A DNA stretch of 64,000 nucleotides from an uncultured Bacteroidales bacterium (GTDB lineage Bacteria > Bacteroidota > Bacteroidia > Bacteroidales > UBA932), in NCBI GenBank assembly GCA_900316795.1, contig ONEF01000009.1, positions 1 through 64,000 on the forward strand, written 5' to 3'. Both the position numbers and the translations under genes were made by a program. How positions within the stretch are numbered: position 1 is the stretch's first letter; the number at the start of each line of letters is the position of its first letter. Under the pieces are notes generated by a model. That model ran no database searches. It was not told the origin of the DNA and was given only the letters and a program-made list of their open reading frames with translations. This document shows, one piece after another, positions 1 through 64,000 of this stretch.

Positions 1-1
1 T

Positions 2-433
2 TTAGGAATGTACGAAGCTCTTTATAATGCCACATCGCAGAGCATGTCAAGCGATTTTGACGAGTTCTATGTTGAACTGTTGTTTTATGTCAATGCCAAC
101 GGAAAGGTTGATTCTGTTAATCTTCATAAGTCCACTGGGTACGATTATATAGACAATAAAATGCTTCAGATTTCCAAAAGGCTGGTAAAACGTCATAAGC
201 TGGTCTCCCCTGCAGTCAGTGAGAATGGTGAATCAATTTCTTCAACCGTTTTGCTTCCAATGTATTTTCACATGTTTCTTCCTCCTGGGGAGAAAACAAA
301 CGGCAAAAGCATAGAAGTTCAAAATAGAGAACTCTATGTGCCCTCTAGCCAATTGTACTGGACCATTAAAAATGGTACCGATGAAAACCAAAAAGGTTTA
401 TATTGGCCTGGAAAATACAGGGGAAATAAATAG
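2..433 (+). CDS. TonB C-terminal-like domain protein, 5' end outside window
   Basis: The frame is open to the window edge, and the first ATG (position 8) has no spaced ribosome site, so it is probably an internal Met of a longer protein. The visible 141 residues contain a segment (about residues 22-85) laid out like a TonB C-terminal domain: a strand reading LLFYVNANGKVDSVNLHKS, a helix, then a second hydrophobic strand ending LLPMYF. In Bacteroidetes such domains occur in TonB energy transducers and in secreted proteins that have only the C-terminal fold. The charged, Gly/Asn-rich tail after residue 95 is not typical of TonB. A terminator-like hairpin follows at 461-485. The family assignment is by pattern only. 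Confidence 0.5.
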   Translation, partial: LGMYEALYNATSQSMSSDFDEFYVELLFYVNANGKVDSVNLHKSTGYDYIDNKMLQISKRLVKRHKLVSPAVSENGESISSTVLLPMYFHMFLPPGEKTNGKSIEVQNRELYVPSSQLYWTIKNGTDENQKGLYWPGKYRGNK

Positions 434-451
434 AAGCATCGAGAGACTATA

Positions 452-787
452 ATGCATTTTAGAGGACTTCTAACAGGAGTCCTCTTTGTTATATTGCTCT
501 TGGGTTCATTACAGATTTGCCGATATACAAACAGTTTCGGAGCCTGGCTTCCATGTGTTGTTCTGTTTGAAAAAGACAGCAGCCGGTACAAAAAGGTTCT
601 TCTTGCATCGCTGAGCATATTACTGTTTGTCATTCTGGTCCTCTCTAAATCAAGGGGTGCTTTTCTGCTATATATAATACGGACAGGTTCCGCTGATGTA
701 CGGCTTCTGATATGGTCATCAAGCGGCGAAGCATTCCTGAAAGCTCCACTTTTCGGTTATTCTTCCGTGGCTGTCCAGTCCCCGTAA
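452..787 (+). pseudogene. Relic of an O-antigen ligase / polymerase (Wzy_C-like)
   Basis: This 111-residue frame starts inside a terminator hairpin. It reads like two pieces of an O-antigen ligase with the centre missing. Residues about 30-72 show hydrophobic segments ending in LSKSRGAFLL, resembling the SRGA/SRAA segment of Wzy_C proteins. It then jumps to a segment like the later conserved block with an Arg-Leu-Leu-Ile-Trp core and APLFGYSS. Intact family members are around 400 residues or longer and have ten or more membrane helices. I read it as decayed DNA, not a functional short protein. A search of the translation against Wzy_C should match two separated parts of the family if this is right. 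Confidence 0.45.
461..485 (+). terminator. Rho-independent terminator-like hairpin
   Basis: The arms AGAGGACT (461-468) and AGTCCTCT (478-485) form a perfect 8-bp stem with a 9-nt loop, followed by TTGTTATATT. It lies 28 bases after the stop codon of the TonB-C-like gene. It overlaps the first codons of the open frame at 452-787, which suggests that frame is not a real gene start. Confidence 0.6.
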
Positions 788-830
788 AGGTAAAACTGCT
801 GTTTCAAAAGATAAGCAAGTTGCTGTAATT

Positions 831-3278
831 TTACTGAACTATACGCATTTTTGCAAATTTCAGGAGCAATGTCTTGCGGCCGTGTTCTTCAAAATCGACC
901 ACCGCTTTGAGATCCCCGGCATTTCCGCTCAGGGTAATAATCTTCCCAAAACCGAAACGCTCGTGCTCAACCCTCATACCTTCTCTCATACGGGTTGGTG
1001 CGTCTGCCACAAAGTTCTCATTCTTAGGCCTCAGCGATGAAGGCGATGTAAATTGCGGACGCTGCGGGGAAGATGTGGACTGCGGACGCTGCGGACGGGA
1101 AGGAGAGAACTGCTGGCGCTGAGGCCGGGAAAAAGAAGTGGATGACTGGCGCCCTGCACCATAATCATTTTGCCTTGCAAAACTGCCCAACCAACCAAAT
1201 CCTGAAGTGGTATGCCTTGGAACATCCTCATCCAGTGGATTCAGTATATACTGGCGGTCTATCTCCCTTATGAAACGGCTCGGGAGATTGTTCTCGTATT
1301 GGCCCCAGCGGAACCTGGAACGGGAAAAAGACAGCCTCACTGCATTTTCCGCCCTGGTAACAGCAACATAGAAAAGCCTGCGCTCTTCCTCAATCTCCTT
1401 CTCCGGATTGCCCAGAAGTCCACCGCTCGGGAAGAGGTTCTCCTCCATTCCCACTATATAGACATAAGGGAACTCAAGCCCCTTGGAGGAATGCACTGTC
1501 ATCAGAGATACGCGGTTGTCCTTTTCTTCCTCCTTCTGTACAGGACGGCTCACCTCGGAACTCTCCTGAGCAGAATCTGAATCGGCGACAAGAGCTATGT
1601 TCTGCAGGAAAAGGTCAACGGTTACGATTTCAGGCCCGTATTCTCCATCATCTCCGTATTGCTTGAACTCCTCAACGCCTTCATCCACAAACTCTTTAAT
1701 ACTGTCTATGAACTCCAGCACGTTTTCAAGGATGGTCTGCCCGTCAAGTGAAGTATCTGTCTTAAGAGCTGCCGTGATGCCGAATAGTGAATCCATCTCT
1801 TTAGCAAGCTGATAAGCATCCAGAGTCTGGGCATGGGAACGGAGGATATCCATTTTGGCAGCAAAATCCTTCAGCTTGTCAAGAGCAGCCTGTCTTATCT
1901 GGAACTGCTCGGCGGAAAATGTCATTACCGCTTGGCTCAGCGATGTTTTGTTTTCCAGTGATACTGCTATGACTCTCTCCATAGTAGTGGCGCCGATGCC
2001 TCTGGAAGGATAGTTTACGGTGCGCTTGAAAGCTTCATCGTCCTGAGGATTGGCAATCAGCCGGAGATATGCTATCATCCGCTTGATTTCAGTCCTGTCA
2101 TAGAAAGAGTGCCCGGCGTATATCTTGTAAGGAATGTTCTTCTTTCTCAGAGCCTCCTCAATGGCACGGCTCTGCGCATTGGTCCTGTACAGGACTGCAA
2201 AATCCTCATATCTTGCATGGGCCTGATGCATCTGGGACATTATGGAAGAAGCCACCAGCAAAGCTTCCTCCTGCTCAGTATAGGCCTGCAGCAGCTCTAT
2301 CTTCTGTCCCACGTCACGCTTTGAGTAACATTCCTTGGTTATGCGGCCTTTGTTCTTGCTGATGACGGAATTGGCGGCATTGACAATAGTCTGGGTGGAA
2401 CGGTAGTTCCTTTCAAGGCGGAACACTTTTGCATCGGGATAATCCTTCTGGAAATTGAGTATGTTCTCTATCCTGGCACCTCGGAAAGCATAGATGCTCT
2501 GGGCATCGTCCCCCACTACGGTTATGTTCTGATGATCCTGAGCCAAGGCTCTGAGGATAACATACTGGAGATAGTTTGTATCCTGATATTCATCCACGAG
2601 TATGAACTGGAACTTGGCCTTGATCTGTGCAAAAGCATCCGGGAAATGAGCCAGCAGACGATAAGTGTTCAGCAGGATATCGTCAAAATCCATCACCCCC
2701 TGTTCCTTGCAGCGTGTCTGGTAAAGCTGGTATATCTGGCTTATCTGGGGACGCCTGGTCCTTTTGTCAGACTCAACCAGTTCCGGATGGTTCAAGTACT
2801 CCTGAGGGGTTATGAAGTTGTTCTTGCACTCCGAAATGCGGCTGGAAATCTCTCCCGGCTTATAGACCTTGTCGTCCAGCTGCAGCTCCTTGATGCAGCG
2901 TTTGACCATAGCCTTGCTGTCATCCTTGTCATAAATGGTAAATCCCGGAGGAAAATCCAGCAGAGCGGCATATTGCCTGAGAAACCGCAGGAATATGGAA
3001 TGAAAAGTCCCCATATAAATCATCCTGGCGGACTTCTCCCCTACCATACCGGCTATCCTCTCCTTCATCTCCCTAGCTGCCTTGTTGGTAAATGTCAGCG
3101 CCAGAACGCTATATGGTTTGTATCCGTGAGAAAGTATGTTAGCAATCTTGCAAGTAAGCACCTTGGTTTTCCCGCTACCAGCTCCAGCCACTATCAACGA
3201 TGGCCCCGTAAGACACATAACAGCCTCTTTCTGAGCTGGGTTCAACCCTTCCAAAATATTGTTCCCTACATTTTCCAT
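831..3278 (-). CDS. uvrD: ATP-dependent DNA helicase UvrD/PcrA
   Basis: This is an 815-residue superfamily 1A 3'-5' helicase for nucleotide excision and mismatch repair and for clearing RecA or stalled RNA polymerase. All motifs are present in order: LNPAQKEAV (Q motif), GAGSGKT (Walker A, about residue 32), VDEYQDTN (Walker B), VVGDDAQSIYAFRGA, LERNYRSTQ, TVHSSKGLEFPYVYIVG and EERRLFYVAVTRAE. The C-terminus has a Ser/Pro/Arg/Gln-rich linker with repeated RPQ units, then a compact PcrA-type terminal domain (MRVEHERFGFGKI onward). The ATG at 3278 directly precedes the Q-motif region, and a -7 promoter element lies 9 bases upstream. The gene appears monocistronic. Two copies of the CTCAGCGAT motif (1030, 1936) lie inside it on the opposite strand. 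Confidence 0.95.
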   Translation of the reverse strand: MENVGNNILEGLNPAQKEAVMCLTGPSLIVAGAGSGKTKVLTCKIANILSHGYKPYSVLALTFTNKAAREMKERIAGMVGEKSARMIYMGTFHSIFLRFLRQYAALLDFPPGFTIYDKDDSKAMVKRCIKELQLDDKVYKPGEISSRISECKNNFITPQEYLNHPELVESDKRTRRPQISQIYQLYQTRCKEQGVMDFDDILLNTYRLLAHFPDAFAQIKAKFQFILVDEYQDTNYLQYVILRALAQDHQNITVVGDDAQSIYAFRGARIENILNFQKDYPDAKVFRLERNYRSTQTIVNAANSVISKNKGRITKECYSKRDVGQKIELLQAYTEQEEALLVASSIMSQMHQAHARYEDFAVLYRTNAQSRAIEEALRKKNIPYKIYAGHSFYDRTEIKRMIAYLRLIANPQDDEAFKRTVNYPSRGIGATTMERVIAVSLENKTSLSQAVMTFSAEQFQIRQAALDKLKDFAAKMDILRSHAQTLDAYQLAKEMDSLFGITAALKTDTSLDGQTILENVLEFIDSIKEFVDEGVEEFKQYGDDGEYGPEIVTVDLFLQNIALVADSDSAQESSEVSRPVQKEEEKDNRVSLMTVHSSKGLEFPYVYIVGMEENLFPSGGLLGNPEKEIEEERRLFYVAVTRAENAVRLSFSRSRFRWGQYENNLPSRFIREIDRQYILNPLDEDVPRHTTSGFGWLGSFARQNDYGAGRQSSTSFSRPQRQQFSPSRPQRPQSTSSPQRPQFTSPSSLRPKNENFVADAPTRMREGMRVEHERFGFGKIITLSGNAGDLKAVVDFEEHGRKTLLLKFAKMRIVQ

Positions 3279-3286
3279 AACAGAGA

Positions 3287-3294
3287 CAAATATA
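3287..3294 (-). promoter_or_regulatory. Bacteroidales -7 box for uvrD
   Basis: On the minus strand this reads TATATTTG, a perfect match to TAnnTTTG, ending 9 bases before the uvrD ATG. No clear -33 TTTG is visible at the usual distance, and the implied leader is very short. Confidence 0.4.
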
Positions 3295-3390
3295 CATATT
3301 TTACCCTATAAACCCATAGGGAAGAATGTAGTGTTACTGTCCCTAAATACGCCTACAGCCCCCGAAGTTGCACATATAGAGACCCCAACT

Positions 3391-3650
3391 GCGCCCTCTA
3401 TCCCCGAACTGCGCCTTCTGTCCCGAAAATGCGCCTTCTGTCCCAAAATCCGGGACGGTGGGAGCACTTTGGCGTGGAAAACGCGCCTTCTGTCCCAAAA
3501 TATGGGACGGTGGGAGCACTTGGACTGGAAAATGCGCCTTCTGTCCCAAAATCCGGGACGGTGGGAGCACTTTGGCGGGAAAAACGCGCCTTCTGTCCCT
3601 AAATATGGGACGGTGGGAGCACTTGGACAGGGAAAATGCGCCTGGTGGAA
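3391..3650. repeat. 52-bp tandem repeat array A (hairpin-forming), between uvrD and nqrA
   Basis: Units start at 3431, 3483, 3534, 3586 and (partial) 3638, so the period is 51-52 bp. Two truncated units begin at 3391 and 3411. Each unit starts GCGCCTTCTGTCCC and contains GTCCC-N7-GGGAC, a short hairpin. Units alternate between two forms (ATCCGGGAC and ATATGGGAC), so the higher-order period is about 104 bp. There are no unique spacers, so this is not CRISPR. The open frames through it on both strands are by-products of the repeat. The period and the AAATC..GGGAC...AAAAC core match the array at 10274-10626, so the two are probably one family. Confidence 0.85.
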
Positions 3651-3668
3651 GCCTTGATGAAAATGTGG

Positions 3669-3869
3669 GTGCTGGGTGGAGGGTGAAGGCGCTGGGTGGA
3701 AGAACACTGGATGTAGAGCGCTTTACAGAGGGTGCTAGGAGAAGAGTGTTGGATGGGGGGCCCTGAATGGAGGGGCACTGGATGGAGGGGCACTGGATGG
3801 ATGGGCGCTGGATGGATGGGTGCTGGATGGAAGGGGGCTGGATGGAAGGGGGCTGGATGGAAAGGTGCT
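3669..3869. repeat. 15-bp GGATGGA-type tandem repeat
   Basis: Seven near-perfect 15-bp units run from 3765 to 3869, of the form GGATGGANGGGNNCT. They are preceded by degenerate versions back to about 3669 (GGGTGGA, GGATGTA, GGATGGG). The strand is strongly purine-biased (G-rich on plus). The array is unrelated to the 52-bp repeat it abuts and ends about 50 bases before the nqr promoter element. It looks like a slippage-prone minisatellite. I see no coding use for it. Confidence 0.8.
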
Positions 3870-3921
3870 GGGATACGGATACAATTAGTTTCAATTTGTG
3901 GATTTTATGGCATATTTTGAT

Positions 3922-3929
3922 TATATTTG
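3922..3929 (+). promoter_or_regulatory. -7 box of the nqr operon promoter
   Basis: TATATTTG matches the TAnnTTTG -7 consensus and lies 54 bases before the nqrA ATG. A TTTG at 3895-3898 could be the -33 element, with a 23-bp spacer that is slightly long. The leader between them and nqrA is AT-rich with no obvious structure. Confidence 0.5.
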
Positions 3930-3983
3930 CCAGTTGCATTTTGTTTTAGACATTAACAATTAAAATAATAATTACTAACAGAT

Positions 3984-5363
3984 ATGGAGACTATAAGACT
4001 TCACAAAGGTTTGGACCTTCACCTGAAGGGTGAGGCCCAGAAGAAAGTCTTGCAGACTCTCACAGGCGAAGTCGTATCTGTAAAGCCTTCTGACTTCAGG
4101 AATATGGTTCCGAAGCTTCTTGTAGCTGAAGGCGATGCCGTCAAGGCCGGTCAGTTCCTGTTCATAGACAAGAAAAGACCGCAGATAGGCTTCTCTTCCC
4201 CTGTAAGCGGAACGGTAAAGGCCATTGTCAGAGGCGAAAAGAGAAAACTTCTGGCTGTGGAGGTTGCCGCTGACAAAGACACTCAGTATATACAGTTCCC
4301 AAAACTGAGTGCCACCAATTCCAGCAGGGAAGAGATACAGAAAGTATTGCTTGAGAGCGGTTTATGGGCAGCTGTCATCCAGCGTCCATACGGGATTATT
4401 GCCAATCCTGAAGACACACCAAAGGCAATTGTAATATCAGCTTTCAATTCAGCTCCACTTGCAGCGGATATAAACTTCACGACAAAGAACGATGCTGACG
4501 CCATGCAGATTGCCGTTGACGCTCTTGCAAAGTTCACCAACGGAAAGGTTTATGTGAACCTGGATGCTAAAAACGGAGGCGGTTCTCCTCTGAACCTTCT
4601 CAGGAATGTGGAGAAAACCATGTTCAAAGGCCCGCATCCTGCCGGAAACGTAGGAATACAGATCAATCATATATGCCCTATCGGCAAAGGTGAGATTGTA
4701 TGGACGATACAGCCTCAAGCCCTTGCGGCTATAGGAAGGCTCCTTTCCAAGGGCATTTATGATGTAAGCAGGCTGGTAGCGATAACAGGCCCTAGAGCAG
4801 TTGAGACAGGATATGTCAGATGTGTTCCAGGTACCAGCATAAAGGCTCTTAAGGATATTGCCGGCGTTGTCGAGACTCAAGACATATATGGCCAGCCAAC
4901 CGGTGTCAGATATGTGAGCGGCAACCCTCTCAATGGCGAAAACGTGGGAGAGAACGGCAGCCTCGGTTTCTACGACGACAGCGTTACCTTCCTTTCAGAA
5001 GGAAACTACAGGGAGCTGTTCGGATGGGCCAAGATATTCAGGCCAAAGAAGTTTTCAATGTCCAAGTCCTACTTCTCATGGCTCTGCCCGAAGAAGCAGT
5101 ACAGCGCAGATACAAACGTGAACGGCGGAGAAAGAGCATTCATCGTTTCAGACGTTTACGGTAAGGTGCTTCCTATGGACATCTATCCTGTCTATCTTCT
5201 CAAGGCAATCCTCGCGGAAGACATCGAGAAGATGGAGCAGTTCGGTATTTATGAAGTAATCGGCGAAGATTTTGCCCTCTGTGAGTATGTTGATCCTTCA
5301 AAGATCGAGATACAGAAAATCATAGACAAGGGTATAGATCTGATGCTCAAAGAAATGGCATAA
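3984..5363 (+). CDS. nqrA: Na+-translocating NADH:quinone reductase subunit A
   Basis: The 459-residue NqrA is the cytoplasmic-side subunit that, by family knowledge, takes part in quinone binding in the six-subunit NQR sodium pump. The N-terminus METIRLHKGLDLHLKG and the segment IDKKRPQIGFSSPVSGTV are characteristic. It opens a tight operon: nqrB starts 4 bases after its stop. The ATG at 3984 is the only reasonable start, about 54 bases downstream of a -7 box. Length is as in other Bacteroidetes. Confidence 0.95.
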   Translation: METIRLHKGLDLHLKGEAQKKVLQTLTGEVVSVKPSDFRNMVPKLLVAEGDAVKAGQFLFIDKKRPQIGFSSPVSGTVKAIVRGEKRKLLAVEVAADKDTQYIQFPKLSATNSSREEIQKVLLESGLWAAVIQRPYGIIANPEDTPKAIVISAFNSAPLAADINFTTKNDADAMQIAVDALAKFTNGKVYVNLDAKNGGGSPLNLLRNVEKTMFKGPHPAGNVGIQINHICPIGKGEIVWTIQPQALAAIGRLLSKGIYDVSRLVAITGPRAVETGYVRCVPGTSIKALKDIAGVVETQDIYGQPTGVRYVSGNPLNGENVGENGSLGFYDDSVTFLSEGNYRELFGWAKIFRPKKFSMSKSYFSWLCPKKQYSADTNVNGGERAFIVSDVYGKVLPMDIYPVYLLKAILAEDIEKMEQFGIYEVIGEDFALCEYVDPSKIEIQKIIDKGIDLMLKEMA

Positions 5364-5367
5364 GGTT

Positions 5368-6549
5368 ATGAATTGGATTTTAAAGACGATCGACAAAATG
5401 AAGCCGACATTCTCCAAGGGAGGAAAACTCGGCTGGCTGCATTCGACTTTTGACGCGTTCGAAACCTTTGCCGCCGTTCCGTCCACAACCACCTCCGGAC
5501 GTGTCCACATCAAAGATGCTGTTGACATAAAGAGAGTGATGATTGTTGTTGTGATGGCTCTGATGCCTGCGTTCTTCTTCGGAATGTGGAACACCGGAGA
5601 CCAGCACTCGCTGGCTTTCGGACTGCAGTGGGGCTTCTGGATGAAAGTCTGGTACGGTTTCTACCGTATCCTCCCTCTCATCCTGGTATCTTACATAGTA
5701 GGTTTGGGAATCGAGTTCGCGGTTGCCCAGGTAAGAGGACACGAGGTCAATGAGGGTTACCTTGTTACCGGATTCATAATCCCTCTTATCATGCCTGTTG
5801 ACATTCCTCTGTGGGTTCTGGCACTTGCAGTTGCATTTGCCGTAATCTTCGGAAAGGAAATCTTTGGCGGAACCGGAATGAACATCTGGAACCCGGCACT
5901 CCTTGCAAGGGCATTCGTGTTCTTTGCATACCCTTCCACCATTACAGGAGACAGTGTATGGATTGGAGGCCTCAGCAAAGGCGTTACCAACTACGCCGGA
6001 AGTGCACACAGTGTAATTGACGGTTTCTCCGGAGCAACCCCTCTTGCACAAGTTGCTGACGGCGTTGCCGGAGCACCTGACTTCCTTCAGATGTTCATAG
6101 GCAACATCCCCGGTTCAGTTGGAGAAACTTCCACGATTGCCATCCTTCTTGGAGCTGTTGTCCTTATTTGGACCGGAGTGGCAAGCTGGAAGATTATGGT
6201 TTCCTGCGTTGCCGGAGCTCTGGCAGTTGGTTTCCTTGCCAACGGCCTTGCTGAACCTGGCACTTTCGCCGCTTACCCTGCAGTCAACCATCTGGTGATG
6301 GGCGGCTTTGCATTCGGAGCTGTTTTCATGGCAACAGACCCTGTATCCTCAGCCCAGACAGAAACCGGCAAATGGATATATGGATTCCTGATCGGAGCCA
6401 TGTGCGTTATATTAAGATTGTTCAACCCTGGATACAGAGAAGGTATGATGCTCGCTATCCTGCTGATGAACACAATGGCACCACTTATCGACTGGTGCGT
6501 TGTCCGCAAGAACATCAGAAGGAGAGAAAAGAGAGCTGTAGCCAAATAA
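5368..6549 (+). CDS. nqrB: Na+-translocating NADH:quinone reductase subunit B
   Basis: This 393-residue integral membrane subunit carries a covalently bound FMN and, by family knowledge, forms part of the sodium path. About ten hydrophobic segments are visible from residue 55 onward. The flavinylation motif is SGATPL with the acceptor Thr at residue 224. It starts 4 bases after nqrA and ends 11 bases before nqrC. The FMN is attached by an ApbE flavin transferase, which is not encoded in this window. Confidence 0.95.
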   Translation: MNWILKTIDKMKPTFSKGGKLGWLHSTFDAFETFAAVPSTTTSGRVHIKDAVDIKRVMIVVVMALMPAFFFGMWNTGDQHSLAFGLQWGFWMKVWYGFYRILPLILVSYIVGLGIEFAVAQVRGHEVNEGYLVTGFIIPLIMPVDIPLWVLALAVAFAVIFGKEIFGGTGMNIWNPALLARAFVFFAYPSTITGDSVWIGGLSKGVTNYAGSAHSVIDGFSGATPLAQVADGVAGAPDFLQMFIGNIPGSVGETSTIAILLGAVVLIWTGVASWKIMVSCVAGALAVGFLANGLAEPGTFAAYPAVNHLVMGGFAFGAVFMATDPVSSAQTETGKWIYGFLIGAMCVILRLFNPGYREGMMLAILLMNTMAPLIDWCVVRKNIRRREKRAVAK

Positions 6550-6560
6550 ATAATCGCGAT

Positions 6561-7439
6561 ATGGATACTAACAAGAATACATACACCGTTATTTACACGA
6601 TAGTTCTGGTAGCTGTCGTGGCTACCATCCTGGCTGTAGTTTCCATAGGCCTCAAACCTAAGCAGCAGGAGAACATCAAGGTTGAGAAGCAGATGAACAT
6701 CCTGGGCTGCGACAATCTCGCCGCAGAAGCCAAGACAGCTTCCAACAAGAACGCCTACATTCAGGACGAGTTCAAAAAGTACATAACCGGAGCTCTGGTT
6801 GTCAACACCAGCGGTGAGGTTCTGGAAAGTTTTGACAGCGACATCGACAACTGCAATGCCTTCAAAGTTTCACCGGCAGACCAGTTTGACTTGATGAGGA
6901 AAATCGACGGCACCCAGGACCAGGCGGCTAAGGACGCCATGGTCAAAGACCTCAGGCTTCCTGTTTTCATCTGCTCCAACCCGGACGGGACAAAGCATTA
7001 CATTCTTTCCGGCTACGGAGCTGGACTGTGGGGCCCGATCTGGAGCTACATTGCCGTAAAGGAAGACGGAAAGATTGCAGGAGCACTTTTCGACCACGCC
7101 AGCGAGACTCCTGGTCTTGGAGGTGAAATCGTTACTGACAAGTTCCGTTCACAGTTTACCGGGAAGGTGATCCTCAGCGATGGTGAAATCATTCCTGTAA
7201 CAGTGGTCAAGGGAGGAAACGCCAATGCTGAAGCCAACGAGATCAACGCCATCAGCGGAGCCACCATCACATCTAAGGCTGTACAGACAATGATTTCAAA
7301 CTGGATGAACTACTACAAGCCATACCTCCAGAAGGTTGCTTCCGGAGCGGCTCATTCAGAAGCTCCTGTGGAGGTGGAGAACCCGAACGAAGAAACAATC
7401 GCTGAGCAAAACAGTGAACAAACAATCAAAACTGAATAG
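6561..7439 (+). CDS. nqrC: Na+-translocating NADH:quinone reductase subunit C
   Basis: The 292-residue subunit has one N-terminal membrane anchor (about residues 9-30) and a periplasmic FMN-binding domain. The motif ISGATITS places the FMN-linked Thr at residue 235. The ATG at 6561 (MDTNKNTY) is chosen because an upstream in-frame start would lie deep inside nqrB and add 63 residues unlike the family. nqrD starts 2 bases after the stop. The last 35 residues are an acidic, low-complexity tail. Two copies of the CTCAGCGAT motif fall here, at 7173 (coding strand) and 7398 (opposite strand). Confidence 0.95.
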   Translation: MDTNKNTYTVIYTIVLVAVVATILAVVSIGLKPKQQENIKVEKQMNILGCDNLAAEAKTASNKNAYIQDEFKKYITGALVVNTSGEVLESFDSDIDNCNAFKVSPADQFDLMRKIDGTQDQAAKDAMVKDLRLPVFICSNPDGTKHYILSGYGAGLWGPIWSYIAVKEDGKIAGALFDHASETPGLGGEIVTDKFRSQFTGKVILSDGEIIPVTVVKGGNANAEANEINAISGATITSKAVQTMISNWMNYYKPYLQKVASGAAHSEAPVEVENPNEETIAEQNSEQTIKTE

Positions 7440-7441
7440 TT

Positions 7442-8056
7442 ATGGCAATGGATAAGAAAATTTTCACGACACCTATCATCAAGGCCAACCCTATCACGGT
7501 GCTGGTGCTTGGTATCTGTTCTGCCCTTGCGGTAACTGTCAAGTTGGAACCTGCAATCGTGATGGGAATTTCCGTTACCCTTGTGACAGGACTTTCAAGC
7601 TTCCTTATCTCACTGATAAGAAAGACTATACCTAACCGAATCAGAATCATCGTGCAGCTGGTTGTGGTTGCAATGTTCGTGATCCTGATTTCTGAATTCC
7701 TGAAAGCCTACGTTTACGACGTGAGCAAGCAGCTCTCCGTTTACGTTGGACTGATCATCACCAACTGTATCATCATGGGACGTATCGAGGCTTTCGGTCT
7801 TACCGAGAAACCTCTTCCTTCCCTTGTTGACGGTCTGGCAAACGGACTGGGCTATGGCCTGATACTGGTAATCATAGCATTCTTCAGGGAACTCATCGGA
7901 AGCGGCTCCATCTTCGGCGCCCAGATCATCCCTCAGAGCTGGTATGAAGCCGGTTACATGAACAATGGCCTTTTCATCATGCCACCTATGGCTTTGATAC
8001 TTATCGGTTGCCTGATCTGGATCCAGAGAAGCTACCAGAAAGAAGACAAGAAATAA
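7442..8056 (+). CDS. nqrD: Na+-translocating NADH:quinone reductase subunit D
   Basis: The 204-residue membrane subunit belongs to the NqrD/RnfE family, with six expected helices. The N-terminal NPITVLVLGICSALAVT and the ITNCIIMGR segment with its conserved Cys are diagnostic. With NqrE it forms the inverted-topology pair that holds an iron centre. Two ATGs (7442 and 7448) precede the body. The first directly follows the nqrC stop and is preferred. Confidence 0.95.
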   Translation: MAMDKKIFTTPIIKANPITVLVLGICSALAVTVKLEPAIVMGISVTLVTGLSSFLISLIRKTIPNRIRIIVQLVVVAMFVILISEFLKAYVYDVSKQLSVYVGLIITNCIIMGRIEAFGLTEKPLPSLVDGLANGLGYGLILVIIAFFRELIGSGSIFGAQIIPQSWYEAGYMNNGLFIMPPMALILIGCLIWIQRSYQKEDKK

Positions 8057-8068
8057 ACACATACAATT

Positions 8069-8683
8069 ATGGAAGCACTGAACATTTTCGTAAAGAGCAT
8101 TTTCGTAGATAATATGATCTTTGCATACTTCCTGGGTATGTGTTCATTCCTGGCGGTATCAAAGAATGTCAAGACAGCAATAGGACTGGGAGTTGCAGTA
8201 ATTTTCGTGCTCGGAATCACTCTCCCTATCAACTATCTGCTGGACAAATACTTGCTGAGTGCGGGAGCCTTGAAGTGGATTTCTCCTGACCTTGCAAATG
8301 TAGACCTCAGCTTTTTGAGCTTCATCATCTTCATAGCCGTGATTGCATCGTTTGTGCAGCTGGTGGAAATGGTGGTGGAGAAATATTCTCCTTCACTTTA
8401 TTCTTCACTGGGAATCTTCCTCCCGCTTATAGCCGTGAACTGCGCAATCTTAGGAGCGTCCCTGTTCATGCAGCAGAGAGCTTTCCCAAGCTTGGGAATA
8501 GCAACCTGCTACGGTCTTGGAAGCGGCGTCGGCTGGTTCCTGGCCATTGTTTCCATAGCTGCAATCAGGGAGAAGATAACTTACTCCAATGTGCCTAAAC
8601 CTCTTCAGGGTCTGGGTATCACATTCATCATCGCCGGCCTGATGGCTATCGCCTTCATGGGCTTTATGGGCATTAACATATAG
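8069..8683 (+). CDS. nqrE: Na+-translocating NADH:quinone reductase subunit E
   Basis: The 204-residue membrane subunit is the NqrE/RnfA-family partner of NqrD. The segment VDNMIFAYFLGMCSFLAVSK and the later VNCAILGASLFM supply the two conserved Cys of the intramembrane iron site. It starts 12 bases after nqrD. Its TAG stop is fused to an AGGAGG ribosome site for nqrF. Confidence 0.95.
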   Translation: MEALNIFVKSIFVDNMIFAYFLGMCSFLAVSKNVKTAIGLGVAVIFVLGITLPINYLLDKYLLSAGALKWISPDLANVDLSFLSFIIFIAVIASFVQLVEMVVEKYSPSLYSSLGIFLPLIAVNCAILGASLFMQQRAFPSLGIATCYGLGSGVGWFLAIVSIAAIREKITYSNVPKPLQGLGITFIIAGLMAIAFMGFMGINI

Positions 8684-8694
8684 GAGGATAAGAT

Positions 8695-9936
8695 ATGAGT
8701 ACAGTAATTATAGTTTCAATAATCGTATTCCTGATTATCACCCTTCTGCTTGTTGCCCTGCTGCTCTTCGCCAAGGCCAAGCTCATGCCTTCAGGAAATG
8801 TCACGATAGATATCAACAACGGAGAAAAACAGCTGGAAGTCGCTACAGGCGGAACCCTGCTTACCACCCTTGCCGACAACAAGATCTTCCTTCCATCCGC
8901 CTGCGGAGGAAAGGGAAACTGCGGTATGTGCAAATGTCAGGTAATCAGCGGTGGCGGAAGCATCCTCCCTACTGAGGTGGGATTCTTCAGCCGCAAGGAA
9001 CAGCTCTCCAACTGGAGACTCGGCTGCCAGGTAAAGGTCAAGGAAAACCTCGGCATCCTGCTCCCTCCTGAAGTTCTCGGAGTAAAGAAATGGGAATGCA
9101 CCGTGGTAAGCAACCACAACGTGGCAACTTTCATCAAGGAATTTGTGGTAAAGCTGCCTGAGGGAGAAAAAGTCAACTTCCGCAGCGGCGGCTACATCCA
9201 GATAGATGTTCCAGCCTGCGAGGTGGATTACAAGAACATAGAGGTAGAACCTGAATACCGCTCAGACTGGGAGAAGATGGGAATCTTCAACCTTAAGATG
9301 GTAAACCCTACCCCTACATTCAGGGCCTACTCAATGGCCAACCACCCGGCAGAAGGCAACATCATAATGCTGAACGTGCGTATCGCCACACCTCCGTTTG
9401 ACAGGGCAAAGAAGCAGTGGGTTCCGGTAAATCCCGGTATCTGCTCTTCTTACATATACTCTCTCAAACCTGGCGACAAGATTACAATCTCAGGCCCTTA
9501 CGGGGAATTCTTCGTCAAGGATACAGACAACGAGATCGTATTCATAGGCGGTGGTGCCGGTATGGCTCCAATGAGAAGCCACATCTTCCATCTGTTCAAG
9601 ACGCTGCACACAAAGAGAAAGGTAAGTTTCTGGTACGGAGCACGTTCTCGCAGAGAGATGTTCTATGACGAGGACTTTGCAGAAATCGCTCGCGAGAACC
9701 CTAACTTCTCATACCATGTAGCGCTTTCAGACGCGCTTCCTGAGGACAACTGGACGGGCCCTACAGGCTTCATCCACCAGGTGCTCTTCGACAACTACCT
9801 GAAGAACCACCCGGCTCCTGAGGACATCGAGTACTACCTCTGCGGACCTCCGATGATGACCAGCTCAGCAGTCAAGATGCTGGACAACCTCGGCGTCCAG
9901 CCTGACAACATCATGTACGACAACTTTGGTGCATAA
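8695..9936 (+). CDS. nqrF: Na+-translocating NADH:quinone reductase subunit F (NADH dehydrogenase)
   Basis: The 413-residue electron-input subunit has an N-terminal membrane helix (about 4-27), then a 2Fe-2S ferredoxin domain with ligands Cys70, Cys76, Cys79 and Cys111 ([10 protein letters not shown], later LGC). A FAD-binding domain (RAYSMAN) and an NADH-binding domain ([12 protein letters not shown], ending CGPPMM) follow. It takes electrons from NADH to FAD and the iron-sulfur cluster. A rare strong AGGAGG site lies 6 bases before the ATG. It is the last gene of the operon, and a hairpin follows at 9996. Confidence 0.96.
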
Positions 9937-9995
9937 GTGGTGAGGTAAATGCAAGGGCGTTTTTAACAATGCCTTGATATATAGAGTATTACAAC

Positions 9996-10028
9996 ATTGA
10001 AGGGTACCTTGGAAAGGCACCCTTCAAT
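9996..10028 (+). terminator. Long hairpin after the nqr operon
   Basis: ATTGAAGGGT (9996-10005) pairs with ACCCTTCAAT (10019-10028). The inner CCTT-GGA-AAGG continues the stem after one mismatch, so almost the whole 33 bases fold. It lies 60 bases beyond the nqrF stop and is followed by TATTTATAT, a weak U-tract. It is likely the operon terminator or a 3' stabilising stem. Confidence 0.65.
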
Positions 10029-10273
10029 TATTTATATCGCTGAGTATCAAGCAATAGCAAAAAACGCCCCACATCATACCATTCCCAGAGAACGCCCGCA
10101 TCATTCCTACAGAAATCTTGAATCTATATATGCCTCTCTGCATCCACATCCCCCCCCACTCCTTGCAACAAACTTCAACCTGATACTGCAAAAGTAAATC
10201 CACCAGGCAGCCTTCATCAGCTATATTCAACCAACACCCAAATTTCCTCAACGACCTCCCTGAAGGACCTGTA

Positions 10274-10626
10274 CCAGCAGGTGCGGAAATCGGGACACCT
10301 GGACAAGATTCCCCGCAAAACATGTCCAGCAGGTGCGGAAATCGGGACACCTGGACAAGATTCCCCGCAAAACATGTCCAGCAGGTGCGGTCTGGAATGG
10401 GACACCTGGACAAGATTCCTCGCAAAACATGTCCAGCAGGTGCGGAAATTGGGACAGCTGGACAAGATTCCCCGCAAAACATGTCCAGCAGGTGCAGAAA
10501 TTGGGACAGCTGGACAAGATTCCCCGCAAAAGCGTACCAGGTGGGGTCTGGAATGGGACACCTTGCACGCTTTGGGGCGGAAAGTGTACCAGGTGGGGTC
10601 TGGAATGGGACACCTTGCACGCTTTG
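10274..10626. repeat. 52-bp tandem repeat array B (hairpin-forming), downstream of nqrF
   Basis: Seven units start at 10274, 10326, 10378, 10433, 10485, 10537 and 10589 (period 52; one unit is 55). Each begins CCAGCAGGTG or CCAGGTGG and holds an inverted repeat. In the first three units CCAGCAGGTG pairs with CACCTGG. In units four and five the right arm is CAGCTGG, and CCAGC/GCTGG pairs instead. In the last two, AGGTG pairs with CACCT. Pairing is thus kept while sequence changes. The rest of the 848-bp gap (10045-10273 and 10627-10665) shows nothing I can name apart from one CTCAGCGAT copy at 10036. Confidence 0.85.
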
Positions 10627-10665
10627 AGCGTTTTCCGACAGGTTTGGCCAGTAAACATCAAGGGA

Positions 10666-10697
10666 TTTGGGAAATCGCAAATAAAAGTTTATCTTTG
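10666..10697 (+). promoter_or_regulatory. glnA promoter
   Basis: TTTG (10666-10669), a 20-bp spacer and TATCTTTG (10690-10697) make a near-perfect Bacteroidales sigma-ABfr promoter. The implied transcript start is near 10704, giving a leader of about 80 bases before the glnA ATG. Confidence 0.75.
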
Positions 10698-10784
10698 AAA
10701 ACTTTATGTGCATTATCGCGACAGATAAGCACGTTCAGGACTTTTTTTTCTTAAACATTTTCATTTAAGGGACTGTTATCAGTT

Positions 10785-12290
10785 ATGAACAACGTTATAA
10801 GCATGAACCCGAACGCCATCGTGGCGTTCCTGCAAAAGAAGCCTTCCGACTTTACCAAGGAAGACATAATAAAGTATATCAAGGCCAACGGAATACAGAT
10901 GGTCAACTTCATGTACCCTGCCGGTGACGGGAGGCTCAAGACCTTGAATTTCGTCATCAGCGACGAGGATTATCTGAATACTATACTCTCCTGCGGAGAA
11001 AGAGTGGACGGCAGCAGCCTGTTCAAGTTCATCGAGGCTTCCAGTTCTGACCTCTATGTACTGCCCAGGTTCCGCACCGCATTCCTGGACCCGTTTGCCG
11101 AGATTCCTACGGTAACGATGCTCTGCTCTTTCTTCAACAAAGACGGAGAACCTCTGGAAAGCGCTCCGGAACACACATTGAGAAAGGCCTGCCAGGTTTT
11201 CAAGCAGAAGACCGGCTACGAGTTCCAGGCTATGGGAGAACTTGAATACTATGTGATTGCTGATGACCAGGACAACCTCTTTCCCGCTACGGACCAGAGA
11301 GGTTATCACGAGAGCGGCCCGTTTGCAAAATTCAACCAGTTCCGCACCCAGTGCATGCATTACATTGCCCAAGCCGGCGGACAGATCAAATACGGACACT
11401 CCGAGGTAGGAAACTTCACCCTGGGAGGAAAAATCTACGAACAGAACGAGATTGAGTTCCTGCCTACAGATGCGGAAGACGCTGCAGACCAGCTGACACT
11501 GGCCAAGTGGATTATCCGCAATCTGGGGAACGAGCTTGGTTATGACGTGACATTCGCCCCTAAGATCACATCAGGAAAGGCCGGCAGCGGACTGCACATC
11601 CACATGAAGATAACCAAAGACGGCAAGAGCCAGATGATAGAGAACGGTGTCCTTTCCGAGACTGCCCGCAAAGCCATTGCCGGAATGATGGTGCTGGCTC
11701 CTTCCATCACCGCTTTCGGGAACAAGGTGCCTACATCTTACTTCCGTCTGGTTCCTCACCAGGAAGCTCCTACAAACGTATGCTGGGGAGACCGCAACCG
11801 CTCCGTACTTGTCAGGGTTCCGCTGGGATGGACTGCCGGAGCTGACATGAGCAGCATTGCCAACCCTCTGGAAAAGCCTTCCGGAATTGACACTACCCAG
11901 AAACAGACCGTTGAGATGCGTTCTCCGGACGGAAGCGCTGATGTCTATCAGCTCATAGCCGCTCTCTGCGTAGCCTGCCGCATCGGCATAGAGATGCCGG
12001 ACGCTCTCAGAATCGCTGAGGAGAAATATGTCAACGTGAACATCCACGACTCCAAATATGCAGACAAGCTCGCCAAGCTCGAGCAGCTTCCGGACAGTTG
12101 CCAGCTGAGCGCAAAATGTCTTGAAAAACAGAGAGAGTACTACGAGAGAGAAGGCGTGTTCTCCTCCAACATGATAGACGGAATTATCTCTCAGCTTGAG
12201 TCTTACAGAGACGGTTCGCTGAGAAGGGAGATTGAGAACAAGCCTCAGGAAATGCTCCACATGGTAAAGAAGTATTTCCACTGCGGGTAA
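10785..12290 (+). CDS. glnA: Glutamine synthetase family protein
   Basis: At 501 residues it has the length of a GlnA-type class I enzyme, which makes glutamine from glutamate, ammonia and ATP. The N-terminal beta-Grasp region contains GERVDGSSLFKFIEASSSDL. The catalytic domain shows MGELEYYVI, SGLHIHMKI (metal and ATP site), VPTSYFRLVPHQEAPTNVCW and NRSVLVRVPL. It lacks the NRYKRL-type wording of canonical enterobacterial GlnA, so a GlnA-like role is possible, though the metal ligands look intact. It is monocistronic with its own promoter. A second Met at codon 7 is an alternative start. Confidence 0.85.
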   Translation: MNNVISMNPNAIVAFLQKKPSDFTKEDIIKYIKANGIQMVNFMYPAGDGRLKTLNFVISDEDYLNTILSCGERVDGSSLFKFIEASSSDLYVLPRFRTAFLDPFAEIPTVTMLCSFFNKDGEPLESAPEHTLRKACQVFKQKTGYEFQAMGELEYYVIADDQDNLFPATDQRGYHESGPFAKFNQFRTQCMHYIAQAGGQIKYGHSEVGNFTLGGKIYEQNEIEFLPTDAEDAADQLTLAKWIIRNLGNELGYDVTFAPKITSGKAGSGLHIHMKITKDGKSQMIENGVLSETARKAIAGMMVLAPSITAFGNKVPTSYFRLVPHQEAPTNVCWGDRNRSVLVRVPLGWTAGADMSSIANPLEKPSGIDTTQKQTVEMRSPDGSADVYQLIAALCVACRIGIEMPDALRIAEEKYVNVNIHDSKYADKLAKLEQLPDSCQLSAKCLEKQREYYEREGVFSSNMIDGIISQLESYRDGSLRREIENKPQEMLHMVKKYFHCG

Positions 12291-12356
12291 ATCTTGGAGA
12301 CATCAATTTGCCATCAAAAACCAATAAGCACACAATAAATAAACTAACATAACATC

Positions 12357-13769
12357 ATGAGAAAGACCGCATTGTTTTTAATCGCGATGACAGCCTGCTC
12401 AAGCCTCATGGCTCAGCAGCTCGGCCAGGCAGAACTAAGTGAACTGAAGGCCAGTTTCAACAACGACGGTTATGCCAAAAGCATCCACAACATCATTTCT
12501 ACCACCAAGGGTATCAAGGCGTTGGCATACAACCCTTCTGCAGTCCAGGGTACAGACGATTTCTTCAAGTACAGCGTAAATGTAAGCGGAATCACAGACC
12601 AGAAGAGCAGCGGAAGGTGCTGGATGTTCACCTCCATGAACCACCTGAGACCTGTCGTGATGAAGAAGTACAATGTCAAGAACTTTGACTTCTCCCACAA
12701 CTACAGCTATTTCTGGGATATTCTCGAAAAAGCCAATCTCTTTTTGGAGAATGTAATAGCCACTTCCGACAAACCGTTCGGAGACAGGGCTGTTGACAAC
12801 CTCTTCCAGTCGCCTGTAGGAGACGGCGGCGTATGGAACCTCTTCTACAACATCGGCGAGAAATACGGAGTGGTTCCGGCAGACGTGATGCCTGAGACAG
12901 AGCAGAGCAACTCCACGGGCCAGTTCCTGGGCATAGTCAACGAAAGGCTTCGCAAGGGCGGTTATGAGATTCGCCAGGTGTATGAGAAAGCTTTGAAAGT
13001 GATGTCCAGCGGTGTAAGCGGAGACCCTCACAGAAACGCCGAAAAGGTCAAGATGGAAACCCTGAAGGATGTTTACAGGGTTCTGGCCATCTGTCTTGGA
13101 GAACCTCCTGCAGAATTCACCTGGAAATACAGGGACAACGACGGCAACATCAAGACCGTCAAGACCACTCCTCAGGAGTTCTACAAGAGCATAGTTCCGG
13201 CAGACTACAATGCCAAGGACTATGTGATGATAATGAACGACCCTACCCGTGAATACTACAAGATTTACGAGATAGACAACTATCGTAACACGATAGAAGG
13301 CATAAACTGGACATACCTCAACCTCCCTAACGATGTGATAAAGAAGGCAGCCGTTGCCTCCATAAAGGACGGGGAGCCTATGTACGCATCCTGTGACGTG
13401 GGCAAGCAGTCCAACACCGCCGGCGGAGTGGGATATATGGATCCCGGCATCTACAACTTCGGACAGCTCTTCGGCATCAACCTTGATATGGACAAGAAGG
13501 CCAGGATCCTCACCCGCCAGAGCGGTTCTTCACACGCCATGCTGATAGTGGCTGTAGATACTGACGACAACGACAAGCCTCTGAAATGGAAGTTCGAGAA
13601 CAGCTGGGGACCTCAGGCCGGAAAGGGCGGATATCTGATCTTCACCGACAAGTGGTTTGACGAATACATGTTCCGTATTGTAATCAACCGCAAGTATCTG
13701 GACAAGAATACCGTCAAGGCTCTCGACCAGAAGCCTGTCATGCTCCCTGCATGGGACTATATGTTCTGA
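12357..13769 (+). CDS. Exported C1-family aminopeptidase (bleomycin hydrolase/PepC type)
   Basis: This 470-residue papain-fold cysteine aminopeptidase has catalytic Cys88 in SGRCWMFTSMN, His393 in GSSHAMLIV and Asn415 in FENSWG. The C1B (PepC/bleomycin hydrolase) assignment follows from the overall layout. The first 20 residues form a signal sequence. MTACSS could be a lipobox, otherwise cleavage follows ...LMAQ, so the protein acts in the periplasm or at the surface, not in the cytosol as classical PepC does. This exported form is common in Bacteroidales. It converges on the rRNA methyltransferase gene with a 13-bp overlap of coding ends. Confidence 0.9.
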   Translation: MRKTALFLIAMTACSSLMAQQLGQAELSELKASFNNDGYAKSIHNIISTTKGIKALAYNPSAVQGTDDFFKYSVNVSGITDQKSSGRCWMFTSMNHLRPVVMKKYNVKNFDFSHNYSYFWDILEKANLFLENVIATSDKPFGDRAVDNLFQSPVGDGGVWNLFYNIGEKYGVVPADVMPETEQSNSTGQFLGIVNERLRKGGYEIRQVYEKALKVMSSGVSGDPHRNAEKVKMETLKDVYRVLAICLGEPPAEFTWKYRDNDGNIKTVKTTPQEFYKSIVPADYNAKDYVMIMNDPTREYYKIYEIDNYRNTIEGINWTYLNLPNDVIKKAAVASIKDGEPMYASCDVGKQSNTAGGVGYMDPGIYNFGQLFGINLDMDKKARILTRQSGSSHAMLIVAVDTDDNDKPLKWKFENSWGPQAGKGGYLIFTDKWFDEYMFRIVINRKYLDKNTVKALDQKPVMLPAWDYMF

Positions 13770-15439
13770 CGAATACGCCTGTGCAGGGGATGAAGGTTGT
13801 TGCAACGGGTACCGAGATTGTTGACAAAACCTAATCCTCGGGAATGGTAAGTTAATAGTACATAACCCCGTGGCCACTCAGGTTGCGGGGTTATTGTTTC
13901 TTTGGCAAGGAACTTCAGTGCGGTTTCTTTTCCGACTTCTACAGCGTTTATTTCCATACGGACAGGAGTCTTGTCCGCCTTTGAAGGGAAAACAGAAAAA
14001 CGGGCTGTTTCCGCCCCGAGCATAGCCGTATTCAGGGCAAGGTCCGCATCAGGAATCAGCTTTCCTGCCTTGATCTCCCCCACCTTGCACCCGAACATCT
14101 TGATGCAGGACGGCTCCTTTGAACCAAGAACCTGCTGTACCTTCAACATCCTTTCCTGAAGTTTTCCGTCTGACGGCAGCATATAAACGATGCTTGAAGA
14201 CTTGTCATGGAAAAAGTCCATATCCAAATTGCTGACGGGCCTGCTGACTGAAGGACCGTGTTTCCTGAAAACAACCTCAGCGGCCCCTGCTATCTTCTGG
14301 ATTCCGGACTGCCCAAAGCTTTTTTGCTTCCCGGCTCCGGACCTGAACTGAGCCGCACGCTTTCTGAGCACGGCAAAGAACTGGCCTTCACCTGGAACGA
14401 GGCCGGGCACGAACTGATACCCGAAAGGAAGTTTGACAACCCCTTTTCTGCCTGCGAAGCCTATCGCAGAGGAAACTATGTCATCCAGTTCTGCAATTTC
14501 AGCCCCAAGTTCCTCAGCGATGTATTTGACATTGTCTCCGTTTTCCAGATGGTTGTAAGTGCAGGTGGAATAGACAAGAAGGCCTCCTTCTCTGAGAGCA
14601 GGCCATATATCTTCTATTATGGAACGCTGCAGGGCGGCACACTCTTCAACGCCCTTCAGGCTCCAGCCGGATACTGCATCCGCACTCTTTCTGAACATTC
14701 CTTCTCCTGAGCAGGGAACATCGGCCAGAATTACATCAAAGAAACCATCCAGTTTTCCGAGGTTACGGGCAGAAGTGCTTGTTACTATTACATTTGCAGC
14801 CCCCCACTTAGCAATGTTGTCCGTCAGGGGAGGAACTCTCTTTCCCACAGCCTCATTGCAAACTACAAGAGGCAGCTTTTCTGAGAACCTTGACTCCAAA
14901 AGATTTGCCGTAGAAGATGATACCGTAGAATCTGCCGGAGAAATTGCAGTATGGAGGCCGTTGACCAATGAAACCAGATGAGTGGATTTCCCGCCCGGAC
15001 TTGCACACAGATCCAGGACATTTGAGTTGCCGGAGCTTATTGTCTTTCTTATAAGTCCAACCAGCAAAGACAGGAACATGCTGGAAGAATCCTGGACATA
15101 ATACGCCCCGCAATGGAAAGCAGGATCCAAGGTGAAGGATCGTCTTTCTTTCAGGAAACAGGCTTCCCTGCACCAAGGCACCGCCCCGGCAAAAACACTG
15201 GCCATACCAACGCCACCGGAACTTCCTTCAGGAACATCGTTGAGACCGCCTTCAGATGCATCGCTGAGCATATCTTTCTCAGCGACAGATGATTTGGATG
15301 GGTTTATTCTTATAGAAACTTCAGCCGGCTCTCCGGAAGAAACGGTATGCAAAAGAGAGTCTGCCGCATAATCCGGCAAAGACTCTCTCAACAACTTTTC
15401 AAAGTCTTCAGACAGAAACAAATCATCGCTGCGGTTCAT
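13757..15439 (-). CDS. rRNA (cytosine-C5)-methyltransferase, NOL1/NOP2/Sun family (RsmF-like)
   Basis: The 560-residue protein carries the SAM site VLDLCASPGGKST, the loop ILADVPCSGEGMFRK and the catalytic Cys motif STCTYNHLENG. Its C-terminus (GYVLLTYHSRGLGF, NNLGTRCNNLHP) fits the RNA-binding tail of RsmF-like enzymes. It is longer than usual because of two in-frame low-complexity stretches: a Gly/Ser/Asp-rich one around 15190-15290, and a Ser/Thr-rich one around 14870-14970 between the SAM motif and the next conserved strand. It is the third gene of pyrE-SRPBCC-rsmF and starts 23 bases after the SRPBCC stop. Its exact target cytosine cannot be read from sequence. Confidence 0.88.
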   Translation of the reverse strand: MNRSDDLFLSEDFEKLLRESLPDYAADSLLHTVSSGEPAEVSIRINPSKSSVAEKDMLSDASEGGLNDVPEGSSGGVGMASVFAGAVPWCREACFLKERRSFTLDPAFHCGAYYVQDSSSMFLSLLVGLIRKTISSGNSNVLDLCASPGGKSTHLVSLVNGLHTAISPADSTVSSSTANLLESRFSEKLPLVVCNEAVGKRVPPLTDNIAKWGAANVIVTSTSARNLGKLDGFFDVILADVPCSGEGMFRKSADAVSGWSLKGVEECAALQRSIIEDIWPALREGGLLVYSTCTYNHLENGDNVKYIAEELGAEIAELDDIVSSAIGFAGRKGVVKLPFGYQFVPGLVPGEGQFFAVLRKRAAQFRSGAGKQKSFGQSGIQKIAGAAEVVFRKHGPSVSRPVSNLDMDFFHDKSSSIVYMLPSDGKLQERMLKVQQVLGSKEPSCIKMFGCKVGEIKAGKLIPDADLALNTAMLGAETARFSVFPSKADKTPVRMEINAVEVGKETALKFLAKETITPQPEWPRGYVLLTYHSRGLGFVNNLGTRCNNLHPLHRRIRQNI

Positions 15440-15462
15440 ATCCCTGAAAGACCTGTGAAGTT

Positions 15463-15867
15463 TCAGACTGCCTGCTGGGCAAGCTTCTCGGAAATCTGGT
15501 CCAGCATGCTCTGGATCTTGTTTCCCAAAAGAGCTTTGGTGAGGAAATTCATCTGGGCTTCCACAGAAACTTTGACTTTACTTGTAGAAACAGATGAATC
15601 CTGTATGTCAAAGATGAGAGAGAAATCCAGCGGGAAACCCTCCATAGGCTTCATCACGATACGCGATGTGGGAATCCTCTCCGCTACTTTAAGCCCCAGA
15701 TGCATACCGTTGTAGTCTCCTTCTACAGTGTCTGAAGTCACGGTCACTTTGTCCTGATACTCCTGGGGAAGCCTGTCCTTTATCTGGGTAAGGTCAGAAA
15801 AGGATGCAAAAACCGCATAGGAAGGAGCTTTCATCTCAACTTCCTTACTGTTGAATGTCTCTAACAT
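15463..15867 (-). CDS. SRPBCC (START-like) family protein
   Basis: The 134-residue protein has an SRPBCC fold pattern: SKEVEMKAPSYAVFASFSDL, then alternating strands, and a long C-terminal helix (LTKALLGNKIQSMLDQISEKLAQ). Such proteins hold a hydrophobic ligand, but the ligand is unknown here. It sits 13 bases after pyrE and 23 before the methyltransferase. I recall SRPBCC genes next to pyrE in other Bacteroidales, but no role in pyrimidine synthesis can be inferred. Confidence 0.75.
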   Translation of the reverse strand: MLETFNSKEVEMKAPSYAVFASFSDLTQIKDRLPQEYQDKVTVTSDTVEGDYNGMHLGLKVAERIPTSRIVMKPMEGFPLDFSLIFDIQDSSVSTSKVKVSVEAQMNFLTKALLGNKIQSMLDQISEKLAQQAV

Positions 15868-15880
15868 GTCCTGTGATTTT

Positions 15881-16543
15881 TCAGATGGAATCGCTGACTT
15901 CAGGTTTTTCTACACCTGTCCAGGTAGAAGGATTGATCCTCCAGTCCCTGAGCACTTCCAAATGCTTCTGGTCTATGTAATTCTGAGCTACAGCCTCCTC
16001 CAAAAGAGAATCGTACTGGCAGAGGGTATGAAGCTCTATGTCCCTGTACTCAAACTCCCTGCGGGAAAGAGGAAAGTTGTAAGAGAAAATTGCAACCATG
16101 CCGAGAACTATTCCGCCGGCTTTCCTCAAAGCATCACAAGAGGAGAGGCTGCTGGCTCCGGTAGATACAAGATCCTCCACAACCACTATTCTCTGGTTCG
16201 GCTCAATGTTTCCCTCTACCTGAGATTGAGTTCCATGGTCTTTAGGTTTCGGACGCACATAAACGAACGGTTTTCCCAAAGCCTCGGCAACCATCACGCC
16301 CCAGGCAATGGCACCTGTCGCAACTCCGGCAATCATGTCTATGTCTTTGTATGCATCTTTGATGACTTCTACCAGCGCTTCTGTTATGTACTTTCTCTCT
16401 TCCGGATAAGTAAGCAGCTTGCGGTTGTCGCAATATATCGGAGACTTCCAGCCGGAAGCCCAGGTAAAAGGATTTTCTGCTGCCAATTTCACGGCCTTTA
16501 CTTTAAGCAGATGCTGTGCTACTGTCTTTTCAATGTTTTCCAT
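15881..16543 (-). CDS. pyrE: Orotate phosphoribosyltransferase
   Basis: The 220-residue enzyme makes OMP from orotate and PRPP. It shows FTWASGWKSPIYCDNRKL (orotate site), VYVRPKPKDHGTQSQVEG (Lys and flexible loop) and the PRPP loop VVVEDLVSTGASS. The start is placed at ATG 16543 (MENIEKTVAQHL). The open frame extends 45 codons further upstream but has no homologous content there, and the promoter element lies inside that extension. It is first in the operon pyrE-SRPBCC-rsmF and divergent from the NUDIX gene. Confidence 0.95.
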   Translation of the reverse strand: MENIEKTVAQHLLKVKAVKLAAENPFTWASGWKSPIYCDNRKLLTYPEERKYITEALVEVIKDAYKDIDMIAGVATGAIAWGVMVAEALGKPFVYVRPKPKDHGTQSQVEGNIEPNQRIVVVEDLVSTGASSLSSCDALRKAGGIVLGMVAIFSYNFPLSRREFEYRDIELHTLCQYDSLLEEAVAQNYIDQKHLEVLRDWRINPSTWTGVEKPEVSDSI

Positions 16544-16569
16544 AATCTCCTCTATTCTTCTAAAACTCT

Positions 16570-16577
16570 CAAATATA
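16570..16577 (-). promoter_or_regulatory. -7 box for pyrE
   Basis: Read on the minus strand this is TATATTTG, 26 bases before the pyrE ATG. A TTTG on the minus strand at 16601-16604 gives a 23-bp spacer, longer than the usual 19. It is one half of a divergent promoter pair with 16620-16627. Confidence 0.5.
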
Positions 16578-16619
16578 AGAAAAAGTATGCAAAAATCATA
16601 CAAATAGCCTTTTAATTTG

Positions 16620-16627
16620 TACTTTTG
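16620..16627 (+). promoter_or_regulatory. -7 box for the NUDIX gene
   Basis: TACTTTTG fits TAnnTTTG and lies 27 bases before ATG 16655. No clean -33 element is seen. Confidence 0.45.
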
Positions 16628-16654
16628 CAGCCGTTTTTTGTGCAAAATCCATTT

Positions 16655-17281
16655 ATGATTACAATATACTTCAAACACAGAAGATTAATAATATGCAGCA
16701 AAGAGGAGGTTACTTCTACAGCAGATGAAAGGTTCCTGCTTATGCCTTCTCCTGAATATGACTTTGGAAACATTCCGTTCACCATGGAGTCCGGAACATT
16801 CCAGAACCTGTTGGTAGAGATACCGGAAGGCATGACAGAAAAGGAAACTCTGGACAGGATCCTCTCCAAAGTGAAGAGGCTCAACGCCGCCGGCGGGCTG
16901 GTAACTGATCCGCAAGGTAACCATCTCATGATTTACCGCAACGGAGTCTGGGATCTTCCTAAGGGCAAACAGGAAGAGGGTGAGGACATATCGGTGACGG
17001 CCTTGAGGGAGGTCAAAGAGGAAAGCGGCGTGGAGGCGGCTTTGGGCAAGTTCCTTCTTACAACAAGACACTCCTACTGGATGGACGGGGAGCTGATTGT
17101 CAAAAGCACATACTGGTATAGCATGAAAGCGGGAGAAGACACCCGGACCTGTCCGCAGACCGAAGAAGGCATAGAAAAATGCGAATGGGTCACGGAAGAA
17201 AACCTGGACTACAGGCTGGCCAACACCTATCCTTCCGTGCTCGATGTGTTTGAAACTGAGAAATCAGCCTCTAATCTCTGA
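16655..17281 (+). CDS. NUDIX hydrolase
   Basis: The 208-residue protein has a complete NUDIX box GKQEEGEDISVTALREVKEE followed by SGV, matching GX5EX7REUXEEXGU with all metal-binding Glu present. An N-terminal domain of about 85 residues (starting MITIYFKHRRLIIC) precedes it, as in several Bacteroidetes NUDIX proteins. The substrate is unknown. The ATG at 16655 is favoured over 16625 because the latter would overlap the promoter box. The coding end overlaps the convergent LolA-like gene by 11 bp. Confidence 0.85.
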   Translation: MITIYFKHRRLIICSKEEVTSTADERFLLMPSPEYDFGNIPFTMESGTFQNLLVEIPEGMTEKETLDRILSKVKRLNAAGGLVTDPQGNHLMIYRNGVWDLPKGKQEEGEDISVTALREVKEESGVEAALGKFLLTTRHSYWMDGELIVKSTYWYSMKAGEDTRTCPQTEEGIEKCEWVTEENLDYRLANTYPSVLDVFETEKSASNL

Positions 17282-17993
17282 GATCCACCATCTCGGCCCC
17301 CGGATGGTCTGATATGAGAAGTCTGTAATCCTGAACCTTTTCCGGCTCCTTAGGCCCGGCATCCACCACATCCACCACAAAAGCCTGGTCTCTTTTCAAG
17401 ACGATTGTTATCCTGAGGACTTTCATCTCTGTCCGGGTTGCCTTGCTGTTCGCCGATACAGCCCCCGCAACATAGACATCTGCCCTCAGGTAATAAGCCT
17501 TTCCCTGTGGAGTTACTGAAATCTTTGTGCATGGAACACCCCTCACATCCCCTTCTTTTGGCTCTGAGACAGATACGCCCTTGTCCTTTTTGGACAAAAT
17601 TGAGAAGGGATTGTCTGATATTGAGGATGATGTGGTCTTTCGTGGCTGAACCACATACTCATTTGTCTGATAGCTGTAGGAAGTAACCAAAGTTGGAGAA
17701 AACTGGAATTCGCTCACTCCCTCGATTTCCATATATCCCCTTTCCGGAAGGGCTACAAAGAATCCCCTGTTGTAATAGGCATTGCCTTTCTTGTCCAGGT
17801 TTGTTATCACGACGGAAAGTTTGCGGCCTGAAAACACATACTCGGAAGCCGCCTGGAATATCTTCTGCCCGGCAAGGGAATCCGGAGCCTGAGGCTTCTG
17901 GAAACTGGCACCAGCCTCCAGTCCCGCCGGGAGCAGAATCAGGCCGGAAAGCAAAGCTGCCAATATGAACAATATCTTGAAATATCTTTTCAT
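17271..17993 (-). CDS. LolA-like outer-membrane lipoprotein carrier
   Basis: The 240-residue protein has a signal peptide (MKRYFKILFILAALLSGL...) and a LolA-like body, seen in FSGRKLSVVITNLDKKGNAYYNRGFF and PERGYMEIEGVSEFQFSP. LolA binds acyl chains of lipoproteins in the periplasm and carries them to the outer membrane. Sequence identity to proteobacterial LolA is low, so the call rests on fold pattern and position. It lies 30 bases after ftsK, an arrangement I know from other Bacteroidetes. A TTG six bases upstream is in frame, but ATG 17993 begins the signal peptide. Confidence 0.75.
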   Translation of the reverse strand: MKRYFKILFILAALLSGLILLPAGLEAGASFQKPQAPDSLAGQKIFQAASEYVFSGRKLSVVITNLDKKGNAYYNRGFFVALPERGYMEIEGVSEFQFSPTLVTSYSYQTNEYVVQPRKTTSSSISDNPFSILSKKDKGVSVSEPKEGDVRGVPCTKISVTPQGKAYYLRADVYVAGAVSANSKATRTEMKVLRITIVLKRDQAFVVDVVDAGPKEPEKVQDYRLLISDHPGAEMVDLRD

Positions 17994-18023
17994 AGCCAAC
18001 AGAAATTCTTTTCTGCACGGCTT

Positions 18024-20678
18024 TTACCTGCCGTACTGGTTCCTTATTTCCTCCAGTTTATCGTCCAGGGAAAGAAGGTCAGGAATCAGGCTCTGGCGCG
18101 GTTTTGCTCCATCAGCAGGACCCACGATGCCGGCCTTCTCCAACTGGTCTATGAGTTTTGAGGCTCTGTTGTAGCCAAGGTTCATCTTCCTTTGGATGAA
18201 TGATGCTGAACCGCTTCCGGCAGAAACTATCAGACGCGCCGCGTCGTCAAAGTACTCGTCCCTACGGCTCAGGTCTGTCTCACCTATCGGTACCGCCTTG
18301 TAGCCTACATCAGAAGAACTCTCCTCGTCATCGGGAGGTTCCGGCAAATATAATGCCGTAGAATAACCCGGCTGCTTTGCAATCGATTCAACCACACGGT
18401 CAATTTCCTTGGTCTCAATAAGAGCGCACTGCACTCGGGTTATATCGCTTCCTGTAGCGTAAAGCATATCTCCGCGGCCTATCAGCTGATTTGCTCCGCT
18501 CTCATCCAGAATGGTACGGGAATCTATGCTGGAACGCACATAGAATGCGATTCTGGCCGGGAAATTGGCCTTGATGTTACCTGTAATCACTGAAGCGGTA
18601 GGCCTCTGCGTTGCAATCACCAGATGTATGCCTATTGCACGGGCCAGCTGGGCCAGACGGGTGATAGGTATCTCAACATCCTTCCCTGCGGTAATAATCA
18701 GATCGGCATACTCATCGATGATTAGAACTATGTATGGAAGGAACCTGTGGCCTTTGCCCGGATTGAGTTTCCGCTCAAGGAACTTTTCATTGTATTCCTT
18801 TATGTTCCTTACCCTTGCAGCCTCCAGCAGCTTGTATCTCTCATCCATCTCAACGCAAAGAGACTTGAGTGTTGAGACAACCTTTTGTGTATCTGTAATT
18901 ACCGGAGTCTCCTTGTCTTCTGTATCCGGAAGGCAAGCCAGGAAATGCTTGTCCAGACGGGAGTAGAGAGAAAGCTCCACTCTCTTCGGGTCCACGAGCA
19001 CAAACTTTATCTCTGAAGGATGCTTGGTGTAGAGAAGTGAAGCTATCAGTGCGTTCAGTCCCACGGACTTGCCCTGGCCCGTAGCACCTGCTATAAGAAG
19101 GTGCGGAGTCTTGGCAAGGTCAAATGTGAACACCTCTCCGGAAATAGTCTTTCCGATAGCCACCGGAAGAGCATAGCCGCTTTCCTTGCTGCCAGGCTCT
19201 TTCATCCTGGTCTGGAGGTATTCCAGACAGGACATCATGGAAACCACGCTTGGCTTCTCGTTGGCAACCTCTATTCCCACCGCGTTGGTACCCGGAAGAG
19301 TTACAACCCTGACACCCTTCGCCGCCAGAGACAGCTGTATATCTTCCTCCAGACGCTTTATCTGGGATACCCTGATGCCGGGAGCAGGAACCACTTCATA
19401 AAGAGTTACCGTAGGACCTTTTACGGCGGAAACCTTGGCAACACCTATCTTGTAATTGGCAAGAGTAGCCACGATCTTGTTCTTGTTGCGCTCCATCTCG
19501 TCTCTTGACACCTCGTACCACTTGTCTCTGTAAGACTCCAGCAGATCAAGAGTAGGAGCTTCATAATAAGGGAGTTCCAGACGAGGATCAAATGTCTTTT
19601 GAAGTTCCTCCTCCGTATATTCGCCGAGAAGTTCATTCCCGGACGCACCATCAGTCTCCTTCACTTCCAGTTCCACGTCAGTACCCGGGGTGCTGCTCTT
19701 TGTTTCAGAGTTGCCCTCCACCGGAATGTTTTCAGATTGACCATCGCTGCCGGATAGATCCTCCTCTCCTACAACTTTTATTTCCAATGCCTTCTGACGG
19801 CGTGCAATCACATCTGCCTCATCCACAGGTTCTCCGCCACGTGTAATTGAAACTTCTCCTGAATCCGCAGCGGCTATAACCCCTGATGCTGGAGTCGGCT
19901 CGCCGTCTTTCTGGGTCATCCCGTCAGAGCCAGGCTCATTCTCGGCGATATTTTCACCGGAGTCTTCTTCTCCCGGTTCATCGGCAGGGAAGTCTTCACC
20001 TTCAAGGTCTCCCTCGAGATTGTCCTCCCCATCGCCGCCTGAGCGCTCCAGCCTTTGCCCAACTCCTGCAAAACCATCGCTAAGACGTTTGATAAGGCTC
20101 TTGTTGATGATTATGAGCCAGCCGATTATCGCGATAATAAGAATTGCGGCGGTGCCCGGAACTCCAGTCATGCTCTTTAGGTAAGAGTTTACATAATAGC
20201 CGTAAGAACCGCCGGCACTGGTTCCGAAGAGGCGGTCAACTCCCGTAAAGGAGAATATGAACGAGAACAGGACAGAAATCAGTATGCAGCCGAAAACCGT
20301 GATGAAGAACAGCCTCAGCAACCTGACCTTCTTTATCTTCAGGCAGAAAAGGGCTACCCCGAAGAAAAAGAACGGAATTATGAAGGCGCCGAGCCCGAAC
20401 AGCTTGGATACCAAAAGATTCGCCCACCAAAGACCAATTTTTCCGCCACCGTTTTCAACTGAAGACAGAGAACTGAAGATATCGTTCCCCATTATGGAAC
20501 TCTGGTCGTGAGCCCATGTGAAAATATATGACACCAAAGCTATGAGCGTATAGATAGCAATGGCCAAAGAAACCAGTCCGCAAATCAGATAGATGCCGTC
20601 TTTCCTCTGAGGGGCGGCCATCTCCTGCTCGGCGATTATCTGATCGTTTTCCTTCTGTTTTTTCTTGCTCTTTCCCAT
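18024..20678 (-). CDS. ftsK: DNA translocase FtsK
   Basis: The 884-residue protein has an N-terminal 4-TM domain (about residues 30-190), an acidic Glu/Gly/Asp linker (about 205-300), then the motor: Walker A GATGQGKSVGLNALI, Walker B VLIIDEYADLI, and TQRPTASVITGNIKANFPAR. It ends with a winged-helix gamma domain (SFIQRKMNLGYNRASKLIDQ) that in known FtsK reads polarity sequences. It moves chromosome termini during division. The ATG at 20678 shares its A with the stop of the DUF4290 gene (TAATG), which favours it over an ATG four codons upstream. Confidence 0.95.
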   Translation of the reverse strand: MGKSKKKQKENDQIIAEQEMAAPQRKDGIYLICGLVSLAIAIYTLIALVSYIFTWAHDQSSIMGNDIFSSLSSVENGGGKIGLWWANLLVSKLFGLGAFIIPFFFFGVALFCLKIKKVRLLRLFFITVFGCILISVLFSFIFSFTGVDRLFGTSAGGSYGYYVNSYLKSMTGVPGTAAILIIAIIGWLIIINKSLIKRLSDGFAGVGQRLERSGGDGEDNLEGDLEGEDFPADEPGEEDSGENIAENEPGSDGMTQKDGEPTPASGVIAAADSGEVSITRGGEPVDEADVIARRQKALEIKVVGEEDLSGSDGQSENIPVEGNSETKSSTPGTDVELEVKETDGASGNELLGEYTEEELQKTFDPRLELPYYEAPTLDLLESYRDKWYEVSRDEMERNKNKIVATLANYKIGVAKVSAVKGPTVTLYEVVPAPGIRVSQIKRLEEDIQLSLAAKGVRVVTLPGTNAVGIEVANEKPSVVSMMSCLEYLQTRMKEPGSKESGYALPVAIGKTISGEVFTFDLAKTPHLLIAGATGQGKSVGLNALIASLLYTKHPSEIKFVLVDPKRVELSLYSRLDKHFLACLPDTEDKETPVITDTQKVVSTLKSLCVEMDERYKLLEAARVRNIKEYNEKFLERKLNPGKGHRFLPYIVLIIDEYADLIITAGKDVEIPITRLAQLARAIGIHLVIATQRPTASVITGNIKANFPARIAFYVRSSIDSRTILDESGANQLIGRGDMLYATGSDITRVQCALIETKEIDRVVESIAKQPGYSTALYLPEPPDDEESSSDVGYKAVPIGETDLSRRDEYFDDAARLIVSAGSGSASFIQRKMNLGYNRASKLIDQLEKAGIVGPADGAKPRQSLIPDLLSLDDKLEEIRNQYGR

Positions 20679-21328
20679 TACTTCTTCCACCTCTTGTTCT
20701 TCTGCTTCTTGTTGTTGTTATGCTGTGGGCGCGGTTGCTGCGGAGTACCAGGAATGTGTGGTTTACGGGTAGAGGCGTCCGCCTGCCCTGCTCCGATGTG
20801 AACATCCTCCGGAACCGTGATGCGTCCGCCGGACAGCATCTTTATATCTTCGAAGATGGTCTCTTCAGACACTGAGTCCTTGTTCCAGATAAGATACTGC
20901 TGCTTCATGTAGTAAGCAATGACTTTTATCATGTACTTCTTAACGTCATCGTCCTCACGGTCAGCAATCAAGTCTATCATGTTCTGGATGTTACGGCCAT
21001 AGCAGGCAGCTCTGATCTTGTCTTTTTTCAGAGGTATCGGATCCGGGCGCGTCTGAACGCTCTCCCTTGAAGGAAGCGGATAAGGAGAATCTATATCTAT
21101 CTTGAAGTCAGAAATAATCTGCACATGATCCCAAAGCTTATGGCGGAAATCCACTACATCCCTCAGCTGCGGATTAAGGGTCCCCATCACGGAAACAACA
21201 GCCTGGATCTGTTCGTTGCGCTTCTTGCGGTCCGGAATGTTTGCCACATACTCAATCATGTCCTGCACATGCCGTCCATATTCAGGCATCAGAAGCTTAG
21301 CCCTTGTAGTATTGTAATTGTTGTCCAT
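20678..21328 (-). CDS. DUF4290 domain protein
   Basis: The 216-residue protein of the Bacteroidetes-specific DUF4290 family has no known function. Two repeats of a helical motif are visible: PEYGRHVQDMIEYVANIPDR near residue 15, and CYGRNIQNMIDLIADRED near residue 108. The last 40 residues are a Pro/Gln/Asn/Lys-rich basic tail (NNNKKQKNKRWKK). It is translationally coupled to ftsK through TAATG and lies 12 bases after the preceding gene, so a role linked to division or the chromosome is possible but unproven. Confidence 0.85.
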   Translation of the reverse strand: MDNNYNTTRAKLLMPEYGRHVQDMIEYVANIPDRKKRNEQIQAVVSVMGTLNPQLRDVVDFRHKLWDHVQIISDFKIDIDSPYPLPSRESVQTRPDPIPLKKDKIRAACYGRNIQNMIDLIADREDDDVKKYMIKVIAYYMKQQYLIWNKDSVSEETIFEDIKMLSGGRITVPEDVHIGAGQADASTRKPHIPGTPQQPRPQHNNNKKQKNKRWKK

Positions 21329-21340
21329 AATGTGGCGAAT

Positions 21341-23101
21341 TTACAAAAAGAAAACGGAAGTATCTTCCAAGTAGTCCATGAAAAATTCAGGACGCTCACC
21401 TTCCGCAGTGTTTTTCAATAAGTTGACTCCATAACCGGTAGCCGCGAAACCGAATTCCTGCCTCCTGCATGAAAGTCCCCTGCGGCTATCCCTTTTCAAG
21501 GTTCCGGAAGTTTTGGACCTACCCTCAACACGGCACTGGACCGCGTCCGCTCCAGCATAAAATGCAGAACATATATCGCTGAGGAAATTCTTGCCCACCG
21601 TGCATCCGGCCTTCAGAACAACAAATGCATCAGCTTCTGAAGATGACACCTCCAGGTTGGACAGCACCTTGCCGGCAGAAAGGCGGAAAGGCCTGACTTC
21701 ATACTCAAAACCCAAGGCAGACACTTCCATAAGGCTCTCCGCTCCCTTGGAATCTTCTCCGGTAGAGGAATAGTACAAGCTCCGGCAAGTCTTCTCCACC
21801 AAAGCAGGAGTATAGCTGCTGCACAAAAGCACCACAAAACTGAACCTTCTCTCAGAAGGAAGATAACGCCGCGGCTTCCCGGCATCTTTCAGCACTTTGC
21901 GGCTCTTCCCGGAAACCGGCATATCTACAAGGAGGATTCCGGAATTCGGGATATTGGAGGCAAAAGCCTTGTAAGACTCAGGCCATCCGGCCTTTGCGTC
22001 TGAAACTATGATATTCAGCGATGCGTCCTGAAGATAGGCCTCAGGCACTTTTTCTGTGGACAAAGGAGGGTGGAGCATTATCAGAAGATTGCCTGAATTC
22101 TCTTCTTTCAGACGCACAGTATCCGGGAAACGGTATGCAGTTGAAGAAGAATCAAGATCCTGACCATATTCCATAAGATGAGACGCCCTGCCCTCGATCA
22201 GAGCCTCAAGCAATCCGCTGCGTCTGATCTTGTAAACGCAAGTTTCATCAACGCAGAGAATATTTACCAGACAAGCCTCTTTGTCAGGGATGGACTTTCT
22301 TATTCTGGAAGCCAACTCCCCTACCTGTCTTTTGCGTATCAGAGCACCGCAATACTTTTCCTTGAAATGAGGGAACTCTTCCAAAGCCCCCAACAATACG
22401 GAACTGCCGCCGCGGCCTGAATCCTTCCCGCCTTCTATGGCTTTGGACGCTTCCTTGAGACTCCTCAGCCCTTCTTCCTTGTAGAGCCTGCGTCTTCTCA
22501 TCCACCATATTGCACAAAGAACCAGCCAGATGAAGAGCAACAGAGCCAGACAGGCACAGCAAGAACGCCACGGCAAGCTTCCCAAACCGAGACCGAAAAG
22601 AGAATTCCCCGCCCCCGCTTCCTTCATTTCTCCCTTGAAAGCCTCGGGAACCATAGCCAAAGCCCTGGAAGAAAAGAACTCAAACGTCTTCAGAGAAGAA
22701 AGGGAATCATACGAGAAGTAACTTATACAGACTTCTCCACCCTTGGACGAAGAGCAAAGTTTCTTCATTGCCAGAAGGCTGGAGTCCGGGCTGAAAGACT
22801 TGAGGACAGCATTTACCTTGCCGTCAGGCTCGGCGATGCTTCTGGCAAGAAGAGATGAAAAATCTCCCCTCATCGCGCTAAGGGCACCGCCCTTGGCAAT
22901 TTGGGGAGATTTCAGATTGAGAGAAATGGAGCGGGCTACAGAGTCCAGGGCAGCGGGATTTCCGGTCAAGCGGATTCTGGCCCTATGACCGTATTCCCTG
23001 ACTGTCAGACATAAAGCTGCAGCCAGCACAGCAAAGACAACTGTACAAACCACGCCCCGCCTCAGGGCGGCCCTGCGGAATGCCCTGCCCCTGATGCTCA
23101 T
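21341..23101 (-). CDS. Unknown two-TM protein; possible degenerate Wzc-like / GT2-like fusion
   Basis: I do not recognise a family with confidence. Visible layout of the 586 residues: an N-terminal membrane helix (about 15-32), a 150-residue segment, a second helix (CCACLALLLFIWLVLCAIWW, about 183-202), a basic stop-transfer MRRRR, then a soluble part. The two-helix plan with a cytosolic domain is that of Wzz/Wzc proteins, and LLIMLHPPLS resembles the late part of a BY-kinase, but no Walker A is present. Residues about 485-570 (ADAFVVLKAGC, FYAGADAVQCRVEG) resemble a GT2 glycosyltransferase in which the DxD is replaced by KAG. ATG 23101 is preferred to TTG 23104. It sits between DUF3868 and DUF4290 genes, with 9 and 12-base gaps. 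Confidence 0.5.
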   Translation of the reverse strand: MSIRGRAFRRAALRRGVVCTVVFAVLAAALCLTVREYGHRARIRLTGNPAALDSVARSISLNLKSPQIAKGGALSAMRGDFSSLLARSIAEPDGKVNAVLKSFSPDSSLLAMKKLCSSSKGGEVCISYFSYDSLSSLKTFEFFSSRALAMVPEAFKGEMKEAGAGNSLFGLGLGSLPWRSCCACLALLLFIWLVLCAIWWMRRRRLYKEEGLRSLKEASKAIEGGKDSGRGGSSVLLGALEEFPHFKEKYCGALIRKRQVGELASRIRKSIPDKEACLVNILCVDETCVYKIRRSGLLEALIEGRASHLMEYGQDLDSSSTAYRFPDTVRLKEENSGNLLIMLHPPLSTEKVPEAYLQDASLNIIVSDAKAGWPESYKAFASNIPNSGILLVDMPVSGKSRKVLKDAGKPRRYLPSERRFSFVVLLCSSYTPALVEKTCRSLYYSSTGEDSKGAESLMEVSALGFEYEVRPFRLSAGKVLSNLEVSSSEADAFVVLKAGCTVGKNFLSDICSAFYAGADAVQCRVEGRSKTSGTLKRDSRRGLSCRRQEFGFAATGYGVNLLKNTAEGERPEFFMDYLEDTSVFFL

Positions 23102-23112
23102 CAAAACCTCAA

Positions 23113-24594
23113 CTATTCAGACACAGATTTCAGCACATCCGCCTTCTGGATCTGCTCCAGAGCCTTCGCTGCCTGAGGTACCTTGTCCTTTATGGATGCA
23201 AACATCTGAGCCGCCTTTGCATAGTTCTTGTTCAAAGCCTGATAAACGGCCTTAGCGTATGTAAAGTACGGAGCCTGATTGCTGCGGCCCCCGTCAGGAA
23301 GCTTTGAAAGCAGTTCTCCTGCCCTTGCCATATTACCGGAACCCATAGCGGAATTGGCAGCATTGAGGATGGCAATCTCATTAGAAGGATACTGGGCAAG
23401 AGCCTTCTCCATAATGTCACAGAACTCCGGGCTTCCGGCCTGGCAGGAATTTGCGGCCATGAAGAATTCGTTAAGGCTGAGATCCTTAGGATTGGAGTTT
23501 ATCTTGGCCTTTATCTGGTTGACATCAACATAAGGCACTACCTCATAGTCAACGACATAACTTGCTCTTCTGAGGGCCGGATAGCACTCGCCTTTGATCT
23601 GCTTGTACTGGACTGGGAAAGCGGACGCAAGTTTCTTGTCCTTGGCATCAGGAGACAGGCTGCCCTTAACAATTGCCAGAATCTCGTCTTTCTTGTCCAG
23701 GGAAGAAGCCTCTATCCAGCGGCAAACGCCGTCCCAATCCTCAGCCACATAAGAAGTGGATACAGGAATTTCTTTGGTTCCCAGAGCCTTGGAAATAACT
23801 CCCTTCAGGCTCTCGGTACGGGCCTTTGCAAGTTTTTCGTTTACAGAATAACTTCCGTCAGGAGATGCAAAGCCCTTAAGAGCGATGCCCTTGACCTTAT
23901 ACTCTTCAGGATTGTCTTTGAGAACTTTGACAAAATCCAGAATCTTGTTTATCTCGGCAGCGTTGTTCTGGAAATTTTCAACAACGGCGCTCTTTCCCAC
24001 AGCATAGGAAAGGTAAGCCTCGCCTTGCTCCGCACGGTTCTTGACAGCCTCAGCTACAGGCTGTACATACTGGAAATCAGGAGCAAACCTGAATTCCTGC
24101 TTCAAGTATGAGGCCAGTGTCTCAACACCCTGCCCAAGAGTTGTGTTGCAGCATCCGCGGCTTGTCTGTTTCAAAAGCAGCTGGCAGTTGTCCATCCATT
24201 TCTCGTAAGGAACGCTTGCTGTATAATGCTCGGTAGCCGGAGCCTTCTTTGTGTTGTACAACTTGAAGGTTCTGGCCGATGTATGATGTTCCCTGACATA
24301 TTTCCAGTAGCGGTTGCTGCCGTAAAGCCCCAGTGCAGGAAGCTCCTTGGTATGGGTTCCGTCCGTAAGATAAGGAACAATGTCCAGAGACTCCTTCTTT
24401 TCAACAGATGCAGCCGCATAGTCTATGTCCATAGCCACCTTCATCAGTCCTCCTTCCTGAACAAGAGTTACATTGCTTGTCCTGACGCCCTTGGTAAAGA
24501 CATCTCCTGTACGGTTGACTACCTTCTGGGCGTATGCTGAGCCAATCATCAGAAAAGCTGCAGCCAACAATATATATTTTCTCATGATTTTCAT
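23113..24594 (-). CDS. DUF3868 / OmpA-like periplasmic protein (pilus-associated type)
   Basis: The 493-residue protein has a signal peptide (MRKYILLAAAFLMIGSAYA). Residues about 25-125 form a beta-rich DUF3868-like domain. Residues about 235-275 carry the OmpA-like signature GIALKGFASPDGSYSVNEKL, a peptidoglycan-contacting fold. The C-terminal third is helical with TPR-like repeats (NEIAILNAANSAMGSGNMAR). In Bacteroidales this protein normally follows a DUF3575 protein and accompanies fimbrillin loci, as here. Two Met starts (24594, 24585) are possible. Confidence 0.8.
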   Translation of the reverse strand: MKIMRKYILLAAAFLMIGSAYAQKVVNRTGDVFTKGVRTSNVTLVQEGGLMKVAMDIDYAAASVEKKESLDIVPYLTDGTHTKELPALGLYGSNRYWKYVREHHTSARTFKLYNTKKAPATEHYTASVPYEKWMDNCQLLLKQTSRGCCNTTLGQGVETLASYLKQEFRFAPDFQYVQPVAEAVKNRAEQGEAYLSYAVGKSAVVENFQNNAAEINKILDFVKVLKDNPEEYKVKGIALKGFASPDGSYSVNEKLAKARTESLKGVISKALGTKEIPVSTSYVAEDWDGVCRWIEASSLDKKDEILAIVKGSLSPDAKDKKLASAFPVQYKQIKGECYPALRRASYVVDYEVVPYVDVNQIKAKINSNPKDLSLNEFFMAANSCQAGSPEFCDIMEKALAQYPSNEIAILNAANSAMGSGNMARAGELLSKLPDGGRSNQAPYFTYAKAVYQALNKNYAKAAQMFASIKDKVPQAAKALEQIQKADVLKSVSE

Positions 24595-24609
24595 TTTTGT
24601 CGCGATAAT

Positions 24610-25203
24610 TTAGAATACATATACCAGACTCAAAGAAAGCTTTGTAGGACCAAAGAAATGGCGGTTGTGGTCTTTAACGTAAGGAGTGTGCGCGTTATAA
24701 GGCTTGTACTTGTCCTGACGCGTGAACATATAACCCAAAGCCGCTTCTACCTCAAGGTTCAGATGCCTGGAAAGAACCCAGTCATGGCCCCAGCCGGCAC
24801 CAACTCCGGCAAACCAGCCCTCATAGCGCTTGTCTTTCATGTTCTTGAAGTTATAGCCCAGTACTTTGAATTTCAGGAAGTCTATGTTACCCACATCGTA
24901 CATTCCACCAAGGGCGTGGAAGGCAAAGAAATTGCCGGCAAAGCGGTCGCAAGTCCAATATCTGAGTTCAGGCTGCACCATCCAGTGCTTCCAGCGGTGT
25001 CCACCCGGAAAACGGAACGGGTTGAAGTTACCGGAAACGTCCATAGTCCATTTCTCGCTCAAACCGAACTCTATTCCCAGATTCAAAGTGGCGGTTGCAT
25101 CATAGAGCAGATTGCTCTTGACGGCCGCTTTCTGCCCCTTCGCCTCATTGGCAAAGCATACCAGCAGCAAAAGCGCTGCTGCAAAAAGAGTCTTGATTTT
25201 CAT
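24610..25203 (-). CDS. DUF3575 domain outer-membrane beta-barrel-like protein
   Basis: The 197-residue protein has a signal peptide and the DUF3575 pattern: AAVKSNLLYDATATLNLGIE, WTMDVSGNFNPF, WKHWMVQPELRYW, and GWFAGVGAGWGHDW, ending in an aromatic LSLVYVF as outer-membrane barrels do. It is first in a run of closely spaced genes continuing through DUF3868 and possibly to ftsK. The same domain is fused to an OmpA module in the protein at 42271-44016. Confidence 0.85.
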   Translation of the reverse strand: MKIKTLFAAALLLLVCFANEAKGQKAAVKSNLLYDATATLNLGIEFGLSEKWTMDVSGNFNPFRFPGGHRWKHWMVQPELRYWTCDRFAGNFFAFHALGGMYDVGNIDFLKFKVLGYNFKNMKDKRYEGWFAGVGAGWGHDWVLSRHLNLEVEAALGYMFTRQDKYKPYNAHTPYVKDHNRHFFGPTKLSLSLVYVF

Positions 25204-25252
25204 CGGCTGTTATGTTTGTAATAAACTTTATAATCCCATTAACGCAAGTGTA

Positions 25253-25260
25253 CAAATATA
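25253..25260 (-). promoter_or_regulatory. -7 box upstream of the DUF3575 gene
   Basis: Read on the minus strand this is TATATTTG, about 50 bases before ATG 25203. No -33 TTTG is evident. It probably drives the DUF3575-DUF3868 pair and perhaps the genes beyond. Confidence 0.4.
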
Positions 25261-25345
25261 ATAAGAAATTTCCCATTAGTTACTCTATGTATATCTGTAT
25301 TTTGAGGAGCTTCCAGTCACTCCTGGCGATTATGACATTAAGAGA

Positions 25346-26317
25346 TTACCAGTTTATCAGATAGTCGATAGCGGAGGAAACATCTGCATCCTTGAGCTGG
25401 ATGACCCCTTCCCTGTCCAAAATGTAAACAGAGGGCTGGTGGCGGATGCTGTAAATGGAATTGATGATAATGCTGCCGTCATCTGAGGCCTTGAACCAAG
25501 TGTCCGGAATCATGGAAAGCACATCTTTCAGACGGCCCTCCACACAAACAGCCAGCACCTTGAGCTCATCCTCGGAAATCTTTTTGGAAACAGCCGGAGA
25601 ATACTTAAGCCTGGCTATTCCGTCTTTGCAGTCCCGGCAGTCCGCAGAAAAGAAAACAATCATCAAAGATTGCCTCTCGGAAAGTCCTCCCAGAACCTTG
25701 TATAAAGAAGCACTCTTACCATCCCCCAGCTCAAAAGCGAAATCCTCAGCCATGGAGCCAACCATATTCCTCTTTATCTGGGCCACAAGGAACTTCTCCC
25801 GGCTTTTTTCTATATCAGCGATGTCTTCCCTTGCAATCTTGTGGTCCAGGAACGGCAGCAGCATTTCCTCATTGTAGTAAGGAGACTGGACACTGTAGAA
25901 ATACTTCTCCGCCGCTGAAAGAAAGAATCCGTATGGATCAGGGCTACCATAAGCGCTGCCTGCAACAGTTCCACGTACAGTTACAGTTGCTTCCAACGCC
26001 CTGTCCATTAGCTCACTGACAGCCTGAATGGCAACGGAATCAGATGAAGAGCCAAGAAGTGCAAAGAAGCCTGCCACCTTCTCCTCCATCGCTGAGAAAG
26101 ATTCTTCTGCTGATACTCCAACGGGCAAGGCATAAAGGGTACTGTCAGACAAATCCACATTGTCCCAAAAATGAACAGCGGCAGAATCCACCCGGCTCTG
26201 CGTAATCTTGCCTGCATCTTGCGCCAGACAATCCGCCCCGCAAACACAGTAAAAACCACAAAGCACTGCAAGCAAAGCAGCCCTCAAAGTCATTCTGTCC
26301 ATTTCAAAAACCTTCAT
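25346..26317 (-). CDS. DUF5106 / thioredoxin-like exported protein
   Basis: The 323-residue protein has a signal sequence (ALLAVLCGFYCVCGADCLAQ), an all-helical DUF5106-like middle (about 40-180) and a C-terminal thioredoxin-like domain (about 185-320) with the redox site FFSADCRDCKDG (CRDC) and a late cis-Pro region RHQPSVYILDREG. It is presumably a periplasmic thiol-disulfide protein of the TlpA/ResA type; the partner is unknown. The start is ATG 26317. A TTG 18 bases upstream is also in frame. A CTCAGCGAT copy at 26088 lies in the coding strand, reading Ser-Ala-Met. Confidence 0.8.
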   Translation of the reverse strand: MKVFEMDRMTLRAALLAVLCGFYCVCGADCLAQDAGKITQSRVDSAAVHFWDNVDLSDSTLYALPVGVSAEESFSAMEEKVAGFFALLGSSSDSVAIQAVSELMDRALEATVTVRGTVAGSAYGSPDPYGFFLSAAEKYFYSVQSPYYNEEMLLPFLDHKIAREDIADIEKSREKFLVAQIKRNMVGSMAEDFAFELGDGKSASLYKVLGGLSERQSLMIVFFSADCRDCKDGIARLKYSPAVSKKISEDELKVLAVCVEGRLKDVLSMIPDTWFKASDDGSIIINSIYSIRHQPSVYILDREGVIQLKDADVSSAIDYLINW

Positions 26318-26347
26318 ATTATTCCTGACTCTCAATTATAAATCCTG

Positions 26348-28219
26348 CTACTCCTTGATCCACTCTTCTATTCGCTTGGTTTCCGTGGAGAAACTGACGC
26401 CTATCGTATAAATTTTCTTCCCCGATGCAAGATAAGGCTTGTCATAACCCTTTTCCTTTATCTGTGACAGAGCCACAGTCGCACTCTCATCCCTTTTTAT
26501 CTCGATGACATACAAATAGTCTGCCGTGTCGAACACTACATCAATTCTCCCGTTTGACGTGTGCTTTTCGGTCTGGACATACATCCCCATCATCTTGAGC
26601 ATCACGGCAAATGTGTTCTGGAAATAAAGCTCCAGGTTGCCCTGCACCTGATAGTCAGAATCAGCGAAGAATGCCACAAACCTGTTCATAAGGCTTTCCA
26701 CATCGCCGGCCTCGATATCTTTCACGAAGCGGTAAACGGCAAAGTCACCCCTCTTTTCCATCAGAGGAGTGTAGATCAAACTCATCGCCTGAAGGAAACC
26801 TCCCTTAACCTCGTCGTTCGGGTAATCCAGGATATAAGTCCTGAAACGTTCATCATAGCTCTTTATTGTCAGATAACCTGTCTGATACAGAAGAGTTACC
26901 GGATCCGGTTCATAGTAGTTTGCACCGGTCAGGGTTGATTCAGGAATACCGCTGGTCTGAAGATCATCCAGTTTATAGCCACCGTTTCTGAGATATTCGA
27001 CCAAAAACGTCGGAGTCCCGGTTTCATACCAGAACCCTGCAAACCGTTTGGAGGACAACGCATTCAGAACACTGAAAGGATTGTACATCCCTTTTGCGCC
27101 AGAGCTGAAATGATAGCCGTCATACATCTTCTTGAACTCCCTGTAACACTCATCCTTGCCCATATTCCTGAACTTAGCCATCTCAGCAATTCCCGCATCA
27201 AAATACTCGTGCAGTTCATCTTCAGTAATTCCGCAAATCTCAGAATAATCCAAATCCAAGGAAATGTCCTTCAGGTTGTTCAGCGCACTGAACACACTCA
27301 GTTTGCCCAGCTTTGAAACACCTGTCAGCATACAGAACCTGATCTTGTCTCCACTTGCTTTCAAAACACTGTAGAAACCCTGAAGAATATTCTTGAAGGC
27401 ATCCATAAGATGATGGTCTCCAAGATTATCCACAATAGGCTTGTCATACTCATCTATAAGTATGACTGCCTTGCGCCCTGTTCTAGAGCAAACTGAATAT
27501 AACAGCTCCCTGAATCTTGACGACAATGTATCTGACTTCAGGTCTAAACTGTACTTTTCCTCCAACCACCTAAGCTGTAAATTAATAGTATCCTCCAATT
27601 TGTCTGGCTTGTCATAGTATTGCCCGGACCAGTCAAAATGCAAGACCGGATACTCCACCCAATCTTCTTCAAGTTTATCTATGTCATGACCTCGGAACAA
27701 ATCTCTCCTGCCGCTGAAATAAGAATCCAGAGTGGAAAGCAGAAGGCTCTTGCCAAACCTGCGGGGACGGCTCAAGAAAACAAAATGCTCTTTGGCCAGT
27801 TTATAAGCCAATGCCGTCTTGTCAACATAAGCAAGCCCTTCCTCAACTATCTTCTCAAATGTCTGTACACCTATCGGGTACCGCACTGTCCTTCCTCCAT
27901 CTCCTCTTGCCGTGGCAGTTTTTCCGTACTTAGGCGCCTCCGGTTCATTCAGCACCGGATGATAAAGGTTGCTGTTCTCATACCCACGCACATGAGTTAT
28001 CGCAGAGCCAATCAGATCCATCCCAAGAGCTTTTTCAATCCTGGCTATAGTTTCAAGGGTAAGGTTGGAACTTCCTTTAAGCAAAGCCGACACGTGCTGC
28101 TGGCTGCACCCCATCCGCTGAGCCAACTGCTTTTGCGTCAAGCCATTCTCTTCCATACCGGATTGTACCTGAAGAGCTATCATCTTAGAATATTTCAGCC
28201 ACTGTTCCATACGAACCAT
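26348..28219 (-). CDS. HTH_XRE - AAA-ATPase-like - PDDEXK nuclease-like fusion
   Basis: The 623-residue protein has an XRE-type helix-turn-helix at residues about 24-70 (GLTQKQLAQRMGCSQQHVSA). An AAA-ATPase-like domain of the PF09820 type follows: PIGVQTFEKIVEEGLAYVDK, Walker A RPRRFGKSLLLST, Walker B AVILIDEYDKPI. It ends with a DUF1703/PDDEXK_9 nuclease-like domain (GRIDVVFDTADYLYVIEIKRD, with D and ExK). The ATPase-nuclease pair is abundant and multicopy in Bacteroidetes, function unknown. The N-terminal DNA-binding domain is an uncommon addition. It has its own promoter (28232-28261). Confidence 0.88.
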   Translation of the reverse strand: MVRMEQWLKYSKMIALQVQSGMEENGLTQKQLAQRMGCSQQHVSALLKGSSNLTLETIARIEKALGMDLIGSAITHVRGYENSNLYHPVLNEPEAPKYGKTATARGDGGRTVRYPIGVQTFEKIVEEGLAYVDKTALAYKLAKEHFVFLSRPRRFGKSLLLSTLDSYFSGRRDLFRGHDIDKLEEDWVEYPVLHFDWSGQYYDKPDKLEDTINLQLRWLEEKYSLDLKSDTLSSRFRELLYSVCSRTGRKAVILIDEYDKPIVDNLGDHHLMDAFKNILQGFYSVLKASGDKIRFCMLTGVSKLGKLSVFSALNNLKDISLDLDYSEICGITEDELHEYFDAGIAEMAKFRNMGKDECYREFKKMYDGYHFSSGAKGMYNPFSVLNALSSKRFAGFWYETGTPTFLVEYLRNGGYKLDDLQTSGIPESTLTGANYYEPDPVTLLYQTGYLTIKSYDERFRTYILDYPNDEVKGGFLQAMSLIYTPLMEKRGDFAVYRFVKDIEAGDVESLMNRFVAFFADSDYQVQGNLELYFQNTFAVMLKMMGMYVQTEKHTSNGRIDVVFDTADYLYVIEIKRDESATVALSQIKEKGYDKPYLASGKKIYTIGVSFSTETKRIEEWIKE

Positions 28220-28231
28220 CTATTCCACAAG

Positions 28232-28261
28232 CAAATGTAATACAATTTTTAGATTGTACAA
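28232..28261 (-). promoter_or_regulatory. Promoter of the HTH-AAA-PDDEXK gene
   Basis: On the minus strand TTG (28261-28259), a 19-bp spacer and TACATTTG (28239-28232) fit the Bacteroidales consensus. The ATG is 12 bases past the -7 box, so the mRNA leader would be only a few bases. Confidence 0.55.
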
Positions 28262-28270
28262 CAAATATTT

Positions 28271-28996
28271 TTACTGCCCGGAACGGTAACCGTGTTTTAT
28301 GGAAAAGATGTCATCTTTTGAATCCAAAGTCCACTTGGTATCAGGTGAAAGGAATAAATTGTTGAAGTGAGAACCCCATCTGGCCAGAAAGCCGGGAACG
28401 CCCATGGATTTTGCCGATGCTCCCCACATGAAATTACCGAAGTTAAACTTGTTGTGTACGACATAGCCGTCTTTCCTTGAGTGCGTCACATAAAACACGC
28501 AGTCTTCAATCCCGTACTCGGCGTTGCCTGCAAAATCCAGACGCCCGCCGTATCCGCTCCTCGCCGCAAGAAAGAAACTGCCAAGCAGAATCCCGTGAGC
28601 AAGGCCTTTCTTTGCTCCTGCCTTTTTCAAAAGAGAACGTATGTAACGCCGGTCCACAAATGTTATCCTAGTGGTGCTGTCTATCAGGAACGGATCATGC
28701 TCAGGGTCAGCGAACCTGGCCATCACAGAACCTGATCCATCCTTCTTCCGGATCAATACGTAGCGGGAATAATCCGGCATTTCAATCCTGCCTTCAAACC
28801 TTCCGGTACTGTCAAAAACAAAGCAAGTATGCTCGGAAATACTGGCAGAATCTGCAACGGAGAGTTTGACTTCCCTTTGCTGTGCCATTAGAGCAGAAGT
28901 CATCATCGCCGAAGAAAGAAACAGCACAAGAAGGCAGGAAAACCTCCCTGCCAACCTAAGGAAACCGGAATATGCCAATCTGCCAAATAAACTCAT
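28271..28996 (-). CDS. Exported protein of unknown function
   Basis: The 241-residue protein has an N-terminal hydrophobic segment (about 18-38: CLLVLFLSSAMMTSALMAQQ) consistent with a signal peptide. The middle is charged and beta-rich. The end is Gly/aromatic-rich (NKFNFGNFMWGASAKSMG...) and finishes DDIFSIKHGYRSGQ. That tail faintly recalls secreted toxin-type domains of Bacteroidetes (for example polymorphic toxin type 44), but I would not assign it. GTG 29002 is an alternative start. It is isolated from the fimbrial operon by the hip locus and lies 51 bases before the HTH-AAA gene. Confidence 0.55.
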   Translation of the reverse strand: MSLFGRLAYSGFLRLAGRFSCLLVLFLSSAMMTSALMAQQREVKLSVADSASISEHTCFVFDSTGRFEGRIEMPDYSRYVLIRKKDGSGSVMARFADPEHDPFLIDSTTRITFVDRRYIRSLLKKAGAKKGLAHGILLGSFFLAARSGYGGRLDFAGNAEYGIEDCVFYVTHSRKDGYVVHNKFNFGNFMWGASAKSMGVPGFLARWGSHFNNLFLSPDTKWTLDSKDDIFSIKHGYRSGQ

Positions 28997-29060
28997 CAGC
29001 ACGCTTTAGAGCCTTAAAGTTACACATTTCTCAGTTTTCAAATGCAAAACGATTTTAATT

Positions 29061-29159
29061 TATACCATATCGGGTATAAGTATATTCTTAGATTAAAATA
29101 TATACCCTTATTGATATAATTTATGAGATTATTATTAAATTTGCACCCGTTATGGTATA
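29061..29159 (+). promoter_or_regulatory. hipB promoter with TATACC/GGTATA operators
   Basis: A perfect 18-bp palindrome TATACC-N6-GGTATA lies at 29061-29078. Further half-sites are TATACC at 29101-29106 and GGTATA at 29154-29159, directly before the hipB ATG. A -7 box TAAATTTG is at 29136-29143, with TTG at 29111-29113. Known HipB proteins repress their own operons through paired palindromes, so autoregulation is likely here. Confidence 0.6.
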
Positions 29160-29165
29160 ATTTTT

Positions 29166-29366
29166 ATGACACTTTCACAACATATAAAGCAAAAGAGGAA
29201 AGCCAACAAATTAACTCAAGTGGAGCTTTCAGAAAGAGCTGGAGTGGGCCTTCGCTTTGTCAGAGATCTGGAACAAGGCAAAAAGACATTAAGAATGGAC
29301 AAGGTAAATGCGGTTCTTGACCTTTTCGGAGAATCTCTTGGACCAATAAAAAATGAACGGCAATGA
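29166..29366 (+). CDS. hipB: HipB-like antitoxin / XRE transcriptional regulator
   Basis: The 66-residue protein is almost all helix-turn-helix: MTLSQHIKQKRKANKLTQVE, LSERAGVGLRFVRDLEQGKK, then a DKVNAVLDLFG helix typical of HipB from HipBA toxin-antitoxin pairs. Its stop overlaps the start of the hipA remnant (ATGA). It looks intact, with its operator in place. Since the toxin is destroyed, it may persist as a free regulator or neutralise HipA made elsewhere. Confidence 0.8.
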   Translation: MTLSQHIKQKRKANKLTQVELSERAGVGLRFVRDLEQGKKTLRMDKVNAVLDLFGESLGPIKNERQ

Positions 29367-29591
29367 AACAGGCTGAAATATTTAATCGGAAAAACTGGTT
29401 TTGACAAGCTTTCGTTCCTTAATGCATTGACTGGCAGTGGAATCCCGGATGCAGTAGCTGTAAAGATAATCAACAAAATGACAAAGAATCTTCCTGCATG
29501 GACAGTATTGATAGACAGTTCATTTTTGCCGGAAGACCTGAAATCCTCATATAAGAATATACTTACGGACAGAATATCACGCCTGAAGTAA
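29363..29591 (+). pseudogene. hipA: hipA toxin remnant with large internal deletion
   Basis: The ATG overlaps the hipB stop (ATGA), as in a genuine hipBA pair. The frame reads MKQAEIFNRKNWF and stops at once. From 29403, in another frame, DKLSFLNALTGSGIPDAVAV continues to RISRLK and a stop at 29589, with the character of a HipA C-terminus (a helix, then a Trp-containing helix, then a basic end). A HipA kinase is about 400 residues; only about 10 plus 63 survive. The kinase core is gone, so no toxin can be made. Confidence 0.7.
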
Positions 29592-29623
29592 CATTCTTCC
29601 CGTTGCCCTCTATTCTAAAACAA

Positions 29624-29649
29624 AACAGGAAGCCGAATGACTTCCTGTT
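29624..29649 (-). terminator. Terminator of the pilus operon
   Basis: The perfect 9-bp arms AACAGGAAG (29624-29632) and CTTCCTGTT (29641-29649) enclose an 8-base loop. On the minus strand the stem is followed by TTGTTTTAG, a fair U-tract, 62 bases after the last pilus gene. It may also act on the plus strand after the hip remnant. Confidence 0.7.
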
Positions 29650-29710
29650 AGATGCTACTGTTCTCTATTCTGTCAGCAACTGGTTCCTGCGATAGAGTTC
29701 TGGGCTGAAG

Positions 29711-31849
29711 CTAATCCGCATAGGCGGAAAGTGCCGGACCAAAGTACTTTGCCTTGACAAACAGTCCTACCTGGTCTGCCCGGTTGGCAGCTGCTCTCAG
29801 AGGACGTGTATCGTCAAAGTAAATGGTGTAAGTCTTGGCCCTGTTGTCTTCAGACCCGTCCGGGTTCAATGGCTTTGAAAGTATATCAAAGAAGAACCAG
29901 TAATTCCAAGGAGAACCGGATGCTCTTGTGTTCCACTTGTTGGTTGTAGTGACAAAGTTCATTCCTGAAAGGGTTTCACCGTCAAGCGTTGTTCCGTTTT
30001 CAGTATTGCCCATCTCCACACCCACGTTCGTAAACTCATCGCCGTCCACTTCATACCTGAAAGGATTCAAGGTTGTTGTGGCCATCCTTAACCTTAGCGG
30101 GAAAAGACCTGACGGATAGTCTCCTGGAAGCCTGAATGTCAGCTTGTATGTAGGGCAGCTTACGCCGCTTACAGTTCTGCTCTCTCCTGTCGCCTCCAGA
30201 GTGAGGTCTGTCGCCCCGGTCGGGAGCAAGTTGAACTGGCTGATGGTATATATGTGGATCTTCCTTGAAAGGTTGGTCTTTATGTGCTGGAGAGTCATAG
30301 TTCCGCTCTGGAGAGCAGCGTTGATAGTGGTACCGAGAGTAAAGGATATTGTGCCCCTCCCTGTTGAGCTGTTCCAGGATGTGATGGCAAGGTCATCTTC
30401 CACGAAGGATGGATCCACTTCCCCGTCCCATGCAACTTTGAAACCCTTGACAGTTACAGTATCTATCTTGGTCTTAGGGTCTGATGGATCTGTAGGCAGG
30501 AATTCAAAATCCACTGTCTTGACCGTACCGGCTCCTGTCTGGTAAATCCTTGAGGTTCCCTCCAGAATCTTCAGTTCATACTTTCCGTCAGAAATATCTT
30601 CCACCTTGTCGTGGATGGTAACGGTTCGGTTGTTCTCATATTCGGTGCTGGCCACTGCGTCCGCAAAGGTCATGTGCCCCATTCCCTCCCAAGGCATTGT
30701 GGTGATATTGAGCACATAACTGTGGTTACGCAACAGAATCATCGGCTGGTTGGAAGGGTCCAGAAGCATCAGTGTATGGTACTTTGTCACCTGGTCCGCC
30801 TCGTCTGAACGGTTATAGTGCTTCTGGTACTTTACCCTCAATATAATCTTCGGAGGATTGGCCACCGTATTCTGGTCTTCAAAGAAGAACAGTCGGGACG
30901 CTTCTTTATATTCATCCTTATGTTCCACTCCCCCTTCATACTTATAGACGGTCATCACCTGGCTCTCGTCAGTTGCAGTATATCTTTCCGCATCAGACAG
31001 ATCGTACGGAGAATGTCTGGTGGAGTCTATCTTGAGGGTTGTCTCATCTATATAGCCTGCATAATGGTCTGCTGAATTGGCATTGAACGGTGCTATGAAA
31101 CCTCTGGTAAGACCGTTTGAAAGAATCCAGTCTATCTGAAGTATCCTGTATTCGTTTCCGCTCTTGTCAGGTACATCATCCATATCGCCGAACTCAATCC
31201 TTGCCCTGTCTCTTATGAGGTGAACCATACTGCCATCTCTCTTGCGGTATGTGGTATCTCCTGTAACAGGGTCTATTTCCATTACGCTCAGCCAGTTTGC
31301 AAGCTCAGTAGGGCTGTTCTCCTTGTGGAAGCCCCAGTATGCCACTCTCTGGTCAGATACTTCCGTAATCATAGTGGAGCTTTTCATGAGGACGCTTTCC
31401 AGGTTTCCCACTTTGTCATATCCAGGTATATGGTCCTCAGCATTGGCTATGAAATGTATCCTGCTGGTACGTGCAGGAACAGAACCTGTGATGAGCTCTC
31501 TTCCGAAACACTTGTTATGTCCGCTTTCAGTAAAATATCCTTCCTTTTCCTCCAGTGTGGCAACACGGTAACCAAGATAGATTCCCTCCACAGTAAAGCA
31601 GAGCATAGTGAGGTTTTTCACATAGTCTGTAGTGTCCTCTACGCCTCCTACTATACTAGCCTTGGTCTTTGCTTCAGGCTTTTCTCCAGTAAGGTCAAAA
31701 CTGATTCTTACCGGAATGTCTTTTCCGTTAAGAAGAACGTTCGGGTCAACTTCCTCAATTTCAACCCCGTTCAATGTCTTCTCAGAGCAGGAACAAAGTC
31801 CTCCTGCAACCAGAAGCATTATCAGAAGAAATCCAATATATCTTTTCAT
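29711..31849 (-). CDS. Fimbrillin-like accessory lipoprotein (possible pilus tip component)
   Basis: The 712-residue lipoprotein has the signal MKRYIGFLLIMLLVAGGLCS ending in a lipobox at CSC. The N-terminal region has the fimbrillin-like KTKASI segment after an acidic stretch, and the body is beta-rich with repeated Ig-like character (RNHSYVLNITTMPWEGMGHM is the type of phrase seen in DUF4906 and FimC-E-like proteins). It is the last of seven collinear pilus genes, 34 bases after the 1013-residue protein. In type V pili the distal genes encode minor or tip subunits, so a tip role is likely by position. Confidence 0.7.
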   Translation of the reverse strand: MKRYIGFLLIMLLVAGGLCSCSEKTLNGVEIEEVDPNVLLNGKDIPVRISFDLTGEKPEAKTKASIVGGVEDTTDYVKNLTMLCFTVEGIYLGYRVATLEEKEGYFTESGHNKCFGRELITGSVPARTSRIHFIANAEDHIPGYDKVGNLESVLMKSSTMITEVSDQRVAYWGFHKENSPTELANWLSVMEIDPVTGDTTYRKRDGSMVHLIRDRARIEFGDMDDVPDKSGNEYRILQIDWILSNGLTRGFIAPFNANSADHYAGYIDETTLKIDSTRHSPYDLSDAERYTATDESQVMTVYKYEGGVEHKDEYKEASRLFFFEDQNTVANPPKIILRVKYQKHYNRSDEADQVTKYHTLMLLDPSNQPMILLRNHSYVLNITTMPWEGMGHMTFADAVASTEYENNRTVTIHDKVEDISDGKYELKILEGTSRIYQTGAGTVKTVDFEFLPTDPSDPKTKIDTVTVKGFKVAWDGEVDPSFVEDDLAITSWNSSTGRGTISFTLGTTINAALQSGTMTLQHIKTNLSRKIHIYTISQFNLLPTGATDLTLEATGESRTVSGVSCPTYKLTFRLPGDYPSGLFPLRLRMATTTLNPFRYEVDGDEFTNVGVEMGNTENGTTLDGETLSGMNFVTTTNKWNTRASGSPWNYWFFFDILSKPLNPDGSEDNRAKTYTIYFDDTRPLRAAANRADQVGLFVKAKYFGPALSAYAD

Positions 31850-31883
31850 ATCTCTCTTATTTCTACTCAGCGATGGTCTTTCT

Positions 31884-34800
31884 TTAGTTTCCGTTCAGCT
31901 TGGCTATTTCAGCCAGCGTCAGGTCTCTTACGCAACGCACGTAAGCGTTGTTTGCAGTTCCGTCAGTTCCAGTAGGCACTAAAGCTGAAGTTCCGTTCAA
32001 AGTCCAGTAATACCGTCCTCCCAAAACCTCAACCATCGTAACTCCTCCGGTATATTCTCCGTTCTGGTAACCGATAATCACATTTATCTCTTCAGCCGTA
32101 GGAAGTCTCCAACCCACGTATCTGGTACCGTCAGTGCCTACTTCCATATAAGTTCCGCAATGCGTAGCCGCGGCAGTAGGACTTGTGGTAGATGTAACAG
32201 CGCCCAGCTGGGAAGCAATCATGAACGCAGGTGACACTACATGGTCTTGAGACTGGTAGTTTCCGTCCAGTACCGGCTTTCCAAGGGCGTGACTGTCACT
32301 GGAAGAAGTGATCTGTATCACGTACATGTGGTTGTTGGTAAGGTTGGTTCCACTAGTTCCATTGTAGGAATTAGGACCTGTAATGGATCTGCAATATCCG
32401 CCATTATATACCTTGGCGGTGTATATACCTTGAGACCATACTGTTCCGGTATGATTTTCCCAATCTACCCAACTGCCTGTGCCAGCCTGCCCGTCAACTG
32501 TGACAGTCTCCTCCGTATATTCCGTTACCCCTGCAGGCAGGTAGTCAGTGGTAACCGTTTCAGTATCAGTCATGCGGTTATCAGAAGAAGAGGCATTATA
32601 CTCGGCTTCGGTACATTCTACCCATGTCCAACCGTCGTAAGAAGAAGGATCTGCAGGATCGTAGGCATATTCCGTTGTACTGCCCCATTTATAGTAGTTG
32701 CTGTATTTCCAAAGATCCGTAATAATCCTATTATTATTGCTAATAGAAGTTGAAACAACATAATCATACCCTGTGTAACTGAAGGTATGATTACCACCTC
32801 TAGACTGGGCTGCAATTGTTACGGTAGTGCCGTTCCATGTCGTTCCTGTTATTTGACGCCAGCCATGATCATTGTTCGTCTGGGTAGTTTGACTGCCGCC
32901 GGTTGCATAATAGCCGTTGATGGCATTGGCCGGGCTGTTTGCATTTCTGCGGTTATCATTGCTGTTCCCTATTCCTGCAGCCCACTCAGCCTGGGTGGTT
33001 GATTCCCAGCCCTCTGTAGTCTTGTAGTAACGTTTACGGAAATAATGGGTCACATCATAAGTATAGCGAGTTTCAGTATAACTGTATGGAACTCCGTCCC
33101 ATCTTGAGGACCAGCTGCCGGTGAAGGACTGGATGTTGTCCAGAGGGAAGTGCTTGATTACAATTTCCTTGGTAAGGCTGGAAGATGTAAGCTTGACAGT
33201 GAACTTTATTGTTTTCACCGCACGGCTCTTCAGAGCTTCTGAAGAAACCCTTATAATTCCGTCTCTTGTCAGTGATATCACAGTGGATTCTCCGTTGGCA
33301 CCAAGCGAACCGTTTGGTGCATAGCTCGTGATGACAATGTCTGTGGTGCCGTCAGGATTTGCAGGTGTCTTGTAGATATGATCGGCAGTGCCGGTGCCGG
33401 ATTGGGAGCCGGTGATGTTTATCGTGTTGCCAAGGTAGTTCACGTAAGTGATTTCTACAGAATTCAAGTCTAAGTCCACAAACCTGCCGTCATCAACGGA
33501 AACGGAAGCGTACCAGTCAAAGTCAACAGACTGCACATCGTCTCCCTTTAGGATATAGGTCGTAGGATATACGGTGAGGTACTTGATGTCTGACAGTTTT
33601 ACTAGGGTAGCCTCATGGTCGATGTTGGTAACTGTCCAAGGAACAACGTGGTATTCTATTCTCAGCTGAAGTTCTGCAGCCTCAAGCTCTTCATTCTCTG
33701 AACCGAAGGAGCCGATTTCTGCATCGGTGATGTAAATGTTGTTTCTTTTCAGGCCTTCAGGGGCAACAACCTCCGCATCGCATATAGGGATGTGGTAGTA
33801 ACAGGTTCTGCGTCTTGAAGGATATTTGTCAAGAATGGCAGGATCAGCTCCTTCGTAAGTATAGGCTATAGACACCAGCATATAAGGGGAGTCGCTATAG
33901 TCTGTCCATTTGAAAGGCGCCGTGTAAGTAAGTATCTGATAGGTGTAACTTTCACGGTCTCCGTCCATACTGGTAAGGGAGCCTATCTTGAACGGAGCGT
34001 TGTTCCAAGGGCCGCCCACTTCACTCTTATCCAGTTCATAAGTTCCCTCTGCTATATCGGCAACCTGAAATCCGAAATGCACGTATCTCCACATAGGCTC
34101 ACCGGCAGTCCAGCCTGCAGCCGCAAGGGAATCCTGCTTGAACTCGTCTGACATCGTGATATTCATCAGAACCTTTGAAACAGCCCTTTTCAAATCTACA
34201 TCCCATACCTGGTCTCCTTCTTCAGGCTTAGGACTCCAGATGATGTCCCCGTCCATAAGGAAGGCCTTGGTGTTGGTGCGGTTGGTCCTTTCAGGAATTG
34301 TTCCGTCTGTATAGTATTTGTCTGTTGCAGCATCGTAGGTGGAAAGGTTCATGAGTTCCTGGAGGTTGGAAGGAACAGAAGTTTCCCCGGCCCTGTAATG
34401 CTGCTCAGTAGTGTGGGTGCAGTTATGTGTGTGCGGATTGTTGGCCGTAACATAGATGTGGTAAGCGATGTTAGGATCGTATCCCTCGTCAGGCCAGTAT
34501 TTTGCAAGCACCTGCCTTGCCTTGTCCATAAGACCTCCCGGATCACTTGTGTTGAGGATGACACCGCTTGTGTTCTTGTCCAGGTGATAGACCTTAAGCC
34601 AAGGTTCGGTTTCTGAAGCTGACTCAACCTTCACGAAGATGTCAAGAGTCTCTATGAGAGTCTCGTGGAGGGTGCTTCTGGCATCCACGTCATCATCCTT
34701 GACAATACCAGGGTCTGTATCTTCCTTAGCCTTGGCAGACTTTGTGGCAACTCCGGAAAGATAATCCACACCGTCGTCAAAGAGTTTCGCAAAAACAGAA

Positions 34801-34925
34801 AGGCTGGAATTGTCCTTGTCCAAAAGCAGGATCTTGTCTTGCTTTACACAGGAAGAGATGGCGAAAAACACTGCAAAAGCAGCCGCCAAAACATAAATAA
34901 TTCTATCTGAAACTGACTTTCTCAT
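31884..34925 (-). CDS. Large DUF4906-like fimbrial lipoprotein
   Basis: The 1013-residue lipoprotein has a signal ending FAVFFAISSC. Residues 1-450 follow the plan of a fimbrillin-type N-terminal domain, with KSAKAKEDTD early and VYVTANNPH-like core strands. Later come a Tyr/Trp/Thr/Asn-rich region (about 640-830) and a C-terminal compact domain ending GRYYWTLNGTSALV...YVRCVRDL, which looks like a fibrobacter-succinogenes-type or lectin-like terminal module. Its ATG overlaps the upstream stop (TAATG), so it is co-translated with the 581-residue subunit. Probably a minor or tip adhesin. The domain names are from memory. Confidence 0.7.
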   Translation of the reverse strand: MRKSVSDRIIYVLAAAFAVFFAISSCVKQDKILLLDKDNSSLSVFAKLFDDGVDYLSGVATKSAKAKEDTDPGIVKDDDVDARSTLHETLIETLDIFVKVESASETEPWLKVYHLDKNTSGVILNTSDPGGLMDKARQVLAKYWPDEGYDPNIAYHIYVTANNPHTHNCTHTTEQHYRAGETSVPSNLQELMNLSTYDAATDKYYTDGTIPERTNRTNTKAFLMDGDIIWSPKPEEGDQVWDVDLKRAVSKVLMNITMSDEFKQDSLAAAGWTAGEPMWRYVHFGFQVADIAEGTYELDKSEVGGPWNNAPFKIGSLTSMDGDRESYTYQILTYTAPFKWTDYSDSPYMLVSIAYTYEGADPAILDKYPSRRRTCYYHIPICDAEVVAPEGLKRNNIYITDAEIGSFGSENEELEAAELQLRIEYHVVPWTVTNIDHEATLVKLSDIKYLTVYPTTYILKGDDVQSVDFDWYASVSVDDGRFVDLDLNSVEITYVNYLGNTINITGSQSGTGTADHIYKTPANPDGTTDIVITSYAPNGSLGANGESTVISLTRDGIIRVSSEALKSRAVKTIKFTVKLTSSSLTKEIVIKHFPLDNIQSFTGSWSSRWDGVPYSYTETRYTYDVTHYFRKRYYKTTEGWESTTQAEWAAGIGNSNDNRRNANSPANAINGYYATGGSQTTQTNNDHGWRQITGTTWNGTTVTIAAQSRGGNHTFSYTGYDYVVSTSISNNNRIITDLWKYSNYYKWGSTTEYAYDPADPSSYDGWTWVECTEAEYNASSSDNRMTDTETVTTDYLPAGVTEYTEETVTVDGQAGTGSWVDWENHTGTVWSQGIYTAKVYNGGYCRSITGPNSYNGTSGTNLTNNHMYVIQITSSSDSHALGKPVLDGNYQSQDHVVSPAFMIASQLGAVTSTTSPTAAATHCGTYMEVGTDGTRYVGWRLPTAEEINVIIGYQNGEYTGGVTMVEVLGGRYYWTLNGTSALVPTGTDGTANNAYVRCVRDLTLAEIAKLNGN

Positions 34926-36670
34926 TAGTTCTTAGGTTCTATCCAGTAAGCGGTTACGCCATCTGCTGTATATCTGTTGTCCTTATTTGCTTCATAGTCT
35001 GCCGGAGATACTCTCCTGTAGCGGATTCTGCTGTGTGCACTGTCTCCAGGGTAATCGTGGGAAATAGGAATCAGGTAAGGAGCGGAACCTGTCGGGAGGG
35101 CAACCAACCTCACTGATACTATTGAGGCCTCAGCTGAAGAAGGTGTGGAGTTGTCCTTCGGCACAACCCAATAGAAGAAATTGTGTGTGCCCGGCTCAAG
35201 GTCATATTCCTGCTCCGGCCAAAGAGTTGGGGTAGGATGATTCTCATCCTGTATGACAAAGCGGAAGAAGTCATTGTCCAACTGCAGTTTCAAGCTGTTG
35301 TTGTTGGTTGTTGCAACAGCGAACCTTGAAGAATACAGGGGTGTTACACCATCGTCCTTGAAACCGTAGGATACAGCTACCCAAGTCTGATCCCAGTTGC
35401 CATTCCTCATATCCGGAGTATATCTGAGCCAGCTTACGGCACCAACTTCCGTGTGTCCCTGGGTCTTGAATGCAAAGCGGTCGTTTCCGGCGTTCCAAGG
35501 AAGAACCGTAGGAACCAGAATGAGCTTTCCTCCTACAAAATATGCATACACAATCCAAATATGGTTGCGGGAAAAGTCTCCCACCGCGTCCATTTCAAAA
35601 GTCTTTGTTTTTTCAGCTCCGGAAGCCGTAGTCTTGTACCTGATGGTTCCGGTTATCTTCTTGTCCGTCTCCCTGACATAGAAAGTCTTGACATCTGTCA
35701 ACATTCCGGCACCAACGGCAGCATCCAGTCTTGACCAGTACTGGTCCGCGCTCTCGCTCTCGTGGTTGGTGGAGCGGAACATAAGTGTTCCCGGAGCGCT
35801 GTTGACGGCAATTCCGCTGGTAGTTATAGAAGATGAAACCGTAACAGGGTTTGATTCATATCCGGTTCCTGCGTCAATCTTGTAAGGATCTGAGGAATCG
35901 TTGAATACAAATTCCTTCTCGGCAAACTGGTTGCCGTTTATGGTAATTCCGGTAATCTCGTACTCTGTATCTTCAACCTCCATCCTGCAAAGGACAAGGC
36001 GGAACTTGCTCACTGTGCGGGTCAGTACCACCTTGCTTACAACAAGCACAGGGAAACTGCCCGTGATAGGAACATTGGTAGCAACTCCCGAATAAGGCAG
36101 TCCTTCAGCCGGAACCTCTGTCTTAGGGCAGCCGCCGTAAGTGGCACCGAAGGTATCACCTGTCATTGACATGTTCAGAAGCTGCGGTCTTGTCATTGCC
36201 TTCAACCCTGCTTCCGTAGCCGGAAGATTCAGCCCTGCGGCTGAAGGGTTGGCCACTGCGTAAAGGTCAATGTTAGGCTTTGTGCTTGCTATCTGTTTAA
36301 GGTCGTCTGTATCAAGCAACACCGTGAACCTTGCCTCCTGGCCGCTCTCAAGGTTGTATTTTGCGAGATCTGTCAGATGCAGGCAATAGAAAGCCGGTGA
36401 AGTCTCAGTGTCTGAATGTCTGTAAAGCCATACGACAAGCTCGTTGATTTTCTTTTCCTCCTCTGTGGCGTTCACCTCACCCACATCAGCCTTGGTTGCT
36501 ATAGGCTGCGGAATGTAAACGGAAATCTGCAGAGAAGGCTGCTGTTCCGGTGTATGGTCTTTATGGCAGGAACTCAGGCTCAGCGATGCTACCAGAGCAA
36601 CTACTGAAACGGCGATTATATTGCCTGTCATTCTTTCAAATATGTTTTTAAAGCCTCTCATATTCAGCAT
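34925..36670 (-). CDS. Fimbrillin-like lipoprotein (Mfa-type subunit)
   Basis: The 581-residue lipoprotein has lipobox LSLSSC followed by HKDH. The N-terminal domain has the usual IATKADVGEV start, then NELVVWLYRH and NIDLYAVANPSAAG, typical of type V pilus subunits. The last third (WPEQEYDLEPGTHNFFYWVV) is beta-rich. It starts 3 bases after the preceding stop and overlaps the next gene by TAATG. Two Met starts (36670, 36661) are possible. A CTCAGCGAT copy sits at 36579 in the signal-peptide codons. Confidence 0.75.
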   Translation of the reverse strand: MLNMRGFKNIFERMTGNIIAVSVVALVASLSLSSCHKDHTPEQQPSLQISVYIPQPIATKADVGEVNATEEEKKINELVVWLYRHSDTETSPAFYCLHLTDLAKYNLESGQEARFTVLLDTDDLKQIASTKPNIDLYAVANPSAAGLNLPATEAGLKAMTRPQLLNMSMTGDTFGATYGGCPKTEVPAEGLPYSGVATNVPITGSFPVLVVSKVVLTRTVSKFRLVLCRMEVEDTEYEITGITINGNQFAEKEFVFNDSSDPYKIDAGTGYESNPVTVSSSITTSGIAVNSAPGTLMFRSTNHESESADQYWSRLDAAVGAGMLTDVKTFYVRETDKKITGTIRYKTTASGAEKTKTFEMDAVGDFSRNHIWIVYAYFVGGKLILVPTVLPWNAGNDRFAFKTQGHTEVGAVSWLRYTPDMRNGNWDQTWVAVSYGFKDDGVTPLYSSRFAVATTNNNSLKLQLDNDFFRFVIQDENHPTPTLWPEQEYDLEPGTHNFFYWVVPKDNSTPSSAEASIVSVRLVALPTGSAPYLIPISHDYPGDSAHSRIRYRRVSPADYEANKDNRYTADGVTAYWIEPKN

Positions 36671-36673
36671 CTG

Positions 36674-38776
36674 TTAATAAAGCGGAACATTTGTCGGTGT
36701 TGCAAGAATCCAATCTACACTTATCTCCACTCCAACCTCAAGCTGAGGATCCTGAAGATCCGGAATACAGTTGTAGGCATGCTCGAGTGAGTTGATTTTC
36801 AGAGTTACCTCTGTGATGTAATCCTGTTGGAACACGCTCTTAACCAAACTCTTGTCTACTCCTGTTCCGTTATTGTATTCAATTCTTCCGTACATGTAGA
36901 ACTTGCTGCCTGGTACGATGTATCCGGTTTCTCCCCTGAATGTAGTGTTGGAGTTGTTCTGGAACTCAATGCAGATAATCACATCCTCCTCCTGCAAGCT
37001 CTGCAGCAGCAGGGTGTAAGAAGGACTGTTGGTAACTGAGCCTAAGTTTGTAATCCAGGAAAGGGTTCCGCGTGTTTCGGACAGCGGCATATTGTCATAA
37101 ACATAGTACTCGTTTCCGGTAAGAGGGCTGAAGTCAAAGTTCTGCTTGTGCTGGCCGGCAACTATGACAGCAGTCATCGGGAAGTTGCTGTTGTTTACGT
37201 TGACATCGGCGTGGTCTTTGTCTTCAAGAATGGAAGAAGTTGTCTTAGCCAGGTTAAGCTTCAGAAGGGCCACTCCATATTGCATAGGATCATTGATTGC
37301 AACGGAAACCGCTCCCTTCTTTACAACCGGTCCGAGTCTTCTTTCTCCGGCATTGTACTGGTCAAGTATATTGCTCCAGGCGGCTGACGTGTTCTTGTAC
37401 CAAGCCGCAATGTTACTTTCCGCAACACTCTCAGAAGCTTCTGAACCGAGCATCTTTGCTACTGAAACCTGGCTGTTTACATAGTACCACAGGCTCGGAG
37501 GGTAGCAGAACCTGTCCATAGGTGCCAGGTGGATGTCATAAGTTCCTTCAGATATTACCACGAACTTGCTTCCGTCCCACTGGATGGCTACACAACCTTC
37601 AGGGAGCCCCATATTGCCAGGGAATCCTCTGAGGTCTGCATCTTTCAAGGTCAGGGTAGCGCTGGTTCCGCTGCCGGAAACAGTTGCAAAGTCTTCTATC
37701 CTGTCTCCGATAGTTGCCAGATACAAATCAGAAAAAGAGTATGGATCATATTCACTGTTTGATTTATATATGTCTCTTGTGGTACCGTTGATTTCCAGAC
37801 GGGCTTGATCTGAACCTGTATTGGCCAACCCCCTGTACAGGTTCTGGAGGATTACGGTCATTGAAGGACCTGAAGCTGCAAACATACCTACGCTAAGCAG
37901 CTGGTTGCGAAGGTTTCGCAAGGCAGTATTACCCTCGGCAGCATCCCAACTGAAGCTGTGGTTGAATGGACGCCAACCTCCAAACCAACCGGTAACATAA
38001 TAATACCCACTAACAGCATAGTTGCCCGAAGCATAGTTGCTGTTTGAGATGTTGAGCAGGCTGTTGAGCATATCTGCAAGTTTCTGGGCCTTGGAAACTA
38101 TCGTGGTCTTGGTGGCGGCGTCGGCAATGATAGGCTCAGGTGAGAACGTGATGTCAGAGGCCTTGGAACCGGCATCTTCAGGTATCAGGCTGCCATAGAG
38201 GTGCTTGTACTCCTGCGTGCCCTTGGTGTATGTAGTTCCGCCTATAGACACAGGGTTATCTTCATCAGCCTTGCCATAGACAAGGAAGGAAGCTGTACCG
38301 GCGGGAACATATATGTTCTTGTAATAATGAGAGTTGTTGGAATTGACCAACCCGCGGAAAGTACCGGAAGAACCGTCGTTTCCGAAGGTTTTGTCTATAC
38401 CTGCGTAAGGAAGGGTGAGATAGTCTCCCAGGCGGTGGTCATTCGGGCGGACCTCTCTCTGGACATCAAACGGAAGGAAGTAGATGTCGCTCATGCCGCG
38501 GAAGGAAGAAGGGCTTCCGTCTGCCTGGGCTACGCTGGAGAGTGTCTTTGTGGCCGGAGAGTAATTGACATCCTTCATCCCGAAGGCAAGGGAAACCGGG
38601 AAACCGGAAGGCTCCACCTCATTTCCTCCTTCAGGATTCTGGTTTTCAGGTGCGGTGCTCTTGCTGCACGCAGCCACCACCAATATCAGGGCTGATACTG
38701 ATATCATCCCCATCGCCGATGAAACTTTCCTCAGCGATGATGTTATTTTCCAAATATATTTGCGTGCAACCTTCAT
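36674..38776 (-). CDS. Fimbrillin structural subunit, paralogue of 39961-42087
   Basis: The 700-residue lipoprotein has lipobox LVVAAC|SKS. It is collinear with the 708-residue fimbrillin upstream: PATKTLSSVAQADG against PATKMTSANAQA, GVALLKLNLAKTTSSILED against GTSLLKTSVAFASGVTELED, and a shared end QDYITEVTLKINSLEHAY / VPDL-type / GVEISVDW. It is thus an internal duplication, probably an alternative or minor shaft subunit. It lies 98 bases after the anchor gene. The last strand of such subunits is the likely polymerisation strand in type V pili. Confidence 0.75.
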   Translation of the reverse strand: MKVARKYIWKITSSLRKVSSAMGMISVSALILVVAACSKSTAPENQNPEGGNEVEPSGFPVSLAFGMKDVNYSPATKTLSSVAQADGSPSSFRGMSDIYFLPFDVQREVRPNDHRLGDYLTLPYAGIDKTFGNDGSSGTFRGLVNSNNSHYYKNIYVPAGTASFLVYGKADEDNPVSIGGTTYTKGTQEYKHLYGSLIPEDAGSKASDITFSPEPIIADAATKTTIVSKAQKLADMLNSLLNISNSNYASGNYAVSGYYYVTGWFGGWRPFNHSFSWDAAEGNTALRNLRNQLLSVGMFAASGPSMTVILQNLYRGLANTGSDQARLEINGTTRDIYKSNSEYDPYSFSDLYLATIGDRIEDFATVSGSGTSATLTLKDADLRGFPGNMGLPEGCVAIQWDGSKFVVISEGTYDIHLAPMDRFCYPPSLWYYVNSQVSVAKMLGSEASESVAESNIAAWYKNTSAAWSNILDQYNAGERRLGPVVKKGAVSVAINDPMQYGVALLKLNLAKTTSSILEDKDHADVNVNNSNFPMTAVIVAGQHKQNFDFSPLTGNEYYVYDNMPLSETRGTLSWITNLGSVTNSPSYTLLLQSLQEEDVIICIEFQNNSNTTFRGETGYIVPGSKFYMYGRIEYNNGTGVDKSLVKSVFQQDYITEVTLKINSLEHAYNCIPDLQDPQLEVGVEISVDWILATPTNVPLY

Positions 38777-38874
38777 TATATCTTTATTGTGTTTATCTGC
38801 TTAATTCTTTTTTTGCGGTTCCTTTGTCGCTTTCCCGTTCGTGAACGGTTAGCTGAACCGTTGTTCTTTTTCTG

Positions 38875-39918
38875 CTACAATATAGGATCAAAGTGTCCTC
38901 CCGGTGTCCAGTCAAGTATGACGCTCACTCCTACGGTCGGGATGTCTGTCCTTACCACACCGTCATCGTAGAGCTTGGCCTTTACAATCATCAGCTGGCC
39001 TGCCCTGAGCGGCATTTTGACGCTCAAAAGTGTACGGGTGATGGTTCCGTCCGGAAGGGTGGCGTAGCAGTGCCATGCCCAGAGACCTTCAGTGCTGCCT
39101 ACAGATACAAACGGCTCCGTAGTCTCGATGATGGTCTTGCTTCCAGGCGTGTCCTTGGACGGGTAGTTAACGGCGGCAAAGCATCTCTGCGTACCGGCCG
39201 TAACAGGCAGCTCATCGCACTTTATGACTGGAGACTTGTCGTACTTGTATGTGCTGTCCGCTATCCTGAAAGAGTTTGCATAACCCGTGGTGCAAATCCT
39301 CAGGTTCTTTATCTTGCTGCCGGTTGTGTCTATCACCAGGGCCGTGGCAGCGTTGGCCATATAGAGCTTCACATGGAAGGTCTGGCTTATTCCTGCCTTC
39401 ACATCCATATCCGCCCTTGCAGTAAACAAGCCTGTCTTGTGGGTGGAAAGGGAGTCTCCGTCTTTCTGGTAAAGCTCTGCGGTATTTTGGTACTCGTCTG
39501 CAGTCAGGCTTACCTGCTGGTTGTTCTGCAGGTTTGCTGACGCATTGTGAAGATAGTGGTGCACAGGCAGATGCAGCGTAAAGCTTTTCTGGCTGGCGTC
39601 CATTATCCTGTTCTCCTGGTGGAGGCGGATTTTGTCCGCCTCTGCACCATAGAACGATAAATCTACATCATGGGCAAAGTCCGTGAAGATATCCTTCAGA
39701 TAGTTCTGCAGAGCATCTTTCACATAAGAGTCTGATGTCTGGTCAAGTTTTGTGTTTATTTCTGTTGAAACATTGGTCACGAGCCTCAGCTCATAATCTA
39801 TTTCAGCGTCAACGGCACATTCGTCCAGGTTATCATCTATCCACTCCTTGCATCCCGTCAGAAGAGGCAGGATGCAGAGAGCGATAGCTGAACTTTTTAT
39901 GAAATTAGAAATCTTCAC
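38875..39918 (-). CDS. FimB/Mfa2-family pilus anchor lipoprotein
   Basis: The 347-residue lipoprotein has the signal MKISNFIKSSAIALCILPLL and lipobox TGC. The mature protein opens KEWIDDNLDECAVDAEIDYE, matching FimB/Mfa2 (DUF1812) anchors in which a Cys-containing acidic start precedes two beta domains, and ends VSVILDWTPGGHFDP. FimB and Mfa2 cap the base of the pilus and set its length. The start codon is GTG (39918); I see no better ATG. It directly follows the first fimbrillin gene, the usual order. Confidence 0.8.
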   Translation of the reverse strand: MKISNFIKSSAIALCILPLLTGCKEWIDDNLDECAVDAEIDYELRLVTNVSTEINTKLDQTSDSYVKDALQNYLKDIFTDFAHDVDLSFYGAEADKIRLHQENRIMDASQKSFTLHLPVHHYLHNASANLQNNQQVSLTADEYQNTAELYQKDGDSLSTHKTGLFTARADMDVKAGISQTFHVKLYMANAATALVIDTTGSKIKNLRICTTGYANSFRIADSTYKYDKSPVIKCDELPVTAGTQRCFAAVNYPSKDTPGSKTIIETTEPFVSVGSTEGLWAWHCYATLPDGTITRTLLSVKMPLRAGQLMIVKAKLYDDGVVRTDIPTVGVSVILDWTPGGHFDPIL

Positions 39919-39960
39919 GTTCTTTGTCTTTATGGTTAATCCTTCAATTCAGTTTTTTGA

Positions 39961-42087
39961 TTACTGACCAAGGACGATATTATCAAATTTGAGACCTGTG
40001 CTCCAAGCAAGATCTACGCTCAGACCAAGGGAAATCTGGGTTGACCTCAGATCAGGAACGGTAACATAAGCATGCTGCAAGCTTGTTTTGTTGAGGACAA
40101 AGTTTGCAGTTGTCATGTAATCCTGGATGAATACACGCTTCTCCTGGATTGTGCTTCCGTCTGCGTTGTAAGGAGGAAGAGCATAGTCTGTAGGCCAGGT
40201 AATGGCTGCCAGAGAAGCATCTGTAGGATCAAGCTTACCTATGAGGTAGAATGTACCGCCTGCGCGTACAAGGTTGCTTTCTCCCCAGAAATCCTTGCCG
40301 GTTGCGTTGGTGAACTCAAGAGCTACATAAACGAAGTTCTGAGTAGAACCGGTAGTATAGTTGTCCCATACCAGAGTATAGGTCTCCTCGTTTGCAGGAG
40401 TAGGAACAGCTGCTGAAACAATATCCTTGTCGTAAACTACATAGTTGAAGCTGCCGTCCTTGGAAGTATAGTCCCAACCTACGGTCTTGGTCTGTCCACC
40501 AACCAGAATACCTGTGAGGGTGAACTGTCCTGCTGTTGCTTCAAACTTGTTGTTCTCCTCAGTTGCACCTGTACGGGCTTGCTGGATGGCAGCATTGTTG
40601 TCCTCAAGCTCTGTAACGCCAGAAGCAAAAGCTACTGAAGTCTTGAGCAGAGAAGTACCATAGTTGATATTCTGACCCATTGCAACGCTACGGGTAGTTG
40701 AGAGAACGTGCTTTCCGATTGCGCTCCAGTCAGCTGTCCATTTTGAATTGTCGAGCCAGTTGTCTGTACCATCCGGATAGTCATTGGTTACGTGAGGATC
40801 GTTGGATACTCTGATAGCGCTGTTGCCGAAGTAGCAGAGCTCTGCAGGGTAAGTGTAGTTGTAAACATTGTGAGTTACACCTGAAATTCCGCTGTGAACA
40901 TCATTGGTGTAAGCCCAGGTTGCAACAGGAGCAGTCTGACTGATAGTTACAGTAAGCTGTGCAGCACCCATAGGAAGGCCCGGAACAACAGCAGGGAAGT
41001 CAGCAACTTCGTTGCTTACGTCTGTGTATGAAGCAAGGCCTGCGTTATTCTTCAAAGTAGATATTGCGTTGGCGCTGGTTCCGTTAGCTGTGAACTCGCT
41101 GATTTTCAGACGGATTGCAATAGCCACCTGCTTTGCAACAAATTCCTGCCAGGAAACTGGGGTTGCCTCAGCAACCTTGTCTATTACTGCATGGAGGTCT
41201 GTCATCATCTTTGTTACAGATGGGCCGCTACCGGCTCTTGCCTCATTATCATAAACAGTGTTGAAAGTCTTGAAGGCGTCTGCCAGAATCTCACCAAGAG
41301 AGCACATAGGAAGAGATGGATTCAGAGGTGCTACAGTCTTTGGAGTTATAACACCGCTTGAAGAAACATCTACGAAGTCGCTCCACTTGAGATCTATTGC
41401 GCCAGGACGTCCGTCAACACCGTCATTCTTCTGGCCGTCAAAAGTCAGAGAGTTGAGATCAGCGTGATATGTAGTCTGAACTGCGTGGTTAATGAGAGTG
41501 GCTATTATTTCCTGATAATGAGCCATCTGAGTAGCCTTATCAGAACCGGATTCAACTCTTGGGACGAGTGCGAAAGCGTGGTTTGAGATGTCTGCATTTG
41601 AAGCTGCAAAGGTTACTTTTCCCTGCTGGTCATCAGTACCGCTCTTGATGGCCTTACCCCAGAACATGAGGGCGTTGGTCTCAACAGGAAGAGCGAGCTC
41701 GATGACACGGCGGCTCTTTGGACTTCCGTCAGGGTCAAGCTCACCGGCTCCAAGAATCTTGCCGAGAGCATAGGTCTTGGCTGCATCTGATGCAGTTGCA
41801 ACGTGCTTGCCGTCGTTGGTTGTACCAAGCTTGTAGGCAAACAGCTGGGCGTTGTCAATTCCGCGGAATGCCTCAAAAATGGTTGCCTGAGCATTTGCGG
41901 AGGTCATTTTGGTTGCAGGGGTGTTACCGGTAGAAACGTTGAACACGAAGTTGGCGTTTACGGTTGCACCTGCCTTGCCGTTCTCTACAGGATCTTCTCC
42001 CTCAGGAGTGGTGTCGCTCTTTGAGCAAGAGAGAGCCAGAACTGAAGCAGCAAATCCCATAAGGGCGAATTTGAAAACAGTTTTCAT
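39961..42087 (-). CDS. Major fimbrillin subunit (type V pilus)
   Basis: The 708-residue lipoprotein has lipobox LALSC|SKSD. It is Ala/Thr/Gly-rich with few charged or rare residues and few rare codons, as expected of an abundant surface protein. The C-terminus (RVFIQDYMTTANFVLNKTSL, VPDLRSTQISLGLSVDLAW) is a signature shared with its paralogue at 36674. It stands just before the anchor gene and has a 183-base A-rich leader. These features suggest it is the main shaft subunit, though this is inferred from position and composition. Confidence 0.75.
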   Translation of the reverse strand: MKTVFKFALMGFAASVLALSCSKSDTTPEGEDPVENGKAGATVNANFVFNVSTGNTPATKMTSANAQATIFEAFRGIDNAQLFAYKLGTTNDGKHVATASDAAKTYALGKILGAGELDPDGSPKSRRVIELALPVETNALMFWGKAIKSGTDDQQGKVTFAASNADISNHAFALVPRVESGSDKATQMAHYQEIIATLINHAVQTTYHADLNSLTFDGQKNDGVDGRPGAIDLKWSDFVDVSSSGVITPKTVAPLNPSLPMCSLGEILADAFKTFNTVYDNEARAGSGPSVTKMMTDLHAVIDKVAEATPVSWQEFVAKQVAIAIRLKISEFTANGTSANAISTLKNNAGLASYTDVSNEVADFPAVVPGLPMGAAQLTVTISQTAPVATWAYTNDVHSGISGVTHNVYNYTYPAELCYFGNSAIRVSNDPHVTNDYPDGTDNWLDNSKWTADWSAIGKHVLSTTRSVAMGQNINYGTSLLKTSVAFASGVTELEDNNAAIQQARTGATEENNKFEATAGQFTLTGILVGGQTKTVGWDYTSKDGSFNYVVYDKDIVSAAVPTPANEETYTLVWDNYTTGSTQNFVYVALEFTNATGKDFWGESNLVRAGGTFYLIGKLDPTDASLAAITWPTDYALPPYNADGSTIQEKRVFIQDYMTTANFVLNKTSLQHAYVTVPDLRSTQISLGLSVDLAWSTGLKFDNIVLGQ

Positions 42088-42270
42088 CTTTTAATGCTGT
42101 TAATTAAGTTAGTTATTGATTGTTGTGATTTATTTGTTTCTTTTATATGTATTAGCTTTACAAGCTTACCTGTAGCCTTTGTTTTTATTTTTTTGATTAT
42201 CTCGATTTTTACCTTGATTATTTGTTTGTTTCTTGATTATCTTGAGTTTTGCGATTGATTGTCTTTATTT
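42088..42270 (-). promoter_or_regulatory. A-rich leader before the major fimbrillin
   Basis: On the transcribed strand this 183-base gap is strongly A-rich and G-poor, with repeated AGATAATCAA phrases. No TAnnTTTG box is visible, so the fimbrillin may be read through from the upstream gene. An unstructured A-rich leader often accompanies highly translated mRNAs in Bacteroidetes, which lack strong Shine-Dalgarno use. Confidence 0.4.
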
Positions 42271-44016
42271 TTACCTTGATTGTTTCAACTGCTGGACTTG
42301 ACGGTTATACTCCTCCATCTTCTTGTTGTACTCTTCCACCTCTTTCTTGTATTTTTCATACTCAGCCCTGTCAGCCTGGTATTTCTTTATTGCCGCCAGA
42401 TTCTCTTTCGCAGCAGCGGCATCCTCTCCTCCCCTGGCTATTGCCTTTTCAAGATACTGGACAGCTTCAGCCTCCCTTCCGTTGAGGAACAGGGCGGCAG
42501 CAAGAGTGTTGTAGCTTCTCGGATCCTCTTTCTGGGCCTCTATCAGCTTCAAGGCTTCTTCATTCTTGCCTGCTTCCAGCAGATCTATACTGGTGTTGAT
42601 AGCCTTTGCGGTGTCATCCACGTAATCGTAATATATAGTAAGGTATCCGGAATTTCTCTGATCGGCGAGCAAGGCCTTGAGGATCTTAGGATAAGTCCTG
42701 CGGCCATTGAGCGCCTTTATCCTGGCTTCTCTCCTGTCGAGGTTCTCCTCCGTGTTGATGATGTTCATAACCTGCTCAAGCTCTGTCTTGGACAGGTTGT
42801 CTCCACCGCCAGCGAGGATAAGGTCGTTGATCTGGTCTTTGAACTCGCTCCAGGCCTCTCCGCCACCATATAAGTCGAACAAGTCATCCGGTATGTTGAG
42901 TTTGTCCTGGATATAAAGCTTCAGGGCAAGTGCACGGTTGTTTGAAAGCTTTATGTTATTGGCGTTGGAACCTTCCACAGAAGCCAGACCGATAATCTGC
43001 ATCTTGGCCATCTGATGACGGGCATCTCTCATAACGGTGCCGGTGACATCTATGATCTTGTCCAGGATTTCAGCGTTGTTGCGGAAATTGTATTTGAGGA
43101 TGTGTTTTCCAACCTCAAAGTTTACATAAAGAAGTTCCTTTTCCTTTCTCAGGATCCTGTCCGGAGTATAAGGCTTGTACTCGGAAATAGGCTTGAGGAA
43201 GCTGTTGGTAAGAGCCAGTTCATCAGCCACGCCCTTCTTAGGTGTTACGGTCTTCAGCACAGGAGGAACTATGTTAGGAGGGGTAACTTCCTTTGGTTTC
43301 TGAGGTTCAGGGATAGTTACGGTCTGGATAACCTCCTCAGCGGTCTGCCTCTTGACAAAATTGTAGGCAAGGTTCAGACCAAGTTTAGGAACTACACCCC
43401 AGCTCTTGTCCTTTCCGATTTCTGTTCCGCAATAGCCACATTCATACTGCTTGGCGTTGTTTTTGCCCACAGCGGCACCGGCCTCAAGCTCGAGTCTCCA
43501 GCGGTCGTTGAGCCACCAGGAACGTCCAAGGAAAAGACCGATTCCCAGCCAGTCTCCTTCCAGACGGCTGTTTTTGGCCTTCTTGTACATTCCGAACGGG
43601 AACTTAACGGCAGCAACATTGTAATGGGTATATACCAAATCCAGTCCAAAGAACCATTTCTCGTAAACCTCCTTAGGCCAGATGCGGAGTTCAGGAACCG
43701 CCAGAAGGTGCTTCCACTTCTTCTCCTTCATCTTGTCATTGTCCCAGGCAAGGAAACGCGGCCAAGGCTTGAGGCCAAAGTTGCCGCCCAAGCTAACATG
43801 CTTGGAAACAGGGATTTCCAGGCCAAGATTCGGAGTACCGCTACCTGCATAAAAGAGGTTGGTACGGATAGATGCCCCATGTCTCCTAGTAGTGTCGGTA
43901 TCCTTTGAAATATTTACCTTTTCGTCCACTGAAGAAGCGCACAAAGCAACTCCGCTACACAGAACAAGGACAAGCGCAGCCACTGCACCCGCGAATTTGT
44001 ATCTCAATGCCACCAT
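42271..44016 (-). CDS. DUF3575-OmpA fusion protein, first gene of the pilus operon
   Basis: The 581-residue protein has a signal peptide. Residues about 45-225 form a DUF3575 barrel-like domain (ASIRTNLFYAGSGTPNLGLE, WKHLLAVPELRIWP). A Pro/Lys linker follows. An OmpA-like domain spans about 300-380 (MAKMQIIGLASVEGSNANNI). The C-terminal 160 residues are helical with a TPR-like part and a final coiled coil (YEKYKKEVEEYNKKMEEYNR). The same two modules are separate genes at 24610 and 23113. It may link the pilus machinery to peptidoglycan. ATG 44016 is chosen over TTG 44028. Confidence 0.8.
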   Translation of the reverse strand: MVALRYKFAGAVAALVLVLCSGVALCASSVDEKVNISKDTDTTRRHGASIRTNLFYAGSGTPNLGLEIPVSKHVSLGGNFGLKPWPRFLAWDNDKMKEKKWKHLLAVPELRIWPKEVYEKWFFGLDLVYTHYNVAAVKFPFGMYKKAKNSRLEGDWLGIGLFLGRSWWLNDRWRLELEAGAAVGKNNAKQYECGYCGTEIGKDKSWGVVPKLGLNLAYNFVKRQTAEEVIQTVTIPEPQKPKEVTPPNIVPPVLKTVTPKKGVADELALTNSFLKPISEYKPYTPDRILRKEKELLYVNFEVGKHILKYNFRNNAEILDKIIDVTGTVMRDARHQMAKMQIIGLASVEGSNANNIKLSNNRALALKLYIQDKLNIPDDLFDLYGGGEAWSEFKDQINDLILAGGGDNLSKTELEQVMNIINTEENLDRREARIKALNGRRTYPKILKALLADQRNSGYLTIYYDYVDDTAKAINTSIDLLEAGKNEEALKLIEAQKEDPRSYNTLAAALFLNGREAEAVQYLEKAIARGGEDAAAAKENLAAIKKYQADRAEYEKYKKEVEEYNKKMEEYNRQVQQLKQSR

Positions 44017-44078
44017 ATTAGCTCTCAACCTTTATATAAAAGTATTAATTCCGTTATTTGATGAGTTGTTAAACCATG

Positions 44079-44107
44079 CAAAGTTAAATTCTTTTTTAAG
44101 AAAGCAA
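44079..44107 (-). promoter_or_regulatory. Promoter of the pilus operon
   Basis: On the minus strand TTG (44107-44105), an 18-bp spacer and TAACTTTG (44086-44079) match the Bacteroidales consensus, with a leader of about 55 bases before ATG 44016. No invertible flanking repeats were seen, so there is no sign of phase variation here. Confidence 0.6.
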
Positions 44108-44262
44108 GTATTTTCGTCTTAATGTTTTCGTAACAATTCTCATTTTTTGCATTTTTACCCCAGTTTGAACCTTTATGAACCTAAATCCGCCAAGTAAAAA
44201 CGCGCTTGTTAGTAAAACATCGTACAAATATTTTGCCAAAGCAAAAGAGAAAAACCACCACA

Positions 44263-44305
44263 AAAAAGAAGAAGTCCAAGCATCAAGCTTGGACTTCTTC
44301 TTTTT
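44263..44305 (-). terminator. Strong terminator after the initiator tRNA
   Basis: A perfect 19-bp stem (44263-44281 with 44287-44305) has a 5-base loop ATCAA. The arms start A5 and end T5, so it works on both strands. It begins 6 bases past the tRNA 3' end on the minus strand. Confidence 0.9.
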
Positions 44306-44310
44306 ATTAG

Positions 44311-44383
<73 letters not shown>

Positions 44384-44394
44384 GTATTGGACTG

Positions 44395-44424
44395 CAAAGA
44401 TACACAAATTTCCGGATTTCCAAA
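44395..44424 (-). promoter_or_regulatory. Promoter of the initiator tRNA
   Basis: On the minus strand TTTG (44424-44421), an 18-bp spacer and TATCTTTG (44402-44395) give an essentially consensus promoter ending 12 bases before the tRNA 5' end. Confidence 0.8.
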
Positions 44425-44450
44425 TTTTTTCCGGAATTGTTGCGGAATGC

Positions 44451-44491
44451 TGAACCGGTGTTCCGCTCGTGGTGTCACCTGGCCCGGTTCA
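44451..44491. repeat. Inverted repeat after hisS; likely degenerate single unit of the 52-bp family
   Basis: TGAACCGG (44451-44458) pairs with CCGGTTCA (44484-44491). Inside, GGTG (44457-44460) and CACC can pair further. On the minus strand CCAGGTGACACCACGAGCGG then AACACCGG parallels CCAGGTG...GGGACACC of array B. It lies 11 bases after the hisS stop and may serve as its terminator, though no U-tract follows. Confidence 0.5.
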
Positions 44492-44501
44492 CTTACTCCG
44501 T

Positions 44502-45947
44502 CTAGCAGAAAAATGACAGTACTTCTGTTATAGGGAGAGTGGTCTGCTCTCCGGTTTCCAGATTCTTTATGTTTACTGTCTGGGCTTGAATTTCAGACTC
44601 CCCTGCTATTATAAGGAACGGAATACGGTTTTTCTCCGCATACTCAAACTGCTTCTTCAGCTTGGTCTGATCCGGATAGAGCTCGCAACCAATGCCGTTT
44701 GACCTCAGCCGGGATGCCAGTGGAAGAAGGTATCCGGCAGACTTTTCATCCATATTGGACAGCAGGACCTTTGTACCACCTATCGCCTCTTTAGGGAACT
44801 TGTCCAGGCCACTCAGAACATCGTAGATGCGGTCTGCTCCGAAGGAAATTCCCACACCGGAAACATCAGGAAGCCCGAAGATGCCAGTCAGGTTGTCGTA
44901 CCTTCCGCCACCGCAGATGCTTCCGATGGCAAAATCCAGAGCCTTCACTTCAAAGATGGCCCCGGTATAATAGTTAAGTCCACGCGCCAGAGAAAGGTCA
45001 ACTTCCACTTTCTGGGAAATGTTTGCCTCAGCGATGTACCCAAACAACGTCTTGAGTTCCTCCACTCCTTTGCGCCCCGTCTCACTGTCTTTTAAGACAT
45101 CGCTGATGAGGGAGAGTTTTTCCTCTGTAGTGCCGCTGAAAGTGAGAACCGGCTCCAGGATGGAGAAGCCTTTTTCGTCAACGCCCTGGGAGAGCATCTC
45201 CTCCTTGACAGCCTCAAGGCCTATCTTGTCTATCTTGTCCATCGCGATGGTGATTTCCACCAGCTTTTCCGGGAAGCCCATCACTTCAGCCAATCCGGCC
45301 AGGATCTTGCGGTTGTTTATCTTGATGCACACATTCACGCCAAAGATCCCGAAGACCTGATCAACTATCTGTACGAGTTCCAGCTCGTTGAGAAGGCTAC
45401 GGCTACCGATGACATCCACATCGCACTGATAGAACTCGCGGTAGCGGCCCTTCTGAGGACGGTCCGCCCTCCAGACAGGCTGGATCTGATAGCGTTTGAA
45501 CGGGAAAGTTATCTCGTTGCGGTGCTGGACCACATATCTTGCAAACGGAACCGTAAGGTCATACCTGAGACCTTTTTCGCACACCTTCAGGCTCAGGGCA
45601 TTGCTGTTCAACGATGGAGCACCAGCAGCGGCATAAGCTCCAGCAACTTCAGCGCCGGAAGCGGATGAGTCTGCCGGGTACGTTATAAGTTTCTGGAAAT
45701 CGTCAACGGAAATCTTGGAGAAAGCGTCACCGCTGTTCAGCACCTTGAAAAGAAGCTTGTCGCCTTCCTCACCGTACTTGCCCAGAAGAGTGGACAGGTT
45801 CTCCATTGACGGAGTCTCTATCGGCTTGTAGCCGAACTTCTTGAATACACTCTTGACGGTGTCGAATATGTAGTTTCTTCCGGCCATCTGCTCCGGAGAA
45901 AAATCCCTTGTGCCCTTTGGAATGCTTGGTTTCTGTACTTGTGCCAT
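44502..45947 (-). CDS. hisS: Histidyl-tRNA synthetase
   Basis: The 481-residue class II enzyme shows [15 protein letters not shown], motif 2 [20 protein letters not shown], the histidine-A loop [16 protein letters not shown] and motif 3 [15 protein letters not shown], with a C-terminal anticodon domain. Against typical Bacteroidales HisS it has an extra Ala/Ser/Gly-rich segment of about 25 residues between [12 protein letters not shown] and [10 protein letters not shown] (bases about 45596-45685), just before motif 2. The ATG overlaps a near-match of the CTCAGCGATG motif. A -7 box (minus strand TATCTTTG) is at 45992-45999. Confidence 0.95.
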
Positions 45948-45991
45948 CGCTGAATAATAACAAAATAACTATATGTAGGCTAAAGCCTATG

Positions 45992-45999
45992 CAAAGATA
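45992..45999 (-). promoter_or_regulatory. -7 box for hisS
   Basis: Minus-strand TATCTTTG lies 44 bases before the hisS ATG, between hisS and the nfnB stop. No clear -33 element is seen. Confidence 0.4.
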
Positions 46000-46024
46000 A
46001 CAAGATTTACTGAGCTGCCGGTTG

Positions 46025-47539
46025 TTATTGCTCTTTCCCCTCGAGGTAGCGGTGGATGGCGGCGGCGGCTTTGCGCCCTTCCCCCATCGCAAGGATCACG
46101 GTTGCAGCTCCGGTGACAACATCCCCTCCGGCAAAGACCCCCTTGCGAGAAGTCGCTGTTTCCGTGGTCACGAGCCTTCCCTTCCGGTCCGTGTCCAAGC
46201 CGGGAGTCGTGTCGGCTATCAGATGGTTGATCTTGGTGCCGAGCGCCACTATCAGAGCGTCTGCCTCAATGTCAAACTCCGAACCCTGGATTGGAACCGG
46301 ACTACGGCGGCCGCTCTCGTCAGGCTCTCCGAGTTCCATGCGAATGCAGCGGATGCCCCTCACCCAGCCGTTTTCATCGCCGAGCACCTCCACCGGATTA
46401 GTCAGAAACTGGAAGTTGATGCCCTCTTCCTTGGCATGATGAACCTCCTCTGCCCTGGCGGGAAGCTCCTTTTCGCTTCGGCGATATACTATTGTAACCT
46501 CTGCCCCCAGCCTGAGCGCAGTACGGGCGGCATCCATAGCCACGTTGCCGCCGCCAACCACGCAAACTTTCTTTGCCCTGAAGATCGGAGTGTCAGAATC
46601 CTTGCTGAAGGCCTGCATGAGATTGTTGCGGGTCAGATATTCATTTGCAGAAAAAACACCGTTGAGGTTCTCCCCCGGAATGCCGAGGAACAGCGGAAGA
46701 CCAGCACCTGTCCCCACAAATACCGCTTTGAAGCCTTCCTTGTCCATAAGCTCGTCTATGGTAACCGTACGGCCTACAAACACATCGGTTTCTATCTTGA
46801 TTCCGGCATCCAGAAGTTTCTGTATCTCCCTCTCCACCACCGCCTTCTTTGGAAGCCTGAACTCAGGGATTCCGTATGTCAGCACTCCACCTGCTTTGTG
46901 CAGGCTCTCGAAAATGGTTACACTGTAGCCAAGCTTTGCAAGGTCAGACGCGCAAGCCAACCCGGCAGGACCACTCCCCACAACAGCAACCTTCACCCCC
47001 CTATCGCTAATCCCATCCTCAAAATCTCCGCAGCAACCATCCTTCCCAGCACCCTCACAGCAAACATCCTCCTCAACCACCGTGCAGCAACCAACCTTCC
47101 CAACACCCTCACAGCAAACGCCCGTCCGCATCTTCTCAACTCCTTCACCAGCATCTGCATTCTCCCGGCTATAGTCGGCGACAAACCGCTCCAGTTTTCC
47201 TATAGATACGGGCTGCCCCTTAACTCCCAGGATGCAGCTGCCCTCGCACTGAGTCTCCTGCGGACAAACCCTGCCACAGATTGCTGGAAGAGAACTGTCT
47301 TCAGATATTATGTCGTAGGCGCCTTTGAAGTTCCCCTCCAAAACCTGATGTATAAAAGCCGGAATCTTTATGCCCACAGGACAAGCCTCCACGCATCTTG
47401 GCTTCTTGCACCTCAGGCATCTGGACGCCTCAAGCTGAGCCTCCTCGGCGTTGTACCCGTAACAAACCTCTTCAAAGTTTGTCGCCCTTACTTTCGGATC
47501 CTGTTCCCTTACCGGAACCCTGTCTATCTTGTTTGCCAT
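46025..47539 (-). CDS. nfnB: NfnB / GltA-like NADPH-dependent flavoprotein subunit
   Basis: The 504-residue protein has N-terminal 4Fe-4S ligands (CLRCKKPRCVEACPVGIKIP; later CGRVCP and CEGSC), a FAD site VAVVGSGPAGLACASDLAKL and an NADP site VCVVGGGNVAMDAARTALRL. With the PyrK-like partner upstream it forms the NfnAB pair, which bifurcates electrons between NADH, NADPH and ferredoxin. Databases also call such pairs sulfide dehydrogenase or glutamate synthase small chain. A Cys-rich, repeat-derived insertion of about 50 residues (47005-47160) separates the two halves. That segment is absent from the family plan. Confidence 0.85.
   Translation of the reverse strand: MANKIDRVPVREQDPKVRATNFEEVCYGYNAEEAQLEASRCLRCKKPRCVEACPVGIKIPAFIHQVLEGNFKGAYDIISEDSSLPAICGRVCPQETQCEGSCILGVKGQPVSIGKLERFVADYSRENADAGEGVEKMRTGVCCEGVGKVGCCTVVEEDVCCEGAGKDGCCGDFEDGISDRGVKVAVVGSGPAGLACASDLAKLGYSVTIFESLHKAGGVLTYGIPEFRLPKKAVVEREIQKLLDAGIKIETDVFVGRTVTIDELMDKEGFKAVFVGTGAGLPLFLGIPGENLNGVFSANEYLTRNNLMQAFSKDSDTPIFRAKKVCVVGGGNVAMDAARTALRLGAEVTIVYRRSEKELPARAEEVHHAKEEGINFQFLTNPVEVLGDENGWVRGIRCIRMELGEPDESGRRSPVPIQGSEFDIEADALIVALGTKINHLIADTTPGLDTDRKGRLVTTETATSRKGVFAGGDVVTGAATVILAMGEGRKAAAAIHRYLEGKEQ
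47030..47120. repeat. 54-bp in-frame direct repeat inside nfnB
   Basis: The segment GCAGCAACCANCCTTCCCA and the following CACCCTCACAGCAAAC recur at 47030 and 47084, 54 bases (18 codons) apart. In the protein this gives two VCCEG-GK-GCC units. Slippage in multiples of three would change the number of Cys pairs. Confidence 0.8.
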
Positions 47540-47717
47540 ATCAAAACATTTACCAAATGATTCATATAATACTCCCGTGGCACTTATTTTCCTGAGTATC
47601 TGTTACTTAACTATAGAACCCCTAAGTGGTTCATCGTATGGCAAAGATACTTAATCTACTAAATATCAGTATAATAACTGCCACGCCTCAGCGATTCACC
47701 AGCCGGCGAATCTCCTG
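47540..47717 (-). promoter_or_regulatory. Gap between nfnA and nfnB with its own -7 box
   Basis: Minus-strand TATCTTTG at 47642-47649 suggests an internal promoter for nfnB. Between it and the gene, GAACC (47616-47620) and GGTTC (47628-47632) form a small hairpin. A CTCAGCGAT copy (47687) lies near the nfnA stop. No gene is seen here. Confidence 0.4.
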
Positions 47718-48605
47718 CTATCGCCGCAGCACAAGGCCGGCGGCAGCGTTTGCTTCCTGTTCCTGCTTCCTGTACAAAGTCTGGCGGCGCATGGCCTCGT
47801 CAAAGTCCACATCGTATCCGTTGAACTCCGGCCCGTCCACGCAGGCGAACATTGTCTTTCCGGCCACGCTGACCCTGCATGCTCCGCACATTCCGGTTCC
47901 GTCAACCATCAAGGTGTTAAGGCTCACCGTTATCGGCAGCCCGAGTTTCTTTGCCGTAAGCGTCGCAAACTTCATCATCACCATCGGGCCGATGGCAACG
48001 CACATGTCATACGAAAGTGCGCCCTCAGTCCCTTTTGCAGTACTCGAAGAAGCATCGCCACACAGACGCTCCATCAGGAGGGTCACCACGCCCTTCTCTC
48101 CCTTTGAGCCATCGTCTGTACAGATGTACAGGTTGGTGCAGGCTTCTTTCATCTCATCTTCCATAATGATGAGGTCCTTGTTCCTGGCACCTATGATAAC
48201 ATCCACGTGCGCACCCTTTTCAAACAGGTATTTTGCCTGGGGATATACAGGTGCAGCTCCTACTCCACCGGCAACAAACAGATAGCGTTTACCTTTGAGA
48301 TCTCGTTCCGGGAGTTCCATGAAATCCGAAGGTTTACCGAGCGGGCCGGCTACATCGCAGAGGAAATCCCCAACATTCATCTGACAGATCTTGTTGGATG
48401 ATACGCCTGCTATCTGAATCACTATCCTGACAGCTCCCCTTTCCGGGTCATAATCGCAGATGGTCAGAGGCACTCTCTCCCCGTTGTCGGACGGCCTAAC
48501 TATCAGGAATTGTCCTGGCTTTGCGCTCTCAGCGATGCGAGGAGCCTCTACCCACATGGAGTAAATAAGTGGTGTAAGCTGCTGCTTTTCTAAAATTCTA
48601 AACAT
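47718..48605 (-). CDS. nfnA: NfnA / PyrK-like FAD-NAD-binding subunit with 2Fe-2S
   Basis: The 295-residue protein is of the dihydroorotate/sulfide dehydrogenase-like electron-transfer family. It has a FAD-binding beta-barrel (PGQFLIVRPSDNGERVPLTI), an NAD-binding segment (RYLFVAGGVGAAPVYPQAKY) and C-terminal 2Fe-2S ligands (DGTGMCGACRVSV, then FACVDGPEF). No pyrD is near, so Nfn is preferred to pyrimidine synthesis. A short Ser/Gly/Ala-rich stretch (GDASSSTAKGTEG) before YDMCVAIGPM is not expected from the family. Confidence 0.85.
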   Translation of the reverse strand: MFRILEKQQLTPLIYSMWVEAPRIAESAKPGQFLIVRPSDNGERVPLTICDYDPERGAVRIVIQIAGVSSNKICQMNVGDFLCDVAGPLGKPSDFMELPERDLKGKRYLFVAGGVGAAPVYPQAKYLFEKGAHVDVIIGARNKDLIIMEDEMKEACTNLYICTDDGSKGEKGVVTLLMERLCGDASSSTAKGTEGALSYDMCVAIGPMVMMKFATLTAKKLGLPITVSLNTLMVDGTGMCGACRVSVAGKTMFACVDGPEFNGYDVDFDEAMRRQTLYRKQEQEANAAAGLVLRR

Positions 48606-48636
48606 ATATCAAACTACAATATTCAATAGTCTAAAC

Positions 48637-48691
48637 GTGCAAGGTGTCCCGTTTTCAGCACCACCTGGTACGCCTTACACCACCTGGTACA
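48637..48691. repeat. Single dispersed unit of the 52-bp hairpin repeat family
   Basis: On the minus strand it reads GTACCAGGTGGTG, a 20-base partial copy GTACCAGGTGGTG again, then GGGACACCTTGCAC, matching the last two units of array B (10537-10626). AGGTG (48642-48646) pairs with CACCT (48662-48666). It lies 31 bases upstream of nfnA and 31 bases beyond the GH9 stop, so it occupies an intergenic 3' flank. Confidence 0.7.
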
Positions 48692-48722
48692 GTTTCTCAG
48701 CCTGAAAAGCCTTAAGAAGTCC

Positions 48723-51416
48723 TTAAGCCCCCTGCAGGTCTTTGAAGGTCTTGAAGGTGTAGCCTTTTTTCTTCAGGTACATGATAATCTCCCTAACGCG
48801 GTTGTACAGGCGGTCACTTTCAGGGCGGGATTCTTCAATGCCGGGATGGATCAGGATTATGGCACCGTTAAGTGTATGTTTGGCCTCGTAAGCAAAGAGG
48901 CGGTCTATCAGTTTCTGGGCATCCACGTAAGAGCTCATGGATGGTATGGTGTAGTCTGCCGGTGTAGCCGTTCCCTGGGTGTAGTTAATCGGGATGTAGC
49001 CTGCACGGGAGAGAATGTTCACAGATTCTGTGTTGTAGTGCTCGTAAGGCGGCAGCAGGAACCTGGACTGGCTCTGAAGAACGCCGAATTTCTCCAGTTC
49101 CCTGGCATTGAGACGAATGTCTGCATAGATACTGTCTTTGGATACGAGCATTGAGTCTCTGTTGCCGTCCCAAGGAGCATAGAGAAGATGTTTGTCTGAA
49201 TGGCCGCTTACATAATGGCCTTCGCTGACAATCTTCTGTATGATTTCCTGGAACTCAGGTTTGCGGAGGGCGTTGCCGGTAAAGAAGAAAGAGCCCTTCA
49301 CTTTCTCCTTGGCCAACTGTTTGAGAATCTTCTCTCCACCGTTGAACATTTCGTCGGCAGAGAAGATCAGGTAGATTTCCTTCTTTGACGGGTCCAGCCT
49401 GCGGATTGCTCCATAGCTATCCTTTACAGCTTTGTGTAGAAAGCTGGAAGAAGCGCCGGAAGGGAGGTTGCCGGACGGCACACCACCGGAAAGGCTGTTT
49501 GCGCTCATTTTCTGAAGGTTACCATCCTGCTCCAATGTGGCGAAGTAATATGTCAGACCTGCCGTACCATCCATGGTTGGCTCATTGGTTGCATAGTCAC
49601 CGATGTCGTTATGGTAAACGGCTATGCCTCGGTTCAGGGCAGGAGTCTTGTCCGGCTCCCTGAGACCGCCTCCGGCTCTGGAGGAGAAAATGAAATTATA
49701 AACCGGACCGTCTATCAGTCCGCCGGTTATCTCCCTGTGTTCCAAAGTGAAGGCCGAATGGGGCAATGTAGGCAGAGTACCGCCTTTCGGATAGCCTATT
49801 ATCATTGAGACACCCCAAGGGTTGCAGCCGAGGAGCCAGTCTCTTAGGGCCGCTTCCATCTCCAGGTATGTGGAGTCTCCGGTAAGCCTGCGGTAGAGCT
49901 GAGCCTGGGTGACGGCTGCGCTGGTAAGGTTGTTGGAACACCACAGGTATGGAACGCCGTGCATGAACGGATCGTCCCCGGCACGGTTCCGGAGGTCCTG
50001 CAGGCCTTCTTTCATGAATTCAGTGTATTTGAGCTTGAGGGCCTCGTCTCCTGCCTCAGCCTGGAGGAAATGGCCGAGGTTTATGAACGGGTAGAACTGG
50101 TAGTGCCTGCCTCTTCCGAGCTCTATCCACGGAGAAACCGGTTCCTGCTCCCCGTAGTAGTCTGCTTCTTCCTGGTATGCAGGATTTTTTGTGGTGGAGT
50201 AGAGTGTGGCGGCAGCCAGCTCCACGTCATCTGTCCAGGTGTCTTCCTCGTAGAAGTATCTTGATATGTAGCAGGCGGTCTGGGTGTTGCCTGGAACCTC
50301 TTTGGCATATTCATAGGCAGGAGCGGCCTTGGCGGCAATCTGGCGCGCAAACTGAGGGTCTATCGCAGAGAACACTTCTCCGCCAAGGGCGAAAGCTGAA
50401 GCGAACTTGCCTGCTGCTGAAGACACTCCGGTGGTGCGGTTCTTCCCGAACTTGCCCATCCCCTGAGGCTTGCCGGTCAGGTAATATACGGGACGCCCGT
50501 TGCCCGGGCCCCAACCGTAGTCTGCTGTGTCGAACTGCGGAGGTTTGAAGCCGATATGATCTCTGTCATCAGCGATCTGGGTGAACATCACCCTGTCTTC
50601 AGGATTCATCTTGACCAACCAGTCCAATCCCCAGCGGGCCTGGTCCAGAATGTCGGGAACTCCATTTGCACCTGGCCTGCCGTCTGCCTGGAACCTGTCA
50701 GCGAACACGCTCTTGTCCTCTATCCACTTCCACGCGAACATCATGTGGTATGTAGCGGTGGCGCTTGTAGTCTGATACTGAAGGTAGTCTGAGGCATCGT
50801 GCCAGCCTCCCCTGACATCTATCTTCTCGCCGTTGCGGTCCGGATGATCCACTATGTAGCCGTCCAGCTGGTGGCAGAGGGTATCTGTGAACGGGTTGTA
50901 GCCGCACTGCTGCTGCCTCATGTAATAGAGCAGGATGTCAGCCGCGCCGTCATAGACGTCCGCCCCTATCTTGAATATAGGGGAATAAGCTCCCTTGAAC
51001 CTGATATAATAGCCTCCTGGTTTCTGGAAAGCGGTGAAATTGAGCCTATACGCATCTTTGACAGCCCACTTGGAACCATCTGCCTGATCCGCCCTGCCGG
51101 AAAAGACCGGAAGATCTGTCACGGCATCAAACACCACGAACTCTTCATTTGAAGAGCCGCGGTTACCATCAGTCAGACGGCTGTCCAAATCAACTTTCCC
51201 CGGCCTCCTTGTCCAAGCTGTCTGCCCGGAAGCGGAAACTTGGGTATCAAGCTTTTCAGCTTGGTCCAAAGGCTCATCCACGGACTTCTCCTCAAAATAG
51301 ACTGCAACCTTCACGCTCTTTGGAAGATAGCCTACATAGTTGATTCTGATGTGCTTCTGCGCCAAAACAGCAACGCTCAAAAAAATCGCTGAGAAAAACA
51401 GAAATAATCTTTTCAT
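48723..51416 (-). CDS. GH9 endoglucanase-like enzyme fused to a NodB-type polysaccharide deacetylase
   Basis: The 897-residue exported protein has a signal peptide (MKRLFLFFSAIFLSVAVLAQ), then a cellulase N-terminal Ig-like domain (about 22-140: IRINYVGYLPKSVKVAVYFE). A GH9 catalytic domain follows (about 150-625) with the Asp pair in GGWHDASDY (Asp207, Asp210) and acid Glu612 in NEPTMDGTAGL. The C-terminus (about 660-897) is a NodB-like deacetylase: IFSADE in place of TFDD, GHYVSGHSDKHLL (metal His pair), RFLLPPYEHY and AIILIHPG. Likely outer-membrane-side beta-glucan cleavage. The deacetylase substrate is unknown. The open frame extends 130 codons further upstream, but ATG 51416 begins the signal peptide. 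Confidence 0.88.
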   Translation of the reverse strand: MKRLFLFFSAIFLSVAVLAQKHIRINYVGYLPKSVKVAVYFEEKSVDEPLDQAEKLDTQVSASGQTAWTRRPGKVDLDSRLTDGNRGSSNEEFVVFDAVTDLPVFSGRADQADGSKWAVKDAYRLNFTAFQKPGGYYIRFKGAYSPIFKIGADVYDGAADILLYYMRQQQCGYNPFTDTLCHQLDGYIVDHPDRNGEKIDVRGGWHDASDYLQYQTTSATATYHMMFAWKWIEDKSVFADRFQADGRPGANGVPDILDQARWGLDWLVKMNPEDRVMFTQIADDRDHIGFKPPQFDTADYGWGPGNGRPVYYLTGKPQGMGKFGKNRTTGVSSAAGKFASAFALGGEVFSAIDPQFARQIAAKAAPAYEYAKEVPGNTQTACYISRYFYEEDTWTDDVELAAATLYSTTKNPAYQEEADYYGEQEPVSPWIELGRGRHYQFYPFINLGHFLQAEAGDEALKLKYTEFMKEGLQDLRNRAGDDPFMHGVPYLWCSNNLTSAAVTQAQLYRRLTGDSTYLEMEAALRDWLLGCNPWGVSMIIGYPKGGTLPTLPHSAFTLEHREITGGLIDGPVYNFIFSSRAGGGLREPDKTPALNRGIAVYHNDIGDYATNEPTMDGTAGLTYYFATLEQDGNLQKMSANSLSGGVPSGNLPSGASSSFLHKAVKDSYGAIRRLDPSKKEIYLIFSADEMFNGGEKILKQLAKEKVKGSFFFTGNALRKPEFQEIIQKIVSEGHYVSGHSDKHLLYAPWDGNRDSMLVSKDSIYADIRLNARELEKFGVLQSQSRFLLPPYEHYNTESVNILSRAGYIPINYTQGTATPADYTIPSMSSYVDAQKLIDRLFAYEAKHTLNGAIILIHPGIEESRPESDRLYNRVREIIMYLKKKGYTFKTFKDLQGA

Positions 51417-51454
51417 ATAACTCTTGCTAAAGGAAATGCCTTCTGCCAATCGTA

Positions 51455-51462
51455 CAAAGATA
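51455..51462 (-). promoter_or_regulatory. -7 box for the GH9-deacetylase gene
   Basis: Minus-strand TATCTTTG lies 38 bases before ATG 51416. Together with 51536-51543 it forms a divergent promoter region between this gene and sppA. Confidence 0.45.
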
Positions 51463-51535
51463 CTAATCTGTTTTATATCCTGGCGCGGAAGCCTGATATT
51501 TTGGCAGGCCAAGTTTTCAATTAATGTATTCTTCG

Positions 51536-51543
51536 TATCTTTG
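51536..51543 (+). promoter_or_regulatory. -7 box for sppA
   Basis: TATCTTTG lies 30 bases before the sppA ATG. The motif CTCAGCGAT (51565-51573) abuts the start codon, where a ribosome site would be expected. Confidence 0.5.
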
Positions 51544-51573
51544 GCAGTTGTAAGAAAAATAACACTCAGCGAT

Positions 51574-53400
51574 ATGAAATTCTGGAAAGCTTTTCTTGCC
51601 GCCTTGCTGGGATGCCTGGTGGCAATGATTCTTAACTTGTTCCTGTTCTTTATGTTCATCGGAGCATTGATGTCTGCAGGAGGCTCAACCGAAAACATTC
51701 CTTCGGTAAGCAACAATTCTATCCTCAAGATAGACTTGTCCCAAACTATAGGCGAACGCACCCAGGAGGGTATGAGCGCTGACCTCGGCATCCCTTTCAT
51801 GAGCATGCCTCAGGCTTCATTGGGAATCTATGATGCAATCAAAGCCATAGAGAAGGCTGCCTCCGACAGCAAGATATCCATGATGCTCATCACAGACAAG
51901 GGCCTTTCAAGCAGCGGCATGACTCATCTGGAAGAACTACGAGACGCTATATCAAAGTTCCACGACAGCGGAAAGCCTATAGTGGCCTACGGAATGAACT
52001 ATTCCCTCGGCGGATACTACATAGCCAGCGCAGCTGACAAGATCTACATCCACAATGAGGGTATGCTGTCCATCAAGGGTTTGGGAGCCAGCATGATGTT
52101 CTACAAAGACCTTCTTGACAAGGTTGGTGTGGACGTGCAGCTGATACGCCACGGCAAATTCAAGGCTGCCGCAGAGCAGTTCATCAAAAACGACATCAGC
52201 CCTGAGAACCGCCAGCAGAACATGGAGATGCTCAACTCCATCTGGGGCGACTGGTCAGAGCAGATCTGCAAGAGCCGCAACATAGACCTTGCCACATTCA
52301 ACCAGGCCATTGACGAACTTAAAATCGGCACTCCTGAGTCTGCAAAGGAACTCAACCTGGTTGACGAGACCGTAAACACAGACGAATACACAGAGAAAAT
52401 CTGCAGCCTCGTAGGCGTGGAAGACGAGCAGCAACTGAGCGTGATAACTCTGGACAAGTATGCCAAGACTCTGACTCCAAGCCTCAAGGGAAAGGCAAAG
52501 GTAGCCGTACTCTACGCAGAAGGAGAGATTGTTATGTCAGGCAGCGGACTTGCAGCTAACAAGTTTGCATCACAGGTGAACAAAATCCGCAAGGACGAGA
52601 CCATAGACGCTGTCGTTCTCAGAGTAAATTCTCCTGGTGGAGACGCTCAGGCTGCTGAGCTGATGAGAGAAGCCCTGCAGAAACTTTCTGCCGCAAAGCC
52701 AGTCATTTGCAGCTTCTCGGAATATGCAGCCAGCGGCGGATACTGGATCTCTGCCCAGGCAAAGCATATCTTCTCAGACAAGACAACCCTTACAGGCTCA
52801 ATCGGAGTATTCTCTCTTGCAGTGAATTACGGAAAGGGGCTCAAGGAACATCTGAAGGTCAACTCAGTCCAGTTAGGAACCCATAAGCACGCAACGATGG
52901 GAGATATGTCCAGGCAGATGGACCAGGAGGAAGTTGCCTACAACCAGAAATTCGTAGAACAGATCTACACCAAGTTCATGAACATCGTTTCAGACGGAAG
53001 GAACATGAGCGTTGCAGATGTTGACTCCATCGCGCAAGGAAGGGTATGGACAGGAACACAAGGCCTGGAAGTAGGCATCGTGGACGAGATAGGCGGAATT
53101 GAGGATGCCATCAAATATGCCGCCTGCCTTGCTCTGGGAGAAGATGTTTCCGGCTACAGGAATCTGGATGACAGCCAGTACAAAGTAGCTGAGTTCCCTA
53201 AGACAAAGACTCAGATGGAACTCATCATGGAAAGCTTCAGCGGAAAAGAGGACGCATCGCTGAGAAAAGTGATTGAAGTCTTGGGCCTTGAGAAAACCGT
53301 AAACGCACAAGAGCTGGACAACCTGATAAGGGAGTTGAATGGAAGCAAAAAGGCAAAGGCCTACGCCAGAATACCTTACGCATACCAGTTCAACTACTGA
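51574..53400 (+). CDS. sppA: Signal peptide peptidase SppA, 67K type
   Basis: The 608-residue membrane-anchored serine protease clears cleaved signal peptides. It has one N-terminal helix (about 7-33) and two tandem ClpP-like domains. The catalytic dyad is visible: Lys195 in IRHGKFKAAAEQF in the first domain and Ser387 in YAASGGYWISAQA in the second. SPGGDAQAAELMREAL and TTLTGSIGVF are further signatures. An in-frame extension upstream of 51574 has no matching content. It converges on tilS, with 5 bases between the stops. Confidence 0.93.
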   Translation: MKFWKAFLAALLGCLVAMILNLFLFFMFIGALMSAGGSTENIPSVSNNSILKIDLSQTIGERTQEGMSADLGIPFMSMPQASLGIYDAIKAIEKAASDSKISMMLITDKGLSSSGMTHLEELRDAISKFHDSGKPIVAYGMNYSLGGYYIASAADKIYIHNEGMLSIKGLGASMMFYKDLLDKVGVDVQLIRHGKFKAAAEQFIKNDISPENRQQNMEMLNSIWGDWSEQICKSRNIDLATFNQAIDELKIGTPESAKELNLVDETVNTDEYTEKICSLVGVEDEQQLSVITLDKYAKTLTPSLKGKAKVAVLYAEGEIVMSGSGLAANKFASQVNKIRKDETIDAVVLRVNSPGGDAQAAELMREALQKLSAAKPVICSFSEYAASGGYWISAQAKHIFSDKTTLTGSIGVFSLAVNYGKGLKEHLKVNSVQLGTHKHATMGDMSRQMDQEEVAYNQKFVEQIYTKFMNIVSDGRNMSVADVDSIAQGRVWTGTQGLEVGIVDEIGGIEDAIKYAACLALGEDVSGYRNLDDSQYKVAEFPKTKTQMELIMESFSGKEDASLRKVIEVLGLEKTVNAQELDNLIRELNGSKKAKAYARIPYAYQFNY

Positions 53401-53405
53401 TGATT

Positions 53406-55268
53406 TTACCGGGCTATAGAAGCTGAGACAACAAGAAGCTTTTTGCTCAGCGATGTGACACGGAAACGGTCATCGATTTCCAGGGACGGGAGGCAGACAA
53501 TCTTTCCGTCCCTGTCTGTTATAGCCGGGAGGATACTCTTGAAGAGCAGGTCCACCTTCCGGGAATTGAGAAAGTCCGCAACCTTCTTGCTTCCGTGAAG
53601 CCCGAAAGGAGAAAAACGGTCTCCTTCACGGATTAACCTGCAAACCAGAGGAAAACGCACATTGCCAGCATCTAGGACACTTAAACCCTTTACAGAGTCC
53701 TTGTCCAATAAAGATGCTTCTTTCTCCTCCAGTTTGATTGAGAATGGACCGAAAGGATAAACTCCGGCAGCTTTAATCTCGACTGGCGGAATATCGCTTT
53801 TATGAAACTTGTACAGCCTCAACTCCCCTCTTTCTATCGTAGCCGTGTGGTTCTCCAGCCTGACTATCTTGGTAGTTAGGGACTTGGTGTCTAGAGTCTT
53901 GGTAGTGTGGGTTTCTGTTTCAAGACAGGAAACAATGCTTTCCAGCTCGTCTTCGCTGAGAGGAATATCAAAATAGCGGAACAACTCAGCAAGACAGAAT
54001 CCAGCACTTTCCGGCAAATGAGCCTCAGTACCGCCCGGCAAATGAGCCTCGACGCTGCCAGAGGTAACAAGTTTCTCAGCAGAAGCCCTGAAAACAAGAT
54101 ACTTTCTCCTCAGTGCCTCTACTATGCCGCAACCACCTGCTGATCCACTGTCCACAAGCAAGGACTCAACTTTGGTCCTCACAAGTTTGTCCACCTGAGA
54201 GTTAAGCTCCCTGAATCTTGAAATCTCCCTGCCAAGCGTCTGTACTACGGACGGATTGATTTCCGTCAGAAGCGGAATTACCTGGTTGCGGATCTTGTTT
54301 CTTGAGTATTCGTTCTGGGAATTAGTCCGGTCTATGCAGAAGTCAAGATGATTCTCCTTAGCATAGGCCTCAATCTCAGACCTTTCTACCTGAAGCAGCG
54401 GACGCAGGACATTCAGTGTCAAAGGTTCCTTGCCTGATTTTTGGCTCTCAGCCCCTCTTCCTGTATGCTTAAGTTGACCGTATGGACGGATTCCTCCAAG
54501 CCCCCTGCGACCGGTTCCTCTGACAAGGTTCAGAAGGAGAGTTTCTGCGTTGTCGTTGGCGTTGTGGGCGGTAAGCAAAAGGTCAAAACCATGCTTTGCC
54601 GCAATGTCACAAAACCAGTTGTAACGGAGTTCACGGGCCGCCACCTCAACAGAGAGCTTATGAGCTGAAGCGTACGCAAGCGTATCAAAATCTGCAGTAT
54701 AGAACTCAAAACCATATCGCAGAGAAAGGTTGCGGACAAACTCCTGGTCATGGTTTGAGTCTTCCCCCCGAAGATGGAAATTCACGTGAGCCACCCCTAT
54801 CCTACCATCCTTGCCACCAGACCCACACTGCCCCGCATCTGCAACACCAGACCCACACTGCCCTGCACCTGCAACACCAGACCCGCACTGTCCGGAATCT
54901 GCAACACCAGACCCACACTGCCCCGCATCAGCAACACGACACCCGTTATCAGACATGAAACTGCTTATTCCATTGGGATACAACTTGTAGATGACATCAG
55001 CCAAAACAGAAGAATCCACACCGCCGCTGACAGCCAGAAGAATGTTACATCCTCCAGGATTAAACAAACAACATCCTTCAGGAGATAACGAACCACATCC
55101 TTCCGGAGATAATGAACCACATCCTTCCGGAGCTGCAATATCATCACTCACTCCAGAAACGTAGCAAGAAGGATGTCCGCAAAACGGAGACATACAGAAA
55201 CTCCGGAAAGAGGCTGTAACTCTCTCCAGAACCTTTTTCGTTATTTGTTTTCCCTTGTCCATTCTCAT
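53406..55268 (-). CDS. tilS: tRNA(Ile)-lysidine synthase with several repeat insertions
   Basis: TilS converts C34 of tRNA-Ile(CAU) to lysidine and is normally essential. The PP-loop ILLAVSGGVDSSVL, VAHVNFHLRGEDSNHDQEF and LLTAHNANDNAETLLLNLVRG are intact, as is a C-terminal domain (GDRFSPFGLHGSKKVADFLN). The protein is 620 residues, against about 430-450 usual. The excess is four low-complexity inserts: PEGCGSLS repeats before the PP-loop, VADAGQCGSG repeats after the first helix, EAHLP repeats in the middle, and a Thr/Lys-rich stretch near residue 450. All keep frame and avoid the active site. Starts 55268 and 55262 are both possible. Confidence 0.9.
   Translation of the reverse strand: MRMDKGKQITKKVLERVTASFRSFCMSPFCGHPSCYVSGVSDDIAAPEGCGSLSPEGCGSLSPEGCCLFNPGGCNILLAVSGGVDSSVLADVIYKLYPNGISSFMSDNGCRVADAGQCGSGVADSGQCGSGVAGAGQCGSGVADAGQCGSGGKDGRIGVAHVNFHLRGEDSNHDQEFVRNLSLRYGFEFYTADFDTLAYASAHKLSVEVAARELRYNWFCDIAAKHGFDLLLTAHNANDNAETLLLNLVRGTGRRGLGGIRPYGQLKHTGRGAESQKSGKEPLTLNVLRPLLQVERSEIEAYAKENHLDFCIDRTNSQNEYSRNKIRNQVIPLLTEINPSVVQTLGREISRFRELNSQVDKLVRTKVESLLVDSGSAGGCGIVEALRRKYLVFRASAEKLVTSGSVEAHLPGGTEAHLPESAGFCLAELFRYFDIPLSEDELESIVSCLETETHTTKTLDTKSLTTKIVRLENHTATIERGELRLYKFHKSDIPPVEIKAAGVYPFGPFSIKLEEKEASLLDKDSVKGLSVLDAGNVRFPLVCRLIREGDRFSPFGLHGSKKVADFLNSRKVDLLFKSILPAITDRDGKIVCLPSLEIDDRFRVTSLSKKLLVVSASIAR
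54811..54930. repeat. Four 30-bp in-frame repeats inside tilS
   Basis: Four units of 30 bp start at 54811, 54841, 54871 and 54901. Each encodes VADAGQCGSG or a near variant, and a partial fifth follows. Separate 24-bp repeats (PEGCGSLS) lie at about 55069-55140, and EAHLP repeats at about 54010-54057. Confidence 0.9.
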
Positions 55269-55370
55269 TTCCGCTGCCGCTTAAACGCCTGTTCCTCAGA
55301 TATTTATTAAAACTCCTTCCATCAGTTTTACGGGAAGATGTTTGCATATTTGCCTTATTGTCAATATGTT

Positions 55371-55485
55371 AAGCGGCAGGCACCTGCTGCTATTTCTGGA
55401 TGCAGAGTCCACTGCTATTCAGGCGGAGGCTTCTTGCGGCTATTTCTGGGTGCAGAGTTCTCGTTTCAGGCGGCAGGAGCTTGGT
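55371..55485. repeat. 50-bp direct repeat upstream of tilS
   Basis: The phrase GCTATTTCTGG followed by TGCAGAGT recurs at 55389 and 55439 (period 50), with GGCGG-AGG phrases between, and a third partial unit ends near 55485. It fills most of the 227-bp gap between tilS and the DUF3078 gene. No gene is visible in the gap. Confidence 0.65.
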
Positions 55486-55495
55486 GCCGTCTTCG

Positions 55496-56527
55496 TCATT
55501 TCTTGTAGGTTCCTATCGTGTAGGAGAAACTGAGGCCGAAAACCTCCTTGAACTGCACTCGAGGGCATTCATGCCCCGCCTTGTTGGCAATCTTGATCTT
55601 GTCGTCGTAAATGAGGTTAGTCCTCAGCGATGCCTTGAAGTATTTGTTGAGAACATAATCTGCCTGGACATCCCAATAAACCACTATGTTTGTTGGAGTT
55701 CCCAGATAATCAGAGAATAGCGACAGCTGAGAGGCAACCTTGAAGTCCTTTGTCAGGGACTTGGAGAAAGTGGCCTTGAGCTGGGCACCGAGCTCCCACC
55801 TTATAGGCCGGTTGAACTTGTTTCCGTACTTTACCCTGAGGGCGCTGTCTGCCTGAACGATTACCATGCTTCCTGTAAGAGGAGCAAAGTTCAGGGAGAA
55901 AACCTTTCCGTTGCCAGGTTTCCAGTCCATACCAAGACCGACAGTCAAATAGCCCGGAGCCAGAAACTTGGACTTCATCTTGGCCTCGTTGTTCTTGTTG
56001 TAGTCAAAGCCGGGGGAGAACTGGCTCTTGAAGTTCATGAAGGCAGAAAAATAGATCTTCTTGTATGCCTGGTAGCCCCACTTGCTGTCAAGGATGATGC
56101 GGTCTTCACTCTTGCGGTAGCCAACATCAAAACTCTGGACGAAACCGTAGCCCAGCTGGGCTCTGTTGTCCCAGAACATCTTTCCCTTGGCATAGTTGGC
56201 CATACCGTTCAGATACGCGTTGAAAGCGAGGGATCCGCTGCCTCCCGCCGCCCAGTTCGTAAGGGACACCTGGGAGAAGATAAGCTCGTCATTGACACCT
56301 ATGGTCCAGAACTTAGGGGAAGGGCCGCCGTAATCAACCTCAGGAGTCGGAAAGTTAAGGCCAATAAGCCTTACAAGTTCCTGCTCGCTGCTAAGTCCGC
56401 TCTGTATCGGCTGCGGCTTCTTGCGGATAGTGTCTCCCCAGAAACCTATCTTTATCTGAGAATTGGCCGCTCCTGCCGACAGCAAAAGGCAGAAAACACA
56501 GAGTAATATTCTTAACCTTCTTTTCAT
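55496..56527 (-). CDS. DUF3078 outer-membrane protein
   Basis: The 343-residue exported protein has a signal peptide (MKRRLRILLCVFCLLLSAGA) and the DUF3078 pattern: FSQVSLTNWAAGGSGSLAFN, MFWDNRAQLGYGFVQ, SLFSDYLGTPTNIVVYWDVQ, ending in aromatic LSFSYTIG. It is probably an outer-membrane beta-barrel of unknown role. It is widely conserved in Bacteroidetes. A CTCAGCGAT copy (55623) lies on the opposite strand. Confidence 0.85.
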   Translation of the reverse strand: MKRRLRILLCVFCLLLSAGAANSQIKIGFWGDTIRKKPQPIQSGLSSEQELVRLIGLNFPTPEVDYGGPSPKFWTIGVNDELIFSQVSLTNWAAGGSGSLAFNAYLNGMANYAKGKMFWDNRAQLGYGFVQSFDVGYRKSEDRIILDSKWGYQAYKKIYFSAFMNFKSQFSPGFDYNKNNEAKMKSKFLAPGYLTVGLGMDWKPGNGKVFSLNFAPLTGSMVIVQADSALRVKYGNKFNRPIRWELGAQLKATFSKSLTKDFKVASQLSLFSDYLGTPTNIVVYWDVQADYVLNKYFKASLRTNLIYDDKIKIANKAGHECPRVQFKEVFGLSFSYTIGTYKK

Positions 56528-56587
56528 TCAATCAGTTTACACAGTTCAATAACAAAATCCTCAATTTCCCGGTTTGAAAAACACAAG

Positions 56588-57304
56588 TCAGTCTTTCAAA
56601 ACGTCTTCGGTTGTAAAGTCAAATCCGTTGCGCTTGCTTGTCGGAATCCTGTAGTCATCTGAATCCTTGTCTCCTACTGTAATGGTCTTGACCTTGTCAA
56701 ACGGAGGAACCAGAAGGTCAAAACTTATGGCGTAAAGCATCGCGCTCTCAACAAAATCTCTCATCTCTTTCTTGTCAAGCTTCACAGACCCGAACCCTGA
56801 GATCTTGTTCCTCGGCTGGTTCTTTCCCTCAACGAAGAAGCAACCTTCACGGTTGATGAACAGCCTGGCAATCAGGTACCCCGGATCACATTCACGGTTC
56901 AGCTTCACAGACTCGTACAGGAAGTTGTGTACCGTGATAACGCCGCAGTAAGTGTTGAACGGTTCTGCAGTCGAGTAAGGATTCTTCCAAACCGGATGTT
57001 CAGGGTCAAACTGGTAGATATCAGGCAACATGCTGAATACCAGCACATCATCAGCGAACCTTACCTCAGCCTCCAGTTTTCCTTTATCCCTGTATTCAAG
57101 TTTTACACGACGGCTGAGTACCACGCCTGAATCTTTGATGTCATCCAAAGCCTCATCCAGGTCGTTGCTGATTTCGGCCAGGAGTTCCTTGAGATTGTTG
57201 AATACCTCCAACGCCCTGTCATAAACCAGGGACTTCACATTAGATTTTCCGCTAAGCGCCTCTACAAGCTGTCTGTTGGGCGACAAAGGCTGATCGTTAT
57301 CCAT
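56588..57304 (-). CDS. Conserved protein of unknown function upstream in the proS operon
   Basis: I do not recognise a named family in this 238-residue soluble protein. The N-terminal third is helical (VYDRALEVFNNLKELLAEIS NDLDEAL is coiled-coil-like). The rest is beta-rich with FVEGKNQPRNKISGFGSVKL and ends in an acidic tail. There is no signal peptide or membrane segment. It lies 34 bases after proS in the same direction, so the two are probably co-transcribed. Confidence 0.6.
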   Translation of the reverse strand: MDNDQPLSPNRQLVEALSGKSNVKSLVYDRALEVFNNLKELLAEISNDLDEALDDIKDSGVVLSRRVKLEYRDKGKLEAEVRFADDVLVFSMLPDIYQFDPEHPVWKNPYSTAEPFNTYCGVITVHNFLYESVKLNRECDPGYLIARLFINREGCFFVEGKNQPRNKISGFGSVKLDKKEMRDFVESAMLYAISFDLLVPPFDKVKTITVGDKDSDDYRIPTSKRNGFDFTTEDVLKD

Positions 57305-57338
57305 ATCTTAATCAATTGGTTTCCTTATTTCCCGGCAA

Positions 57339-58817
57339 TTAATATGCCCTTGCAAATACTACACGGCGATGAGAAGGCTTGCCTGAATAGACGCACTTGC
57401 CTTCCTCTTCACACACGCAGGAGTCAATCGGGATGCAGCGGATGGTCGCCTTTGTCTCCTCCTGGATCCTGGCCTCTGTTTCTGCTGTTCCGTCCCAATG
57501 GCAGAGCAGGAATCCGCCCTTTTCTATCTGGCTCTTGAAATCGTCCCAAGTGTCGACCTTGTAAATATGCTCATCCCTGTAAGCCAATGCTTTAGCATAT
57601 ATATTCTTCTCTATCTCATCCAACAGGCCCTTTACATGGTCCACGATACCGTCAATTCCCATGCTCTCCTTTGTAAGAGTATCTCTGCGGGCAACTTCCA
57701 CGGTGTTGTTCTCAAGGTCTCTCGGACCTATGGCAAGTCTTACAGGAACACCCTTGAGTTCCCATTCCGCAAACTTGAAGCCGCTGCGAACGTTCTCCCT
57801 GTCGTCTATCTTTACGCTGATTCCCAACTTGTCCAGCCCAGCCTTGATTTCCTTCATCTTGGCCAAAACTGCATCCAGCTGTTCAGGCTTGTTGAAGATA
57901 GGAACCATAACTACCTGTATAGGAGCAAGGTTTGGAGGAAGAACGAGCCCGTTGTCGTCTCCGTGAGCCATGATGAGAGCACCCATAAGCCTTGTAGAAA
58001 CACCCCAGGATGTTGCCCATACGTACTCCAAACCTCCGTCTTTGCTCTGGTACTTCACGTCAAAGGCCTTTGCAAAGTTCTGGCCCAGGAAATGTGATGT
58101 ACCGGCCTGGAGAGCTTTTCCGTCCTGCATCATAGCCTCGATGCAGAGAGTGTCTATGGCACCGGCAAACCTTTCGCTCTCAGTCTTGTGCCCCACCACA
58201 ACCGGCAGAGCCATATAATTTCTTGCAAAGTCAGCATATACACCTACCATCTTCTCTGCCTCAGCGATGGCTTCAGCCTGGGTGGCATGTGCTGTATGGC
58301 CCTCCTGCCAGAGGAATTCAGCCGTACGCAGGAAGAGTCTGGTGCGCATCTCCCAGCGTACCACATTCGCCCACTGGTTAACCAGAATCGGAAGATCGCG
58401 ATAAGAACTTATCCAGTTCTTGTAGGTGTTCCAGATAATAGTTTCAGACGTAGGCCTTACAACCAGCTCTTCCTCCAGCTTGGCTGAAGGGTCCACTACC
58501 ACGCCCGGACCGTCCGGATTGGTCATCAGACGGTGATGGGTGACTACCGCACATTCCTTTGCGAAACCTTCCACGTGCTCGGCCTCACGGCTAAGGAAAG
58601 ACTTAGGGATGAAAAGAGGGAAATAGGCATTCTCGTGCCCGGTTTCCTTGAACATCTTGTCCAGCTGATGCTGCATCTTCTCCCATATAGCATAGCCATA
58701 AGGTTTTATTACCATACATCCTCTGACTGCCGAATTCTCGGCCAGACCAGCTTTAACAACAAGGTCGTTATACCACTGGGAGTAATTCTCCTGTCTTGAA
58801 GTTATCTGCTTTGCCAT
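57339..58817 (-). CDS. proS: Prolyl-tRNA synthetase, type 3 (archaeal-like)
   Basis: The 492-residue class II enzyme of the short ProS type lacks the editing insertion. Visible parts: [17 protein letters not shown]-like N-terminus, [15 protein letters not shown], motif 2 [20 protein letters not shown], motif 3 [20 protein letters not shown], and the C-terminal zinc-binding-like end [20 protein letters not shown]. Length and order are normal, without the extra inserts seen in HisS and TilS. Confidence 0.95.
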
Positions 58818-58935
58818 AACTCAACGCTGTTTAACTGCCCCAGAAGCGGAGTTCTTCACATATTCAGACAAACTGCCGTCCGTCTCCGACTTTTGGAATA
58901 GTTTTTGATACTTTTTTCTTTTAAATAAATAAGAT

Positions 58936-58943
58936 TATATTTG
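58936..58943 (+). promoter_or_regulatory. -7 box for the aromatic-rich lipoprotein
   Basis: TATATTTG lies 54 bases before ATG 58998. A strong AGGAGG (58987-58992) sits 5 bases before that ATG, unusual for Bacteroidetes, and fixes the start at 58998 and not at an in-frame upstream ATG (58941). Confidence 0.5.
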
Positions 58944-58997
58944 TTCATAATAAGAACCGCACAAAAATACAAAATTTATTTAACGCAGGAGGTAACA

Positions 58998-60458
58998 ATG
59001 AAAAACATTAGTTTATCTATCTTAGTTGCAGTAAGTCTTGCTCTTGTTTCTTGTGGAACAGGAACTTACTCTGCAAACGGCAACGGAGGATACACCAACA
59101 GCATCTACTACACCTCCTCCGATGCAGTTCCTACATCTTCCGGGGAGACCTACACCCAGGCCAACACCCAGGATGTAAAGCAGCTTCAGACAAAGACGGT
59201 TGCAGTCTTGAATTCAAACACAGGAAAAGTGTTTGCACCTGCACAGCCAGCCTATGCTGACACAATCTTTGTCGGAGACGAAAACATCGTGAATGTTGAA
59301 TTGAATCCTGAAAGCAGCTACGTGATAGTTGATGATGAAGACAGCTATGAAGCCCGTCTGAGAAAGTTCGACAATGCCACTTACGTCATAAACGTGATTT
59401 GGGACCCGATGGAACTGTCGTGGTACAACCCGTTCCGCTGGAGCTGGGATTACCCTTACTACAGGTACCGCTACGGATACCACAGTGCCATTTACTGGAA
59501 TGACTGGTACAACTGGAGATGGGGTTGGAACGACCCTTGGGGCTACGGCTGGAGCTGGTACGACAGATGGTACTCACCTTACTGGTCCTGGACCTGGTAT
59601 TGGGGCTGGGGCAGCAGATGGCATGACCCTTGGTACTACGCAGGCTATTACCATCCATATCACCACCCTCATCACGGCTACAGACCTGGCTGGAACCACG
59701 ATTACCATCACTCCACTCCTGGCAGATACTATACCAGAAGAGGCGGACGCAATGATCGCGGAGGAGTCAACCGCACACCTGGCGTTACTCCAAGAAGCAC
59801 CGCAACAGCTTCCAGAGCCGTGGGCAGTTCCTACAGGAGAACCCCTACAGTCGGCAATGTACGCACCGCTGCAGTCAGCAGAGGCAATTCCACCAGAGGC
59901 AACGCTGCTGTCGGCAGGAACGCTTCCTCAAGCCGCAATGCAGTTGTCAACAGGAATTCTTCCGGCAACCGCAACGCTACCGTAAGCAGAAGTACTTCAA
60001 CCGGCCGCAACGCAGTTGTAAGCCGCAGTGGCAACGTAAGCCGCAGCACCACTCCTGGCGGAGTGAGATACGGGAACGCTACAGGTACAAGAAATACCGC
60101 AGCTGACTACAGGACAACTCCTTCCAACAGAGGAACCGTAGTGAGCCGTTCATCCGGCAACGGAGGCACCGTTTACAGGAAGTCCACAGGCTCATCCGGC
60201 CGTACAGCAGTTTCCCGTTCTTCAGGCTCTGCCACAAGAAGTTCTGTTTCAAGGAGCTCTTCATCCGGAAGAAGCTACTCGACCTCATCCAGCTCAGCAG
60301 GACGTTCCAGCGGAAGCTACTCAACATCCAGCAACACCCGCTCAAGCGGCGGATACTCAGGTGGAAGTAGCAGCAGCCGTTCAGGTGGCGGATATTCCGG
60401 CGGAGGCTATTCCGGTGGCGGAAGTTCACGTTCCGGTGGATCTTCTACCAGAAGGTAG
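58998..60458 (+). CDS. Aromatic-rich low-complexity lipoprotein, function unknown
   Basis: The 486-residue protein has the signal MKNISLSILVAVSLALVSC with a lipobox. Residues about 20-130 are an ordinary beta-rich domain. Residues about 140-235 are extremely rich in Trp, Tyr, Arg, Asp, Gly and His (WDYPYYRYRYGYHSAIYWND, then many WYW and HP phrases). The last 240 residues are Arg/Ser/Thr/Gly/Asn repeats of the RNAVVSRSGN and SSGRSYSTSS type. It is anchored to a membrane by the lipid. The C-terminal half is a candidate disordered or nucleic-acid/glycan-binding tail. No family is recognised. The ompP1 gene follows 58 bases later. Confidence 0.75.
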   Translation: MKNISLSILVAVSLALVSCGTGTYSANGNGGYTNSIYYTSSDAVPTSSGETYTQANTQDVKQLQTKTVAVLNSNTGKVFAPAQPAYADTIFVGDENIVNVELNPESSYVIVDDEDSYEARLRKFDNATYVINVIWDPMELSWYNPFRWSWDYPYYRYRYGYHSAIYWNDWYNWRWGWNDPWGYGWSWYDRWYSPYWSWTWYWGWGSRWHDPWYYAGYYHPYHHPHHGYRPGWNHDYHHSTPGRYYTRRGGRNDRGGVNRTPGVTPRSTATASRAVGSSYRRTPTVGNVRTAAVSRGNSTRGNAAVGRNASSSRNAVVNRNSSGNRNATVSRSTSTGRNAVVSRSGNVSRSTTPGGVRYGNATGTRNTAADYRTTPSNRGTVVSRSSGNGGTVYRKSTGSSGRTAVSRSSGSATRSSVSRSSSSGRSYSTSSSSAGRSSGSYSTSSNTRSSGGYSGGSSSSRSGGGYSGGGYSGGGSSRSGGSSTRR

Positions 60459-60516
60459 TTTAAGCCCTTGCAACTAAAGAAAAGATAGACTGACAAATAA
60501 TATTTGAACATATACT

Positions 60517-62076
60517 ATGAAAAGATTTTTACTATCTGCAGCCGCTTTCTGCACAATTGCCCTGGGCCAGGTTTTCGGCCAGGGTGTGTTTACCGGCTAC
60601 GAACTTTCTGACTTCCAAAGAGAAGGCACGGCAAGAAGCGTGGCTATGGGAAACGCCATGACAGCCTTGGGCGGAGATCTGGGAGCTGTTGCCATAAATC
60701 CTGCTGCATCTGCCGTATTCAGATACAATGAGTTTGCATTCACTCCTGCCGTAACAAGTGTCAATACAGACACCAAGTATCTGGGAGTGGGAACCAACGT
60801 GAACAAAGCAACTTTCGGATTCTCCAACATCGGGGGTATAGCAGTCATCAAGACAGGCAGGAAGGACGGGCTCAGAAGCTTGAGCCTCGGCTTCACTTAC
60901 AACAAGCATAACAACTTCAACGCCAGCATCAAAGCCGGAGCGGAGGGTGTTGATGACAGCTACATCAACAAACTTGTGAACATCTCCAACAGCAGTCCTT
61001 ATTCCGGAATAGATTTTGACGATACCGCCAATCCTGACCCTTACTCATACGGCAGCTACTACTGGCCTGCAATCATGGGCTGGAACTCAAGCCTTATGGA
61101 CACGGTGGGAACAGCCCGCAACGATGTGTTTATCCCGACAGATGCCGTAAGAGACCCTGCATACAGGTCAACCCAGCTTCTTTACAGGAAATCTTCCGGT
61201 TCCATCGGTGAGTATGACCTTAATTTCGGATTGAATCTCAGCGACAAGTTCTATGTCGGAATGAACGTGGGCATGTTTACGGTCTGGAACAAGGTTGAAG
61301 AGAAGTATTCCGAGGACAACACCACAAACGGAGCCCTTGACACTGACTTTGACTACACAGACCAATACTACACCCAGAGGACTACCGGAAGCGGTATCAA
61401 CCTCAAGTTCGGATTCATCTGGGCTCCTAGCTACAACTTCAGGTTGGGTGCCTCTATATCCACACCTACATGGTACTCTTTGACAGACAAGTACTACTGG
61501 GATTCAGACGTGGCATTCAGAGATGGCTATAAGGCAACCCTGCACTCTCCTGAAGGAGTCTATGACTACCGCGTGAACACACCTTTCCACTACAACCTGG
61601 GCTTCGCAGCCATATTCAAGAGCGGAAGCATCAGCGTTGACTATGAAGGATCAAACATTGCCCAGACAAAATTCCGCAACCGCGGAGACATTGACGGGCT
61701 GGACTATTCAGACTATTCTGCAGAGAACACCTGGATGAGCGAGAACTTCAAGATGAGCAACAAACTCCGCATAGGTGCAGAGGTTTACCCTGTAAGCAAC
61801 CTGGCCCTGAGAGCCGGATTCCAGTACTCAGATTCAGGAGTAAAGAAAGATCTCATGGGAACAGCCATCCAGAACTATGTAGGAAGTCTTGGAATCGGAA
61901 TGACATTCGGAGGAGGCTTCTATCTTGACCTCGCCGTAGCAGCCAACCTCAAGAAGAACACTATTGCCTTCTTTGATACTGAACCTGCAGCGGAATATGT
62001 ACTGGGCAACCCTAAGTTCGCTGACATCACACGCTCGACGGTGAAGGTCCTGGCAACTTTCGGATGGAGGTTCTAA
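60517..62076 (+). CDS. OmpP1/FadL/TodX-type outer-membrane transporter
   Basis: The 519-residue protein has a signal peptide (MKRFLLSAAAFCTIALGQVF) and the FadL-family start: TARSVAMGNAMTALGGDLGA followed by VAINPAASAVF. The body is beta-barrel (alternating aromatics, FGFIWAPSYNFRLGASIS) and ends VKVLATFGWRF with a terminal Phe, as in outer-membrane barrels. The family moves hydrophobic compounds across the outer membrane. The cargo here is not known. Confidence 0.88.
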   Translation: MKRFLLSAAAFCTIALGQVFGQGVFTGYELSDFQREGTARSVAMGNAMTALGGDLGAVAINPAASAVFRYNEFAFTPAVTSVNTDTKYLGVGTNVNKATFGFSNIGGIAVIKTGRKDGLRSLSLGFTYNKHNNFNASIKAGAEGVDDSYINKLVNISNSSPYSGIDFDDTANPDPYSYGSYYWPAIMGWNSSLMDTVGTARNDVFIPTDAVRDPAYRSTQLLYRKSSGSIGEYDLNFGLNLSDKFYVGMNVGMFTVWNKVEEKYSEDNTTNGALDTDFDYTDQYYTQRTTGSGINLKFGFIWAPSYNFRLGASISTPTWYSLTDKYYWDSDVAFRDGYKATLHSPEGVYDYRVNTPFHYNLGFAAIFKSGSISVDYEGSNIAQTKFRNRGDIDGLDYSDYSAENTWMSENFKMSNKLRIGAEVYPVSNLALRAGFQYSDSGVKKDLMGTAIQNYVGSLGIGMTFGGGFYLDLAVAANLKKNTIAFFDTEPAAEYVLGNPKFADITRSTVKVLATFGWRF

Positions 62077-62078
62077 AA

Positions 62079-62093
62079 CAGTGATTATCACTG
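62079..62093. terminator. Short palindrome between convergent genes
   Basis: CAGTGAT-T-ATCACTG is a perfect 7-bp inverted repeat that overlaps the wbqC stop and lies 3 bases after the OmpP1 stop. The stem is short and lacks a U-tract, so a weak bidirectional terminator is only possible. Confidence 0.35.
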
Positions 62094-62795
62094 AAGAAAA
62101 CTGATAGAATTTGGACCTTCGTTAAAAAGAAGGTCAACAATTGAAAGACCTGAGACAAAACCCTGCTTGGCAGAAAAGACCTGCCAGTAGGGTTTTTCCT
62201 TTCCCCATTCTTTCATCAGCGACGGCTCTTTGCTCTTAGGATGTATCCTGTATCTGAGGTCAATGATATCTCCTTCCTGACATCCAGAAGGAATATCCGC
62301 CAGCAGAGAACCTGGATCCGAAATCACAGATATGCTCCCTTTTGACTGAGTTGCTGGAAGATATTCCCCGGTAAGATGGAATTCCGCCTTAATTCCGCAG
62401 AAACTGGACAGGAGTTTTATAAAATTGAGATTGAAGTTGAACAGAAGTTTTTCTCCGCTACAAAGGATGTCCTTGATCTCATCCTTGTAGTAAACGAAGA
62501 ACGGAGAACTCATATATGCAGCCTCCATAGCCCTGAAATGACGGACAGGCCAGTTCTCCGAATAGTCTATTTCTATTTCCGAAATGGGAAGACAGTGGGA
62601 AAAACTGTCCCCGCCTCTTTTGACGGGGATGTTCAAGTTCATTTTGCCGTTTGCAGTGAGAATCGTGCAACGGTTTCTGTAAGACTGCTTCTGGTAAGTT
62701 TCGCAAGCCTCTATCCAAACCTGCCCGTATCTTGCAACAGCAGCAAAATACTCTACCGGTGGGAGATAGGCCGTGCTAAGAAGAACAGAGGGCAT
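62088..62795 (-). CDS. WbqC family protein
   Basis: The 235-residue protein of the WbqC-like family has ACETYQKQSYRNRCTILTAN, NIPVKRGGDSF, DYSENWPVRHFRAMEAAYMS and the closing GFVSGLSIVDLLFNEG all in place. Family members are linked to surface-sugar synthesis, but no reaction is firmly known. Its ATG overlaps the lpxA stop (TAATG), so it is co-translated with lpxA. Confidence 0.85.
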   Translation of the reverse strand: MPSVLLSTAYLPPVEYFAAVARYGQVWIEACETYQKQSYRNRCTILTANGKMNLNIPVKRGGDSFSHCLPISEIEIDYSENWPVRHFRAMEAAYMSSPFFVYYKDEIKDILCSGEKLLFNFNLNFIKLLSSFCGIKAEFHLTGEYLPATQSKGSISVISDPGSLLADIPSGCQEGDIIDLRYRIHPKSKEPSLMKEWGKEKPYWQVFSAKQGFVSGLSIVDLLFNEGPNSISFLQ

Positions 62796-63589
62796 TATTC
62801 GTCCTCGTCCTGATGGGAGTCATACCTTATGATGCCTCTCTTTGATGCGGCTATGAAATCCAGGATTGTCTTCTTCTCTTCTGAGTCCGGAAGCTCAGCC
62901 TGTGCTTTCTTGCAGGCCTCAGTAACGTTGAGACCACTCTGGTAGATTACCCTATAGACATCGCGTATCCTGTCTATCTGCTCCAGTGTAAATCCTCTGC
63001 GCCTGAGGCCGACGATATTGACACCGCGGAAGACCAGAGGCCTCTTGCCGACTATGGAATAAGGAGGTACATCCTTGGAAAAAGCTGACGCGCCGCTGAT
63101 CATGGCGTGGCAGCCAATGTGGGTGAACTGATGCACAGATGAATTTCCTCCGACAATAGCCCAGTCATCAACATCAGTTTCGCCGGCAAGTCCTGTATAA
63201 CTTACCAGAATGACATTGTGCCCCAGACGGCAGTCGTGAGCCACATGGACGTATGCCATCAGGAAGCAGTTGTCCCCTATTATGGTCTTGTTCTTTCCGC
63301 TGGCGGCTGTACCACGGCTGACGGTGCAGTACTCACGGATCATCACGTTGTTGCCGATCTCCACATAAGACTCTTCTCCCTTGTATTTGAGGTCCTGCGG
63401 AATAGCTCCTATGATGGCCCCGTTGAATATTTTGCAGTTGTTTCCGATTTTCACGTAATCATTGATGGTCACGTTCGGGCCAATCCAGCAGTTGTCTCCT
63501 ATCTCCACATGCTCAGCGATGCAGCAGAAAGGGCTGATTACAACATTCTTTCCGATCTTGGCTTTTGGATGGACAATAGAATTTTCCAT
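62795..63589 (-). CDS. lpxA: Acyl-[ACP]-UDP-N-acetylglucosamine O-acyltransferase
   Basis: The 264-residue enzyme catalyses the first step of lipid A synthesis. The N-terminal left-handed beta-helix shows hexapeptide repeats (IHPKAKIGKNVVISPFCCIA onward). The catalytic-region His lies in MAYVHVAHDCRLGHNV, and QFTHIGCHAMISGASAFSKD precedes the helical C-terminus that binds acyl-ACP. It lies 22 bases downstream of the fabZ-type gene, as in the Bacteroidetes lpxC-fabZ, lpxA order. Confidence 0.95.
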   Translation of the reverse strand: MENSIVHPKAKIGKNVVISPFCCIAEHVEIGDNCWIGPNVTINDYVKIGNNCKIFNGAIIGAIPQDLKYKGEESYVEIGNNVMIREYCTVSRGTAASGKNKTIIGDNCFLMAYVHVAHDCRLGHNVILVSYTGLAGETDVDDWAIVGGNSSVHQFTHIGCHAMISGASAFSKDVPPYSIVGKRPLVFRGVNIVGLRRRGFTLEQIDRIRDVYRVIYQSGLNVTEACKKAQAELPDSEEKKTILDFIAASKRGIIRYDSHQDEDE

Positions 63590-63611
63590 TCTTGAAATAT
63601 TTGGTTAAGAA

Positions 63612-64000
63612 TTACTTGTTCTTGATTACCTGGGCTACCATGTCACCTTCACAGGCCACCTGGCTTCCAACCCATGCCTTGCCTCTCATATACACAAGGT
63701 TGTGCTCCATAGGCTGGGTGATTATCAGCTTGAACACAACCACATCTCCGGGAACCACCTTGCGGCGGAACTTGAACCCGTCTATCTTGGCAAAATATGT
63801 GGAATAACGCTCCGGCTCATCCACGCTTCTGAGAACCAGGATACCGCCCACCTGGGCCATAGCCTCCACCAGAAGAACTCCTGGAACCACCGGTTCTGTA
63901 GGGAAGTGCCCCCTGAAAAAATACTCATTTACACCGATTGTCTTGATTCCTGTAATAGCATCAGGCTCAACATCTATGATTCTGTCAACCATCAGGAACG
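63612..64000 (-). CDS. FabZ domain of a probable LpxC-FabZ fusion, 5' end outside window
   Basis: About 130 C-terminal residues are visible: LMVDRIIDVEPDAITGIKTI, then the active-site block FRGHFPTEPVVPGVLLVEAM with its His and Glu, and a hot-dog fold to the stop. This is 3-hydroxyacyl-ACP dehydratase (FabZ). The frame stays open past the first ATG (63992), reading Phe-Leu before it as FabZ proteins do. In Bacteroidetes this domain is usually fused to the lipid A deacetylase LpxC. The neighbouring lpxA supports that here. Confidence 0.88.
   Translation of the reverse strand, partial: FLMVDRIIDVEPDAITGIKTIGVNEYFFRGHFPTEPVVPGVLLVEAMAQVGGILVLRSVDEPERYSTYFAKIDGFKFRRKVVPGDVVVFKLIITQPMEHNLVYMRGKAWVGSQVACEGDMVAQVIKNK

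What the first reader, a model, noticed from the sequence alone, without database searches (positions are those of the whole stretch)
607..63520. Highly over-represented 9-mer CTCAGCGAT(G): a candidate genome-wide signal sequence
I counted 24 exact copies by eye: 15 with CTCAGCGAT on the plus strand, 9 on the minus (positions in the repeat entry). About 0.5 are expected with uniform bases. It is not one codon phrase: coding copies read Ile-Ala-Glu, Ser-Leu-Arg/Ser, Leu-Ser-Asp or Ser-Ala-Met/Ile according to strand and frame, in unrelated genes. Four copies are intergenic (10036, 31866, 47687, 51565). Many one-mismatch copies exist, for example at 45946 over the hisS start and 45099. This points to selection or a copying bias on the DNA itself. 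Candidates are a Chi-like recombination site, a DNA-uptake sequence, a segregation/KOPS-like site or a HIP1-like element. I know of no described motif like it in Bacteroidales.
Basis: partly seen in the sequence, partly recalled or inferred. Interest (0 to 1): 0.85.

Follow-up and report, generated by a model that had tools for sequence, protein, structure and literature searches.

The report
Genome-wide DNA uptake-like tag in Bacteroidales
A short DNA word is repeated hundreds of times, evenly and on both strands, across the genome of an uncultured gut-type bacterium, and its cousins carry a related but different word; this looks like the self-recognition tag that some bacteria use to take up DNA of their own kind, in a group where I found no such tag described and which seems to lack the pilus that normally reads it.

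Summary
CTCAGCGAT occurs 24 times in the window (0.48 expected) and 543 times in the 2.32 Mb genome (287/256 by strand; reversed-word control 3).

In the genus, 11 of 39 genomes carry this word (dialect A) at 168-625 copies; 12 of 39 carry CTGTCGGGA (dialect B) at 125-717; none carries both, and 16 reach neither threshold. A and B share a core, A = DTCG-CN-GA and B = CYRTCG-N-GA, each followed by an A-rich tail. On a midpoint-rooted one-gene tree, A is nested among B lineages.

Sites show no clear replication polarity (an E. coli Chi control does), even spacing, intergenic excess, and a 34-87-fold excess confined to 0-1 mismatches. That is the published profile of DNA uptake sequences, dialects included. 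No type IV pilus ATPase reaches the family cut-off in any of the 39 genomes, so a receptor would be non-canonical.

Best reading: a DNA uptake sequence system with dialects in Bacteroidales. Not shown: uptake itself, or a receptor.

The parts
607..615 (-). CTCAGCGAT site (intergenic by my caller)
1030..1038 (+). CTCAGCGAT site, inside UvrD/PcrA-like helicase gene (831-3278 -)
1936..1944 (+). CTCAGCGAT site, same helicase gene
7173..7181 (+). CTCAGCGAT site, in FMN_bind gene, reads LSD
7398..7406 (-). CTCAGCGAT site, same FMN_bind gene, opposite strand, reads IAE
10036..10044 (-). CTCAGCGAT site, intergenic by my caller
12012..12020 (-). CTCAGCGAT site, coding, reads IAE
14513..14521 (+). CTCAGCGAT site, in RsmF-like gene, reads IAE
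15260..15268 (-). CTCAGCGAT site, in RsmF-like gene, reads LSD; inverted near-copy CTCAGCGAC 18 bp further on
21575..21583 (-). CTCAGCGAT site, coding, reads LSD
26088..26096 (-). CTCAGCGAT site, coding, reads SAM
31866..31874 (+). CTCAGCGAT site, intergenic
36579..36587 (+). CTCAGCGAT site, coding
38730..38738 (+). CTCAGCGAT site near a gene start (intergenic by my caller); variant ATCGCCGAT 18 bp before it in opposite orientation
45027..45035 (+). CTCAGCGAT site in hisS; aligned exact copy in G150
47687..47695 (+). CTCAGCGAT site, intergenic
48528..48536 (+). CTCAGCGAT site, coding; not kept in G150, G108, G097 or G160
51385..51393 (-). CTCAGCGAT site, N-terminal part of the GH9/deacetylase gene
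51565..51573 (+). CTCAGCGAT site, upstream part of the GH9/deacetylase frame (possibly intergenic)
53256..53264 (-). CTCAGCGAT site, intergenic by my caller
53446..53454 (+). CTCAGCGAT site, coding; permitted variant CTCTGCGAT in G150 and G108
55623..55631 (+). CTCAGCGAT site, coding; exact in G150 and G160
58260..58268 (+). CTCAGCGAT site, coding; exact in G150, CTCGGCGAT in G108 and G160
63512..63520 (+). CTCAGCGAT site, coding; exact in G150

Best explanation
CTCAGCGAT (better read as 5'-H-ATCGCTGAG-S-A-W-N-A) is a DNA uptake sequence. Inferred mechanism: the cell takes up free DNA through a surface receptor that prefers this word. DNA from dead kin that gained the word by mutation is therefore taken up and recombined more often, so copies accumulate wherever the protein code or regulation tolerates them. 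When receptor specificity shifts, the genome is slowly re-tagged; here the two dialects are B (CYRTCG-N-GA) and A (DTCG-CN-GA), which differ by one spacer base inside a shared TCG...GA core. Shown: the excess, the specificity pattern, the two exclusive dialects, and the distribution. Inferred: that the force is uptake, the receptor, the alignment of the two cores, and the order B to A.
For: Excess: 543 genome-wide versus 3 for the reversed word; 34-fold (G000) and 87-fold (G003) over 3rd-order Markov at 0 mismatches, about 3-fold at 1, none at 2-3. Degenerate B motif CTRTCGNGA in the single-contig genome G003: 1,500 copies, 744 and 756 by strand, control 93. Selective mismatch spectrum at each position, as for a bound site, plus a 3' A-rich tail present in coding sites too. 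No significant replication polarity beyond composition, sense/antisense 37:31 and 54:40, even spacing p=0.034 and 0.004, intergenic excess 16/84 vs 8.9 and 33/127 vs 13.5, close pairs inverted rather than direct, 13:0 in G000 plus G003 (14:1 with the other B samples). Exclusive dialects in one genus. Bakkali 2007 (passages) lists these traits for known uptake sequences; Frye 2013 (abstract and one section) describes dialects, one of which differs by an insertion. In Bacteroidota, R. columbina prefers its own DNA (passages) and R. anatipestifer needs ComEC, DprA, ComF, RecA and proteins unlike known uptake parts (passages; they name no pilus gene among the essential ones). A ComEC domain is present in 38 of 39 and HHH_3 proteins in 39 of 39 genomes of the genus.
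Against: No uptake or binding data. No genome of 39 has a T2SSE/type IV pilus ATPase over the cut-off (31 of 39 have only short sub-cut-off matches), so the only kind of uptake-sequence receptor machine known to me seems absent. ComEC is short (357 aa in G000, 445 aa in G003, only the PF03772 domain found). ComEC and HHH_3 proteins are also in genomes without the motif, so gene content does not track it. The exact B word in G003 leans to the leading strand (80:47, p=0.075 against composition). Single sites are barely more conserved than background among A-bearing relatives at 76-79% identity (5 of 24 exact, against 12.5-14.8% background), which fits rapid turnover but is no proof of a force. 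A-dialect density (234 per Mb exact) is below the roughly 1,900 copies given for Neisseria 10-mers. Sixteen of 39 genomes reach neither dialect's threshold. The order B to A depends on a midpoint root and one gene.
Confidence: 0.6

Rival explanations
1. Chi-like recombination hotspot read by AddAB: the enzyme stops degrading DNA at the motif, so self DNA is spared and repaired; dialects reflect changed AddAB specificity.
For: PDDEXK_1 (the AddB/AddA nuclease domain; enzyme identity not checked further) in 38 of 39 genomes. E. coli Chi is reported to depend on its 3' flank (recalled), which would fit an asymmetric A-rich tail. Exact B word leans to the leading strand 80:47.
Against: The degenerate motif is not polar (173:157; G000 exact word 45:38) and the exact words are 58-158-fold enriched by a 2nd-order model, against 31:6 and 2.4-fold for E. 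coli Chi in the same script. Motif plus tail is longer than known Chi sites (5-8 nt, recalled). The domain occurs in motif-poor genomes too (for example G027, G151, G061).
Confidence: 0.13
2. HIP1-like element or other genome-wide mark of unknown role, spread by repair or methylation bias rather than uptake.
For: Even, unpolarised, both coding and intergenic; palindromic relatives ATCGCGAT and CTGTCGCGACAG are also over-represented.
Against: HIP1 is palindromic and tied to methyltransferases (start of abstract); the main forms here are not palindromes and have an asymmetric A-rich tail.
Confidence: 0.15
3. Self-marker of an unknown defence or DNA-processing system that spares DNA carrying the word (works like Chi or an uptake sequence but is neither).
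For: Self-tag pattern, exclusive dialects within a genus, no pilus.
Against: No candidate gene; the four family queries run were not aimed at defence systems, so this is untested rather than excluded.
Confidence: 0.08
4. Replication/segregation site (KOPS, matS, SlmA or Noc-like).
For: Genome-wide, short, many copies.
Against: No significant strand polarity and no regional clustering: 21 sampled 20-kb stretches around G003 carry 1-11 sites each, mean 6.05, variance 5.35.
Confidence: 0.02
5. Ordinary codon phrase or dispersed protein repeat.
For: Coding copies favour some frames.
Against: Several frames, both gene strands, intergenic excess, exclusive dialects within a genus. For comparison, a local repeat in G061 was unmasked by conserved flanks and clustering.
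Confidence: 0.02

Closest known systems
DNA uptake sequences (DUS) of Neisseriaceae
   Same: Short non-palindromic word, many copies, no orientation bias, non-coding excess, some inverted pairs, species-level dialects with a shared core, one dialect differing by an insertion (Frye 2013; Bakkali 2007)
   Different: Bacteroidales; no type IV pilus ATPase over cut-off in any of 39 genomes; no ComP-like receptor known; different sequence; lower exact-copy density
Uptake signal sequences (USS) of Pasteurellaceae
   Same: Core followed by an AT-rich flank (recalled for USS; here), even spacing and over-represented mismatched forms
   Different: Pilus-based uptake there; the proposed receptor ComN is a type IV minor pilin (abstract)
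Natural transformation of Riemerella (Bacteroidota)
   Same: Phylum; ComEC and HHH proteins; own-DNA preference in R. columbina
   Different: The candidate tag visible in the passage of their k-mer table is A-rich (AAAAATAAAA, 301 against 56 expected), not a strong tag of this kind
Chi sites (RecBCD/AddAB)
   Same: Short over-represented self-marking word
   Different: Chi is polar and weakly enriched in the same test
HIP1 of cyanobacteria
   Same: Very abundant short word of unsettled role
   Different: Palindromic; linked to methyltransferases (start of abstract)

Membership tests
DNA uptake sequence (DUS/USS) | Strong genome-wide over-representation of one short non-palindromic word | tested here: met
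DNA uptake sequence (DUS/USS) | No orientation bias relative to replication; both gene strands | tested here: met
   (degenerate 173:157; G000 45:38; against it, exact B word 80:47, p=0.075)
DNA uptake sequence (DUS/USS) | Even spacing and intergenic excess | tested here: met
DNA uptake sequence (DUS/USS) | Singly mismatched forms over-represented, graded by position | tested here: met
DNA uptake sequence (DUS/USS) | Dialects among related species | tested here: met
DNA uptake sequence (DUS/USS) | Type IV pilus uptake machine with minor-pilin receptor | tested here: not met
   0 of 39 genomes over the PF00437 cut-off (pilins themselves not searched); so it works like a DUS but is not filed as a member of the pilus-based systems
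DNA uptake sequence (DUS/USS) | DNA carrying the word is taken up preferentially | not testable with these tools
   needs an experiment
Chi site | Polarity relative to replication | tested here: not met
   with E. coli Chi as positive control; exact B word borderline
Chi site | Modulates AddAB/RecBCD | not testable with these tools
   nuclease domain PDDEXK_1 present in 38 of 39
HIP1 | Palindromic octamer | tested here: not met
KOPS / segregation sites | Strong strand polarity or regional clustering | tested here: not met

The most novel reading that the evidence does not exclude
A pilus-independent, sequence-specific DNA uptake system in Bacteroidales, with a tag whose specificity switched within one genus by changing the spacer of a bipartite core (TCG-N-GA to TCG-CN-GA), so that sister species tag their DNA in mutually unreadable ways.
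Probability: 0.5. Interest if true: 0.92.

Novelty: new variant of a known kind. Interest (0 to 1): 0.85.

Why it matters
In the sources I saw, uptake tags are described for two proteobacterial families, both with type IV pili. An independent tag system in Bacteroidota without that pilus would show that self-biased DNA uptake evolved again with other machinery, would offer a handle for finding the Bacteroidota DNA receptor (look for the protein whose sequence changed with the dialect), and would mean that natural transformation shapes genomes of uncultured gut bacteria. If it is not uptake, a 34-87-fold excess of a switchable word still demands a mechanism.

Tried and rejected
A third dialect, GCATCTGAAC in G061 (40 copies in 74 kb), was rejected: none occurred in a further 92 kb and the flanks are conserved to 20 nt on both sides, so it is a local repeat. 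De novo scans gave no clear motif in G027, G151, G152 and G119 of the genus (60-80 kb each) or in G010, G077 and G041 of other genera (60 kb each). Samples of G038, G020 and G161 (11-26 kb) were too small, though G161 shows CCCGACAA-type words; G168 was dominated by a local repeat; G171 (40 kb) did not show its A word among the listed top words although the whole genome has 168 copies. My first gene caller dropped true overlapping genes and was replaced (replaced; it gave 14/84 and 30/127 intergenic). Site conservation across A relatives was uninformative. Competence gene content did not track the motif. The tree rests on one gene, 30 of 39 genomes and a midpoint root; nine genomes (G172 among them) are not in it. 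I did not compare AddB sequences, search for pilins or DprA, or look for a receptor. In the literature, the listings (20 of 44 shown; 15 of 390 shown) held no title on an uptake sequence in Bacteroidales; the library holds open-licence papers only, and I read listings, abstracts or passages, not whole papers.

Full report
Observation. CTCAGCGAT occurs exactly 24 times in the window, 15 plus and 9 minus, against 0.48 in dinucleotide shuffles. It is the commonest of 44,212 distinct 9-mers in the window and of 96,429 in 301 kb of the genome. The whole genome G000 (2.32 Mb, 27 contigs, 92.75% complete) holds 543 copies, 287 and 256 by strand, and 3 copies of the reversed word.

Taxonomic range. 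In a sample of 149 genomes of the family (12 of them in the window's genus), strong enrichment appears only in that genus; outside it the highest count was 53 (G129, control 8). Within the genus (39 genomes), 11 have 168-625 copies, G175 has 76, ten have 16-52, and the other 17 have 1-11. One member is named: G097 is RUG11482, an uncultured Bacteroidia bacterium, by 16,274 of 16,274 identical bases and equal contig length. The 80 named relatives by hisS are mostly Bacteroidales MAGs, many from ruminants.

A second dialect. De novo k-mer scans of five genus members poor in the word (3-18 copies) found CTGTCGGGA and overlapping words instead. Counts: G003 717, G045 586, G164 485, G169 432, and eight more with 125-380; reversed controls in these 12 are at most 21. 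No genome has both: the highest B count among the 11 strong A genomes is 37, and the highest A count among the 12 strong B genomes is 18; 16 of 39 reach neither threshold. With permitted variants, CTRTCGNGA reaches 1,500 in G003 (744 and 756 by strand, control 93), and 284 in the weak-A genome G140 (control 80). Among 295 genomes of the order the B word does not exceed 100 copies outside the family (G373, control 17); one sister genus, g19, has 50-150 (controls 9-33).

Specificity. Counting single substitutions gives B = C-Y-R-T-C-G-N-G-A in G003 and A = D-T-C-G-C-N-G-A-D in G000. They align as RTCG-N-GA and DTCG-CN-GA, a shared core with one more spacer base in A; this alignment is my reading. 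Both have an asymmetric 3' tail rich in A (B position +6 is A in 77% of 127 sites; A position +2 is A in 66% of the 84 sites or those far enough from an end), seen also at coding sites. G140 and G162 carry intermediate forms such as CTATCGGGA (8 in 100 kb, 6 in 80 kb). The excess is 34- and 87-fold at zero mismatches, 3.0- and 3.4-fold at one, and about 1 at two or three.

Evolution. A midpoint-rooted tree of a GH9/deacetylase protein from 30 of 39 genomes has an outer clade of nine (six strong B, G061 and G149 weak, G151 neither), then G003 plus G169 (B), then a clade of 19 with all strong-A and weak-A genomes in the tree (support 82/81, not starred). One B-to-A switch is the simplest account, given that root. 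At 76-79% identity, individual sites turn over: of 24 aligned comparisons (9 G150, 9 G108, 2 G097, 4 G160), 5 keep the exact word, against 12.5-14.8% background; several others keep a permitted variant. Density persists although sites come and go, which suggests a continuing force.

Distribution. In G003 the degenerate motif lies 173 leading and 157 lagging (composition predicts 50%, p=0.35); the exact word 80:47 (composition predicts 55%, p=0.075); G000 45:38 (p=0.38). Leading strand was inferred from GC skew. E. coli Chi in 200 kb, same script, gave 31:6 (p=0.0004) with 2.4-fold excess, 1.4-fold by the 3rd-order model. Spacing is more even than random (p=0.034 G000, 0.004 G003). Intergenic copies: 16 of 84 against 8.9 expected (p=0.02), 33 of 127 against 13.5 (p=9e-7). 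Motif pairs within 40 bp were inverted 13 times and direct never in G003 and G000 (8 and 5; random about 4 of each kind per genome); in the other B samples 1 and 1. Inverted counts alone do not exceed the random maximum.

Mechanism. These traits are those given for DNA uptake enhancing sequences: no orientation bias, even spacing, non-coding excess, mismatched forms enriched (Bakkali 2007, passages), and dialects, one made by an insertion (Frye 2013, abstract and section). The pilus that carries the receptor elsewhere seems absent: no PF00437 match over cut-off in 39 genomes (31 have short weaker ones), while 13 of 14 control genomes pass. Competence is known in Bacteroidota: R. columbina favours its own DNA (passages), and R. 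anatipestifer needs ComEC, DprA, ComF, RecA and four proteins unlike known uptake parts, among them an HHH protein and a predicted outer-membrane protein (passages). The genus has a ComEC domain in 38 of 39 genomes, mostly in short frames, and HHH_3 proteins in 39 of 39; some HHH_3 hits are in frames near 715 aa (Tex-like, recalled), but each genome also has one in a frame of 191-450 aa. These are also in motif-poor genomes. So the machinery is plausible but unproven, and the receptor is unknown.

Verdict. It works like a DNA uptake sequence with dialects; it is not filed as a member of the pilus-based DUS/USS systems because that feature was tested and not met. Chi is the main named rival and fails polarity and strength; a HIP1-like or unknown self-mark remains possible.

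Noticed in passing
window; G000 samples L158-L169: Palindrome ATCGCGAT is also over-represented (counted 10 on both strands, that is 5 places, versus 0.42 expected in the window), likely a permitted variant of the same motif.
   Followed up: partly
window: CTGGACAAG/CTTGTCCAG is enriched (15 versus 1.7); may be a coding phrase, not tested.
   Followed up: no
G000 301-kb sample: A tandem-like ACCTCATCACC / ATGAGGTGATG repeat, about 20 copies.
   Followed up: no
L110-L113 (G061): GCATCTGAAC repeat, 40 copies in 74 kb with conserved flanks: a local or protein repeat family.
   Followed up: partly
L291:5629-6702; L293:6532-7869: ComEC is short in this genus (357 and 445 aa, only PF03772 found), yet its domain is found in 38 of 39 genomes.
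   Followed up: partly
G202, G409 versus G315 (genus g52): CTGTCGGGA 62 and 64 copies (controls 7 and 6) in two species but 5 (control 3) in a third of the same genus: a possible weak related dialect in another family. G373 (100, control 17) is similar.
   Followed up: no
window:48723-51806: Fused GH9 cellulase and polysaccharide deacetylase; in many relatives the match begins only near residue 100-130 or later, so the true start may lie downstream.
   Followed up: no
genus g19 of the family: B word at 50-150 copies against controls of 9-33 in 11 genomes: a weak or decayed relative of dialect B in a sister genus.
   Followed up: no
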